Assembly: GCA_918797485.1 (NCBI GenBank)
Contig: CAKKNE010000002.1
Location: forward strand, 3,500,501-3,564,500
From: Pelagomonas calceolata
Lineage: Eukaryota; Sar; Pelagophyceae; Pelagomonadales; Pelagomonadaceae
Length of the DNA: 64,000 nucleotides
Direction: 5' to 3'
The position numbers and the translations under genes are program-made. Below the pieces are notes generated by a model. That model was not told where the DNA came from and ran no database searches. It was given only the letters and a program-made list of their open reading frames with translations. Shown piece after piece: positions 1 through 64,000 of this stretch (its first letter is position 1; every line of letters begins with the position of its first letter).

Positions 1-259
1 GCGGCCCGGGCGGCGGCCCCGGGCCGCCGGCGGGGCGGCCGCCGGGGGTCACCGTGTCCGAGGGGACGCCGTCTGTGACGGCCTCCTTTCCACTCACCAT
101 TCCCTAACTTTGCCTTGGCTTTCACCTAGTGGTGTTCAGGCTATTGAATTTGTCGATGCTACCGTACCTACGGTAGGTAGCGACGCTGGGCTCTTCAATT
201 ATATCTTGAATACCACAGCACCTGCTACCGTTACCTCCCCAAAACATTTAAAAAGACAC
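1..259. other. Intergenic, upstream of IFT139
   Basis: The first 60 bases are almost pure G and C, built of CCGGGC/GGCCGCC words like those in the other gaps of the window. The remainder is ordinary AT/GC-balanced DNA that holds the palindromic element at 159-180 and presumably the promoter and 5' leader of the IFT139 gene. No coding exon is supported here. Confidence 0.6.
159..180. promoter_or_regulatory. Palindromic TACCTACGGTA element before IFT139
   Basis: Overlapping copies of TACCGTA, TACCTACGGTA and GGTAGGTA form an inverted repeat that ends 79 bp before the proposed ATG at 260. The same word precedes six other genes of this window at a similar distance. Function is inferred from position only. 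Confidence 0.5.
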
Positions 260-3200
260 ATGTCTACGCACAGTACTACAGTGGCGCTATTATCACATTA
301 TGCGCGTCATGGGTTCTGGGGGTGCGTAAACTAAACACAAATGCATAAAATAGCTTCGTCTCAGACATGTGGAACACGAATCGAACAAGCTCCTCGCAAA
401 GGGATTATCCGACCTGAGTTCAATAAATTGGTGGCGCGCCATAGCCGTAGGATTTATGTCTATTAGCAATCCAAACGGGGAAGGTAGAGGACGCCTAGGG
501 GAAGCTTTGCGCGAACTTAGTTTCCTCAAGACGAGACAAGATCTTGAACTGTCTTCTGTCGTGGCGTTGCTTTTTTTCCATAGGCTTGCTGAAAACATAG
601 ACTACGAAGAAATTGAGATACTATCCAACTTGGCGGCGAGAGCGACGGAGCGTGCATCTGAGCCAAGCCTTTTGCTATGTGCTCAATTCCATTTGTATGC
701 TGGTATCCATGCAACAAGTAATGAACGCTTGTGTGAGCAATTCAAGGCATCCCGCAGCCTCATTAGAAAAGCCTAATTCAGCGTAAAAAGCTACGCATAT
801 CTCATGATAAGGTAGTGTTATTTCCAGGTAATCGAAGCTGATACAATTGCAGAGACCGAGACACAAAAACAGGCCCATATTCTCTGGGCATGGATCCAAC
901 TTTCTAGTCCAATGGATTCGTGGCATAATGATGGTCGAGACGTACTGCGGCACCTTGATGGTGCAACATGTGGTTCCGAGGAGTCTGTTTGGGACTTGGA
1001 GAGTTTGATGGCACATGCGTCTGCGCTATAAGAATACTATTTCTCCTGAGCGAATTATATGCGAATCTCCCTGTAGGCTCGTGCGTGTTACTACGAACTC
1101 ATGAAGCAGTACCTAAGCGCATTAGATTTCCTGAACCAGGCCGTTGCTCTTCAATCGTGGAGCCCGGCCCTTTTAGAAAAAGCGAAAGTGTTAGTTCATT
1201 TAGGTGACTGGGAGCAAGCGGCGGAGACGCTTCAGCGTGTTTTGCAACAAAACGAGGGGTCTATGGAGGGACTGCGTCTTAATGTTCTGATGCATATGGT
1301 GCAGCAAGCAGATGATCAAGTTACTCAGGAACTGCTTAGACGAATGATCAAGTCAATGGAAATATACGAGGGATTAAATGCCGACCTTTTCTACAAAACA
1401 GCCCGTACTCTGAGTCGTCTGGCTGGTCGAAAGCCCCAAATTATGAATCTCATTTCCGGGATTTGCAAGAAAGCAATTCAATTGAATCCATCGTCAACGT
1501 CAATCTACATAATGGAGCTCGCTTATGAGAAGGCAATGCTGTGTGACTATGATAGCGCAATGAAAAGCTATCGTGAAGCAGGGCGAACTGATGAGACTAA
1601 TATTGCAGCACTTTATGGGACTATCTACAGTCATATTATGCTGGGTGAGCTTAGCAATGCAGAGCAGCAGCTAGACTTTCTTGTGGCTATCTCGGAATCC
1701 ATAGAGCCATCAGCCCACTTGCCTTTTCTTAAGGCACTCCTTGCATGGCGGCATCTTGGCGACGCGGATAAGCATGCTAACCTGTTAGAGCAGGCCGAGA
1801 TACTTCATTTTAAATCCATGGCTAGTTACAAAGCATCGGACACATATGAGAAACTTTTCCTCTTAAATCCTGACTTTCTAATTCAATTGGCAAAGGAGTA
1901 TATACTACATTTGCAATTTGCCGTCAAGTTGATGCATGCGGGCAAGGCTAGGGCAGTTGGTCAAAGCAGGGCTGTGCGCCGTGGCATGGATATATTAGAG
2001 CACGTATCGCGCGAGGCTCCTGGACTAGTAGAGCCATATCTCATACTGGCCCATACTCAATTCACGCTAGGGGAATTTGAAGCAGCAACTCGAGTGGTGA
2101 ATATCGCACTAAATTTCGACACTCGGTCTGCTCCGGTCCATCTTCTTGCGGCGCAGCTAGCTCTGGCCAATGGGAACACTCGAGGGGCTGGTGGTGCTTT
2201 GGATCAGGCCACCGCCTGTGATTTTCATGTTCGTAAAGCCCCCGCATATGCGTTAGTAAAGGCTGAGCTGTATTTACTCGAAGAAGACCCCGAAGGAGCT
2301 TTAAAAATTTTACGCGATGCGATTCAGTTGCCCGGTATTAGGGACATCGTCACCACCCAAGGCGTTGTTCCGGTATCAGAACGGGTAGCTGTATTTGTTA
2401 ACCTGGCAAATGTCCTTTCTGGGCTGAATCGATTCGCCGAAGCTGCAAGTGTTCTTGCTGAGGCTCGGGTGCGGTTTGCAGGCACCTCGGATGAGGCTCG
2501 GGTTCTTATGTCCAGTAGTATGCTCGCAATAAAATGCAACGACTTTGATAAGGCTATATCCATACTAGATGGTGTACCTAAATCCTCACCCGTGTACGTT
2601 TGCGTTCAGCACTTTAAAGCGAATCTTTATCTCACAGAAAGGCATGACAAACACACTTATATGCAGTGTTTTCGAGATCTTGTTGATTTCAGTCCAAGCG
2701 CACATTCATACGAGCAGCTTGCTGCTGCCTTCATGCACATCCAGGCACTTGAAGCCGCAATAGAAGCTTATGAACGTGCATATAGCTTGAGTCCACATGA
2801 TGTGTCACTTGCGGTGAAGATAGGCCATGCTCTTGTTTCCACGCATGACTATCTCAAGGCAACTAACTACTATGTCACTGCCCTTCAGGCTCATGCAGAT
2901 GACATAAGTTTGAGACATGATCTTGCTACATTATTCATGAAGCTCAAGAAGCACGGAAATGCCACCAAGGTCCTCACTTACGTACTGCAGCCTGCGGGCT
3001 CCTTGCCAGAGACCTCCAAGATGAGCAACGAGGTTCAGTCCCTACTGCTACTAGCTGAGGTGCATGCGCGTGCTGCCAAAGGTGTCGCCATTGCTGATGT
3101 GCCTGATGCAAAGCATGCTGTAGTCAGCTTTCTCCTCAAGGCTCGCGACTTACAGCGCCTTATTTTAAAAAATGTAAATTCAATCATGGAGACACCTGAA

Positions 3201-4692
3201 GTCGTCAATGAACAGAAGAGAGTCATGGTCAAGATATGTTGCGAGCTTGCGAACTGTTACCTTGAAGAGGATAAGCCCGGAGACAAGGCCTTGGATGCAT
3301 ACCAAGATGCTCTTAAGGCAGATAACGTAAACTTATAGTCACACAGAATTTGCTATGCTCCCTTTTCCCTTAACAAATCGCAATGTAGGCCAACAATAAT
3401 TGTATGTTTCAGCTCGCACGACTTTGGGCCAAGCAAAACAAACAAGAAAAGAGTGAACAGCAGTGTGTGGCGATACTACGAATCAACCCCAAGCATGATG
3501 ACTCTGCCATGCTTCTCGCTGATCTTCTATCTCAAAATCAGAATCATGAGGCAGCGACAGATAGAATTTGTCAGATTCTGGAACGACACCCCAGTAACTA
3601 CCTTGCTCTTAGCAAATTAATTAGATTATTTCGCCGCGCCGGCAGACTTGATGACGTATCTCGATTCCTCGAAATTGCAGAACAGTCAGATTCTCGTGCA
3701 CTCTCGCACCCAGGTCTGTGCTTTTGTAAAGGACTTAATTGCCGTTATTCAAACAATCTAATTGCGGCCATTAAACACTTTAACCTTGCACGATGGGATA
3801 GTAAATGGGGAGGACTTGCTATTATGAATATGATTGAGCTATACCTCAACCCAGAGAATGAGCCTCAGAATCTACACCGTGTTCCAACTCACCGCCTTGG
3901 AAATCTTTGTAACTGCCGGACCCGTAGGTGGGATGAAAAAAGCGAAACTGAATTCAATTTGCAAACTGATATGACCGTTGGTCACCTTCTCAAAGAATTG
4001 GAAATTTTCGAGGTTCCCGTTGACGTTAATATTAAAGTTAAAGTTCTGAGAGCATATTCTTATCTCACAATTCGATCACAAGCAAAAATTGACCAAGCTA
4101 TTCAGATGTTCATTGAAATTTTAGAAAGACGGAAGGACTATCTTCCTGCACTGCTTGGCATATCTACCGCATTTTTGATTGATAAATCGACCACAAAGGC
4201 GCGCAACGCATTGAAGCGCATTGCCAAAATGCCCTACTCACATGAGCTTGCAGAAGAGTTTGAGCGAGGATACTTGCTACTGGCAGAGATATACATTCAA
4301 AAGTCTAAGTTTGACCTCAGTGAGGACCTATGCAATCGCTGCCTTAAGTATAACCTGAGTTGTAGTAAAGCATGGGAGACCATGGGCGTTATCCGAGAAA
4401 GGGAAGCGTCTTACAAGGATGCTGCTGACATGTACGAAAAGGTTTGGTCAGTGCTTAAATTCAATACTGAGCTTTGAGCAATAATTTAATCAAAGTCTGC
4501 CGGCTGTAGGCCTGGCGTCTTGAGCACAGAGCATCTGCAAGTACTGGGTTTAAGCTTGCATTCAATTACCTCAAGGCAAAGAGGTTTGTTGAGGCCATTG
4601 AAGTTTGCAACAAGGTGCTCAATTTGTACCCAGATTACCCCCAAATTCGGGCAGATATACTAGATAAAGCCATGATAGCACTCCGACCATAA
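260..4692 (+). CDS. TTC21B: IFT139 / TTC21B, retrograde intraflagellar transport TPR protein
   Basis: This is the IFT-A subunit IFT139, a solenoid of tetratricopeptide repeats needed for retrograde transport in cilia. Proposed exons are 260-321, 365-770, 828-1016, 1077-3326, 3389-4450 and 4525-4692, giving about 1,378 residues (human protein about 1,316). Family-typical stretches include YARHGFWG near the N-terminus, KQAHILWAW, the TGHL-like TPR array, LLADLL, ARNALKRIAKMPY and the C-terminal FKLAFNYLKAKRF. The last exon ends in ALRP like animal homologues. Introns 2 (771) and 3 (1017) must start with GC to keep frame. The last intron is either GT at 4451 to AG at 4524, or GC at 4453 to CAG at 4529. 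The ATG at 260 was chosen because it gives an N-terminus of the family's usual length. The gene reads left to right with TMEM17 next downstream. Identification is very secure; single exon edges are less so. Confidence 0.93.
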
Positions 4693-5433
4693 AAGAATCC
4701 TGGAAAATCACATGCTTTTGTTTGAGAGAAGCTTCAGGCATGATGAACTCCCTTCATTTGAAATTTAAGAATATTTAATCAACGTGCAGGCATTTAAGGC
4801 GCCTTTGGGTCGTAGAATCAATTCTCGTTCCTATGCTAGTAATTTGGTCTCTCGAGCGCCTCGGGTACCTATGGCGTGGATCGCATGTGCAAGCGCGGCC
4901 GTTTAGTCCAACAGTGGCAAAAGAAGCCTGAGTGCCCGCTGCGGGCCGGAGGACGCAGCGCGGTCGTTTTTTCTTTCAAGTTGCAGTCGCCCCCGGGCCA
5001 GCTCTCCTCGGGCTGGCGGGCAAGTGACCATTTTCTTTCTAACTCTGTTGGAAAATGCCGTGGGTAGCGTACTGACGGGCCTCTCTGTCAGCTATGGGCT
5101 GGGGCGAACGATTCTACCCGTCCACTGGCAAGCCTGAGTTTCAAGTTGCACCGTCACGGTGCCTCAATGGGCCTTTTGGTGGGAATTTGGTAAGTGTTTC
5201 GGCCCGAATCTGAGTGTCTGACGAAGTGTTCGGACGAAATTTTAAGTGCTTAATCTGGTTCTAGTGCCAGTTGGTTCTAGTAGGTACTAAAAGGGGTGCT
5301 AAAAGAGTTCAAACCAGAATAGCCCGGTGTATAGGGCTGCGTTCGTTCGGCCTAAGGTACGTCCGAGTCGTCGGTCACGGTGGCTATCTTGTGGCGGGGG
5401 CGGGCTCAGGGGCGCTATAGGGGCAGTCGCGCG

Positions 5434-5874
5434 CTAGGGTGCAGTTTACGCACGGCGTTCTTTACGTGAGAAGCGGTCCAGCGTCATTTACGCCGTAATT
5501 TACGCGTAATTTACGCGTGCATTTATTTATAAAACCCGCACACACGCGGGCAGAGCGCCTAACAAGGCCTTGGTAGCCACGCAGCTCAATAGCAGCACGA
5601 GCACGGCGCATAAGCTTACACCTAGAGTGCACACCTTGCTCGCAACAGCATGCAACTAGCAATTGGCTCGGCTCTGACAACGTTTGGGGCAGCCACACTC
5701 TGCGAGGTGCTGTTCGCGAGCTAGAGTCTTAAAGGGCCGCTAGCGCCGGCTTCGGGAAGAGCCCTGGAAGGACTTTTGGATACCTCCTTTTTTACGCCGT
5801 TTTTTACGTGGGATCTCCTGTAGCGGTGCTTTACGTGTAATTTACGCGTGTTTTCCACGTAAACTGCACCCTAG
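5434..5874. mobile_element. Non-autonomous hAT-like element (MITE), 441 bp
   Basis: The ends are inverted copies of CTAGGGTGCAGTTTACG (5434-5450 and, reversed, 5858-5874). The element is flanked by a perfect 8-bp direct repeat GTCGCGCG (5426-5433 and 5875-5882), the target-site duplication length of the hAT superfamily. TTTACG/CGTAAA words are repeated just inside both ends (5452-5520 and 5790-5860), like the subterminal transposase-binding repeats of hAT elements. The interior has no convincing transposase, so it would move only with help from a full-length relative elsewhere. The perfect target duplication suggests a fairly young insertion. Confidence 0.85.
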
Positions 5875-6321
5875 GTCGCGCGTTGCGGGTACTGCGCGCG
5901 CAAGTGTTTTTAGCTAAATTCAAGTGTTCAAGTTTGGGCGAGAGTGTTTGGGATGTTTTGGTAAGTGTCTGGAGGCATCTCGGAGCCTGAGGCCCCGGCC
6001 CGGGGCCGGGGGAGGAGCAAACATTTGCTAAGTGTTTCTCGTCCACCCTGACTCGGAATGCCAGTGGGCCTATTCAAGTTCACTGGCATTCAAGTCACTC
6101 AGGCTCAGGCTCCGAGTCAGTGCCAGTGACGGTTGCCATCTTGAAGTCACGCCGGTTCAACTTGAAGTTGCCCGGGCCGCGGCCAGCCTGAGGCTTGCCA
6201 GGACGCCTACGGTCAACCCGCATCGAGTGGCGTATAATATAGCTGTTGTGGCTTAGGTTTGAAGTGTGCCTGTGATCATGTATACGTATGCCAGCGGCGG
6301 CTGACGTAGGCATATTATTAT

Positions 6322-6344
6322 CGGTAGGTACCGTAGGTACGGTA
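6322..6344. promoter_or_regulatory. Palindromic TACCGTAGGTA element before TMEM17
   Basis: CGGTAGGTACCGTAGGTACG-type repeat, ending 47 bp before the upstream candidate ATG (6392) and 71 bp before the second (6416). Same word family as at 159-180. Function inferred from recurring position. Confidence 0.5.
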
Positions 6345-6391
6345 TCAGAACTTGTAAAATCGTTTTGAAGCAATTATTTCCGTGATTACCG

Positions 6392-7021
6392 ATGAGACTA
6401 TTTCAGGCTATCGATATGGTAGAGATTAAGTCTTCGTTGGGTCTCCAACAAGTCATTTTCTACCAGGGAATGTGTGCCTTTGTTTTTAAAAAAAAGCCTG
6501 CTGATAGATCAAAGTAGGTTCTCGTTGCTTTACTTTGCTATATGTGGTGGCTGTCTCCTGAACAAGTTACAGAACTACAAGTTCCAAAATAGCATCTTAT
6601 TCATTTTGACATTGCCCATATTTTCACTGTGGTGTTGTATTGAAATTGTTAGAATAGGACTTGGATATATTGGAAATCTCTTGGAAAAAGTCCCGATGAT
6701 ATCTGCATTCTTGCTTCTCACTATATTCCCACAGCTTGTTGCGATATTATTTCTCACATTTCTCCAAGATCCGGTATAAAATACATTGATTTAAATTTTC
6801 TAGACCCAAAAATTGCGAATTAGGTGTTCCCCTTTGATACTGCGGCAGGTTCAATGATGATACTATTCCTACTTTCTGAGCTGTATGTTGGAAGGCTTAC
6901 CTTTAAAACTCTTATCGAACGTCAGACAGCACAATTCTTTCGACTGTGTCAAGAGGAAGAAATGGAACGCATACTCAACACCACCTTTGTCAACCGTCCA
7001 TCAGCTGGCCGAGGTCGATAG
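6392..7021 (+). CDS. TMEM17: TMEM17-like ciliary transition-zone membrane protein
   Basis: Proposed exons are 6392-6471, 6518-6773 and 6824-7021, giving about 177 residues (human TMEM17 198). Four hydrophobic segments are visible. The diagnostic stretch is VRIGLGYIGNLLEKVP, which matches the TMEM17 signature RLYLGYVGNLQEKVP, followed by a hydrophobic run and a basic C-terminal tail. Joining exon 1 to exon 2 restores the family N-terminal pattern SSLGLQQVIFYQ. TMEM17 is a tetraspan protein of the MKS/B9 module at the ciliary gate. The introns are 46 and 50 nt with TAG acceptors. Two in-frame ATGs (6392, 6416) are possible; both lie downstream of the palindromic element. The related TMEM216/TMEM80 families are alternative assignments but fit less well. 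Confidence 0.82.
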
Positions 7022-7333
7022 GTACTTTTGCTTATCTTAAGGCAATAGGCCTAGTATACCAAGTCAGCGAGTCGGGAATCACCCGTTTCATTGACATGGT
7101 CTCAGATCGCAGACGTGCCACGCGAGGCCGGGGAACGTTAGAGGGTCTGGTACGGCGCGCTGATCCGATGACAAGGCTGAGGCGCGACTGAGGCGTCGCC
7201 ACTGCCCGTCCCCTGAGAAAAAGGTGTGCAAGGGACCCACGATATGGGCTCCCGCAAATTAACACTGTTGATAAGTACCAAGGCTTCAAAATGATTACGT
7301 CCTGCTGTTATTCGTCCGTACTAAGCATTTTGG

Positions 7334-7549
7334 TCACCTTCTTGATGTACGTCGCATTGTGGTGGCAATGTCCCGCGCGAGACTAGGCGTGTACGTCTTG
7401 GGCCGCCTGTTCACCTTAAAATCTTGCATGCAGCGAAGTTTTTGTAGCCAGTCTGGCCACAACGTCCACGATCCACCAGGAAATTTGGTCTTTTCATCGA
7501 TGGACCTATAGAGATGGGCATCCTTGTCAGTCAACTCGCTAGTCGCCAT
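7334..7549 (-). CDS. Small unknown ORF, possibly a first exon
   Basis: A 71-residue reading frame begins MATSELTDKDAHLYRSIDEK and contains GGSWTLWPDWLQKLRCMQDF, a composition that looks more protein-like than the surrounding shadows. I do not recognise it. A TACCTACGGT element lies 161 bp upstream on its side (7711-7720), which is the only extra support. It could be a short ciliary gene, the first exon of one, or chance. Confidence 0.2.
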   Translation of the reverse strand: MATSELTDKDAHLYRSIDEKTKFPGGSWTLWPDWLQKLRCMQDFKVNRRPKTYTPSLARDIATTMRRTSRR

Positions 7550-7710
7550 TCAATTTTGTAGTGGCTTCCGGGGTTTACTCCCCCCGCCACCATAGTCAAT
7601 TCCAGTCGGGGTTTGGGAGGGGTCACTGACGGCAGTCCTGGCCACTGGCAGACTCCAGGCCGGGGGGGCATCTAGCAGTCCTTCGAGTTCAAGTTGCCGT
7701 TTCCGGGTAG

Positions 7711-7720
7711 TACCTACGGT
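7711..7720. promoter_or_regulatory. TACCTACGGT word in intergenic DNA
   Basis: A single copy of the word found before ciliary genes, here not next to a confirmed gene. It may belong to the minus-strand ORF starting at 7549 or be a stray copy. Confidence 0.2.
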
Positions 7721-9080
7721 AACTAGACTGCAGGAGTGCAAGAAATATGAAGAAATATATATATACCCCCCGGGCCTATCTCCTAATAGGAGACTCGGAC
7801 TCCTATCCCACTCCCCCGGGCCTCACTTTCACTCTCCTATACTAGGCTATAGTCCCGCCGCCTTGACCCGTAATAAAGATTACCCATTCATTCACGCATA
7901 GTGTTAATATTACACGGGGAGTCAACTACTAGTACAGCCAAACCCACTCACACCGTTGCAGGGTGACAGCAGAGTGCCGTCCCCTATATTTACCCCGCAA
8001 CTAGCTAGTAGTCATCCCGAGAGTCCGCTCCTAGCCTGAGAGACTCGGAGAGCCCACCGGCCCGCCCCGGCCGGCCGCCGTTACGTTTCTGGGGCCGCCC
8101 GGGCCTTACTTGAGCGAGCTTGCCTTAGGTGGCAACCGCTCGCCAAGCTGCCTACTCAGGCTCACCAAAGTTGAGCCTCCGGGTTCCACTGCCAGTGACA
8201 GTGAGAGCGCTAAGTTTGAGCGAGCTCTCCGCAGCGACCGAATATGACCGCGCAAGAGGTGCTGGGCAGTCCGAGTCCGAGTCACGGTCACGGTCGCCTC
8301 CTGCCACTGGCAGTGCAGTCACTGGCACGGTGCGCCTGCGAGCGTGCGTCTTAAGCTGCCAGTGCTGCCCCCCGCGAGGCCCTGTTCGGCGCGCGGCCGG
8401 CGCCGCGAATAGATCTCCAGATCCTACTCTCCAGACTCGATTCCAGCCCTCGGCGAGCCAGTACGCCTGTGCTCATGTACAAGTGGTACCGCCTGTGCTC
8501 TAAGAGCCGGTACGTAGGTACAAGCTGGTACTTGGATTAGACACAGTAGGGGGGGGGGACTATGAAACGGCAGAGTACACGTACATACGCAGCTAGCCTG
8601 CCGCAGTACATAAAGCAGATCAAAGGTACGAGCGGCGTAAACGGCCGGCCTGTACAGCTCGATTGCGAGCATTTCGCTACTTGGATCGTCTTCTAACTCC
8701 TCCATCGTGCCGAGTTACAGCCCGGCGAAGGTTGCGAGAGCATAGTCGCGCCTCTGCGAAGCCATAGTCGCGCGCACCGGGGCAGCGGTATTGCGGCTGC
8801 CCAAAGTACCAGCGCGGGCGTCCTACGACGCCTCCACCCACCTGGTATCGACGCCAACACGACGGTCTGACGTCAACACGCGGACACTCTCGGACAGCCG
8901 TCGTAGAGCGGCCCCACATAGACTTATGGTGCAGTGGTAAGCTCCGTGCGACCGCTCCGACAATGCATACGGGTCACTAGCTCGATGTCCGCGTGCTTTT
9001 CGGGTAGGTCTTGACGCTTGTTACTGCTCTGGCGGCAGCCCGCGGATAAGGCCTCGACAGCCTCGACGGAGCACTAAATC

Positions 9081-9380
9081 GTGGTGTGGAAGGCGACCGG
9101 ACGGCCAGATGCCTGCGATATCATCCATAAGCATGTCCATGGCGCCAGAACTTGGAAGGATGTGGCGAAATGTGAGTTAGGAGTTCCAGGTCGAGAAGAG
9201 CTGTACCGCTACCTCAAAACTAAGCCAAAACTTGCGTCGTTTGCCAGCCTCCTGGTCCGCACACACGAGGTGAATTACTGGGGCTCCAAAACTGCCCTCT
9301 TTTGTCGTGATGGGACGCGTTGCCTTGAAGTCGTGGGCGGCCGGGCTAGAGCTCCGCAGTGGTGTTCGTGCGTCGTCTAG
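9081..9380 (+). CDS. Unrecognised 99-residue ORF
   Basis: The frame begins MVWKATGRPDACDIIHKHVH and continues with RTWKDVAKCELGVPGREELY. It may be a fragment of an old transposon-encoded or host gene. No family was recognised, no promoter element lies nearby, and no continuation exon was found. Reported only because the composition is less random than its neighbours. Confidence 0.12.
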   Translation: MVWKATGRPDACDIIHKHVHGARTWKDVAKCELGVPGREELYRYLKTKPKLASFASLLVRTHEVNYWGSKTALFCRDGTRCLEVVGGRARAPQWCSCVV

Positions 9381-9670
9381 AGCCGATTCCGAGAGTGCTG
9401 CCTCGACGGGCGGCGCTATTCCGCAACCCCCGTGGGCCCGCAGTAGCCAGAGACCACGCTAGGCACCCCTAATTCCTCGATTACGACTACTCTGTCCGAG
9501 ACTATCAGTACACTAAGCCTCGAAACTCTGCTATATTTAGTCCGTTGGACGCCATGCTTGTACCGAGGCATCCGCCGGTGGACGCTTCTCCCCGCTGGCG
9601 TAAAAAGGGGATATAGCTAGTATGAGTTGAAGCGCCAGTGGGGCTAACTACGGTTACTATGTCTAATCCT

Positions 9671-9727
9671 GGTACCACGGTACCGTAGGTACCGTAGGTA
9701 CCTACCGTAGGTACGGTACCGTGGTAC
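9671..9727. promoter_or_regulatory. 57-bp GGTACC/CCGTAGG palindrome before gene A
   Basis: Nested copies of TACCGTAGGTA. The outer arms GTACCACGGTACCGTA (9672-9687) and its exact reverse complement (9712-9727) could form a 16-bp stem. The element ends 53 bp before the ATG at 9781, the same spacing as before the C2/FKBP gene and epsilon-tubulin. Confidence 0.55.
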
Positions 9728-9780
9728 AACTAGTACGGCAATTGTATAACGTCGCATGTGATCGCACCAATGAAACTAAT

Positions 9781-12700
9781 ATGATGACACAGAGGCAATG
9801 CGAGCCTGTATCTGCGGTCACAACGCAACCGGCGAATACACCTCCATCACTGGGTTTACTTACCGAAGTAGAGCATCGTCAATTAAATTGTGTCCCAGCG
9901 TCAGGCGTGGCGAAATCGAGGACGGAACGACTGCAAACACAGCTAAGTGCTCTTGGTCGCCAAGAATTGTGTTTATCCCCCACATCCATGCTCTCAATTT
10001 CAAACTATGAACACCATGTAGTCACAGAAGCTAGTCTCAAGTATCCTTTCTTGTACGACTCTGTGAAACGTACAGGAAAAGGTCATGCACAGCAGAACAT
10101 ACCGGATAGCCGTAGGCTGCAATCTACGGAGCTATCGGCATTGGCGGCTGAAATGAATCTAGCAACAAAACCAAGACTTTTGAGCATTGAGTCCTCATTT
10201 GGGACTTCACCAAGCAAGTCTGACTCACGTGTCTCGTGGTCGTTTGCATTTGCTAGTGTAGTGTGCTTACGTAGGTTGAAATCAGGTCCGAGGTACAGAC
10301 ATGTACTACGACGCGGTCATGTTAGGATTTCGAAGCCGCTTTTTATCGAGAAAATGGGAAGAGCCAAGGCGAGTCCATCCGTGACCATTCAATGTGCTGC
10401 TCGACGGTGGCTTGCTTGCATTGAGATGCACAACCAAGCAAAGCTACGAACATTGCAGGCCAGGCGCGAACACTGTTCACTGATTCAGCTCATAAGAGTC
10501 AGGCAGATGGCAGTTGATACTGCACAGAAAACTGCTCGCAACACCATGTCAAGATCGTCAGCGCAGCAACATTCTGAGTACACCAATGCCTTGACTATTT
10601 TACAGTATTACGCTCGTGGTCGTGTTGGAAATCTCACCCTGACCAAGTTGCGTCAAGGAAGCTTGATATTGATGTCGACAGTTCTCTTGATACAGTGTCA
10701 TTGGCGAAGAAAGCAGAGTTACAAAAGCGCTGGCATAGCACGTGTGACAGCTCTTTCGATGAAACTTACACAATTTGTCCAGGGGCGATCTCTTGGGCAG
10801 CGGAAAAACTTCCAGACTCATGGTGCTGTCGTTTCACTTCAAAAGTATTGGCGAAAGCGCGCACAAATGCGCCAGCTACGGTTCAAGCATGATTATCTTC
10901 GTGAGCTCAGTGCCAATGTTATCCGCGGTTGTATTTTGCGTTTGATCTCTCGCACACAGCGTCGCCATCGCCGTTTGGCAGACAGGACCGTCCGTTAGCT
11001 AGAGTCTTAAAGTCGTCCTTTTATAGAAAATGACATTATAGAAAATGACATCATTGCTTCGCGCAGGTAACTCATATAACAGAATTGATCGCGATTAATG
11101 TCCAAACGCTATATCGTCGGCGGGCCGCAATGCTAGTCGTAAAGCAGATGCACCTCGATGCTCGTGTTGATGTTATGGCACGGCACAAGTATCGTGTTCA
11201 ACGACTAGCGTCTTTACGAATTTTTATAGCAGATAGCAATTCAGTAAGTACATATCCCAATCAATGGAGACGCTCTGTGGTTCGAGCATACAGACAATTT
11301 CTCGTGGCGTCTGCAAGCGCTGGCGTCCCCTGTAGGATAGCTGGAAGATCCACCAGATTATTGGCTGTTGTCAAAGTTGGGGCTATTTACCGAGCCTACT
11401 CCTGTGCCTCACGTGTACAGTCGAGGTTGCTGCAACAGCGACTTCGTGACAGCGCTGCAGACGCAAAAACACAGAGAGGCTATGTTGTTGAACTACAGCA
11501 GTGTGCGCGCGCGTGGTTGGCTCAATATCATGCTAGAAGAAAATACTTGAATCATTCTAGCATCACAATTCAGAGGTTTGCTCGCGGTAAACTAGGGCGG
11601 CGACGAATTTATCATATTCGTAAAAAGCTCGCTGCTGTAATTTCCATTCAGGCAACTGCACGCAAAGCTGCAGCTACTAAAACATATCATCCCCAACTTC
11701 GATGGCTGCAGCAGCTCAAAGTCCCCACTTCAATCCTCCAGAGTCAAGTTCGTCGACTTAAATCTATTGTATTGGCTACGAAATTGCGCGAAGCTGTAGT
11801 CTTTGATAACGAAAAGATCCTTAGAGCACACAAAAACCTCTGTTACTGTCGCCAAATTGTGCGTACTGAGCTTTGCATTGAATCATATAGAGGCCGCGCC
11901 AAGTACCGAGGAGAGTTTCAAGCTATTTTTGCGAAGTACTGTCGTAAAATATCGACGTCAAAACAAAGTTTTTCAACTCATTCATGCATCAAATTACTAG
12001 GTGTGCACCCAGCTGTCGAGTTAACCTCGAGTAAGCGGCAAATGCAGCCACGCGCGATCTCCCAAGATATCACGGTGCGAGGCAGAACGCTTACGGAAGA
12101 CAACAGTCAGTTGGTACAGCAAGCCCATTGCTATGGTGCAAAGATGTCCGCGTCAGAATTTACTCGGCTATTCAAGGACACTTCTGGGGCGGTTGTTGGT
12201 TTCAGTCGGCCTTCAGCCAAAGAAAGGTCATACAATGGAATAAAAACCAGCGATCTTGAAGTAATTTTTGCTCGTGAAAAACGCCATGGTGAGAAGTGCA
12301 TTACATTTGATATCTTCTTGGCACTCAGCATCGTATGAAATTCGCGCGTATTAGTGCTAATGTGTGTTATGCCCAGGTTTGCCTGGAAGAAGTCTGCACA
12401 CAGCTAAATCTCAGTGGAGAAAGTACCATGGGGCGTCTAGCTGATGGTCGCTTTGAAAAGGTGCTTTCTATGCTCATTCATGTATGGTTACAGGAAAGTT
12501 GGGCACTTGATATAAGATATGCTCTCGAAGCACGTGTGGATAGAAAGCTTGAAACAAGCGTAACATCCTTACAGACGTTCGCTCGTTCGGTTGCTGCTCG
12601 TTATTATGTGATCGCCAAAAAGAAAACGCACTACAATGGTGTGCATTCACGTGCCACAGCAGGTGCCGCTATTTTTATCCAAACGCGGCTCGCACGCGGT

Positions 12701-14629
12701 CCTGCTGCTCGTGCACGTACGGTTGTGATGGCCCTGCGTGCCTTTAAAAAATACGCAGTGGATGATAATGAGATGCATCAGTACTCTATTCCATGCAACG
12801 AACTGAGCCATGGCTCCACCTTATGTTACTGGGCTTTTGTCGGTCTAGAGAGTGAAAATTCTCGTAGCAGGTCCATTCGAAAGGCGACACATACCCGAGT
12901 CGCATGGGCGAAACCTAAGCTTCTGCGTAATGCTGACGTACAAAAGATCTTGCGCAGACCTTCTCTTCGAACTGCGTTCATTGTTGATTGTGCCTTTTGT
13001 GGGATCAGGGCTGCAGAAAAAGTATGCCTTGACTCATGCGCTGACCCGTTTTTTACGCGTAGCATATAATCAAATTGTGAGAGAAGGCTATTGCGCCTTT
13101 GTAGGTACTGTAATGAATGTTGGGATGCAGTCCATCGCCGCGGGAAACGGCAGCAGCATGCCTTTCGTGCCATTGTAATATGCGTGGACTGTGGTGGTAG
13201 GCAACCTGCCAGTCGCATCTGTAGTACCTGCTCGGCATCTGCGGGTTGCATTGTCTCTCTCTGTGACGTACATTAATCTGTGCCGTGATTTGTCTTTTGG
13301 ATCACTCACAGCATATGAGCCAGGTATGTTTTCATAGTCGCCATGCTTTGTGCTTGCAGCAAAATCACTCACAAGACAATGCATTGAGCGATCAGAGACT
13401 GAGATCTGATGCACTCAGGCCACACCGTTGGACACCTCTTGTTCAGCCCTGCACATTCTGTGGTAATTTTGCAGCTAGGTGGCTGTGTCCGCCATGCAAG
13501 GAGTCTTATTGTGCTGACTGCTACTCACAACTTCACGGGCGTGGTGCAAGTCTGGCACACGCATGTAATCGCCTGGGCTACTACACGGCAGAGGATCAGC
13601 TCCGTGACGAACATTTCTTCCGAGCAAGCGCACGGCGCTCCATCGAACGCCATAAGAAAGAACTGGCTCGTAATTCTGAGCCCATATTGCGCAAGCAAGC
13701 AGCACTAGCGATCCAAAGATCATATCGCGCCGCGAGTGGACGTGCCTTGGGTCGCAGCTGGCTTCGATCGGCAAGGGCAAAGCAATCTTACCAGCAACGG
13801 CAAACTCACTATTCGAAAAGCTTGTGCATCCGTCGGATCCTTGGGCTTACTAGTCATACATTATTGCCACATGATGCTAAGGAGCAGATTGCAATGGAAA
13901 GGACATTATTCTGGAAGTGCCAGCCAGCGAAACATAGTAACCATACTCATAATTCATAAGATGCAATTCAGGCGCGCACGCGCTCGATACTTTATCCTTC
14001 AAAATTGCACAGATGCCTCCCTGAATGGCGATTTGCCCACTGATCCAAAGAGGATCCAGGGACAGGGCTTTGGAATTGGCAGTACTGGCGAACTTGCAGA
14101 TCAGGCATCTTTTGGCGGGGTTCGGCTACCAGGTCGCGCTTTCCCAGTTGAAGGTACCAAGCACGTCAATGTATCACATGACCTACGCAAGTTGTTGCGG
14201 CCAGGTGATCGAATCCGCATCGGAAGTAGCCTTTGTCGCCTCCACAAAACTCATCCAGGAGCAGTCGATAGAAATAGCCTACAGCTACGGTTCTGTTGGG
14301 TTAAGCCGGACATAGGTGCTACAGGCTTGTGTCTATATCGTTTACCACCTCAGGGACAAGCAGGTAAAATGTGGACAATGATTGGGCGCATCATGTATGA
14401 GAATCAGCTCACACAGATCCTGATCAAAGGATATTGCGGCTTTCATTTCAAAGTTTGCGAGTATCAACGAGTGTGGGCAAAGAGGCTGCATCATAGGCTC
14501 CCCAAAGTCGCTAGTCAACTCCAAAAGTGGTCCGCTCAGCATGAGGGAATTCAGCAGCGGGTCCAGTGGTGGACAATGGACTGGCAACAAGTTCTCGAGT
14601 CTCGTCGTAGGAAAGCAGACAGGTCGTAA
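9781..14629 (+). CDS. Large IQ-motif / p25-alpha / WW-like / B-box protein (paralogue A)
   Basis: Proposed exons are 9781-10989, 11067-12332, 12377-13056, 13105-13267, 13312 to about 13930, and about 13961-14629, near 1,530 residues. The N-terminal half carries many IQ motifs for calmodulin-type light chains, for example IQRFARGKLGRRR near 11570. A p25-alpha (TPPP) domain ends exon 2: FTRLFKDTSGAV, then IKTSDLEVIFAREK and ITFDIFLALSIV. More IQ motifs and a WW-like stretch (THTRVAWAKPKLL) follow. Next come B-box-like zinc fingers: CAFCGIRAAEKVC, CNECWDAVHRRGKRQQH, CVDCGG, CTFCGNFAARWLCPPC, then SYCADCYSQLHGRG with a distal H. The C-terminus has DRIRIGSS and LYRLP, shared with paralogue B. Intron 3 (13057) appears to begin GC. 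The join near 13930-13961 is unresolved. The upstream palindrome and the p25-alpha domain, a tubulin-binding fold, suggest a cytoskeletal or axonemal role. No named family is known to me. Confidence 0.82.
11022..11051. repeat. Tandem 15-mer inside intron 1 of gene A
   Basis: TTATAGAAAATGACA occurs twice in a row inside the 77-nt intron 10990-11066. This is a small recent duplication that accounts for most of the extra length of this intron. Confidence 0.7.
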
Positions 14630-15098
14630 AGATTCGTCTTCCGTATTCCCAATTGAATAAATAAATAATTAGAAATCGAGGATGGAGGAGGCAGGAGGCA
14701 GGCGAGGCATAACTACACATCACGCCGCGCCAGATCCCGCGCCCCCAGGCTTCCCAGGAGCCGCTGGCACACTCCAGCTGTGGCATGCCAGTGGATCATT
14801 GCATGGATCCCTTCCGACGCGTGATCGTGACGGTCACCCCGAGCTTGAGGTTGTTGGTGAACATAGAACCAGGCTCCTGTGAGAGAGTAAGGGGAAGGCT
14901 CAAGTTAACCGTGACTGACTTGAATTTCACTGGCGACTGGAGCCTGAGCCGCATGATGATGTTGCGGTTGCCCCTCCCGGGGCCGAGTCACTCACTGGCA
15001 GACTAGCCGCACTGGCAGGCTTCTACAGGCGAGGCCGCACTGGCACCCAGTTTCGTAGATCGCACCGCGTATAAGCATCCAGAATGCACTGCCATAAG
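14630..15098. other. Intergenic between gene A and the armadillo gene
   Basis: Just after the gene A stop lies an A/T-rich AATAAATAAATAATT run (14655-14670), a plausible polyadenylation region. The rest is made of intergenic words such as CACTGGCAG (three copies 14993-15045), ACCGTGAC and CTCAAGTT. No gene seen. Confidence 0.55.
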
Positions 15099-15114
15099 CT
15101 ACCTACGGTACTAG
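15099..15114. promoter_or_regulatory. TACCTACGGTA element before the armadillo gene
   Basis: CTACCTACGGTACTAG ends 69 bp before the ATG at 15184. Same word as before other ciliary-type genes. Confidence 0.5.
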
Positions 15115-15183
15115 TAGGGATCCGGCATGTCAGTATAAATCTTTGTAAGAGTAGTAAGAGTAGTCGGCGCTAGTTGGCGCAGC

Positions 15184-18100
15184 ATGGACTTGGGAGATTT
15201 GTGGAGCTGGGACAAACATAAGTTGGGTTGTAAGATCCGTGTTGAAACTCATAATCCTGCGCTTGACGAACTTAGGGAGACAACAGCAGCGGATGGATGC
15301 AGGCGCGAAAACAACGTACGGACGACAGCTAGTTCTATCGAAGTATCCAATTCACCGGCTGTGTTGGTGGGTAATCAACATGATTCGCAGCGCACGATGT
15401 CAAACACTCGTAAGAATATCTACAAGAAGTTTTTTGAAATTCCACGAAGTCCACCAGCCAAAATTATTCTTGACATGCAAAAAGAACGGCTCAGGCTCAA
15501 CTTGTCGACGTCGGCTTATGCACCACCACATTCACTGATGAAGACTCGGTCTGAAGAAAAGTCTATCCTGTCACCGAAATTGTACCAGCGCCAACGAGAA
15601 TGGGAAGTCCAATCTGACGTCAACTCCGGTGACCTCTTGATGATGACGCAAGATGGTCACAGCGGCAAAGTCATACATCATGCCAGCCGTGATGCTCATC
15701 ACACAAAGCACAAACTCCAGAAGCAGGCCAAGCCGATATTGAACCAGATGCACTTATCTTATAAATCTAGTACGCCAAAATGTGATGCACAGGAGGACTT
15801 TGCTGGCGTGGAGAATGCATCACAACTAAAGGACGAGCCAGATGCACAGAAAGCTAAACTGGACTGCGTCAATTCTATTGCGGCGTGGTCAGCTCATGGC
15901 GAGAATGTTGCGCGCTTAGCTGAAGAAGGCGCTGTGCCTGGAATCCTGATGTTATCACAGGACGAGAATGAGAGTGTGCGCGGAGCATGTGCTACTGCCT
16001 TTGGACATATGTCACGACACGCTGAATTATGTGAGCAGCTCATGAAGCACAACGCTGTGCCTGTGATCTCCGACCTTGGTATCAACACCATAGATGCCAC
16101 AATCTCCCGTGATTGCACCTTAGCCTTAGTTAATTTGACCACCGTAGATGGAGTTGAAGCAAAACTGGTTGAAGACGGGGTTGTGGTATCTTTTCTAACC
16201 CTTATGAACCAGCACGAAATACATTCGGAAGCATGTAGTTATGGTCTTTTCAATTTGACTTGTGTAGATCAGCCCTACATGCATATAGAGCGTGTGATCA
16301 AGGCCTTTGTGTCACTGGCAACAAGCACCGACGCAACAGTAAAGCACATCTGTGCAGCAGCTCTCTGCAATCTCTCAGACATTAAGCCTATTTGCTCTAG
16401 GATAGTTGAGGAGGGTGTAGTCCAAGTTGTTGGACTTTTGGCGAGAGGAGCCGAGGCTAGGACAAGACGGGTCTGCGCTATTGTTTTGCATTCGCTTGCG
16501 TCCACAAGAGCATGCCGCGCTGATATGGTAACAAAAGGCGCAGTGCAGATTCTCTATGCGCTTTCTTCGGACGCTGACACAATTACACTACACTACATTG
16601 CGTCTGCTACCACTCGCCTGGCCACGGATGCACAAAATCTCCCCAGGCTTGTGCACGAGGGTGGTGTAACTGCACTGTGCAATATTTGTCTTAGATGTCC
16701 ACAAGATATTCCAACTACAAAACTCTGTGCTTCCGCACTTTGCCTTCTTTCACAACAAGCAATCGGCCGACAGGCCATAGTCCAGGAGGGCTGTGTGCCT
16801 GCTCTTGTTTCGTTGTTGCACGAGTCTTCCGATTTGTCTACCATTCAGCAAGGACTCTATGCCCTTACCACTCTCCTCGCGGATGAAAATAATCATGAAC
16901 AAGTGCTGGGCCAGGGTGGTATAGCTGCCGTTATTGAGCTTTGTGGTCATGCATCGCCAGTAATCCGTGAGGCCTGTTCTCTGGCATTGTTCAATTTTTC
17001 CTGCGGCAAGGCTCCCCACGAGAGGGGCATTTCTGCGTCTGCGATTCCAGCCATTATTGCTTTATCGAGGCTGCCTGAACCCCGAACACGTATGCGCTGC
17101 GCGGCTACACTTTGCAAGCTTGCCGCATTTGAGGCTAATGTTAGTCTCATGGTTGATGAAGGTGTTGTATCAGCTTTTATTGATATGCTTCAAACTGGAG
17201 ATCAGGATATTGTTAAGCATTGTTGTGTGGCCCTTTGTCGTCTCGCCCACGAAGGCTCCTCTGCAGTCACTATTACTGAAGGTGCGGTGCCAAAGGTAAT
17301 CGCCGGGTGTGGTGGAGAGTCCGATCCCACAACCCGCATATCTTGCTGTGCAGTTCTGTCCGCTGTGTCTGCACACGAGCCATGTCGTCGCCCTCTTTGT
17401 GCCATGGGGACACTCGAACCTCTCATTTCACTGGCTCGTGATCGCGGGGCGGATGACACAACACGGCTTAGATGTGCCGTGGCATTTGCCAATTTGTCGC
17501 ACGAGCCCGCCGTGCAGGGCGAAATGGTGAAGGCGGGGGTCGTGCCAGTTGTTGCGGAGTTATCAAATTCGTACTGCGAAGAGAATCAGTTATATTGTGC
17601 TCGAGCACTTTGCAATCTTGGCTGTCATTCAGGATCCGAGCAGGCCATCGTTGAACAGGGGGGCGTGACTGCTCTCATGATGATTTGTATGGTTCGTGCA
17701 GTGTCGCATTTTACCAAGCAAATTTGTGCAAAAGCTATTCTAAATCTTGTGTGTGCACCTCTCGTTATTAAAGATTGGCTGCCACAACTTGCCGATGAGG
17801 GTCTAGTGCAGGCTGTGTCAGTTCTTTCGCGTTTGCCTGAAGAACAGACAATGGGCGTTTGTGCATCAATCTTTTGCACAATCTCAGCCCATGGTCTTGT
17901 TGGCAGGCAGCTTCTTGTTAAGCGCAGGTCCACTCTCAAGGACATCTTCAGTTTGATGCGCTCAAGTGATAAGGCCACCCAGACTTTCTGCGGTAAGGCA
18001 GTATTTAATTTGCTTGGCCATGCCGACTCCCAGACCTATGCTGTCCAGGCTGGTGCAATTCCCGTCCTTTCAACTCTCTGTACCCTGGGAGAGCCCGAGG

Positions 18101-19479
18101 TGGAGACTGCGGCAGCGGATATTTGTTTACTACTCTCGGGAGAGGCGGCCTATCGCCAGGAGATTACTGAGGCAAATGTGGTGCCGGCTTTAATTGAAAG
18201 TGCTAAATCTCCAAACCCTGCTACCTGCCAGTCAAGCCTCCGCGTTCTTGCGCACTTGGCATGGTGGAGCCACATGCGCACATGCATCATTCACGCAGAA
18301 GTGATGCCTACGCTTGCTTCTCTAATTGAACAGACGCCTAGCATTGAACCAGGGGATTTATTAACCGAGAAATTGATTCTGCATATTATAACATATATTA
18401 GTTGTGTGTCAGAGGAATATAAAGTCATGCTTGTCCAAAATAATATTATCCCTCTGCTCGATATCCTGTTCTGTAGATTAAGTTCGTCCGGAGACATAGC
18501 ATGTGCTTTGCACGCTCGTAAATTTATTGCCATGTCAGTTCGATCCTTGACCGCTTCCCAAGGCGCCATTAACAAGCTCGTCGGGGACGGTGCCATAAGA
18601 CTTGTCTGCAACATTATGTGTGCTGGGGAAGATACAAATTCAGATGTTTATGAGAACTGTGCAATATCATTATATTCGGTTGCTCAAACACAGTACTACA
18701 ATGATGTATTGTTGGAGCAAGGTTTACTGAAAGCAATCTCAAGGCTAGCACAGCACCCAGAGTGCTTTGGAATTGCTGCGTCAATCCTGTATTTATTGTC
18801 CAGTGACCCACAACATCGTGAGCTAGTTGTTCTAGACTCTGGTGCACGCAACTTGCTTTTTGCCATTGCGGACCAACCAACCCACTCCAAATCAGCCATC
18901 CAGTTTTGCGCTCAGACCTTATTCTGTCTGTCGCGGTGTGCGGCAGAATCCCGTGAGGTACTTATCTCTGCTGGTCTTGTTCCTCTCTTGCTCCGCCTTT
19001 CTGGACATGATGATGAGAAAGTTGCCTCCCCTTGCTCTGAGGCTTTAAGAAATCTGAGCTCTGAGGGATCTAGTGCCATTGAGGAAGGGACTGTTTCTAG
19101 ACTCCTCGCAGAGGCACTATCTTATCCCCGCGAAAGAAAGAGCGCAGCCATCATTGACGTTTCTCCGGCCAAGGTTTCTGCAAGGCCGCTTGTTTTGGAC
19201 AATTATGGTCCCTCTAGTGATATTTTATGTCATCTCTTGATCCAAAACTTTAAGCCTTTTACAATATCTATCATAAAAATGATAGGCGGGGTCGCTGGCT
19301 CTGGCCCAGCACCTCCCGAACCCCCAGAGATGGATGTTCATGATCCTGCCAATCACGTTTCTTTTGACGGCACTGATAACACGGACGATGATGAAAATAT
19401 AGGCGCTTCAATGATGTTTGCAAAGATGAACACGGAATCTCTTTCCATTTCAAACCATCAGCAACTGATGTTGCAATGA
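15184..19479 (+). CDS. Giant armadillo-repeat protein, 1,431 residues, intronless
   Basis: A single open frame from ATG 15184. Residues 1 to about 230 are low in recognisable structure and rich in basic and Ser residues. From about 240 to 1310 there is a nearly unbroken run of armadillo repeats of about 41 residues, each following the pattern EEGVV-x-L-x-L ... R-x-x-CA-x-AL-x-NL (for example EEGAVPGILMLSQ, VKHICAAALCNLSD, TKQICAKAILNL). The last hundred residues are acidic and end in a Ser/Met/Gln-rich tail. Such solenoids bind peptide partners. The repeat resembles those of Vac8, SPAG6 and ODAD2 type proteins, but the length is far greater and no orthologue can be named. The promoter-side palindrome groups it with the ciliary genes. 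It converges on the PKA gene. Confidence 0.88.
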   Translation: MDLGDLWSWDKHKLGCKIRVETHNPALDELRETTAADGCRRENNVRTTASSIEVSNSPAVLVGNQHDSQRTMSNTRKNIYKKFFEIPRSPPAKIILDMQKERLRLNLSTSAYAPPHSLMKTRSEEKSILSPKLYQRQREWEVQSDVNSGDLLMMTQDGHSGKVIHHASRDAHHTKHKLQKQAKPILNQMHLSYKSSTPKCDAQEDFAGVENASQLKDEPDAQKAKLDCVNSIAAWSAHGENVARLAEEGAVPGILMLSQDENESVRGACATAFGHMSRHAELCEQLMKHNAVPVISDLGINTIDATISRDCTLALVNLTTVDGVEAKLVEDGVVVSFLTLMNQHEIHSEACSYGLFNLTCVDQPYMHIERVIKAFVSLATSTDATVKHICAAALCNLSDIKPICSRIVEEGVVQVVGLLARGAEARTRRVCAIVLHSLASTRACRADMVTKGAVQILYALSSDADTITLHYIASATTRLATDAQNLPRLVHEGGVTALCNICLRCPQDIPTTKLCASALCLLSQQAIGRQAIVQEGCVPALVSLLHESSDLSTIQQGLYALTTLLADENNHEQVLGQGGIAAVIELCGHASPVIREACSLALFNFSCGKAPHERGISASAIPAIIALSRLPEPRTRMRCAATLCKLAAFEANVSLMVDEGVVSAFIDMLQTGDQDIVKHCCVALCRLAHEGSSAVTITEGAVPKVIAGCGGESDPTTRISCCAVLSAVSAHEPCRRPLCAMGTLEPLISLARDRGADDTTRLRCAVAFANLSHEPAVQGEMVKAGVVPVVAELSNSYCEENQLYCARALCNLGCHSGSEQAIVEQGGVTALMMICMVRAVSHFTKQICAKAILNLVCAPLVIKDWLPQLADEGLVQAVSVLSRLPEEQTMGVCASIFCTISAHGLVGRQLLVKRRSTLKDIFSLMRSSDKATQTFCGKAVFNLLGHADSQTYAVQAGAIPVLSTLCTLGEPEVETAAADICLLLSGEAAYRQEITEANVVPALIESAKSPNPATCQSSLRVLAHLAWWSHMRTCIIHAEVMPTLASLIEQTPSIEPGDLLTEKLILHIITYISCVSEEYKVMLVQNNIIPLLDILFCRLSSSGDIACALHARKFIAMSVRSLTASQGAINKLVGDGAIRLVCNIMCAGEDTNSDVYENCAISLYSVAQTQYYNDVLLEQGLLKAISRLAQHPECFGIAASILYLLSSDPQHRELVVLDSGARNLLFAIADQPTHSKSAIQFCAQTLFCLSRCAAESREVLISAGLVPLLLRLSGHDDEKVASPCSEALRNLSSEGSSAIEEGTVSRLLAEALSYPRERKSAAIIDVSPAKVSARPLVLDNYGPSSDILCHLLIQNFKPFTISIIKMIGGVAGSGPAPPEPPEMDVHDPANHVSFDGTDNTDDDENIGASMMFAKMNTESLSISNHQQLMLQ

Positions 19480-20617
19480 TTAGAGCTCACCCTTATAATT
19501 GCGTACCTCTCCATCCATAAAAAATATAATGTTTGACATTATAAGCTTACCAGGGGTCCGTTTCAGTGCCCAAGGCCGTCCGAGTCCGGAAGGCTGCATA
19601 GGAAAGGGAGACGTGTAATCTGTGGGCCCCACCCCAACCCTCCTCCCCATCCGAGCAGTCCCCTTCGTTTTTCGAGGCTAAAGCGGCAGCGTCGCGGCGC
19701 CCGCGGGTTGGCCCTGGAAGGCCCCAGGGCACGAACCCGCGCGGCGCGGCTTGAGCATACCCTGGCTCGCTTTCTAGGCTCGCTTCTGTCCACTCCTTTG
19801 ACTAAAGTACCGTTCTAGCCCGTATAAACAGTGGTTTTCTTGCTAAAGTTAAACGGGTTTTATGCACTTCAAAATAACTTAAATAAGCTCAGCAGCTAAG
19901 GGCCTTCTCCCTGCTCAGTCACGGTCAGGATACCCAACCGGAGCTTCGAAATAGCAGTAAGATAACGGCCCGGGTACAACGGATTTTTCTCCCGGGGGTA
20001 ATTTGTCCCCCATAACCAAACGACAGCGATATTCACCAGTCAATTGCCGTGCGAGGGGGCGAGCTGAGTATAATCTCGAGTGAAATTGCGCGTTGCGGAC
20101 ACGCTGCATGCGGCAGCGAGACGCCTGGCGCATGGGCCGTCATTCCGGTTCGCGTGAGCTTCGCAGTTCGGTAGAATGTGAAGCACCCCGGGCACCCGAA
20201 GGATGATTCGCAGTAAGCCTGAGTTCCCCGGGCCCCTTAGACTATTGATTGGGAGGCGCTACAGCCCCCGATTACTAGCCGGGCCCTTCAGTTTGCTGAA
20301 GCCACATTGCTATTTTTAAAGTACTCAGAGCATTTCGCTCCGTTTCTCGCTCTTGCAAGGCGGCTGCCCCAGTTGCAAGTGCACATCCCCGTTAGCTCGC
20401 GGGCGTCTTCGTGCGAGTATTTGTGACCGCCATGTGACCATGACCCCCGGGCCATTGTCAACCTGAGAGCTTTGGGCCTGGGAGGGACAAACTAGTGTAC
20501 TTCTAGTACCTGGGTCCTCCCTGAGCCTTAGGGACTCAAGCACGATGTGGTCATCCTCAGCACATACTTAGTGTAAAAGAACCAAAACTTTGATCAGTAA
20601 GTAGTTCCATGCCAGTG
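19480..20617. other. Intergenic between convergent ARM and PKA genes
   Basis: Both genes end into this gap, so it should hold two 3' ends and no promoter. It contains a GC-rich block (19560-19800) and CCCGGG words. No coding exon, RNA gene or clear mobile element was seen. Confidence 0.55.
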
Positions 20618-21798
20618 CTAGAAGGATGCAAACAAATCGGCGCCGCTGGTGCAAACAGAGATTGGTGCCTCTTCAATAGAGTCAGGGTAAGCTTCATAAT
20701 TGGAAGTATCAAATTGATCCTTGACGAGGGGAATAACAGGTCCAGTGGCCTTCTTTGCGAGTATGTCATTGAAAGTTACGCCTTGGAAAAATCTATGCTT
20801 ATTGACATCCAACGCGCCCCCTTTGAGACAGCCGTAGCGCTTCGTTAAATCTGCAACCAGCAACTTTTTGATCAAAGACCTAGCGTTGCGTTCAATGAAG
20901 CGCGGAAAGCTCACTTTTCCAATTAGAATTTGCTGATATATGCCCATTGGATCTTCGTCAATAAAAGGGGGCTGCCCTACCATCATTTCGTACACTAAAA
21001 TCCCCAGCGTCCACCAATCGACACCCCTGCCATGCCCTTTATTCAGTAGAACTTCTGGCGCAATGTATTCGGGGGTTCCACAAAGAGTATACCTGCATCA
21101 AAGTTTTACAAGAGAAAATTGGAGACATAATGCGCTTCAAACTACACGGGCTCTAGCGTCTTATATATGACTCTCTTGGCGAAACCAAAGTCTGTAATCT
21201 TCACATAACCGTCCTTGTCAAGCAGGAGATTTTCCGGCTTAAGATCCCGGTAAATGAAATCGCGAGCATGCAGATACTCAAAGATAAGCGTGACTTGAGC
21301 AGAGTAGAACTTTGTAGAAATTATGTCAAGACGTCCAGCGTTACGGAGGTGAGTAAAGAATTCCCCTCCGACGACATACTCAAGCACCATATACAAGTAC
21401 CACTTATCTGTGAATAATTATTAGATCAATCAACTTCCCAAAATAGTTAAATTCACCTTGAAATGTGCAAGCGAGATGCACAATAAATGGGTGCTTGCAT
21501 TGATCGAGAATTGTTTTCTCCGAAATGACATGCTCCACCTGCATGCATGTATAACTGATATGAATAGCAGATAGTAAGCGACTTGACCTGCTGTAAGCGA
21601 ACCAGTTCGCTCTTCTTCAGAACTTTTACAGCCCATGGAGTTGTTGTATCCTATTTCAATCTCACGTCGTAGTTAACGTGCTCAAACTACCTTGTGAGTG
21701 GCAAATCGTACACGCCCGAAGGAGCCGGTGCCAAGAGTTACACCGACCTCAAAGTCGCTTAGCGATGCTGCTGAAATGTCTTGGCCACGGGGCGCCAT
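20618..21798 (-). CDS. PKA-C: cAMP-dependent protein kinase catalytic subunit
   Basis: Proposed exons, in gene order on the minus strand, are 21798-21691, 21650-21588, 21538-21457, 21407-21158 and 21092-20618, giving 325 residues (animal PKA-C 350). Visible kinase landmarks are the glycine loop GTGSFGRV (23-30), Lys45 in [15 protein letters not shown] with Asp139, DFG 157-159, activation-loop Thr170 in YTLCGTPEY, and APE. The AGC-kinase tail ends in FASF, the FxxF motif characteristic of PKA that docks on the small lobe. The N-terminus is short and lacks an obvious myristoylation glycine. Intron 4 must start GC (21157) because exon 4 then joins as [16 protein letters not shown], exactly in family register. 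It is divergent from CK2 beta and has no TACCTACGG element upstream. Confidence 0.95.
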
Positions 21799-22960
21799 GT
21801 GCCTTGGAGCCCGGGCCCTGATCTACAACGACTAGTATCTTCCGTAAAGATAAATCACGATTGCGCCTCGGCCTAGCCAAACACCGGAAAATCCCTTAGA
21901 GCCCTATATAGATATAGAACGTTAGGAAATAATTTTTCCGTAATTATGGTTCAATTTATACGTCTCAGGGGCCCGGGCGATTTTTGGGTTGGGGTTCGGG
22001 TTTTATTGCAGCCGGCGGCGGTCGCACCGCGTCGCAGCTGCTTGCTCTGCGCGAGGCTGCCCGCATGGTACCAAATTGCGCACAGCCCATTATTTTAGCA
22101 TACGGAACCTGCGCCTCAGTGCTAGAAAAATACCCCTATCCCTATCCTAGTAGTCCTTGTTCCCTCCGAGTCCTAGACTATTAAGAACGCGTATGAGCAC
22201 AACCTCTCTCCGTACTTTAGTACCACGGGGTCTGGCAACTAGGGAATCAGTGCAAAGCACTGCCATGCTCCTAGGCACCTCACTGCCTAGTATTTCAAGT
22301 TTTAGCAGGTTATGGGCCCACGGCCGTTCAACTTTGCGTCGCTCACAAGCAACTGTCATAGATGAGGCATTCAGTGGTCTATACTCGACAGCACCACACA
22401 CGCAACGCGCAATCATGATAAAACCGTGAAACCGAAAACCAAAAACCGTGGCCCGGGCTAGTTCCGAGTCAAGTTCAAGTTAGTGTATTTTAAGGTAGCC
22501 TGCCCTCCCGGGCCGGCGGACTACTACTAGGCTATCTCAGCCGCTGCACAGTGTACTCCCCGGGCCAAGGGTGCGTACCATACGTACTAGGTGACCGTGA
22601 CCCCTCCGAGTCAGGCTTTGGTCTTGCGTTATTCGCACTGGCAGGCAGTACCACTAAGATGGAAACCAAATATGCCAGTGTCACTGGCATAAATCTGACT
22701 CGGAAACTGCTACCCTCCTTGTGACAGCAACTGCCAGTGGTGCAAGCCTGAGCCTGAGGGGTCCGAGTCGCGGCTTGTGAAAGTCTGAGCGACTCGGTAT
22801 CTTCTTGCCATTGTTGCCCTGGATGGCCAGATAACGAAGCCGCATAATCACACTAGTACTAGTTAATCGTTGATCGTATACTGATCGATCAGCTCCCGGC
22901 AACTGTTGATTCCTTTAACAAAGTTATCGCTGCGAGCAGGCGAGGTCTTGCAGCACTTAC
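21799..22960. other. Divergent intergenic region between PKA and CK2 beta
   Basis: Both promoters must lie here. The gap has CCCGGG-rich parts, paired CACTGGCA/TGCCAGTG words at 22635-22690 and 22730, and a GATCGATC-like AT region just before CK2 beta. No palindromic TACCTACGG element and no convincing ORF were found. Confidence 0.55.
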
Positions 22961-23975
22961 ATGATGACGGAGCCAGATAAAGACCCCCTTGCGGACATCG
23001 CGGGTGAAGATGATGCTTCGCTGCTAGCTGATCATGTTGCGGCCACTGATTTGACTTCCCTAGTCGAAGCTGACGATGACGAGCGAGAAGAAGACATGTC
23101 CGCCTCCGAGGAAGATTCTTCTTGGATATCCTGGTTTTTGAGCTTGCGTGGAAATGAATTTTTTTGTGAAGTTGATGAAGAATATATCCAGGATGACTTC
23201 AATTTGACTGGGCTTTCCTCACTCGTGCCGTATTATGATTACGCTCTTGACATGATCCTCGATGCACAAGCCAGCGCCCGTTGCAAGTTGTGTCATGTAT
23301 TTCCTAGTAGGTAGAGATGGCAATTGAAGAGTCACTCACAGAAGAACAGCAAGAGCTTGTTGAGTGCGTCATATTGACATTTTCTTTTTAGTTTGTACAC
23401 AGATCAGCGGCTGAAATGTTATATGGCTTAATTCATGCTCGCTACATCATTACGAATCGAGGTTTGCAGGCAATGTACGAAAAGCTCACCTCAGCATCTT
23501 TTGGAAAGTGCCCCAGGGCTTTTTGTTCAGGACAGCCTGCGTTACCCATTGGCCGGCACAGATACAGAACATGTTTCCAAAAAAAGTTCCTTATTTCTTT
23601 CCTCCTAGGTCGGATGTGCCAAGGAACTACACGGTGCAGATTTTTTGCCCCATGTGCCATGATATCTTCACTCCGCGATCATCACGATCAGCTTCAATAG
23701 ATGGAGCCTACTTTGGAACAACATTTCCTCATCTCTTCATGCTAACATTCCCTGAATGTATTCCTAAAAAGAGCTCGCAGTACTTTGTTGCTTTCAGAGT
23801 AAATGATAGAACTCCCAAGGGCCTCTTTCACTAAAAGTCCCAGGTCCCTCGTGTATTTGGATTTCGGATACACAAGAGTAGTCCATACTACGCTGATTCT
23901 GCTCTTTCTTCATCCCAGGTTAAACGTCGCCAAAAGCCACTACGGAGGGCCAAGTCAAAACCGATCGTATTGTGA
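22961..23975 (+). CDS. CSNK2B: Casein kinase 2 regulatory beta subunit
   Basis: Proposed exons are 22961-23275, 23311-23363, 23403-23555, 23609-23786 and 23844-23975, giving 276 residues (human 215). The extra length is a 45-residue acidic N-terminal extension before the autophosphorylation motif [14 protein letters not shown], plus a basic tail ending KPIVL. Core signatures are [20 protein letters not shown], the [11 protein letters not shown] helix, [16 protein letters not shown], and the zinc site CPRAFC ... CPMC that dimerises the subunit. [13 protein letters not shown] and RVFGFRIH follow. CK2 beta bridges two catalytic subunits in the constitutive CK2 tetramer. Introns 1 (near 23276) and 3 (23556) need GC donors, and exon 1's exact end is uncertain by a few codons. 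Confidence 0.95.
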
Positions 23976-24829
23976 GTGCTGGTTAGTTTGTAATTCTTCT
24001 TCGCTGGTTCGACTTTCATGTAATCACATCCGTGAGCGCGGTGACTGGAAATTTAAATACAATCCAGGACTCCGGGGTTCAGTGCAATAATAGGACGGAC
24101 CCATCTGCAGCTTCATATTTGTATGTGCAACTTAATGAAGTCTTAATGCACTTAGGTGGCCCCTCTTCCCGCCGCCTAGTGTAATTTTATGCTGGCAGGC
24201 TCGCGAGTAAGTTGCATTGGGGTAATAATGGCGACCATGCCTGTTCTCAGTAGCCGCGGCCTAGATCACGACAGCGTTTTTAAAAGCGGAGAGTTCAGGG
24301 TATTAGAGGCCCGTCAGCTGGCCCGTCACTGCCAGTGTGACGGTTGGAATTTTTAATTCCAGCCATCTAGGCCCTAGGTTTGAATTTCTTTACGAAACTG
24401 AAAGTCATTATCTGCTTCAAAACTTTTAGAGCATTAACCTATCAATTAGATAACTGGAAAAGCAATTCGTCCAATCAGCTGCCAGTGCGGCGACTTTTGC
24501 CAGTGACTCGGAGGTGATGACCGGTGAATTTTGGTACCGTTCGGCACCTTCCGGTCCCCGGGGGGGCGAAAGCAACCTCACTTTGCCATACAATAATGGG
24601 GTCTCGCTTCACGCAGGTCCAGTCCGCGTCCTTGGGGCCTCGCAGAAGCTGAGATCTCGTCAAATCATTGATGATCGCGTGCTAAGCGGGGCGCGATCGA
24701 CCGCCCCGGCCGCCGATGCTGCCAAATTCACGCTCACTCACTGGTCAGCGTCGATAGACTCCCTTCCCTGGTGAGATACGCCTGGACTTGATATAGATCG
24801 CTAAGGTACTGTGACTACAACTTAGGCCT
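23976..24829. other. Intergenic between CK2 beta and the AK7-like gene
   Basis: Contains the paired words GCCAGTG/CACTGGC at 24325-24340 and 24480-24510 and an imperfect hairpin around GGAATTTTTAATTCC (24345-24360). A short plus ORF at 24514-24774 has no recognisable product. The AK7-like gene has no clear TACCTACGG element here. Confidence 0.5.
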
Positions 24830-27190
24830 ATGTATCCCGCTCGCGCGGCAGTAACGCGCGGCATGGATTCGCCGATCCTACCAAGTGGTTCCTCCAACCG
24901 GCTCGATCCTGTGAAAATTGCTCATTTCGGTCCTCCTGGATTGCTCGCAGATGTTCTCCCTGCTTGCCTCGAGCCGGCAAGATATCACTTTATTGGCACA
25001 GCACTTGGCAGTGGCCTAAGGCCCAAAGCGTCAGACTTATTGGACGCAGACGTTGTTCTGCTCTGGGTTGCGCCCCAGCCTCCCTCGTTGTCTTTGCTAG
25101 ACGATATGCACGCGATCCTGGTTCTTTTGCGGGAAACAAAACGATCACGACCGCAGAGAGTAGTATTGATATCTAATCTTCTGAGTTGGGGAGCATGTCC
25201 GCTTCTCGGTGAAAACTTTCACGCCGGCGACAGCATCAGGGCATCGGAGGATACTTACCTTGATCGAAGATGTTGGCCAAGTTGCGAAGGATTGATGGCA
25301 TTAGAGGCGCATGTGATGCGATTGGAGGGGCCGACACTGCATGCATGTGTAATTGCAGCTGGTGTGACCTATGGTGCCGGTGAAGAAAGCTTCTTTAAAC
25401 TTGTTCGTGATGCCTACAACTTTAATCTGATGGTGCTACCAGCGTCAGGTGCGAACGTGATACCCTCTGTCCATGTTTGTGTCTTGTGCACCTTCATTTG
25501 CTTTCTCCTTGATTCAGATTCACAATTCTTTCCCAAGCCGTATCTTATTGCGTGTGAGCCGCGATCGGCCACATTAAAGGAGATTGCCTTTGCCTTTGTC
25601 AGAGAGTGGCATAGACGCGCTGGACGTGCTGCAGGGGATGGGGGTTCCACTTTGCTGTCAGGGCAAGTCAGTGAAGGCAATAGTCGCGCGACTAATAATG
25701 TATCGCAACTCGATTTCTGTCGCCGCTTCAAGGACCCTTCAGAAGGCTGTGAGGTGTGCTTTGCATATCCCGCAAGCATTGTGCTTGCACTGGACTGTGC
25801 TGGTCTTCAGATTGCCGGGGGCATATTTGAGCAGGCGATTGATACACCAGGGGCCCGCCCCTTCACATGTGGGCTTGTAAGCAGCATCGTCGGGGTTGTA
25901 GATGAATTTATTGAGGCTCGAGGTCTGACTCCACGTCGCATCTGGGTTCTACGACAGCCGGGGCGGACACAAGCACAGAGAGCGGTGGCCAAGTTTATTT
26001 CAGAGCAGTTTAAGTTTACTTTAATTGATGCAGACAATAGTTTGAAATGGGTGCTTGCTCAGTCGCAACATAGTGCCTCTTCTGGATCAGACAGTGTCAA
26101 TGAGGACAAGGCAGCATATACTCTTTTGCCGCAAAGTTCCATTGACAGTGAAGTCTGGAAGCTTCAGGAGGAGATCCGTGCCCTTCTACCTGGTCACAAT
26201 GCTGACGTTTGTTCAGCTGCATTACCGCTGAGGCTAGTGTCAAGATGCATACGCGTGCGGCTCTTGGATCCAGTCCTAGTAACGCATAGCTATGTCCTCG
26301 ACGCATGTCCAGCTTCTCCTCTCATGTTAAAGTATATATTTATACCGGAGTGTGAAGTCGACGGCAGCAAAAACATATGCTTAAGTCCACTTCTTGCTCC
26401 TTCGCATATGGTAATACTCACTGAACCCTCTGTAGTTCCAAAAAATGCAACACCCGAGCAAAGAGAATGGATTTCTTTGCAAGCTTCGGACTGGCGATTC
26501 CAAGGCGACTCAAAAATGCATACTCATCTTTCCATGATACCTTCCCTGGTCGACCTGTTTGATGACACTGTGCATCCACTAGCTATCCCACTCGCCGACC
26601 TAGCTCTCGATGTTTCCAACAATTGGACTTCATTGGACGATCTTAGTCCTTGGTGGGTTTCAAAGAACACAAGTGGTTGCTCGAATAATTTAACATTGCC
26701 AAATCCGTCTACACCCTCCTGGCAAAGGGAGATTATTAAGCTCCTTCATTGGGTGCACCCAGTCCCCAAGGCGATCGCTGCGACTGATAGGCACAACCGC
26801 GCCCTGAATTTTTTTCGTGTAACCAAGCCTGGATCAAAGAAATCATGCGGTATCCAAGAAGAGGCTGTATCTCGACAATCATGCACGTTTTTAGCCAAAC
26901 AAAGTCCGTTTAATCAGATTGTCACTGATGATAATGAGAAACTTCTGATTCATTCATCAGGCTTGAGGCACTTCCTACTGTCAGTTATGGACCACGTCGC
27001 CAAGGCAATGCTGGAGACTATGCGACCATCTGGACCCAAGGGGAAGATTGAAAGCCTGGGTGATGTGCTAGCCAGGAGGGCCCAGCATCTAGAGGCGTGC
27101 GCCTGTGCGTACGCATATCTTCGTTACCGCTCATCTCTGGGTAAGTTACATGAATTCCGACAATGTGAAGATGATGGTGACAGTAGCTAG
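24830..27190 (+). CDS. AK7: AK7-like axonemal protein with a degenerate adenylate kinase domain
   Basis: A single 786-residue frame (ATG 24830; alternative 24863). The N-terminal half matches the Rossmann domain of adenylate kinase 7/CFAP75: KIAHFGPPGLL, VVLISNLLSWG, VIAAGVTYGAGEESFFKLV and NVIPSVHV. The middle aligns with the AK7 kinase domain, but the ATP-binding P-loop is lost: where animals have GPPAVGKS this protein has RQPGRTQA (residues 370-385). The NMP-site DGFPK is DACPAS (488-497). The C-terminus (LRHFLLSVMDHVAKAMLETM) resembles the Dpy-30-like end of AK7. AK7 works in motile cilia; here catalysis is unlikely, so a structural role is inferred. Identification rests on remembered AK7 sequence and is good for the N-terminal domain, fair for the rest. 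Confidence 0.8.
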   Translation: MYPARAAVTRGMDSPILPSGSSNRLDPVKIAHFGPPGLLADVLPACLEPARYHFIGTALGSGLRPKASDLLDADVVLLWVAPQPPSLSLLDDMHAILVLLRETKRSRPQRVVLISNLLSWGACPLLGENFHAGDSIRASEDTYLDRRCWPSCEGLMALEAHVMRLEGPTLHACVIAAGVTYGAGEESFFKLVRDAYNFNLMVLPASGANVIPSVHVCVLCTFICFLLDSDSQFFPKPYLIACEPRSATLKEIAFAFVREWHRRAGRAAGDGGSTLLSGQVSEGNSRATNNVSQLDFCRRFKDPSEGCEVCFAYPASIVLALDCAGLQIAGGIFEQAIDTPGARPFTCGLVSSIVGVVDEFIEARGLTPRRIWVLRQPGRTQAQRAVAKFISEQFKFTLIDADNSLKWVLAQSQHSASSGSDSVNEDKAAYTLLPQSSIDSEVWKLQEEIRALLPGHNADVCSAALPLRLVSRCIRVRLLDPVLVTHSYVLDACPASPLMLKYIFIPECEVDGSKNICLSPLLAPSHMVILTEPSVVPKNATPEQREWISLQASDWRFQGDSKMHTHLSMIPSLVDLFDDTVHPLAIPLADLALDVSNNWTSLDDLSPWWVSKNTSGCSNNLTLPNPSTPSWQREIIKLLHWVHPVPKAIAATDRHNRALNFFRVTKPGSKKSCGIQEEAVSRQSCTFLAKQSPFNQIVTDDNEKLLIHSSGLRHFLLSVMDHVAKAMLETMRPSGPKGKIESLGDVLARRAQHLEACACAYAYLRYRSSLGKLHEFRQCEDDGDSS

Positions 27191-28297
27191 TTTCCTGACG
27201 CGGGAGGTAGCCAAAGAAAATGGTGTGTGTATCCGTTTGTCTTGCTGCGCAGGGAATGGATGGAGTCTAGGGATTCCGCACGGAGCAAGAGAAGCGACGT
27301 TTTTATATATTGTATAGATGTGCACTGGATAAACGGTAGCGCAGGAGACCACCAGATGATTGCGTTCTAGAAGTAAGGGCAGCTAGTGGCTCGTTACTCA
27401 GCTGATATAGGGGCAAGATCGTAGCTCCAGGGCCCGACGGGTGTTTTGAAATCATCGACAACATAACAATTTCAAGGACTCCTGCTGACACGCACAAGAT
27501 TAGGCTTTGCCGCGGGCCTGAACAGAGGAAACAACCTTCGAAAAACAACTCGGCGGTGTGAAGGCAGAAAACACTCTGATTGAGTCGGATTCGGCGCCAC
27601 CGTGACATGTGCCGTGACATGTGCCACTGCGGGATATTACCATGGGTACTGTTCGTGTTAATTGGCTACATCGAGTTTCCGAGGCACCTAATCAGCTTGA
27701 ATTCGGAGCCTAGGATCCATCGGCTTCAGAGCTAGCTCAGGACGCCTCGACCACGTCTTGGAGGCACAGCCGGGGTCGATGAAATGAGCCTCAGTCCGAA
27801 TCCAGCCCGCAATTTTCCTTCATCTGGACTTTGACCATGAGAGCCCAGGACAATCCATTGGTTTTCCGTAGGCAGCAACCATTTCCCAGATAGACGCCCA
27901 AAAGAGTCCGGAAGAACCTAGCAGAGGCATTCTGAGTTTGTGGAAGTCTGAGGGGTCCGTGGCTACCTTCGGCTTGCCTTTGCAGGCTTCACTTCAATTT
28001 GGCTATGTACTATTTTGGCCATGTTGGAGTTTTGCGATGACTTCTATAAATAAACTACCTTTAGTATGATTAATAATACAAAAAAAAACCGAGACTCCCG
28101 GGCCCAGCCTGGCAGCCCATGGCATGCCATGACTCGGATGGGCCCCGGGCCCGGGGCCCACTGGCACCGTGACCTCAGGCTCGACGCCTGCTAGGGGCGG
28201 CGGCCGCGCTCGAGCCACCTGGACGACCATTTTTGAAAGCGACCATGATCGTGACTAGCCTTAGCACTCGGAGTCCGGGGCGATTTCGGCGATCAAA
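27191..28297. other. Intergenic between AK7-like gene and CFAP44
   Basis: No gene supported. It includes the dispersed repeat fragment at 27886-27960, a poly-A run at 28080-28089, a GGGCCCGGGGCCC palindrome near 28145, and an AT-rich stretch (28290-28380) that is probably the CFAP44 promoter. Confidence 0.5.
27886..27960. repeat. Dispersed repeat fragment, copy 1
   Basis: The stretch AGACGCCCAAAAGAGTCCGG followed by AAGAACCTAGCAGA recurs with changes at 56812-56890 and partly at 56051-56090. The copies are short and diverged, so this is probably the remains of an old mobile element. Confidence 0.45.
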
Positions 28298-28318
28298 TAC
28301 CGTAGTATACTCGGTATA
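28298..28318. promoter_or_regulatory. Degenerate TACCGTAG element before CFAP44
   Basis: TACCGTAGTATAC followed by TCGGTATA, an imperfect version of the ciliary-gene element, ending 64 bp before the CFAP44 ATG at 28383. Confidence 0.3.
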
Positions 28319-28382
28319 CATATAGCCTATAATAATACCGTATAGGCCCTTATATATCCTGGCAATATTGTATAACGCCACA

Positions 28383-31300
28383 ATGGGGCCTTACGATCGC
28401 GGAGCTACATGCACTGGCCGTCGCGGCTTCGAACTAAGCTCGGGGCTACTTCGATTGTATCACTCTTTCGGTATGGATACATCGCGCAAGGCAAATCTTG
28501 AATATTTAGAAGATAGTCCCGAGGCTGTCATTGCCTATGCCGCGGGAAATGCTTTGGTCATTTTATTCGTGCCCTCGATGAAGAGAAAGTATGTATTCGG
28601 GATCGACAGGACAGGCGTCGGCTCGTTTGCCGTACATCCTACACGCAAATCCTTCACGGTGGGCGAAAAGGGAAGAGATCCAAAATTGTGTGTTTATGAG
28701 TATCCAAGTCTTGACCTCATTAAGATTTTACGGAATGGAGCCGTGCGAAGCTTCGCTTGCATGTCGTATTCTAGCGGTGGCGGAAAACTCGCGACAGTAT
28801 CCGGGTCACCTGATTTTATGCTCAGCATTTGGGATTGGAACAAGGAACAAATGCTTCTTCAAAGCAAGGTGCGTAGATTTGATGCATTGAGGATCCGAAT
28901 TAGTGCCTGTGAGCTTAGGCGTTTGGTCAAGAAGTTTATAGTGTCAAGTTTTCTCCGGTAAACGATGGCCGGTTGACAACAGCAGGGACAGGCCACATTC
29001 GCTTCTGGAAAATGGCATCAACATTCACTGGGCTGAAGCTGCAAGGGGACATAGGGAAATTTGGAAAGGTAGCCCGCTCCAGCCCGAACATGATTGAAAT
29101 ATGCCTACTCAACCCATGATTGCAGGTAGAACTGACTGACATTCATTCTTTTGTTGAATTGCCCAACAATCAAATACTTTCCTCCACGGAGTCCGGATCT
29201 CTTTTGTTATGGGAAGGACACTTCATTAAATGCCGTATCAAGCGCAACTCTGTGAGACCTTGTCACGATGGTGAAGTAAGAAGAATGTATCATCAAACAT
29301 AAAATATCCACCTGCTGAATGTTAGGTGACGTTTTTGGCGCTGTCAGACGACACAAACTCTGTTGTCTCAGCTGGTGTTGATGGCTGGGTCAGGTATTGG
29401 GATACTAAATCTATAGTTGACGCAGAAATAGACACTGATGTATCCATTGATTATGTACTGGAGCCCAAATTTGAATTCGGCATCACCAATCCTGAAGTTG
29501 GATGTTCTATTCGTTGGATGTTGTATGGAGCCGCGAATGAGTCCCATTACTTTATACGCGATTCTTTTGGTAAGCTTTGGAAGTTATTAGTTCCGGGTGC
29601 GGACGTGAACCAACTGCCAGCAGCCTGCCTGTCAGCGTGAGTCACATTGCCACCGCTCGTCTTACAACAGAGTAATTATGCATGCAGGTTCCATGCTGGG
29701 TCAATTGAGTCCCTTGCGGTGTCTTCCATAGATCATTTTGCTGCTACCGCTGGATGTGACGGAACAGTACGTTGCTGGGACTATATAGCCCGCCGGCAGT
29801 TGTACTTGCTAGCTCATAATCACGCGGTCACAGCATTGTGTTGGGCACCTGTTTTCTTGGACTCCCAATGTCGCACGCTAATGGTTGGCTTTGATAACGG
29901 TGTCGTCCGCGTGCTATACCGCGCAGGAACACAGTGGCTCTGTATCCAGTGCTTTAAGCCTCATGATACTTCCGTCACAAAAGTTGCTACGTCCCCAGAT
30001 GGGAAATACCTAGCAACTGGCTGCGCTCACGGTGTTATTTTTCTGCTGCAAACTCAGAAACTCGACCTTGGTACATCACAATTGCCATATGAACCTATCG
30101 GGTTTGTGAATGTTGGTGGTCCCGTGTCCTCATTGTGCTGGCAGAAGGATAGTCTGAAGTTGCTGATAACTGCGAATGGTCGTCTTATGAATATTGATTG
30201 CAGCGGCCAGTTAGACGTAAAGGGATCCGGAACTTATGAGCTGTGCTGTCCTGTCAATGAGCGCCACATATCGTGGCGTCGTGAAGATACAGCTACTTCT
30301 GACATAGATGACTCGCAAAACTCACATTCCGCCACTCCTGTACTTGAAGCTGCAGTCTCATGTGCGGCATATTTCGATAATAATACGATCCTAACTGCCG
30401 TTACAAACAGAAGTGGCTTAATTCATGTGATTGACAGAGGCACGCATAATTTGGTTGAGTCTCTTCCTGTTGGAATAAACGCCGCTAAGCCCAACGCGGC
30501 CGTACTTCTTGTTTACTACGAAATTCATTTATCTGTGGTTGTGACGGCCAGTGATGATGGAACAGTTTCTGTGCGTCAAGCTGACCCAAAACTACACTCC
30601 GAACGTTTCTGTGTTGTGTCACAGCCGCACGATGCTGATGCACGTGTAAACGGTGCTCTCGTTTCCTACGACGGCCATTTTTTGCTTTCAGTTGGATCTG
30701 ATGGTTTATTTGTTATCCAGCAATTGAATTTGAAGGAGCTGAAATTACAAGCCTGTAACAAAGAAACTAGAAAGGCAAACGACTGTTTTGAGCCTCACGA
30801 GTTCGTGTTATCCGAAGGCGAGCCTCCATCTGCTCAAGATGGATTTCATGTAGCAAGAGCTGACATTTCAAGTGACATACATGATAGGGCGAAGGAATCC
30901 GCTCATCTGCAGGCAGATGACTTGCCAGACAGTGCCTATTCTTTTGAAGCCAGCCGAGCGAAGCAAGAAAGAGATCAAGTCTTGGCAGCCGCGGAGAAAA
31001 AACGGGAAGCGGTCCGCAAAGAAATAGCACACATACGGGAGAATTTCGAAAATATCGTTCCTAAAATCCAAAAGGACACAGAACCTCACTTATATAACAT
31101 GCAAGACAGTGATTTGGTCATAGATCTCGAATTCAATCACACATGGAAGCAGCAAGAGGACGAACTTTTGGAAGCAGTCCGTCAGTCATGCCAATACAAT
31201 AGTCAATACTCAAAACTTCTCTTGGGCAAGCTTAGAGGTCGTTATGTAACAGAATTACAAAGAATGGGCCCCAGCCTAATGGAAGGTCAGACAATTGCAG

Positions 31301-33895
31301 CATTGAGATCAAGGCAAAAGGTCGGTTCATTTCGTCTAGCGCAAGTAAATAGGGATATGCGACTGCTTTTGTTGCAATTACATTCTAACCTACGCTATGA
31401 GGAGCAGCCCGAGGCTGAGCCTATAACAACAAATGGTTTGGTGCCCAGGGACGAAGCAAGGACGGCAGAGCCGGAAAACACTTCGGTTGTCTGTGGCAGG
31501 AATGCTAAGCGGCCCTCCGCTCTGGAGTCTCGCAAGTTGTTGCGTTTGAATCGCCAAGCAAAACTCGTAGCTATGGCCGCCAGACGCCCTTCAGCCGACA
31601 CGGATGACCCCAGAGACGTGGAAGCCATCAAGCGGGCAAAAGCTCAACTCGGTGACTACAAAATGAAATCTGAGCCTTCATATGAAATCGCGCAAACAAA
31701 GCAAATAAACACAGCAAATAAAAGACGGCAGATGCTATTGCTACAGGAAAATATCGACTCGATCAAACTAAGATATAATAAACGATTTTTGGGTTTACGA
31801 GCAGTAAAGAGGCTAATGACTCACTCACTACGTAACGGGGTTGATCACGTGAGAAAGGTTAGCCGTGCACTTGGCGTAGAAGCAAATTCTTTGGTAGCAA
31901 ATGGGTTTGAGCCCGCCCTATCTTTGGATGAGTGGCCGGACGTGGCGAGAGATTTATCAAAGACCGAACTTGACTCATTTCTATCTGGTCATATCACCGA
32001 GATGTCCAGCAGGCCATGTTCAAAGTCCAACGGGAACCCACTAGGCAACGTCATCGCGGCTAGAAGCGTCAGATCTGCCGTCAATCTGCCTGTTTTTCGT
32101 CTCCTGGACAATGAGGCAATTAGATCAACAGATTCTTGCCTCCAAAAAGAGGAAGATCTGATTTTATGTAATCAACTTAGGCACCAGCGGTCCTTCATTA
32201 TACATAAAATTGACAAACATGTCCTTGCTTTTGAAAACGCATTGAATGAATTACGCAAAGAATACATCCCTCTTCAAGCAGATTTGAAAGCAGCTGATGT
32301 GAAATTGACGATCATGCTTCAGGTTTGTTGATGCGTTTGTTTCTCATTGGAATGTGGTTTTGTAGGAACTATTACTATTAAAAACGCACGAGGCCCGGGA
32401 TGTTGCCATGAAAGAAAACCTTAATCTTGCATGTCAAAAACAGCATGATGCATCAACAGCATCATCAGATAGCTTTTTACTCCTTGCAGCCAAAAAAAAC
32501 GACCGGGATGTATGCCAAACTCATGAGAAAGCAATTCTATCTGAATTTCTAAACGCTGTACCTAAGCAACATCAGTTTCACAAACCGTTACTTAAGGTTT
32601 TTAGTAAGAAACTCAAAAGATCGAAAAAAAATATCAGCGGCAATACTAGCGAAGATGAAACAAACGAAGATGAGGAGGACAGCGAACTCGAAGGAGAAGA
32701 CGACAATTCAGACAGTGAAGAAGACGAGACTTGTCCGGCTGGCTGCAACATTAGTCTTTATGAGCAAGTAATTGAGCTCCGAGAAAGACGCCTGGATCAG
32801 GAGGACATCTTTGCTGACATTAAGTGCGCCATTAATGAAGCTCAGAAAGCCTATGATCGGCACGTACAACAGGAAAAACAGATACAACGCGATGTTTGTT
32901 CTTATGTCGAAGATATTCATTCCTTTCAGACAAAAAAACAGCAAACACTGAACAAGTGAGCTAATTTGTGTGTCATGAATTGGCTTTATTCACCAACTCA
33001 CAGGCTTTATTCACCAATAGCATTGCATATGAATCAGCTCTACGTCTTCTCCCCCCGAAGTGTAGACAACGATAAAATCATTGTCACCCATTACCCACGA
33101 GCAGAGATGAATGTCCCAACTGAACTGGCGATAGCGCCCCTTGCCGAAATGGGGGACGCTGTACTCTTCTCCAGGGCTTGCCTGGAGAAGCTACACACTC
33201 GCATTTTTGTTCTAAAATCCATCAACAAGAAAGAAAAGACTCATTTTTCTGAACTACACCGAATAAAACGACGACTTGAACGTGTCAAGGTTACCTTGGA
33301 AGTTCAAACCACTAAATTGCGCAGTAAATGCACTGATCTTCAAATGCTAAAGTAATACAAAACGAGAGTCAAAAATATCTTATTCATGTTCTTGCAGGTT
33401 CGGGCAATTAATCAATCTTGATATTTTGGAGCGTGACTCAATAAACAAAGGTTGTCTTTACAACTCAACTATCCTATGAGATTGTCTTTTTTAGACCAAC
33501 AAGCCACAAATGAGAAGATACATAAGATGGATATGGTCAATACTGGCGAGCTGAATAAGCTAAAAAGGCTCCAGTCGGTCCTCCGCGACAAGCTCCGGAG
33601 CATAACTCGTCAGAATACAATTTACTTAACTCGAGTAGCAACGTCATCAGCCCGCCAGTTCCAACTCGAAAAAGACCTTGATTTCTCCAAATCCTCGTCA
33701 AATGATGGAATGAAAAATAATATCTCTGGACCTTTATCGTGCTCTGAGGCAGAAGAGCGCAACCGGCTCGTAGCACTAGTCAAAATCCAAGCAAAAGAAA
33801 TTGATGCCCTCAAAATGGAAATAAATTTGTTGCGCAGAAAGGGGGGACACGTGTATGCTTATTCTGCATCACATAATGTGACGGGTGTACCATGA
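28383..33895 (+). CDS. CFAP44: CFAP44 (FAP44/WDR52), axonemal WD-repeat and coiled-coil protein
   Basis: Proposed exons are 28383-28868, 28919-29068, 29126-29275, 29326-29636, 29688-32322, 32366-32955, 33004-33351, 33398-33450 and 33495-33895; the total is an exact multiple of three, 1,707 residues (human about 1,850). The first half is WD40 propeller: [72 protein letters not shown]. The second half is long charged coiled coil, with an acidic patch near 32650-32730, ending [12 protein letters not shown] as in homologues. CFAP44 and CFAP43 form the tether linking the inner dynein f/I1 motor head to the doublet. All eight introns here are GT-AG, 43-57 nt. The ATG at 28383 is the first in frame. 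Confidence 0.94.
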
Positions 33896-34104
33896 TCCTC
33901 AGTCAGATGCCAGTTGATTGTGACTCATTAAGAATGACAGATCGACAAATTGATTGTAATCGAACACCGTCTGCACTCCCAACAATGAGTTGCTCTCGAC
34001 CGCTTTGGCTTTGGTGTATACACAGGAACCTGTGGCTTTGCTTTTTTGCATTCCTCTGGTAATCAGGACTTTGGTCAACATAGTTACAATAACCCCTCCC
34101 CTGG

Positions 34105-34220
34105 CCGGACCGGGTAATTTTTTGGAGTACATTCTGCCTACCTTCCCTTCCTTACTAGTAGCTCCAATTAGCCTCAGATTATTAGGATAAATCAGTTTGC
34201 GACGCTTAAGACTCCGTGAA
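34105..34220. repeat. Diverged repeat shared with 40393-40495
   Basis: TTTTTTGGAGTACATTCTGC, then a C/T-rich part, then GCGACGCTTAAGACTCCGTG, parallels the order and spacing of a block downstream of the C2/FKBP gene. Both copies lie a few hundred bases after a stop codon on the plus strand. Confidence 0.45.
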
Positions 34221-35238
34221 CTTGAAGAAGACCTCGAACTTGAAATTTACTAGTAGTAGGGGGGTCACGGTCCGAGTAGATGGTCCGAGTGACGGTCAAG
34301 CCTGAGCGTTTTGGCTTTTTGATGTTTCGATTGGGATTTTACGATCTTCGCCGGCGGAGCTCGAAATGTCGAATGTGCGATCATGTCCTTCAAGTTCAAG
34401 TTCAAGTTGTGCCAGTGATCCGGAGACCATCCAACACACGTCGTTTGAATGCAAGGCTTTCGTGAAAGAACGCGGCAAAATTCCCTCGTGATCGTACTCG
34501 GTTCGTCCTCTCGGAAGGCAATTGACCGATGAATATCGCCGCCGTCATGCCAGTGGTTGTCGTTTGGTCCGAATCGTGGGGCAAATTAGTACCCCGGGAG
34601 ATTAAGAATTCTTCAAGTTTATATCGTTACCTTATTGCTATTTCGAAGCTCCGGTTAGGCCGCATTCTGACCGAGCCCGGGCCTGAGCAGAGAAAAGGCT
34701 CCGAGTCCTGAGGCTAGTAGGAGTTTGCTCCTTCAAGTTATATTTGGTCTTCCTCCATCATTTAGGTTCAACTTGAAGTTGATTCTATTTGGCGCAATTG
34801 AGCGTACAGCCACGCGCCAGCCAAATGGCGGGAAGTTTTTAAGTTTGCGAGGGCCGCGCACTGGCACTGCCGCGGCAGGTTCCACTTTATAAAATAATGG
34901 GCTGAGCGAAGTTCAAGTTTTGCAGTGCGGGCAGCCGTCTCAGGCTCGCGCTGAGAAATCAGCTGCGACGCCGCACGATGGTCCGAGATGAAACCAGCCG
35001 GCCTCTAATTCCGACTCGGACTCGGAGTCTCCCGGGCCGCCGCCGGCGCAATTAATTCTATCGTTCCATATCCATCTCCTGGGGAATCATATCCGTGGTC
35101 TGGCCCTGCTTAAATAACCGTGACCGCGACTCGCCCCCCCCTCTCTGCGCTTTTTTGATCATGAGTGCGTCGCTGTGGCACACCGTGACCCTCGCGGCTA
35201 GCAGTCCAGTATGCCCTGTAACGCGAGTATGAAGAGTA

Positions 35239-36052
35239 TCTCTAGTTTTCGCCCCCGGGGGGTTTTCGCCCCACACCTGGCCCCTTTGGTGTTGATAATC
35301 GTACCAGACCTCGACCTTACCCTAGCACGTGCCTCGAGACCCTAGATTTTGAGGCGCGCGAGCTTTTGGTTCACCGCGACGACCGTCGAGACGGTCCCGA
35401 CCGCGACACATAATACGACACTATCTCCAGCTTCTCGAGCGCTTGAACGCGGCCGCAGTGTCCGACAGTACCCCACACATGTGCCCGACCCATTGTCGTC
35501 TTTCGCGCATGCCGCCTGGCGATTTCTGTTACGTCGCGCCGCGGGGCGGTACGCCGAGCATGATCTCAGCGACGGAATTGGTGCAAATAGCTGCCCCTGC
35601 GCGTTCCACTGGCTTTGTTACCTTCTCGGGCAGCCTCGGCTCAGCGAAAGTTTTTCGCGCGGAGCCCCACGAGGCTCGTTATGGGTGCGTCAAGGGCCGA
35701 GCTTCAGGTCAGCTTTTCTTGGCCGCATCGCGTGCCCGACCGCCACTACCACCGCGGCACACTCGAGGCATCCCAGAGCAACTTCCACCTTGCTTGCGGA
35801 GACCGCCGGGCAGCGGCTTCATCGCGAACTAGTGCTGCGATTTCTGCGTGAGATTTCGCCCCAGGTGAGCATTTTTTGGACTTTAAGCACGCCATAAAAC
35901 CACGAAACGCGGTCGCCACGGGCAGCCCGCGCGCATGGGCTGCGACGAAGGTGCCGTCCTGCGGCCCCGACCTCGCAATCGCAGCCAGGGCCGCCAATCG
36001 CCGTGCTGTGCTGCCTCAAAAAGCCGGCCCTGAGGGGGGCGAAAACTAGAGA
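35239..36052. mobile_element. TA-flanked terminal-inverted-repeat element, 814 bp
   Basis: TCTCTAGTTTTCGCCCCC (35239-35256) is repeated in exact reverse complement at 36035-36052, and both ends are flanked by TA (35237-35238, 36053-36054). The match also extends by G and C outside the TA, so the boundary could be 2-3 bp further out. The interior is markedly richer in G and C than its surroundings and has overlapping ORFs (for example 35349-35897) without a recognisable transposase. TA duplication is typical of Tc1/mariner and some other superfamilies; the family is not assigned. Confidence 0.7.
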
Positions 36053-36170
36053 TACATACATAGTATCTTTCTTTGCTGGACCTCCTTGTTAAGAGCCAAC
36101 AACACCCAGCAAGAGTCATTATTAATGAGCTTGGACGATGTGAAGGAATGTCTGTTGGTGATGACAGCTA

Positions 36171-37302
36171 ATGACAACTAAGTCAAGAGCTCAGGTTGAA
36201 GCACTGAAACTTGCCATAGAGAGCGAGCGGCAGCGTGTGAAGAGTGCGAGTGGCACTACACTACGGCATGCTTTCAAAGAGCCAGGATCAACGATCCCGC
36301 GAGAGCAACGGCTGCTAGAGGGCCATTTGGGGAAAATTTACGCCTTGCACTGGTCGGGCAACGGGTTAGCATCGGTGACGTAGATATGAGGGGGCCAGAA
36401 ATATTTATTAGTGCGTGGTAGGCACAACATCGTTAGTGCTTCTCAGGATGGAAAAATTATCATTTGGAACAGTCAAACCACGAAATTATATTTGGGGCCT
36501 GCCCACTCTTCTTGGGTGATGACGTGTGCTTTTGAACAACAGAGAAACGAGATGGTAGCGTGTGGCGGACTGAATAACTTATGCTACATATACAGAACAG
36601 ATCATGGACAAGTAATGCGTGCCATGTCCGAACTCGCAGGTCACGATGCCTACCTTTCCTGTTGTCGATTCGTAGATGAATGCTCAATCTTGACAACTTC
36701 AGGAGATTCCGTTTCGATCTTATGGGACATAGAGCAAGATGAGAGCATAATGCGATTTGTGGATCACACGGGTGATGTCATGAGTGTCGCACTAGATCCA
36801 AATTCGCCGAGACTGTTTGTGACTGGTTCCTGTGATTCTACAGCCAAGCTATGGGACTCCAGGGTCCCTGGTCTTCCACTTATGACTTTCACGGGCCACG
36901 ATTCCGACATAAATTCTGTTGCCTTTTTTCCTGATGGTAAGACTGTTGGGACAGGATCTGATGATTCTACTTGTCGAATATTTGACCTGCGCTGCACGAT
37001 GAGCATAAACATATTTAGATCGGCAAAAATAGTCTGCGGAATCACTTCAGTTGACTTCTCGCGATCTGGCCGTATCCTTTTTGCTGGGTGCGGTGACTTC
37101 AAGACACACTGCTGGGATGTAACGAGTATCGGGTAAGTGTGATATCTACACTACAACGCTATTATCCCTGTGTTACAGGCAACTCCAGCAGCACTGGACT
37201 TTGACTGGCCATAGCAATCGTATTTCCTGTTTAGGCGTGAGCCCAACAGGCGAGGCTCTTTGTACCGGATCCTGGGATACATTGCTCAAAGTTTGGTGTT
37301 AA
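36171..37302 (+). CDS. GNB1: Heterotrimeric G protein beta subunit
   Basis: Proposed exons are 36171-36364, 36422-37132 and 37179-37302, giving 342 residues (animal G-beta 1: 340). There is an N-terminal helix for pairing with G gamma ([17 protein letters not shown]). Seven WD repeats follow, with family blocks [83 protein letters not shown] and [14 protein letters not shown]. The C-terminus is [11 protein letters not shown], one residue type away from the usual KIWN. It forms the beta propeller that carries G alpha and G gamma at the membrane. Introns are GT-AG, 57 and 46 nt. A transposon end lies 118 bp before the ATG. No ciliary-type palindrome upstream. Confidence 0.96.
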
Positions 37303-37735
37303 TTCACACACGGGCCATATTGATACGACCCCGGGGTGGTGCTCAGGCTGTTTGAATTTCCAGAGACTGGGGCTCAGACGTCACAGTTCCCACCTGAAGC
37401 CGGGGCTGACGCCTAAGTTGAGCAATTGGGGCGAGTGCATGGGGTGTTACGGAGGTTATTGCGGTCGTGCCCGGCGGCCCGGGGCCTGGGCCGCTCGGGC
37501 GGCAGCCGAGCACTTCAAGTGGCCCGGGGTAGCAATCATATGAAGGGGTAGCAATATAAAGATAGTAATTGTTGGCGTCGCTTTCTTTCTGGTAGCGACC
37601 AAGAAACTGGCTGAATAAATACCATCAAACAGCATGAGTACGGTTCTGTAAGTGCCGTAGGTACCTACGGTACCGTAGGTATCCTCCAGTTCACATACGG
37701 CATGAGTTACAAGCTAAAGGCTATGTAACTCGAGG
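37303..37735. other. Intergenic before the C2/FKBP gene
   Basis: Contains a GC-rich block with CCCGGG words (37440-37530) and then the palindromic element 37655-37681. No other feature. Confidence 0.55.
37655..37681. promoter_or_regulatory. CCGTAGGTACCTACGG palindrome before the C2/FKBP gene
   Basis: A perfect 16-bp palindrome CCGTAGGTACCTACGG followed by TACCGTAGGTA, ending 54 bp before the ATG at 37736. Confidence 0.55.
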
Positions 37736-40102
37736 ATGATCGAACCGAATCGGTAAGTCGAAATTATGTGTAGTCTTAGAATGTAAGCAACAGGTATGGG
37801 CACCCCTTATTGCGTCCCAAATATCATGAATTCCGTACACCGCCCGATTGCTATCAATGTCGCATCAACTCTGACAGAGTGCCAGGTGGCAAGCGTAAGG
37901 TAACGCAAGCAGTTGTGGTGGCCTGGGGACACAAGCCGTGGAATGCCAGTGTGATAGTAACTAGACTATGCAAAAAACAGCTTCCTTAGACTTTGTGAGG
38001 AGTGCTACGGAAAATATAAGGATAAGAACAAGCTCAACGATAAGAGGGAACGCATACTAGCGGCAGGATTTGGAGTGCGGAAGGAAGTACTGGAGTCTGG
38101 CGATGAGATTCATTATCCAGAAAGATTTGACAAAATTGGCGTTTTGTACGAGATGCGTATCTTGGGGAAGGTTGCGGTAGTAGATTCTACCGCAATGCGA
38201 GGTGGCCGGCCTATATGGTTTGAATCGGGTTGCTCTGGGCCGTGCATCCATGTTCAGGTCCTAGGTGCAAATCGCGTGTATCAAGCCTCTGCTTTGGATG
38301 TAACCCACAGCACCCGTTTGTCTCCAATGATCTTTGACACACCATAGGTCCCGGATCCATATTGCGCCGTTTATTGGGAGGACAATTTCGCCGGTGCAAC
38401 GCAGGTTGTTGATGGCACCGTAGAGCCTGTATGGACGGGGGAAACATTTGTCGTGCCTGTTGTGAACCCAGTCACTCATTGGGTCGAACGCGCAGCTCTC
38501 AGGGGAAGCAAGCGATCTCACTCGAGTTCAAAGTACATGGAACCTCTTCTTCGTTTTGAAGTCTTTGACCATAATACATTTTTCAAGGATGTTTTCGTGG
38601 GGCAGGTGTCACTCTCAGCACAGCAGATTGTCAAGGTGCTAGCAGACTGCGACTCTGAGTCAAGGATTTACCCATTGCGGCCAAGGATGCCAAATGGGAC
38701 CATGCGTGTCACTGCGGCACAGACTATTCACATTAAGACAGGCATGTCTCATGTCATTATCAAAGTGGAAGCCTGCAAAGAGCTGAGCAGAAGCACAGAC
38801 GTGTCGCAAAATGATTCATACCTTAGCGCATTCTGGGACAATCGGCCTCTTGGCGAGTCTCCTGTTGCGCGTAATAGCTCGAATCCGCAGTGGGAGAATT
38901 GCATTTTCCACTTCCCACTTCCTGATGTTACCAAGGACCGCGGATCCACTAACAATATAGCAAGAAAGCTTAGGAATAAGACTCTCTTGATTCAAGTCCG
39001 GGAGTATGATCGAGTTGGCGAACACAGCGTACTAGGCGAAGTTGAGTTCGATGGCACCGCCATTAATCAACTAGTGAAACGGAGCAGTCAAGCGACAAAT
39101 AGGGGCCCGCCCCGGAAGAATTTGCACAGGACTCTCACGTCAAACGTTGTTCCGCGTACCAAGAAATCACTTAGTATCTTCACTGCAGGCTGCTCGTTTG
39201 AGACGCTTCTTTGTGGCTATCACCGAATAGCTATCGGGAGGCCAAAATCGATTTCATCTCAACAGGAGCCCATATACATGCAGCCCAAATTGGCCACATC
39301 TAAGTCTGTCTCTGTGAGACACTTGCGGGAGGTTGGTTTTGCCCCGGCACTCGAAGTACCTCTTGGCCTGGGCAATGCGCATAACGGAAGTAAACGGGTT
39401 CGAGGTAGTCTGGGCGTCCGGCTTATCTACCATACACGTGGTAAAGTAATCCGAGGAGTTGATGTCGGAGTTCAACAGATGTCTCTCGGAGAGCGAGCTA
39501 GGCTCACCGTGCGACCTGATTATGGCTTTGACACAGTAAGACCTGGACCAAAGATTCCGCCAGGTTCAGAACTTGATATTATCGTCGATCTAGTTAGTAT
39601 TGCTGGCCACACATCATGGATCACCTACGCCCAAAGAGCCCTTAACGGCAAATTTCGCATTTACAAAAATAAATTTAGCCTCCTCTGGGAACATTTCGAA
39701 GCCATATTCCCCAGAATGGGAAAATGTCTTGCTAGACTGGGCCGGATAATTTATAAATGCGAACTTATTATCTTTAAATGCATTTGCTCTCTCTTGCTCT
39801 GCGTGTGCCGAGCCGGTATGAAAATCGGTGAGAAGACGCGGAAAGAAAAGAGGGAAAAGATGAAGAGAGAGCGGGAAGCTGCCATTCTTGCTCGTGCCGA
39901 ATCTAGTGTATCATTCTTACATAGCCATCAAGATGACTTAGAACCTGAGGACACCGCAAGTGAGGACACCGGCGTAAACGACACCCCTCCTGACCTAATG
40001 GACATCAATGATAGCCTCACTGAAGCGGAGGAGAAAACCAGACGCCTACACGATTTGGCTAGTGCGCGTAGCTTATTCTCTGGAAAGGCGAAGCGACGTT
40101 AG
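37736..40102 (+). CDS. Zinc-motif protein with an FKBP domain interrupted by two C2 domains
   Basis: Proposed exons are 37736-37752, 37794-37894, 37965-38299 and 38348-40102, giving 735 residues. Near the N-terminus two CxxC pairs (CYQC and CEEC) suggest a zinc-bound fold. An FKBP-type first half follows: ESGDEIHYPERFDKIGVLY, then VVDSTAMRGGRPIWFESG, in the order of the FKBP strands GDG...P...G...V...Y / D-S-S..R-G-x-P-x-x-F. Then come two C2 domains: first DPYCAVYWEDN...PVWTGETFVVPV...DVFVGQVSL, second HVIIKVEACKELSR...NPQWENCIFHFPLP...VLGEVEF. The FKBP second half appears about 280 residues later: GKVIRGVDVGVQQMSLGERA, LTVRPDYGF, KIPPGSELDIIVDLVSI. A hydrophobic Cys-rich segment (IIFKCICSLLLCVC) and a basic, then acidic, tail end the protein. 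C2 domains bind phospholipid, often with calcium; FKBP folds bind or isomerise proline peptides. I know no named family. Confidence 0.8.
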
Positions 40103-40202
40103 ATACTTATATATACGAGTCGCGTGCAAGAGAGCGGACAAGCACAAACAACGACGGCTGAACTAATACTTAGAACTTGGCTCAGGACTATTTAAATTTA
40201 AA

Positions 40203-40257
40203 TAAGCAAACAAACAAGGACAGCGATGCGGAGGATGCGGCGATGTTTGTTTGCTTA
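40203..40257. repeat. Stem-loop downstream of the C2/FKBP gene
   Basis: TAAGCAAACAAAC (40203-40215) and its exact reverse complement (40245-40257) enclose a 29-nt loop, about 100 bp after the stop codon. It may shape the 3' end of the transcript or be a relic of a small insertion. Confidence 0.5.
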
Positions 40258-40392
40258 CCGTGGCTCATTTTTTTTTTTAGGCTTCCGTGGTCTTCCTTCA
40301 AATCCTCTTCATGATCCCCCCCTATTTGATCTTGAAAGGGGCCGGGCCGATGGTTAGCCCACTGGCAGTCGGAGTTCCCCCCTGTCGGACAC

Positions 40393-40495
40393 CGGTCGAT
40401 TCTTTGGAGTAACATCCTGCCTTATCTTTCCTTAGCTCTAACTAGAATGAACCAGCCCGGCCTGACTCCGAGGCGGCGACACTTAGGACTCCGGT
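40393..40495. repeat. Diverged repeat shared with 34105-34220
   Basis: CTTTGGAGTAACATCCTGCC, a C/T-rich part, and GCGACACTTAGGACTCCGGT occur in the same order as in the gap after CFAP44. Confidence 0.45.
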
Positions 40496-40955
40496 GCCAG
40501 TGGGTCATGCGCCGTGGGCTCCTAGGGAACCCGGGGTCCGACCCTGCTTAAATACCCCCCCCCCTTGCAACGTGCTGGTTTTTATTAATCTATCTTGCCC
40601 CGGGCCACTCCGAGTCACCTCCGCCGAGTCACCTCCGGTTTATTTCCATGTCCGGCTCCGCTTAAGCCGGAGTGGGCCCGAGTCTTCACGTCGATCCGGA
40701 GCATGCTTCCCCTCATCCCTCGACTCGGGCTAACCTCGGGCGGGTCCGGTATGGTCCGGCCGCAGCCTCAGGCTGAGGTGCCCGCCGCCGGCCGCGGCGG
40801 GGCGGCCCACTCGGGGGTTGAGCCACGGTCCGAGACAACTAGACGTAGTCCGAGTCATCTTCACTGTAACCTGCGTCCGAGTGAGTCTGCTGGAAGTAGA
40901 TTTGCGCCGATTTCAAGTTGTCCTAAGCTGACATGTTTTTAATGTACCGTATCAA

Positions 40956-40968
40956 TACCTACGGTACC
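40956..40968. promoter_or_regulatory. TACCTACGGTACC element before paralogue B
   Basis: A single clean copy of the ciliary-type palindrome, ending 40 bp before the ATG at 41009. A half copy, GTACCGTAT, lies about 10 bp upstream. Confidence 0.5.
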
Positions 40969-41008
40969 CAGGCATTGCATCAGCCTGAGGCCGTTACCTC
41001 GCGGCGCC

Positions 41009-44000
41009 ATGTTAGGGGCCACAACCTCGCACGCCATTGATTTCGTCGTCGCCATTTCTAATACAGATTTGTTGTATCAGGCATTAGAGCGTGTGACTGA
41101 TTTCCCAGCTTCGAATGTGACTGAAAACAACAAAAACATTCTCTTACTCAGGCCGCGAATTTCTTACTCTCCCATAAACTGCAAAACTCCCAGTCCAACA
41201 CCGAGGCATGCGTTTCCACAGTCCCTATTTGCGACAAGACCGCTCGCGTTCAATTATCCTGTTGGAGATTGCATGGTCACGCATCTATCAAAGCTTATTG
41301 ATGTCTCTCGTTTTAGACTTGCACGTCAGTGGCAGGGACCATCAACCCGCCATTTTTGCGGTGGAGATCGAGATATTATTGTAGGAAATGCACTTCGCGA
41401 GGTGACTCTGGAAGGGATAAAACGCAACTTGCCGATGAAATTCCTCGTGCAAAACAAAAATCACGCTCTTGCGCATGCCAAAGCAGCCACTCTGCTCTGC
41501 AGGGTTGCAAATATGAGAGCAGCAAATAGAATATCAAGTACATGGGACCGTTGGATAAAGTTGGTATATGTTTCTAGAGCCAAATCCAAGACCCATGCTG
41601 CAAATGAAATCAAAACCTTTGTCCTTTTAGTGTTAAGAGGAGTTGTAATGGATACAAGGTTTTCATTGGTGCCACATATTAATAGAAAACTTGAAATAAG
41701 AGTCAAAAACGCTCCAAGACAACTTGTGTGGCATTATGCTAGAATATTTAGAGCCTTTCGGCGTTATAATATGCTGAAAGAGGTGGCAGCTGACCACTTG
41801 CGAGAACATGCCACAAAGGGAATCCAGGGACTAGTGCGAAGACGTCGAGATGGTGGCAATATGAAACCACATCACTTTCACATTGGGGCTTTTGCTGCTG
41901 GCTCCATCCAGCGTTTACAACGAGGCAACATTTCGCGAGTGCGTGCAAGACAGTCTAAGCATCGTCATAATCAGCGGCTCGTTCTTTCTCGCTATTGCAG
42001 CACAAACGCTTCAACAAACTACAATTTTGAGCAGCAAGGTGCGGCGCATAAAATTCAGTGCTGGTTTTTGCTGCAACCCCACCGCAATCGCATAGTTTAT
42101 GCTAGTAGTTTGCAAATGACAGTTTCTAGAATCCAGAGTGCATTCAGACAGAGGCGGCTGAGAATCAAAGAAAATGCAAAAGTGTGGTTTGCTGCAATAA
42201 AAATTACAACTTTTTTGAGACAGCATAATGTACGCATGAGAACAAACTATAAGCTCATAACCACAAACATGAAGGCAACGACGCATTGCAACTGCAGACT
42301 TCAGCAGAAGCATAATATTATTCGCCGCGACTTGCTGCGAGCTATCCACAAAGAGGATAGATCGCACAAGGCGATAGAACGCCAAATCATTCATATACAG
42401 TCATTGCAGCGAGGGCACCTTGCAAGGAAGCTCCCTGGTGCGTCTCGGATAGAGCGCGTGTGATGCAGAGTCACCAATTTTTCATCGGTAAGATAAGTCA
42501 CTGTGCAGGTAATTCTCACCCAGAAATTTCTCAAACGCTGGATCCAGCATCAACTTGGGAAAAGGGCACACCATTGTCTGTTGTCCTTGGCATCCTGGAC
42601 AGCATTGATCGCTATTCTTGATTTCAAACTGAGAATAAAATACGCCACGGTCATTGTGGCGTGCTGGCGTAGGTACCGCAGATTTACGCTACACTTCTCA
42701 AAATGCAAGTTGATGAATGAAATCGCGTGTGTATTTGCCGACAGTATCAAGCGCAATCTATACTGTCAAAATCATAAAGTAGCAGAAAGACAGCACTATA
42801 GAGTAGCAGAAGCACATCTAGCAGGTCGCTCAATGTTCGAGCGTACGCGCGAAACGAAGATTCAGCATCAGATTTTGGTGCAATCTAATGTTTGCAATCG
42901 TGATCATAACGCTGAACTTCAGCGAATATTTGTGACATACTGTAGCTATGGTCAAAAGGAAAATACGAGTCTACTAGGAATTGGGAGCTTCTTACGGCTA
43001 CTAAAAGACTCATCAAACGTAATGTGGCCATCAAACGCCGCTGGCCTGCGACCCTGTGATGTTGAGCTCATGTCTATGAAGAATCGCAATCACAGTAACG
43101 CCGGAGCTGTTGATAAGCACTTGCGCTATAGCGAGTTTCTGCAGACGATTCATAGCCTCGCAAGCATTTTCTTCAATTCTTTACTTTTTTGCAATGATAG
43201 GCTCACCGAGCCTGATGCCAAGACCTGTGCCTTCCTACAACAGCATGTATTCCAATCAAAAGTGGCAAAGTATCACACTGATAGTCTGCGCTCGCTGTCC
43301 TGTGTGGGTCGTGTGGACTCGCAGTTACATGTCTTCTCACAGAGAATTATTTCATTGTGGCGAATACACCATTCACGCGTGTTGTTTGGCTTGCAAAAGA
43401 GCATACAGCTGAGTCACTCAGAAAAAGGACAGCAAATATCCTCTGCAGTTTGTATTCAGCGAGTCTGGCGTAGTTTTTCTAGCCGAGAAGTAACTTATAG
43501 TTACGCACGTGGTGTATATGACTTATTTGTGGACTTTGAGTCAGGTTGTGAGTTTTGGTTTAATCGATGCACTCGAGCCTCCCTCTGGACAAAGCCTCAA
43601 ATACTTGTAAATAAGGACGTCAGGAAGCCCATTTTTATGCCCAGTAAAGGCTCGATATTTGAGGTCTCATGTTCTGAGTGTTCTGCTAGCTCCGTGTCAA
43701 CGTACTGCATCGAGTGCAGGAAGCTATATTGCAACCAGTGTAGCGTGTTGCACAGCTGCAATCACAATCTTGTAAGCATTGAAATGTGTGTATACTGTCA
43801 CTTTCAAATAAGTGCCCTTCCGCGTTTGAAAAAAATGACCAGCAGCAACAAATGTGTACATTAAGTAGGCACAAAGCGTTGTGAAAAATGCAATGATCAC
43901 TACTGTGACACTTGTTTTGAAGATCAACATTCCATGGGCTCACTCCAATTTCACAGCTACGAGGAAATGGTGCCTTGGACTTACGATGTACTCTCCCTCA

Positions 44001-45753
44001 AACGTGTATCATAGGTGCCGCACTGTGACAACTGCAGGCAGCATGCTGCTCGCAAGACGGGTGGTTGTTTGCAAAAGAAACAATTTTGCTTACAATGCGC
44101 AAATAAAGTCCCAAAGGGAGAATGGGAGCGGCTTGGTGATGTCGCCTACGTGCCCAAAATGACCACGGAGCATCAACAACACAGGAAAAGAAAAATCACT
44201 GAACAACCATTGCGCGACCTGAGAGTCAATATGAAGGGAAATCCCCTGGGCATAGTACAAATACAGCGCATTTGGCGCGGGTCTAGAGGCCGCAGAAGCT
44301 CAGCAGTACATGCCTTTGAACGAAAGCTATGGCTAACACAGCGAGCTGCAGACAATCACCGGCGCAGGAAACGGCGCTATCAAATTGCCTGTTTTTTTGG
44401 CAGGGGAAACCTTCTGGAGAGTGACACACCACGTGAGACGGTGATTAAAAAGGTACCATATTGGTCGCGAGTCACTGTGGAGGATATTGTTCACGACCGG
44501 TTAATATCCCATGAAGAAAGAAAATAATATAAAATAGCAAACTATTGATACCCTAGGTGGACTGAATTTGCAGGCTATGTCAAAGAGCAAGATTCTTTTG
44601 TAAAAAAACACGGCTCGTTGGGTGCAAGGTCATATATAGACCTTAAACTGACCTGGTTGCATTTGAAAGTAAAAAGCTGGGTTGCGAAAATAAAAGCTGC
44701 AAGGGCAAAGCGCGGATTTTACACCACACAAGTTGCATTTCGCAGGTCAAGTCAGTGTTCGACTGCCAATCTGTTCTCATGTCTTAAGGCTTATGTTCAG
44801 GTCTCGATCAGCAGACACCGACAGGAAACTGCAGGAAAAGCTGAGGCTGCGCATGCGCGCCAGTCGCCAAGATCTTCAGCAACGCCTGAGGCTTATTGAA
44901 ATAATCGATCGTGAGCTGAAGGTAGTTCTTAGCCGAAACGCACAGCTGCTAGGACCTCGCAGAATGGAGGTAAGGGTCCGGGAGGCGGTCGTGTGGGGGA
45001 TGGAATTAGAACATTTCGCTCTTTCAGCTCAGAAAAATAGTCAATATGTAGAGCATGCTCGTTTTGATGCTTTGGCAGTCAGCGCTTCTGACAGGATTCG
45101 AATTGGAAGTTCACCGATTAAATATTGTTCTTCAAGAGAGTTAGGATTACTGAACAAACTGATGCTTAAAGTCAGCCCCTCCGTCGCACCTGCACCTAAC
45201 TTTTGCTTGGGATCAGTAGACCCAGTAAATCACCAGCGTAGTGTATCAGTCGACATGTACCGTCTCGACACAGCTACGGATAATGGAGCTACACAATATA
45301 TACATAGGCAAGAAATTCGTACAACTCGCATCCTTCTAATTTGACCAAGGCCAGGCTTCATCGGATATGGACCCATGAGGACAATGAATACTTGAAAGTG
45401 TACAAGTTGCCCAGAGGACTGTTCTTGAACTCGTTTTTCTCACGTCTTTGTACTCATCTGCGAAGCATCTATTATTCCTCTGCGGTTATCCTCTGACTAA
45501 ATGCGCCATAGGTGAATTTGCTTCTGGGAACTTTCTCACTCAGCTTGTGTTAAAATGGAATATCAGGATGCTGGCTTTTTATCGAGATCAAATCACGCAT
45601 ATATCCACCCGTATGGACTCTGAGTCTGCATCAAAAGCGACACTGGAGACGCACGCCGCAAAACTACAAAAGAAGGTCATCAAACAAGAACATGATCTCT
45701 ATCAGCCGTTAAAAAATCAGAAAGCCTTTTGGCATGGGCAAGCTCGGCAATGA
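41009..45753 (+). CDS. Large IQ-motif / p25-alpha / WW-like / B-box protein (paralogue B)
   Basis: Proposed exons are 41009-42457, 42509-43811, 43869-43969, 44015-44499, 44557-44745, 44801 to about 45300, about 45355-45440, and about 45512-45753, near 1,430 residues. IQ motifs recur (IQRLQRGNISRVRAR, IQSLQRGHLARKL, IQRVWRSFSSRE, IQRIWRGSRGRRS). The p25-alpha-like segment reads LQRIFVTYCSYGQKENTSLL, SFLRLLKDSSNVM, CDVELMSMKNR and RYSEFLQTIHSLA. A WW-like stretch (CEFWFNRCTRASLWTKP) is followed by B-box-like zinc pairs: CSECSASSVSTYCIEC, YCNQCSVLHSCNH, CVYC ... CEKCNDHYCDTCFEDQH, CDNC ... CLQC. The end shares DRIRIGSS and YKLP with paralogue A. The two genes therefore have the same domain order but are strongly diverged. 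Exon borders after 45300 are uncertain. The TACCTACGG element upstream suggests co-regulation with the cilium set. Confidence 0.8.
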
Positions 45754-46186
45754 TTCCATTTTTTCTTATTGCAATAGACGCGTCACTTTAAGGTAGCGTT
45801 TTGGAACAGGGCACGACACTCAACAGGCGCCCCCAGCTTGGGTGTCTATTAAAGCATCTAAAATCGCCAAGTGAGGTAAATGCGCCTGGTAGGGGATAGG
45901 TGCGATTCTTTGAAATTTCAGGTGAAAGTCCCTGTGCTAGTTTATTGTCAGAACAACGGTGCTGTTGGTGATGGGCACGACAAAACGGTGGAATTGTTGA
46001 GATTAATCTCAATTGTCCATTGTCCATTACAAGGATACTTTGAGGCGAACCTCTTGATGTGGATACCCGCGCCACGGACTCCTCTAAAGACCAGCCGGCA
46101 CGCATGGACACCCGCAGAAGAGGTGTTCGGGGCGCTAAGTGCAGCCCTTAATTTTGTTAATTTTGGAAAAACCCTTGCCAGAGCAC

Positions 46187-46967
46187 GGGGCCGGACGCCA
46201 CCATAGGGATTCGCTCCATCGTTAGCCTGTACCCGCGGATTGGGTCGGGAGGACTCGTAGGGCCCTCTTAAGGGCCGGCTGAGGTCAGGGGGGTGTACGG
46301 GGATCGGGACTAGGGCGCAGCGGCGCGCTGAAAACGGCAAAAACCCGTGAATCTCGATTAAAAGCGATTTGGTTTTGGCCTCGTGCGCAGCCTAAACGCA
46401 CCCATAGGCAGCCCCAAGCTATTTCTGACCGCTCAAGGGGTCGGACGAGGCGGTGCGCCAAGAAAAAGCGCGGCAGCACAACATTTCGCGATGCGCCAAA
46501 TCGCTCTCCCACCAGATGATGTGCGATACGCGATGTGGGCACGCCACTGCACAAAAAACGGTGCGGACAGTACGGTGGGTATGCCCCAAGTCCCGCGGAC
46601 AACTTCGAGCGCTCGAAAAGCTGGAAATCATTGCACCGCGGCGGCCGCGTCGAGGTCAACGCGGGACGAATAGAGAGCTTCGAGGGCGCTCCTGCGAGTT
46701 ACCACGGGCCCGGGGACCGGCGCGGGGTTACAGTCGATGCGGAAGACGACGATGCGGACGACGACGACGTCGATTTGGAACTTTGAGTCTCCGCCGTCCG
46801 GCCCGCGGCCTGCCCGCGGCCGGCGCACCCCAAACCCCCCTACCGTTTGCAGCCCCTATTTTGCGTGAATATTAGTCATTACCTTAAGTATGTTCGTAGC
46901 AAGTTTGCGGGTTTAAGCTATGAAAGGGGAAGAGCTACGGTAATTTCTTACTTTGGCGTCCGGCCCC
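46187..46967. mobile_element. Terminal-inverted-repeat element with 11-bp target duplication, 781 bp
   Basis: GGGGCCGGACGCCA (46187-46200) is repeated as its reverse complement at 46954-46967. The 11-mer TTGCCAGAGCA flanks both sides as a direct repeat (46175-46185 and 46968-46978), with one extra C at the left junction. A duplication of 9-11 bp is seen in Mutator-like elements, but the family is not certain. The interior is GC-rich (CGACGACGACG near 46760) with several overlapping ORFs, none a recognisable transposase. Confidence 0.75.
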
Positions 46968-47684
46968 TTGCCAGAGCAAGGCCAGCCGCCCAGACCTGGT
47001 AAAGTTGCCCTCACCTACGCGGCGCTGAGTATCGTCTTGTGGCTAGAGTGGAGGCTACACGCCACCTGCCGTAGTGTGGGTCGCGGCGCCGAGCTAGTAG
47101 TTTGGCTTCCGCGCGGCTTAGCGTAAAGTCGATTCCGGCGAAGGAGGCTATAGTTATATATATCGCAAACAGGCGGGTCGGGTAAGGGGAGTACACCATG
47201 ACGGAAACTGAGACTGTCCGCCGGAACTTGAATCATCTGCCTACTTGCAAGTAGTAGTTGTACTACCTTTCTCAGCCGGAAATCGCCCAGCCCGTCTCAA
47301 AGAGGGCGGAAATGAACGGCACAAGCCATGAGGTAGCGTGTGTTGGCTCTAACTGTTCTACAACATGGCAATGGCAACTTCAAGTTGAATTTCCACCGTG
47401 ACCTTCGTGAAATCGAATCCTTTTTCGAGGCGTGTCTCGCCGCCGCCGCGACCTTAACGTTTCTCCGCTCACTGGTGCGCCATCTGGCGCGTTTCGCGCA
47501 CACGCGCCGGCGTTTCTGGCCGCGTGGTCGCTGTCCGGTCGCCGTGGCCCGCACGGTGCAGAAACTCGAAGACTAGTGGCAGAAATTGAATCTCAGCCCT
47601 AATCTACCCACCTACAGCCCGGTGCCTGGCGACTCATTTTCCCGACCCCTGATAAAAAATTGATTAAGTAACCGCCTCGGGGAC

Positions 47685-47695
47685 TACCTCGGTAC
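47685..47695. promoter_or_regulatory. Degenerate TACCTCGGTAC element before the large kinesin
   Basis: TACCTCGGTAC differs from TACCTACGGTAC by one missing base and ends 52 bp before the ATG at 47748, the same distance as before gene A, the C2/FKBP gene and epsilon-tubulin. Confidence 0.35.
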
Positions 47696-47747
47696 TGCTG
47701 CGGTAAGATTACAAAGGATACGCTCGTACCGATCCTCGTCATTTCAA

Positions 47748-50700
47748 ATGGAGCATGTGCGGGTTATCGCGCGAATTCGGCCGGAGCCGTCGTCCGTACG
47801 CGGTTGTGGCTGCCTCAGGGTAACGAGCGATACTTGCGTCGAACTTTGCCAGCCGGACGGAGTCAGGGCTCAATCGCACAGCAAGCGCGGCCGGCCTAGG
47901 ACGAGGCTCTTCACGTTGGATCGAGTGCTCGGGCCGCAGTCGGTGCAGGCGGATGTATATGAACACGTAAAGCCGTAGCTTGACTGCGTATTTATTCAAT
48001 CACTCAGCTGTTCTTATTTTCCTTCATATAGGCTAGTTCATTCAGCAGCACATGGGTATAACGCCACTGTGTTTGCGTACGGGCACACGGGATCAGGGAA
48101 GACACACACCATGACAGGCGATAACGTCCAGCCCGGTGTCACGCCGCGGGCAGTGCGAGAACTTTTTGCAGCGATTGAGCATGCAACTCGTACAAAGGAC
48201 GCAGTTTTCCTCGTGCACGTGAGTTACGTCGAGCTGTACAACAACCAATTTCGCAATCTTCTCGATGATGTAGGGAACCATTGCCATGCGTCTAGCAGCA
48301 CCAAGATTGAGATCCGCGAGTCGCGCGACACGGGCGTCTTTCTTACGGGCCCATCCAACCTCAAGGTCGCCGTGACTTCAGAGCAGGAAGTCCAGGAGCT
48401 TATTTCCTTGGGAGACAAAGCTCGGGCATATGCGCTTACGCGATGCAATGATCATTCCAGTCGGAGCCATTGCATCCTGACTTTGCATGTTCAGTCGCAG
48501 AGGGCTAGTATTGCTCTGCAGGACCCACAAAATGCAGCTTTGACGTCCGTACATGTTGGTAAGTTGAATTTGGTAGATCTTGCCGGATCAGAGCGTGTGT
48601 CGCTATCTGGTGCCCAAGGCGAGACACTCGTCGAGGCGCAGAACATAAACCTCTCGCTGGCGCTCCTTGGTGACGTACTTGCTGCGCTCTCACGCAACTC
48701 ACTGCGCGGAGAACAAGGGACGCAATTCCCTCGGTCTGGTGGCTCTCGCGAGCCAGTCCCCTATCGCAATTCAAAGCTGACTTATCTTCTGAAGGATTCG
48801 CTCGGTGGTAACTCAAAGACACTTATGATCACGACTCTTCGAAGCTCAGAGACTTATTACCGTCAGTCGCTCGTGTCGTTAATGTACGCATCACGGGCAC
48901 GGACCATACAGAATTCGAGCACGGTGAACTTGGACCGTGGATCGGGCCCGCGGACAACGGAGTCACTGCAGGTTGTCTCAGAACAACTTAATCACCTCCA
49001 CACGCGTTTGCGTGTTCGCGAACGTGAGTTTGATGCCCTCTGTGCAACATCAGCATCCTCAACTTCAGAGAATATGCGTCTTAAAAGTGAACTTCAGCGC
49101 CTCGAGGCCCTTAACGAGGCAGAGCGCTGTGAGCTTGAGAACAAGCTAAATACCGTCATTCATGGCCACTCGAGTGAGCTTCGGAACCGCACAGAGCAGT
49201 TCGGCAGGCTGCAGGCTCGCCTGCAGGAACGGATCCTGACATACCGCAGAACCTGCGCAGAACAGGAAGAAGAGATCAATCGCCTTCGTGATGAGAGAGT
49301 GCTCCTCGAACAGCAAGTGTCGACTGTTGGTGCGACCCGAATGGAAGTTATAGAGATGCAGACCGTGATGGACGGTTGGCAGGCGCAGGCAATAGCCTTG
49401 CAACGCGAGCTTGAACACTACAAGCATTTCTTTTTAGACTCTCCGGTACTGCAGACGGATCAAAAGAAAATGGGAGGACGCTTCGGACGGAACCGCAACA
49501 TCTCCCACGACCACCATCGCAAAACCATAGCATCCATGCCTGGGACTGTCGTGCCTGACGACCTGATGAGAGTCACTTGTCGAGCCATCGTGCTTGAATC
49601 CGCGCTTGGATTTGCCTGTACTGAGCTTGACAATGTTTTGAGTGAGTCAAATGGCACTGCGAATGTACTCATCAGAGAGCTGGTCAAGGCACTTACTACG
49701 AGATGGGGCACGGCGCAGGCAACGACAAAACTTGGTTTATGGGCAAAGGATGTTCTAGATACGGCACAAAGATGCGCCGCCTTTGAGGCTCGAGATCGGG
49801 AGTACGTGTTTTCTGAAGTCGCTGCATCCCTGGTGCCTAGTACGCGATCAAACACCTTAAATGTACTACGGGCACGACTCATTGAGATGGAGCGTCGTTT
49901 AGGCGAATCCCTTCAACTTTCTGAAGAGTTAGTCTCGCGACATGCTTATTCACGAACAGAACGTGCAATGCTAGATAACAAAGCGGACTCCAGCCTCGCG
50001 CGCATTGTCGCGGAATCTGCACTTCTCAACAAGATCTCGGTCCAAAAGATTGCAGATGAAACACTCACGGTCGCACGGGTGGGCGCCAGGGCTGAAATAT
50101 TTGCTCTTTGGACTGCCAGGGAATTTTTGGTCGCTGCCGCCCTCAAGCGACGCGACACACACGAAGCAACCACTGTGCGAGCTCTAAAGAAAAAGTTTGT
50201 TGTAGAGTCCTTCCAAGTACGGACGAGATCAGCCGTCGAGCGCGCTCGGCGAAATTTCGTGTGTAAATTGCGGACAGTGTACAAGATTCGTGATCCGCAG
50301 GAGCTTGAAAAGGCAAACGCAAACGCTGTTCACACCATCCAGCGCAACAGAGACTCGTTAGTTGACGTAATATGCCTTGAACGCGCTGGGAAGATGCGGC
50401 TAATCTGTGCAATGTCCGCAGCAACAGCCGCGGCAGTCGCTGCGCTGCGAGTTGAATTCGAGTCCACTGCTGCATCAGGTGCTGCAAAGCTTTTTCGGCT
50501 CGAGTCGGATCTTGCGGCAATAGTCGAAGAATTTTTCGCATTGCAGAAGAAAAAATGCCAGCAATTCAACTCGCTTACTCGATCACTGGACATTCTTGTG
50601 TTCTGCCACTTGGCGGAAATTCGGAAAGCTGCTTGTGAAGCGGCATGTGCTATTCATAAGGAGCGCACCTGCTCATGCGATAAATTGGCTAATGTTCAGC

Positions 50701-53468
50701 TTGCCCAAATATCCAAAATTTGCATCGCTGAACAGCAGGCTTCAACCGAACTTTGGACAAACCTGAATAATCACCAGCGGCAAATTGTCGTTCTGAATGA
50801 TGCCAATGCATCCTTTAAGCAAAAATGTGTGGCTGCTTGCGACAATGGTGAGGGACTTGCCTTGATGCTCTGTAAAGAATGGGCTTGGACCCTCGGTACA
50901 GAACGTGAGCGGAAGCAATGCACCAAAGAGACTATGACCTTTGGGATAGTGCTGGAACACAGTCTTGCTGAGAATCATCGCGATGACAAAACCGTACTCG
51001 ATGCCTTAGATGAGTTGTATGCAACTGTGATTGAGCTCCTTTGTGCACGGATCAAGGTATGCACGGGTGCAGGCTACGAGGCCCTGTCCTCCTTAAACGG
51101 AACCCTGAATGTAGTTCAATCTGACCTAGATAACGCCAATATGGATGCTGCCTCACTGCTAAATGAGCTCAATTTCTCACAGACCCTGGCCAACTTGCTG
51201 CAACAAAAGCTCGGAGTTATGGCAGTCAGTCGATTCAATGAGCAGATGATGTGGCATGCAATAACCAGGCAACTGAGAGATGCACACACGAAGGATATTT
51301 GCTTGTGGAAGAAGGCCTGGCGCGTGGTTGTTAAAGAGAAGGAAAATTTCAAAGGGCAGCTTGTTCAGGTTACAAAGTTGCTACAAGAGATAACGACAAC
51401 TCATAACAAGAATCGTTTAGCTGCGCTTGAGGCGCAGGATGAGGCGATTAATATGGACCACAATCGTACTTGCAAGAAGTATGAGGCAAGTTTGGCCCTA
51501 CTAGCACGTTCCTACGAGCATGGGCTTCAGATGTCGAGTGCAGAGCATGCATGTGTGAGTGCTGCGGCGGTCGAGCGCTGCATGGTTGTCAGCATGGCGC
51601 CTCGTTTAGCTGCCTTTTCGGCGAATGCGATGCTCAGGACCTTTCAACGCTCGCACAAACGTGTGCTCTGCGCGCAGCGATGTATAGTCAAGAGTTCTTT
51701 GGTGAGAATAGGGGAGAAGCGAGGACAGCCTGCACTCGACCCTTTTGAAAGCTCTGCGCGCCTACACGAGGCCGAGGCAGATGCAACCAACGCCAAAATT
51801 GCTACAGCTCTGAGGTCGGAGCACGTGATGACATCCTGTCGTGCTGTAAATGCGGTCGGTTTAGTTTTGCCCAGAGAGACGACATATCTTTGTGCCGCTG
51901 CGGTCGACGATGTAAATATCACTCATCTTGCTAGGGAGCTTGTCAACCAGCTTCGCGCACTTTGTGAAATGCACAGGCGTCACGTTGCGACCGTTGACGT
52001 ATTCCACGCTTCAAGACTCCAGGAGGTCATGGCCACTGTGGACTGCGCGCACATTGGTCACTTTCTACGGGCAGCGGTCGACGCCAAGCGCGGGGACATC
52101 CCATGCACTCACCTCGAGAAGCTCGAGGAGCTCGCATCCGTCAAGGCCGAGCCCAACTTGCAGGTCGCTCCAGCAGAGGCGCGGGTTTTGCAGATCAAAG
52201 AAAGTCTTGGTCCAAACAATGTGTTTCGTATTTGCAAGCCCAAAGCTGAGCGCAGGGCTGGTGGTGGGTCAATCGCAGCTGGCCATGCGACTTCTACCAC
52301 CACCGCACTGAGTAGCCGCATCGTACAGCAAGCTGACGGACGAGGGCAATCCACTGCAGCACGTTGGGCTAAAAAGGTCACAAACGAGACTTCGGAAATG
52401 TCATGGTCTGTCCTCGATGATTCGGTTGCTCGGCGTAAGGCGCTAAAGAAGTCTATGAAGGCCAAGTTGGTTGTCCTCCAAAAGCACCTCGAGACCAGAT
52501 TGGTTGAAACAACCTATCAGGATTCATTAGAGTTCACATGTGGGGGAGATGACGCACAGGACCTCGTTTTTGTTGAGTATTTTGGGCGCTTGAACTTGCC
52601 CCGTGGACGAGTTACAGAGCCAGAGACCATTTGCTTTGGTCAGATAAGTATTATTTCACATGATAACGTCCACTGGCGGCCGTGTGATACGGAGCTCAGA
52701 TTACGAAAGGGAGAGCACGCTAGCGCTATCGAAAAGGCCTGCGCCAAGCAAAAGCGACAGCTCAAAAATAATCTTGCATACAAAGCAGCAAGGCTGGACT
52801 TGAATAGGGGCTCACAAGCGCACCTTGACGAACTTCAATGTAACAATGCTGCTGTCCATGAATTCTGCCGCTATTGCAATCGGGAATGCGCAATACGTCT
52901 GCGCGGGGCGCTCAAGCAACAGGAGCGCTTAAACCACAGGCGCCTTAGCGCATTGAAGCGTCAGATTGCATGCAATTTTGAGAAAGCGATCGTAGCCGGG
53001 ACCAGCTTACATAACAATGCGTGGACGTGCTTTGAAAATCTTGTTTTGGCAACTAGACAACAGTTTTGCTCGCTTGTAACTACTGCTAGTGTCTCGGTCC
53101 CCCGACTGCCGAGAGATGTGAAGGACGCCCGAGAGGCACCAGGCAAAGGCCCCGTCAATTCATTTAAGTGGCTTAGTGCGATTGAGAAACCGTTGGCCAT
53201 ACATGCAACTCTGCTGACCACATCAATGCAGAAGATTCTTAAACGTCGAGATGCCAACTCAGTTTTGGCGCTTCATGCAGCCCTCCATCGGGGGAATATG
53301 CGGCACTTTCGTCGACTGGGTATTGTTGTCAAACTAAGAGACATGTACTGGCAGGAGCTTCTTGGCGCTGCACTCCAAGAAAGCGATTCAAAGCATGCTA
53401 CTCTTGATCTGCCTTCGCCATCGAGCTACCGACGTAAAGGAATTTTAGGGATAGATAGATGGCCGTAA
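47748..53468 (+). CDS. Large N-terminal-motor kinesin, 1,887 residues
   Basis: Exons are 47748-47974 and 48032-53468 (GT-AG intron, 57 nt). The motor fills residues 1 to about 350: VRVIARIRPEP, P-loop GHTGSGKT (93-100), switch I NDHSSRSH (215-222), switch II DLAGSER (258-264), then YRNSKLTYLLKDSLGGNSKT and YASRARTIQN. All nucleotide-binding residues look intact, so it should be an active microtubule motor. A short coiled coil follows (to about residue 470). The remaining 1,400 residues are Ala-, Arg- and Cys-rich helical sequence without the continuous heptads of KIF4, KIF15 or CENP-E. I could not place it in a kinesin subfamily. The degenerate ciliary element upstream and neighbouring epsilon-tubulin hint at a basal-body or axonemal role, which is inference. 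Confidence 0.9.
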
Positions 53469-54332
53469 TTACTAAGGACTCGACGTCCAGGAGCCTAACG
53501 ATATGAGCGGACCGAGACTGTATATTCTGTGACCTATAATAATAGCCTGAGGCCGGAACCAGTCCTGTCGAGTTTAGAGCACGCCTCCCAAGCCGCTGAC
53601 ACGTCTAGGTGCCTTTACGACGAAAATTTGGATTGAGCATAATTTCTCGGAGCGGGGGAAGCTCGTGGTCTGTACTCGATGATGATATAGTTGTAGCACT
53701 GGCATTGTTTGCACTGTCACCTTTTTCGAGTTGTAGAGGTCAATTCAAGTTAAGCCCTATTCGCTGAGCTCACAGAACAATTTACTGACCGGGGAAAAAT
53801 GTTGTAAAAAATAAAATTTTTTTACATTTTGGATGGCTTTTGGCCGTTTTCTCGGCGAGAGGCAGCCCGTTTGCTGCCGCGTTTTTTGCAATGCGTTGCC
53901 CGGCTGCCCGCGCCCACGACGTAGACTAAGTGTTTCTCACGAGGATGCCCGCACCGAGCACGGGCCCAAGTACAATGGCAGCCCCCGAACAGTTGTAACA
54001 TTTTCCCGTGACTCGGACAGGGCAAGATGATTATTTGCACGCATTTCACGCACTGGCAGTGACTCCATCAGCCGAGTGTTGCTCGAGGACCCGTTGCGGT
54101 CACGGTGACTCCGAGTCGGCGGACTCCACTGGCACCCGATTTGGTTCCCCGGGCCCGGCGGGCGCATTAAAGGTGTCATTTAGTAATTTGACTCGGGCTA
54201 ATCGCGGCACCATGGCCATCGTCTCGCGGACCATTTGGCCTAGGGCGGGGGCTCGGATGCCCGGGTCCGAAGCGGCTACTTCTAGTACAAATGGATGCGG
54301 AAGTACTACCAAATTGTGAATCATTTATACAA
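53469..54332. other. Intergenic between the large kinesin and epsilon-tubulin
   Basis: No gene. Contains an AT-rich stretch (53795-53830), CACTGGCA words at 53699, 54051 and 54128, and a CCCGGGCCCGG block at 54147. Confidence 0.55.
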
Positions 54333-54390
54333 TACCGTAGTACCGTACCGTAGGTAGGTACCGTAGGTACCTACGGTACCTACGGTACGG
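54333..54390. promoter_or_regulatory. 58-bp array of TACCGTAGGTA palindromes before epsilon-tubulin
   Basis: Nested copies, with arms CCGTACCGTAGGTA (54343-54356) and the exact reverse complement (54377-54390). The array ends 54 bp before the ATG at 54445. It is the longest array of the element together with that at 9671-9727. Confidence 0.55.
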
Positions 54391-54444
54391 TCCACAATAA
54401 GATGGCGAACTAAAAGACTTTACTGGAAAGATCTCCAGGCCAAA

Positions 54445-55809
54445 ATGGTCCGCGAGATGGTGATGGTGCAAGTAGGACAATGCGGGAACCAAATCGGGCG
54501 GCGCTTCTGGCTGGAATTAGTGCAAGAAGCTGCGTCGCAGGTGCAAGGGGGCTTTGATGCTGCAATGTCAGCCCTCTTCCGAAATGTAGACGCGCGATAC
54601 GAGCCCGCGATAGAACTTGATGTTGGGAGCTTGCTGGCATCCTTGCGAGCACGGGCCATCCTAGTCGACACAGAAGAAGGAGTAGTTTCAGAGACGAGGC
54701 GGCATCCAATTTTGGGAGATTTATTTGAGGAGACACAGGTAATAACGGATGTAGGTGGCGCGGGCAACAATTGGGCCAGTGGATACGCTTCATATGGCCC
54801 GAAGCTCCAGCTGAGGGTAGAGGCGGCTCTGCGTAAAGCTGTTGAGGCATGTGACTCACCGCAGGCATTTTTCTTAGTTTATTCAGTAGGGGGCGGTACT
54901 GGATCTGGTCTCGGGTCATCAGTGCTTGAGCTACTTAGAGATATGTATCCTGATTTATGTCGATTCAATGTTGCGGTGTATCCGTCTGCAGATTATGAAG
55001 ATGTCATCACAGGCCCATACAACGCTGTTCTTGCCACAAAATGGCTCACAGAAGCCTCTGACTGTGTTATACCGCTTGAAAATAGCGCGTTGCTGGACTA
55101 CCGTGCAAGACAGGCTGGTCTTGGCGCATCGCAACTTCCTGATGGAATCGACACTGGCTTCGACGGGATTAATGATGTCATCGCACAGTTGCTTTCTCAT
55201 CTAACAGCTGGTGCTCGCTACCCCGGTGGACTGAACATGGACTTCAACGAGATTACCACCAACCTTGTGCCCTTTCAACGACTTCACTACCTGACAGCCA
55301 GCTTCTCGCCCCTTCTTCGTTGTAACCGATCAAACCTAAATCTAGACAAGCGTGAGCATAGAATTTTCCTGGAAGCATGTGCTACTACCTCGAAATTAGT
55401 AACTACGTATGCAAAGACGAGTCAGACTTCGAGTAATAGAGCCCTCGCCTGTGCCGTGTTTGCACGAGGGAAAGTGGCCTCTGCGAACCTCATTCATGCC
55501 TCAAATTGTCTGCGTCCATCGCTAAAACTTCCCCAATGGAATCCTGATGGCTTAAAGATGGGTCTATGTCGTGTACCACCCCTTGGTGCCTCTAGTGCAG
55601 TACTTTGTTTGAAGAATTCTCCTGCCATCGCCCAAAATTTTGACACACTGAAGAATCGTTTCAACAAGCTGTATCAGGTCAAAGCCATGCTGCATCACTA
55701 CACGCAGATAGTAGATTCAACTGTCTTTGAGGATGCCATCAACGACTTAGAAGGTGTAATTGAATGTTACAAAAATGCAGATCTAAATGCACCAAACTTT
55801 CATGTCTAG
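54445..55809 (+). CDS. TUBE1: Epsilon-tubulin
   Basis: A single exon of 454 residues (human TUBE1 475). The N-terminus VMVQVGQCGNQIG and the GTP signature GGGTGSGLG are general tubulin marks. Epsilon-type marks are FRNVDARYEPA, ARAILVDTEEGVV, GAGNNWASGYASYGP, YPSADYEDVITGPYNAVLA, NMDFNEITTNLVPF and the end KAMLHHYTQIVD. Epsilon-tubulin is confined to organisms with triplet-microtubule centrioles and is required to build or stabilise them, so its presence argues that this organism makes basal bodies. Three in-frame Met codons lie within the first seven residues; the first gives the best family fit. It converges on the kinesin-1 gene. Confidence 0.95.
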   Translation: MVREMVMVQVGQCGNQIGRRFWLELVQEAASQVQGGFDAAMSALFRNVDARYEPAIELDVGSLLASLRARAILVDTEEGVVSETRRHPILGDLFEETQVITDVGGAGNNWASGYASYGPKLQLRVEAALRKAVEACDSPQAFFLVYSVGGGTGSGLGSSVLELLRDMYPDLCRFNVAVYPSADYEDVITGPYNAVLATKWLTEASDCVIPLENSALLDYRARQAGLGASQLPDGIDTGFDGINDVIAQLLSHLTAGARYPGGLNMDFNEITTNLVPFQRLHYLTASFSPLLRCNRSNLNLDKREHRIFLEACATTSKLVTTYAKTSQTSSNRALACAVFARGKVASANLIHASNCLRPSLKLPQWNPDGLKMGLCRVPPLGASSAVLCLKNSPAIAQNFDTLKNRFNKLYQVKAMLHHYTQIVDSTVFEDAINDLEGVIECYKNADLNAPNFHV

Positions 55810-56050
55810 TCACAGAAAGAGGAATACGCATCCAAAGCACATGTTTTGGGTTTGTATTAGTCTTTTCAGCTGACCCACACTCCCCACGCCATTAACTTGC
55901 AAGCACTCTTTGTCGAGGCGCGATGGGCCCTATTCGACTTGAGTGGGGCGGCCCAATTCCTGTAAGATGCACACCGCCCCGACTAGGGTGTACCAGGCCA
56001 GGCTGAGTCAGACAGGCAGTGATGCGGTCCAGCAAAAATTTCTTTGCCGC

Positions 56051-56090
56051 TAAGTTGGACGTCCAAAAAGGGTCGAGAGAATCAACCTAT
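56051..56090. repeat. Dispersed repeat fragment, copy 2
   Basis: TTGGACGTCCAAAAAGGGTC then GAGAGAATCAAC parallels the fragments at 27886 and 56812 with many changes. Confidence 0.35.
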
Positions 56091-56336
56091 GACTACCTTT
56101 ACTTCCACCTGAAGCTAGTGTCGTGGGTCGCGTTGTGGGCAGCGGCGACGCAGCTACGGGCGTCCAAGGCCCCGCAAGTCAAGCGAGCCACCTTGACGAC
56201 AAAGCGACTAGTTCGAAGTCTTCCTCCTGGGGATCGACTCCAGCGATCAATTTAAGATGAAGTGGAGTCATTCTAACGGCGTATCAGACGGGCTGCACAT
56301 CAGGCAGGGTGGATTGCGCAGCGCTTATTCCATCGT

Positions 56337-56560
56337 CTGCTGGAATGCATACGTACTTCTATCGGTCAGTTTTTGTCAAGACATGTCCAAATGATCCGCC
56401 GAGTTCCGCCAAATATGCTCCCGACTGGCTGCTGACACGCGGCGACGGACAATGGTGGACTTTTGGGGGTGCGTCGCTCTGAGCGTGGGCCAGGTGCTTC
56501 TATAACAGCTGTTTGGAGATCTATTCGCGGTTGCGCGCTGCCTTTGGGGGGTTGGAGACT
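56337..56560. repeat. Diverged duplicate, copy 1 (pair with 57230-57455)
   Basis: Blocks TGCTGGAATGCATACGTACT, GGCGACGGACAATGGTGGAC, GGTGCGTCGCT and TTTGGAGATCTATTCGCGGT appear in the same order and spacing in the second copy. Minus-strand reading frames through the shared blocks are similar (Ser/Pro-rich), so this may be part of an old coding sequence. Confidence 0.6.
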
Positions 56561-56811
56561 GCCCAGACGGCCACCTTTTGACGCTCTCTTATCGCATTGG
56601 TCGCAGTCGTGCCCGGCGTCCGCATGAGTGGCTAGAAGCATCGACATACCTCATGCCACGGATTCACACACGTCCAGAGCGTCAGAGGACCAATCCCGAC
56701 AAGTGGCCCTTCACGCGCGTGATTTAACGCCGCAGACCGAGCGACGACAAGCTGTCCACCTCATACCGAAGTAGTAGTAGTACGCCGGTTCACTGGACCT
56801 ACTTGGTGACT

Positions 56812-56890
56812 AAGCTAGACGTCTAAAAGCGTCCGGAAGAACCCAGCAGAAGTAGGAGCGAGTTTGCCAGTGAGGAGGCCTTAGGGGGTC
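56812..56890. repeat. Dispersed repeat fragment, copy 3
   Basis: AGACGTCTAAAAGCGTCCGG then AAGAACCCAGCAGA matches 27886-27960 closely, and both are followed by a GAGTTTG word. Confidence 0.45.
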
Positions 56891-57229
56891 CGTAACGGTC
56901 CGTACCTAGAGTCCGTACCTACCTATGCCACCCTTACTTCAACTTGAGGTTGATGTGGAGGAAAGTTGAAGCTGAGGAGTATAGGGTGCGGTATTGAAGG
57001 GCACGGAGGCCTGTAGTCTCGGAGGGCCAGCGTTGCACGATGGGGGTGGTGCGCGTTTTCTTTCATACCAGAGAGTGGCCCCAATTCCCCGCCCGCCCTG
57101 GTATTCGAAAAGGTCCTAGGATAGTACGCCTAACGTCCTAAACGCAGCTCTCGGACGAGTCCGATTCCCCGCGGTCGGCGTCACCGGCTTTAAGTCTGTT
57201 CCACTTGTGCGGCGCGTCATCCGAACGTT

Positions 57230-57455
57230 CGCTGGAATGTACACGTACGTCCTGATGGGCGATCTTTTGTCGAGCGGCGTCCAAGTGGCCCGACTGACCG
57301 CGGGTTGACATGTGGCGACGGACAACTGGTGGACTTCTTGAGGTGCGTCGCTGTGCGCGTGGGTCGGGCGCTCCTCTACCAGCAATTTGGAGATCTATTC
57401 GCGGTCGCGTGCCGATTTAGGGCCGCGCACAGAGCAGCAGCTTTCTTTTTTTTGG
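57230..57455. repeat. Diverged duplicate, copy 2 (pair with 56337-56560)
   Basis: Carries CGCTGGAATGTACACGTACG, GGCGACGGACAACTGGTGGA, GAGGTGCGTCGCTGTGCGCG and TTTGGAGATCTATTCGCGGT in the same order as copy 1. Confidence 0.6.
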
Positions 57456-57734
57456 GCACTCGCAGACCGCCGAGACGGGTACCATTCGACGCGCGCGCTT
57501 TAAGCATGGCGCGCATGAGTTCCTAGGACCTCCACACGCGCCTGGTGGCTGCCCCGTGCCCCGCGCGGCGCACGGAGAGCGCGTTAAACCTTATTCGGCA
57601 TAAGCATTCCCCTCCCTTAATCGATAAGTCTAGGCCTAGTGCCAGTGGGACTAGTGCTTGTACTCCTAGTCACATTAGGTCCCGTCAAATGAGTCGTGCT
57701 GTGTCCTTGGGGTTCCCCTGGGGGTCCAATGTAC

Positions 57735-57778
57735 CGGATTTCGAGTTGGGCTATTACGGATTTCGAGTTGGGCTATTA
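57735..57778. repeat. Tandem 22-bp repeat, two units
   Basis: CGGATTTCGAGTTGGGCTAT plus TA occurs twice in direct succession. About 50 bp further on, GCCAGCCCAGC is also repeated in tandem. Confidence 0.75.
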
Positions 57779-58207
57779 GCAGAGAATTCCCCAAAACCCT
57801 GGGTCCGCCCCATTCCACCGTCCCACGCCAGCCCAGCGCCAGCCCAGCGCCAGCCTAGGGGGGCATGGTGCAGATTTTCCGTCACACCCCGACGCCAAGA
57901 TACCAAACGCCGCGCGAACTGTAAGCTGATTCTAGTGGTCGTCAAAGCTCGATCAGGCTGCAGCTAAGTTCGCAGCGGCCACACGCGGCATTGATAATTG
58001 CTCGCTGTGGTCTCATAGGTCGTATTACGATTAATAGCGAAATTCAAGAGCGACTGATTTGATGAAGCCGCCGGGAAGAAAGTAAGTCTCACCAAAGTGC
58101 ATGCTGGCTTGGCGGGTCATTTCATTTGAGGCTGCATATATCTGCGAGCCGTCTGGCGCTTACCTATCACCATTGATGCAATACGGCCAGCTAACCTTGC
58201 CTCCTGG

Positions 58208-60424
58208 CTAAGACGCTTTAGCTATGGAGCTATGACCCAGGAGATCAGCCTGACTGGCCGAGCTAAGCTCATTGTTCCACCAGATTGCAGCTTTCTGTGC
58301 ATGCGCTCGCGCATCCTTTTGCCCTCCACGCAAGGTGCGGGGCCGAGCCAGGACCTTTTCGACTCTTGTTTTTTTGTTCAGTAGCTTCAGATCCAGGTCG
58401 TTCATTAGGGCAGACATACGCTGGCACTCCGCAGTAAACCCCTCATGGCGCTTTTCTGATTGATGTTCTAGTTGGAAAATGCGCTCGTCCCGAAGCATTA
58501 TCATCTTGGTAGCTTCCCCCAGATTAAGCTCAAGAGCAGCATATTTGCGGAGTAGCTGTCGATGGACTGCAACTAACTGTTCAAGGCGCTGTCGAAGTGA
58601 GCACATGTGCTGACCCTCTTTGCTTGTGACTAAGGATGTCCCAACAGCTGATCCTTTGATCTCACGCTCGAGCTGATCTACAAGTCCACATTGAGCACTA
58701 AGGTCAGTTATCAACTTGCGGTGTTGATGTTCAAGCTTGAGGTGCTTGGTCATCGATGAGTGCTCTGGTAGCCTTTGAAGTGTGATTTGATCCAAAGTTG
58801 ATGGATGTTTGAGGCTATTTACCTCACCTTCGATGGCAAGCTTGGCTGTGCTGCTCCTTGAGGCACCCTGAGAGATGACGGCATATTCAGCATCCTCTTT
58901 TCGGAGGCGTTCATCAACCGCATTGGCCTTTTCAAGGCGAAGCTCAAGTTCCCTTACTTTGAAATGTGCCTTTTCTTCCACTCGTGCTTTGGCCTTGACA
59001 AGCAATCTGTTTTGGGCGAGCATTCCCGCCTGCTCACGGACTGCCTTTTCCATCTTCGCCTCGACCTCCTCCATGAAATTTCTGGCATCAAGCAGGAGCT
59101 CTTCTTTCTCGTGAAGAAGAGCTGTGAGATCCAGAACTTCCTTGTTGCATCGTTTTGACTCAGCTTGCTCCTCCGCGAGCTCCTCGGTGAGAGACAATAT
59201 CTTCTGCTGCTGAAGCTGAAGTATTGCGGCCATAGTCTCGGCATCACTACCATTTGGTGTACCAGAATGTCCAGTCTCGTTGCCTGAAGTAACTTGCAGT
59301 TCTAGCGCATTTATATAGGCTGATTGCATATCTATGGCAGCTTCTGCCTTGCGGAGCAGGGTCGTGAGTTCTTCAACAGATTTGCGTTCATTGACCTTGG
59401 GCTTATTTTTTATGGCCTTTGCTCGTTGACCAAATTTTAGTGTTGACAGTGTCTCCGAAGCATTCTCTGCTGATGCAGATATGGTGACAATCAGTCCAGT
59501 TTTTGCATTACCACCAAGCGAATCCTGGAGCATGCGAGTGAGTTTGGAATCACGGTAGGGTATATGAACTTTCTTTTCGTCCGTTAGTGCATTAATGACC
59601 TGTCCAAGTGCGGAGAGCGATCTGTTGATGTTCTTGGCTTCTTCCAATTGCAACCCCACCGCTTGGGACTTTCGTGCCATTTCAGAACCAGCAAGATCAA
59701 CAAAAACTAACTTTCCGACGCGCTTTGCTTCAGTTTCTGTGTTTCTCTGTTGTACTGTTATGCAGAACACGCTGTGAGACCGAGATGACCCCTCATTCAT
59801 TCCTGTGGCTGCTGTTGCACGCGACTTGCGCCCGTCTGTCATGCAGATTAACAATTCATTTTCGTTGGTCACAAATGTTTCTGTGCATCCGGCTACGTAT
59901 ACCCCCGAATTAGGGTTCTCGCGGATTCGCAGATTTCCCCTCTTTCGCCCGAATGTATCAAGCAGATCTCGAATTCGCTCCATGTATATTTCCACGAAGC
60001 TCACTTTGATCGCAAATTCAATGTATGCAGGCGCATGAGAACATGCCCGGAACAGAGCCGTTGCTGCACGTGGAATGACACCGCTTTTCAGTGGGTGAAA
60101 TATGTTTCCGCCTTCCATCGTGTGTGTCTTTCCAGACGCTGTTTGTCCATAGGCAAAGATAGTCGCATTGTACCCACCCAGCACGTCACACACGCACCTT
60201 GACACGCGAACACCCTCAAAGACGTCTTGTTGGGTTGCTTTTGAGTCGAATATCCGGTCAAAAGCAAAAGTATGGTGTTCGCCGCCATGAGCAAGCGACA
60301 CAGTCTTTGTATCCGGGGTGCTCACAACTTTCCTATCGTCATCACGACTACTTAAGGGGCGAATTCGACAGTAGACCGACACAGAGGCGTGATTTACTTT
60401 ATTGCTATGAGGCGCATGTATCAT
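58208..60424 (-). CDS. KIF5: Kinesin-1 (conventional kinesin) heavy chain-like motor
   Basis: A single exon of 738 residues on the minus strand. The motor has VYCRIRPLSSRD, HTFAFDRIFDS, P-loop GQTASGKT (93-100), SFVEIYMERIRDLLD, switch I NEGSSRSH, switch II DLAGSE, NINRSLSALGQVINAL and PYRDSKLTRMLQDSLGGNAKT. These blocks are closest to conventional kinesin. A neck near KFGQRAKAIKNKPKVN leads into coiled coil, with heptads between about residues 350 and 680. At 738 residues it is shorter than animal KIF5 (about 960) and the usual C-terminal IAK cargo-regulation motif is not visible. It has no ciliary palindrome upstream, converges on epsilon-tubulin and is divergent from SPT5. Confidence 0.93.
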   Translation of the reverse strand: MIHAPHSNKVNHASVSVYCRIRPLSSRDDDRKVVSTPDTKTVSLAHGGEHHTFAFDRIFDSKATQQDVFEGVRVSRCVCDVLGGYNATIFAYGQTASGKTHTMEGGNIFHPLKSGVIPRAATALFRACSHAPAYIEFAIKVSFVEIYMERIRDLLDTFGRKRGNLRIRENPNSGVYVAGCTETFVTNENELLICMTDGRKSRATAATGMNEGSSRSHSVFCITVQQRNTETEAKRVGKLVFVDLAGSEMARKSQAVGLQLEEAKNINRSLSALGQVINALTDEKKVHIPYRDSKLTRMLQDSLGGNAKTGLIVTISASAENASETLSTLKFGQRAKAIKNKPKVNERKSVEELTTLLRKAEAAIDMQSAYINALELQVTSGNETGHSGTPNGSDAETMAAILQLQQQKILSLTEELAEEQAESKRCNKEVLDLTALLHEKEELLLDARNFMEEVEAKMEKAVREQAGMLAQNRLLVKAKARVEEKAHFKVRELELRLEKANAVDERLRKEDAEYAVISQGASRSSTAKLAIEGEVNSLKHPSTLDQITLQRLPEHSSMTKHLKLEHQHRKLITDLSAQCGLVDQLEREIKGSAVGTSLVTSKEGQHMCSLRQRLEQLVAVHRQLLRKYAALELNLGEATKMIMLRDERIFQLEHQSEKRHEGFTAECQRMSALMNDLDLKLLNKKTRVEKVLARPRTLRGGQKDARAHAQKAAIWWNNELSSASQADLLGHSSIAKAS

Positions 60425-61535
60425 GTCCTATCGTAGGATAATAAATAATTCTTGCGGGGGAACACATGCGCCTCATGTCAAGTTAAGGAATATTGTTAGC
60501 CCCTGGTCGCGGGACATATTCAAAAACTTCGGGCGGAGGACTCACGCGGTACAAGCTGGACTTATATCATGGTGGCCCATATATATATATTCCCGTGGTC
60601 CCATAAAGCCCGTATAACAATGACAGGCCCTTCCCTCTAATCACACCGTGCTAGTTTTATACGGGGAGTCACCTATGGATGAACACACCAACACCTTTGC
60701 TCCGCGGTCCCGGGCAAAGACCCGTCGATTTCAAGTTGCATCCATCGCCGAGAACTTCAAGTTGAAACGCCGAGAACTTGAACTCACTGGCAGGCTTGAA
60801 GCTTCAAGTTGACCGTGCAAGTGGTCACGGTACAAGAAGTTGACCGTAGGCTTCAAGTTCACCCGATTATACCGGACAGCCGCAGCCATGCGGGTGTGCC
60901 ATAGCGACTCAGTGCCAACGGCCATGCAGGAATATGGCCCTATCTCCCTCCTATCTCGGGCCGCCTATTACACCGTAACTGTGCCAGTGACTGGGGGAGA
61001 GGAATATCCTCGCTGCCTGGTCACCGTGACGGAAGTCTTCAAGTTCAACTTGCCTCAGACACACGATGCCGTCCCCCATATTTACCCCGCAAGCCCCGGC
61101 CCGGCCGGGGCCACCAAAATCATTTTTTTCAGTAACCGTGTGGCTAAACACTCCCGGGCCCTGATAGTCGCGGTCAAGGGGGTCTCTAGCCATGTTTTGG
61201 TAGCACGAACTTACGAGCTAAGGCCTAAGCAAAACGCACAACTAAGGTTGCGGGGCCGCCCGCCGCGGCGAAATGAAGAGAGCAATAAAAGATAACACGA
61301 CGAATTCCAAATCTTACAAAGACAAAAGTGCTTTTAACCACGATTATCCAGAGCAGTCCGCAGATGGCGCTCTCGGCGATGGAGGCACGTCGCGCGTTGC
61401 GTTTAAAACACGCACGGGACTGGTGATCACAAGCCAAGCGTGTCTTTTTGATCTGAATATTTGCAACCTAGCATAATACCTTAGGGAAAGCCTACGAAGC
61501 GCTCAAGGCTAGGGATATCTCGTTATATTGATGAT
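60425..61535. other. Divergent promoter gap between kinesin-1 and SPT5
   Basis: Densely filled with TTCAAGTTG/CAACTTGAA words between 60728 and 60865 (about six copies in 140 bp), further copies at 61037-61050, and CACTGGCA, ACCGTGAC and CCCGGG words. No ORF is convincing and no TACCTACGG element was seen. Confidence 0.55.
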
Positions 61536-64000
61536 ATGGCTGAGGAGGAAGAGGAAGAAGACAATAACGAGAAATTGGCGGCTGCGCGGTTGCGAGTTGA
61601 TGAGGAAGATAGAGAGATGAGGTCAGAGATTCAGCGACAGGATCGTCGTAGAAACCAGGAGAATTTCTTCGAGGGAAGCGATGCAGATGTAGCCGGTGTC
61701 GTCAAGTCACTGCACGAGCGGTATCAGCGGACAACTCAGCTTGTCCACGACTTAGACGACATTGATGAAGGAATTCCTTATGCTGACAAGGCCCATGCTG
61801 CCCTTGCAGCATCGAGACATGCGGCAACACGCCAAGCGAATGCACCATCGTTAGCAGATCCCCGCCTTTGGGCCATTCCGTGCAAGCTAGGCTGCGAACG
61901 CGAAGCTGTCTTATCTCTAATGAACAAATGCGCTGCCATGACATGCGAAGGCACCCAAATGCGTAAGTTCTGAGGCACCCAAAATGCGAAGTGCAAGGCC
62001 ATGCTTTCTCTCAGGTATCTGCAGTGCCATGACGACGAGCCTTCGTGGATTCATCTATGTGGAGTCACGATCAGAACCAGATGTGCGCATGGTAGCCAAG
62101 GGCCTGCGATTGTTGCGCAGCTGGTCAATGAAGATGGTGCCGATGGTAGACATGGTGGCTGTCCTATCCACAAGTTTGGATGCGTCGTATGGATATGCTT
62201 CAAAGCGCAACGGCCTAAGAATCGGAGACTGGGCACGTGTGTCACGTGACACATACCGCGGAGATCTTTGCCGCATTGTTGCTTTAGGCAATGGCGGCTC
62301 GTCTGCAGTGATTATGCTTGTTCCACGCTTAGATGTTTCATCAGATACGGCAGAGGCTGGCGTCTTTGGTAGAAAGGATGCCTTCCGAAAAATGAGGCCG
62401 CCTATGCGACTCTTTAATGCATCAGAAATAATTGCTGCGGGTGGCAATGTAACCCAGCGAAGGTTTAGGCTAAATACGAGTGCTGGTTCAGCAAGTCAAA
62501 ATTGGGCATTGGCTGATGAAACATTCGATGTATTTGAAAATGCTTCCTATCTCAAGGGCTATTTGTACAAAGAGGTAAACGTCACTACGATGCTCAAGCG
62601 AGGAGGCGCCGATCCTACACTCGACGAATTACAGCGTTTTGTTATCGACACTCAGGAAATGGGCCCGGGAGATAATGAACCATCGTCAGTCGTGAAATAC
62701 CCTGCAGATGATGAGCAGAAACGTTCTCTCAAGGCACAAATCGAACTGCTTGCTCGCGGTCGCGGAACTCAGGATCCAACGCAAAAAAGTCCTATATTTG
62801 AAAAGGATGATAAAGTATATAATCATTGTCTCAAGATTGATTTTATTTTGGTTTTTACATGACACAACAAAATAGGTCGAGGCGATTGAGGGCGAGATGC
62901 GAGGTGTTGCCCTAATAGTCGAAAGAATGGCACCTAGTGGTATAGTCTATTGTAGGGCATTTGATGAGCCACAGCTTCGAGGTGTTCTCATACCTATGGA
63001 AACGCACCAGCTACTTAAGTCTATTCAAGTTGGAAGTCATATCAAAGTCCAAGATGGCAAATATGCCGGCCAAACTGGTGTCATTCTTGAGCGTGGGGTG
63101 CTTGATGGTGATCACGTTGCTGTAATATTGACAGATAGCGGGGGGCGAGAAATTACCGTTAGATTTTCCCACGTACAAGAGTCAAGTGAGATCTCGAAAG
63201 GGCTTGATGCGCTTGAGGGATATGAACTTCATGACATCGTACTTTTGCCCCTAGGTGCTGTTGCTGTTGTCACCTATGTCGCCTCTGAGGACCTGGAAGT
63301 ACTAACATCACGCGGCAATCTTCGAACTGTGCGTCCTGCAGAAATCACTCGCAAGCTAAATCAGGAAAGTGCAAGGAACATCTCTCTTGATTCAAAGGAT
63401 GAACACGTGAGAGAAACTGACCTTGTCATTCTAGATGACGGTCAAAATGCTGGGGCTCTGGCTACTGTTGTCCGTGCCCATCGTGCCTCTCTATGGTTGC
63501 TGAATGTAATATCTGGTGCTACAACCATTCCATGCGGTGGCTTGTTTGTGAAGAAATCTCGCCAGGTCCACGTAGCTGGGGATCGCGCCACTGGAAGTAC
63601 CCTAGCAGACACATACATGGGCCTTGGCAAACAACGCGTTGTTAATGAGGACCAATTCAATAACAAAATTGCAAATAATCGCGGAAGGAGCACTGGGCGC
63701 GACCCTTTTGTCGGTCGTACGGTTCGAATTTGTAAAGGGAATTACAAGGGCCTTGCTGGTATTGTTACAAATGCGACCACTACCCACGTTACTGTGGAGC
63801 TTCACACACGCAATCGCTCTGTGACGCAGCCCCGTGAGTGCATCAAGATTGTCGCTGGCACAGCTGGTGGGGAACCAGAGCTTGCCGTCCAGCGTCGAAT
63901 TGCCGAACAGGAGGCCTACAGCACAGATCTTGTATCGACGCCTTTCCTTACACAGGCCACGCCATTACTTGGCGGGGCCACGCCTCAGTATGGTGCCGTG
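61536..64000 (+). CDS. SUPT5H: SPT5 transcription elongation factor (3' end cut by window)
   Basis: Exons are 61536-61962, 62015-62814 and 62876 to beyond 64000. The N-terminus is acidic (MAEEEEEEDNNEK). The NGN domain begins at RLWAIPCKLGCEREAVLSLM and includes RGFIYVESRSEPDVRMVAKG. KOW domains follow: GDWARVSRDTYRGDLCRIVA, KVQDGKYAGQTGVIL, VGRTVRICKGNYKGLAGIVT. The window ends inside the start of a C-terminal repeat region (ATPLLGGATPQYG), the substrate of P-TEFb-type kinases in SPT5. SPT5 with SPT4 clamps RNA polymerase II during elongation. Both introns are GT-AG (52 and 61 nt). The C-terminus is missing only because the window stops. Confidence 0.95.

Follow-up and report, generated by a model that had tools for sequence, protein, structure and literature searches.

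The known cilium promoter site closest to the word described here is the RFX X-box of animals and choanoflagellates, and RFX controls cilium genes in a choanoflagellate (available part of PMC10530576). According to the same part of that paper, neither RFX nor FoxJ1 is present in Chlamydomonas, Naegleria or ciliates, and the ciliome promoters of the chytrid Spizellomyces yielded no enriched motif. The available parts of PMC10530576 and PMC11864758 leave open how cilium genes are switched on jointly in organisms other than animals and choanoflagellates, and the latter describes the history of their regulation as an unsolved question. In Chlamydomonas the flagellar genes, and in mouse the ciliary genes, are described as being under the control of XAP5 (PMC11864758, available part). 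For Phytophthora infestans, the promoter motif M94, TACCGGTA, is given among predicted stage-specific motifs (PMC3597505, available part). The words 'motif' and 'promoter' are absent from the main text of an oomycete flagellar gene paper (PMC3471859).

The word TACCTACGGTA was analysed in a 64-kb window, the whole stretch of DNA studied. It resembles the X-box, which is read by a dimer, in being a short-spacer inverted repeat in promoters of putative cilium genes (PMC10530576, available part). It differs in that the outer GT/AC bases do not fit and in that the consensus GTNRCC N0-3 RGYAAC, as given there, had no match on either strand of 15 promoters of 150 bp. The standard X-box was rejected on this count, in agreement with the first-pass annotation, which had called the word not a standard X-box. 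No RFX protein was found among the named genes of the window. The case would be like that of XAP5 in placing cilium genes of a unicellular eukaryote under a factor other than RFX or FoxJ1, but the mouse Xap5/Xap5l motif, CCCCGCCC/GGGCGGGG, is unlike this word (PMC11864758, available part). M94 is a palindrome built from identical TACC/GGTA half-sites; it has no spacer, the spacerless form TACC-N0-GGTA has no copy in the window, and the available part of PMC3597505 links it to no flagellar genes. No cilium promoter word with these letters was found among the literature matches listed, judged by title and abstract start, with subscription papers mostly outside the scope of the search.

Genes and start codons of the window

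The window is eukaryotic DNA of 49.8% GC; several of its genes are long and consist of a single exon, and others have introns. Gene models were derived from a strict gene-finder run, ORF lists and homology; the genic spans used in counts have approximate ends and include introns. Introns were read by eye (3327-3412, 47966-48034, 38265-38347, 61450-61484 and others), and their 5' splice sites varied (GTAAAC, GTAGCT, GTGTAT, GTGATC, GTAAGT). 15 start codons were set by homology or in-frame ATGs, read from the translations, and all were verified as ATG; that of the C2/FKBP gene is uncertain, and 23096 is a second possible start for CK2 beta.

Genes were named by Pfam, PDB and tblastn comparisons. 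IFT139/TTC21 was named from Pfam TTC21 domains, TMEM17 from Pfam PF09799 and CFAP44 from a PDB match (E 1.9e-33), and PKA, CK2 beta, G beta, kinesin-1, SPT5 and the armadillo and C2+FKBP genes were likewise named by such comparisons. The best PDB matches of the large kinesin were kinesin-3 motors, and the AK7-like gene gave a weak match only (E 8.2e-6). The tubulin gene was named from Pfam and had earlier been assigned to epsilon-tubulin. Its N-terminus presumably fits that family; the best 60 of 170 PDB matches are ordinary tubulin chains, nearly all beta, so that the epsilon identity is not proved. For the armadillo gene, the match to designed armadillo proteins (E 2.9e-23) was much stronger than that to ODAD2/ARMC4 (E about 2e-7), and the gene therefore cannot be called ciliary. 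Genes A (9781-14629) and B (41009-45341), with blastp values of 1.2e-6 and 0.002 between parts, look like paralogues and thus may not count as independent carriers; their weak IQ, WW-like and B-box-like matches all fell under the Pfam cut-offs. Protein sequence comparisons gave no cilium identity for A, B, the armadillo gene or the C2/FKBP gene.

No relatives of the IFT139, tubulin and CFAP44 proteins were found in IMG/VR, none of tubulin in GTDB and none of the tubulin locus in plasmids. A 20-mer from an array was not found in IMG/VR or GTDB contigs, nor a second 20-mer in IMG/VR. The collections searched were viral, prokaryotic or plasmid, so little weight attaches to the absence of relatives from them. 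In the window, no matches came from Rfam (gathering threshold) or from ARAGORN (bacterial code).

Sequence of the word and position of its copies

14 exact copies of TACCTACGGTA, seven on the plus and seven on the minus strand, are grouped into eight clusters. Allowing up to two mismatches, 35 copies were counted, while 100 shuffles gave 6.8 on average. When inverted TACC/GGTA pairs were counted in the window at spacers of 0-15, TACC-N3-GGTA occurred 15 times against 0.27 expected, which bears out the earlier description of the word as an inverted repeat and gives it a short-spacer architecture. The other spacers gave 0 to 7 copies, many of them within TACCTACGGTA clusters, and the seven pairs of the runner-up, spacer 12, are located inside such clusters. 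The spacer was TAC or GTA in all TACC-N3-GGTA pairs but one, at 27638 (14/15). Copies overlap in 9-bp steps at 9681/9690, 37662/37671 and 54359/54368/54377; other overlaps are at 13.

An exact copy had been claimed before seven genes and was found before each. The element before IFT139 (160-179; start codon 260) reads TACCGTACCTACGGTAGGTA and holds one exact copy, which ends 84 bp from the ATG. That before TMEM17 (6323-6344; start codon 6392) holds one exact copy on the minus strand, at 52 bp. Gene A (start codon 9781) is preceded by three exact copies in a 56-bp near-perfect palindrome (9672-9727), the last at 67 bp, and the armadillo gene (start codon 15184) by a single exact copy (15100-15111) at 73 bp. 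Two exact copies and a mismatched one form the array before the C2/FKBP gene (37653-37681; start codon 37736, uncertain), with a distance of 54 bp; a half-element and one exact copy stand before gene B (40944-40968; start codon 41009), with a distance of 42 bp; and four exact copies make up the array before the tubulin gene (54333-54391; start codon 54445), the last at 57 bp. The gap of 54 bp given earlier for C2/FKBP agrees with this measurement. That of 53 bp for gene A is now 62-67 bp, the in-frame ATG being 9781, and some others were a few bases smaller because the end point used for them was that of the longer repeat.

The first-pass list, whose seven promoter copies were all recovered, omits an eighth exact copy at 7711. 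This copy lies in an orphan element (7706-7721) with no gene found adjoining, and no coding score above 8 was obtained on either strand between 6514 and 10122. An isolated half-element, CTACGGTA (46935-46942), lies about 800 bp before the large kinesin, at no known start. Both orphans possibly belong to unannotated short or noncoding genes.

The 130 bp preceding each of the 15 starts together form a zone that covers 10% of the noncoding DNA; seven of the eight clusters fall inside it (binomial P 7.6e-7). Six control over-represented words with 14-23 noncoding clusters each placed 0, 2, 1, 0, 1 and 0 clusters in the same zone. Over-representation is thus common in the DNA of the window and start-proximity is not. 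The evidence for a promoter location of the word is strong, and the earlier proposal of a positioned promoter element is well supported.

The core shared by the carriers is TACGGTA. Noncoding DNA holds 23 copies of it (shuffle mean 1.77) and genic DNA none, and a coding role was rejected on this ground. Of these copies, 21 are found in the 150 bp preceding a start, at eight of the 15 genes; the remaining two, at 7715 and 46936, are at no known start. When all 5-, 6- and 7-mers were ranked between nine promoters (the carriers named earlier, exact and degenerate) and the six others, TACCGTA and ACCGTAG came out on top, in 8/9 against 0/6; this grouping follows the word, so the ranking is not independent.

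The intergenic DNA also holds other recurrent 8-mers. The noncoding counts were 33 for CACTGGCA, 26 for CCCGGGCC, 25 for AACTTGAA, 22 for GACTCGGA, 17 for AGCCTGAG and 15 for ACCGTGAC (shuffles 0.6-1.4). These six are rare in genes and without concentration at starts, and are spread across intergenic DNA, for example at 5123-6200, 7640-8360, 22150-22770 and 34200-35200. Between the tubulin gene and kinesin-1 there are a 96-nt direct repeat, 80% identical (56453-56548 and 57327-57422), and a perfect 22-nt tandem duplication (57735-57778).

Distribution between cilium and housekeeping genes

The named cilium set comprised IFT139, TMEM17, tubulin, CFAP44 and the AK7-like gene, and the housekeeping set PKA, CK2 beta, G beta, kinesin-1 and SPT5. 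The core was present before 4/5 named cilium genes (not AK7-like) and 0/5 housekeeping genes (Fisher p=0.024; post hoc, one window), and the exact word before 3/5 and 0/5 (p=0.083; post hoc, one window). With the gene lists of the first-pass annotation, the counts were 8/10 against 0/5 for the core (p 0.007) and 7/10 against 0/5 for the exact word (p 0.019), both again post hoc and from one window. With few genes, one window and post hoc tests, the cilium specificity of the word is suggestive only.

The five housekeeping promoters had been reported to lack the word, and the AK7-like gene to lack a clear copy; both statements hold, with no exact copy and no TACGGTA in the 150 bp upstream of any of these genes. 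Degenerate copies had been proposed before CFAP44 and the large kinesin. CFAP44 (start codon 28383) has two cores in its promoter, in the half-elements TACCGTA at 28298 and 28336: the first (28298-28316) reads TACCGTAG with a further GGTA, and the second spans 28336-28342. Taken as whole 11-mers, however, its best site has 3 mismatches, no better than in PKA, kinesin-1 and the AK7-like gene (chance 0.17 per promoter). The copy before the large kinesin (start codon 47748) did not stand: the core is absent from the 150 bp upstream, where only TACC-TC-GGTA is found, that is TACCTCGGTA with a spacer of 2 (47685-47694), and the gene was not counted as a carrier.

Interpretation

The preferred reading, to which we assign a probability of roughly 0.6, is that a dimeric transcription factor recognises the word as a promoter-proximal site and thereby controls a set of genes enriched in cilium genes. 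In such a site, an inverted pair of TACC/GGTA half-sites would enclose a constant TAC (or GTA) spacer; in places the unit recurs in 9-bp steps. Binding would take place about 40-100 bp ahead of the start codon, and the bound dimer may co-activate genes for intraflagellar transport, the transition zone, the axoneme and the basal body, among others; arrays may increase occupancy.

How far the set is ciliary bears on an alternative that we regard as unlikely, namely that the word is a genuine promoter element serving a broader programme, tied to a life stage or to the cell cycle (formation of zoospores or gametes, centriole cycle), in which cilium genes are only one part. Half of the eight core carriers (A, B, armadillo, C2/FKBP) are without shown cilium identity and the core is missing from the AK7-like gene, which also tells against the ciliary regulon proposed earlier. 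That proposal keeps the four confidently named non-housekeeping carriers, all of which are cilium or basal-body genes (IFT139, TMEM17, CFAP44 and tubulin, taken as epsilon), and these, with 0/5 housekeeping genes as carriers, speak against the broader programme. A derived RFX X-box, in which winged-helix proteins of that family would recognise a changed inverted repeat, seems improbable. The architecture of inverted repeat and 3-bp spacer is shared, and a single position in each half-site separates GGTACC-TAC-GGTACC from GTNRCC-N3-RGYAAC (consensus of PMC10530576, available part); on the other hand, the single X-box match of the window, at 59279, is inside kinesin-1 and outside all 15 promoters on both strands, and the choanoflagellate monomer GTTGYCA is in 0/15.

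We give very little credit to an RNA element, an inverted repeat in the 5' leader acting as a hairpin on translation or mRNA stability. It would account for the proximity to the ATG, and in six of the eight clusters the folding beats that of most shuffled sequences (z -1.8 to -4.1), but inverted repeats fold by construction, and neither the armadillo copy (z -0.3) nor the orphan (z 0.2) shows this excess. The spacer, moreover, is asymmetric and equally frequent in its two orientations (7:7), which a factor reading RNA should tell apart. Least credible is a dispersed repeat or low-complexity word without regulatory meaning, lying near starts by chance. Recurrent words do abound in the intergenic DNA (CACTGGCA 33 against 0.7 expected, five others 15-26 against 0.6-1.4), yet the six control words have 0-2 of 14-23 clusters at starts compared with 7/8 for this word, and the carriers are without shared flanks. 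When the 15 upstream regions were compared by blastn with half-sites masked, the only similarity beyond self-matches was 13 bp between PKA and SPT5. No two carrier promoters match under these conditions, so a mobile element or copied promoter does not explain them.

The dimer-site reading can tentatively be carried further, to a cilium or flagellate-stage regulon with a cis-code unrelated to RFX, in which a dimeric factor would read TACC-TAC-GGTA by the transcription start and arrays would tune strength; we consider this possible, at somewhat less than even odds. The data hint at a shared on-switch of cilium genes unlike the one known from animals. If this is true, the word would assign genes A and B and the armadillo and C2/FKBP genes to the cilium. 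A sharply defined word before intraflagellar-transport, transition-zone, axonemal and tubulin genes would be a handle: one could count it across a genome, mutate it in a reporter construct or use it to fish for the factor. If it is true and the organism lies outside the animal-choanoflagellate group, the control of cilium genes would have been wired independently there.
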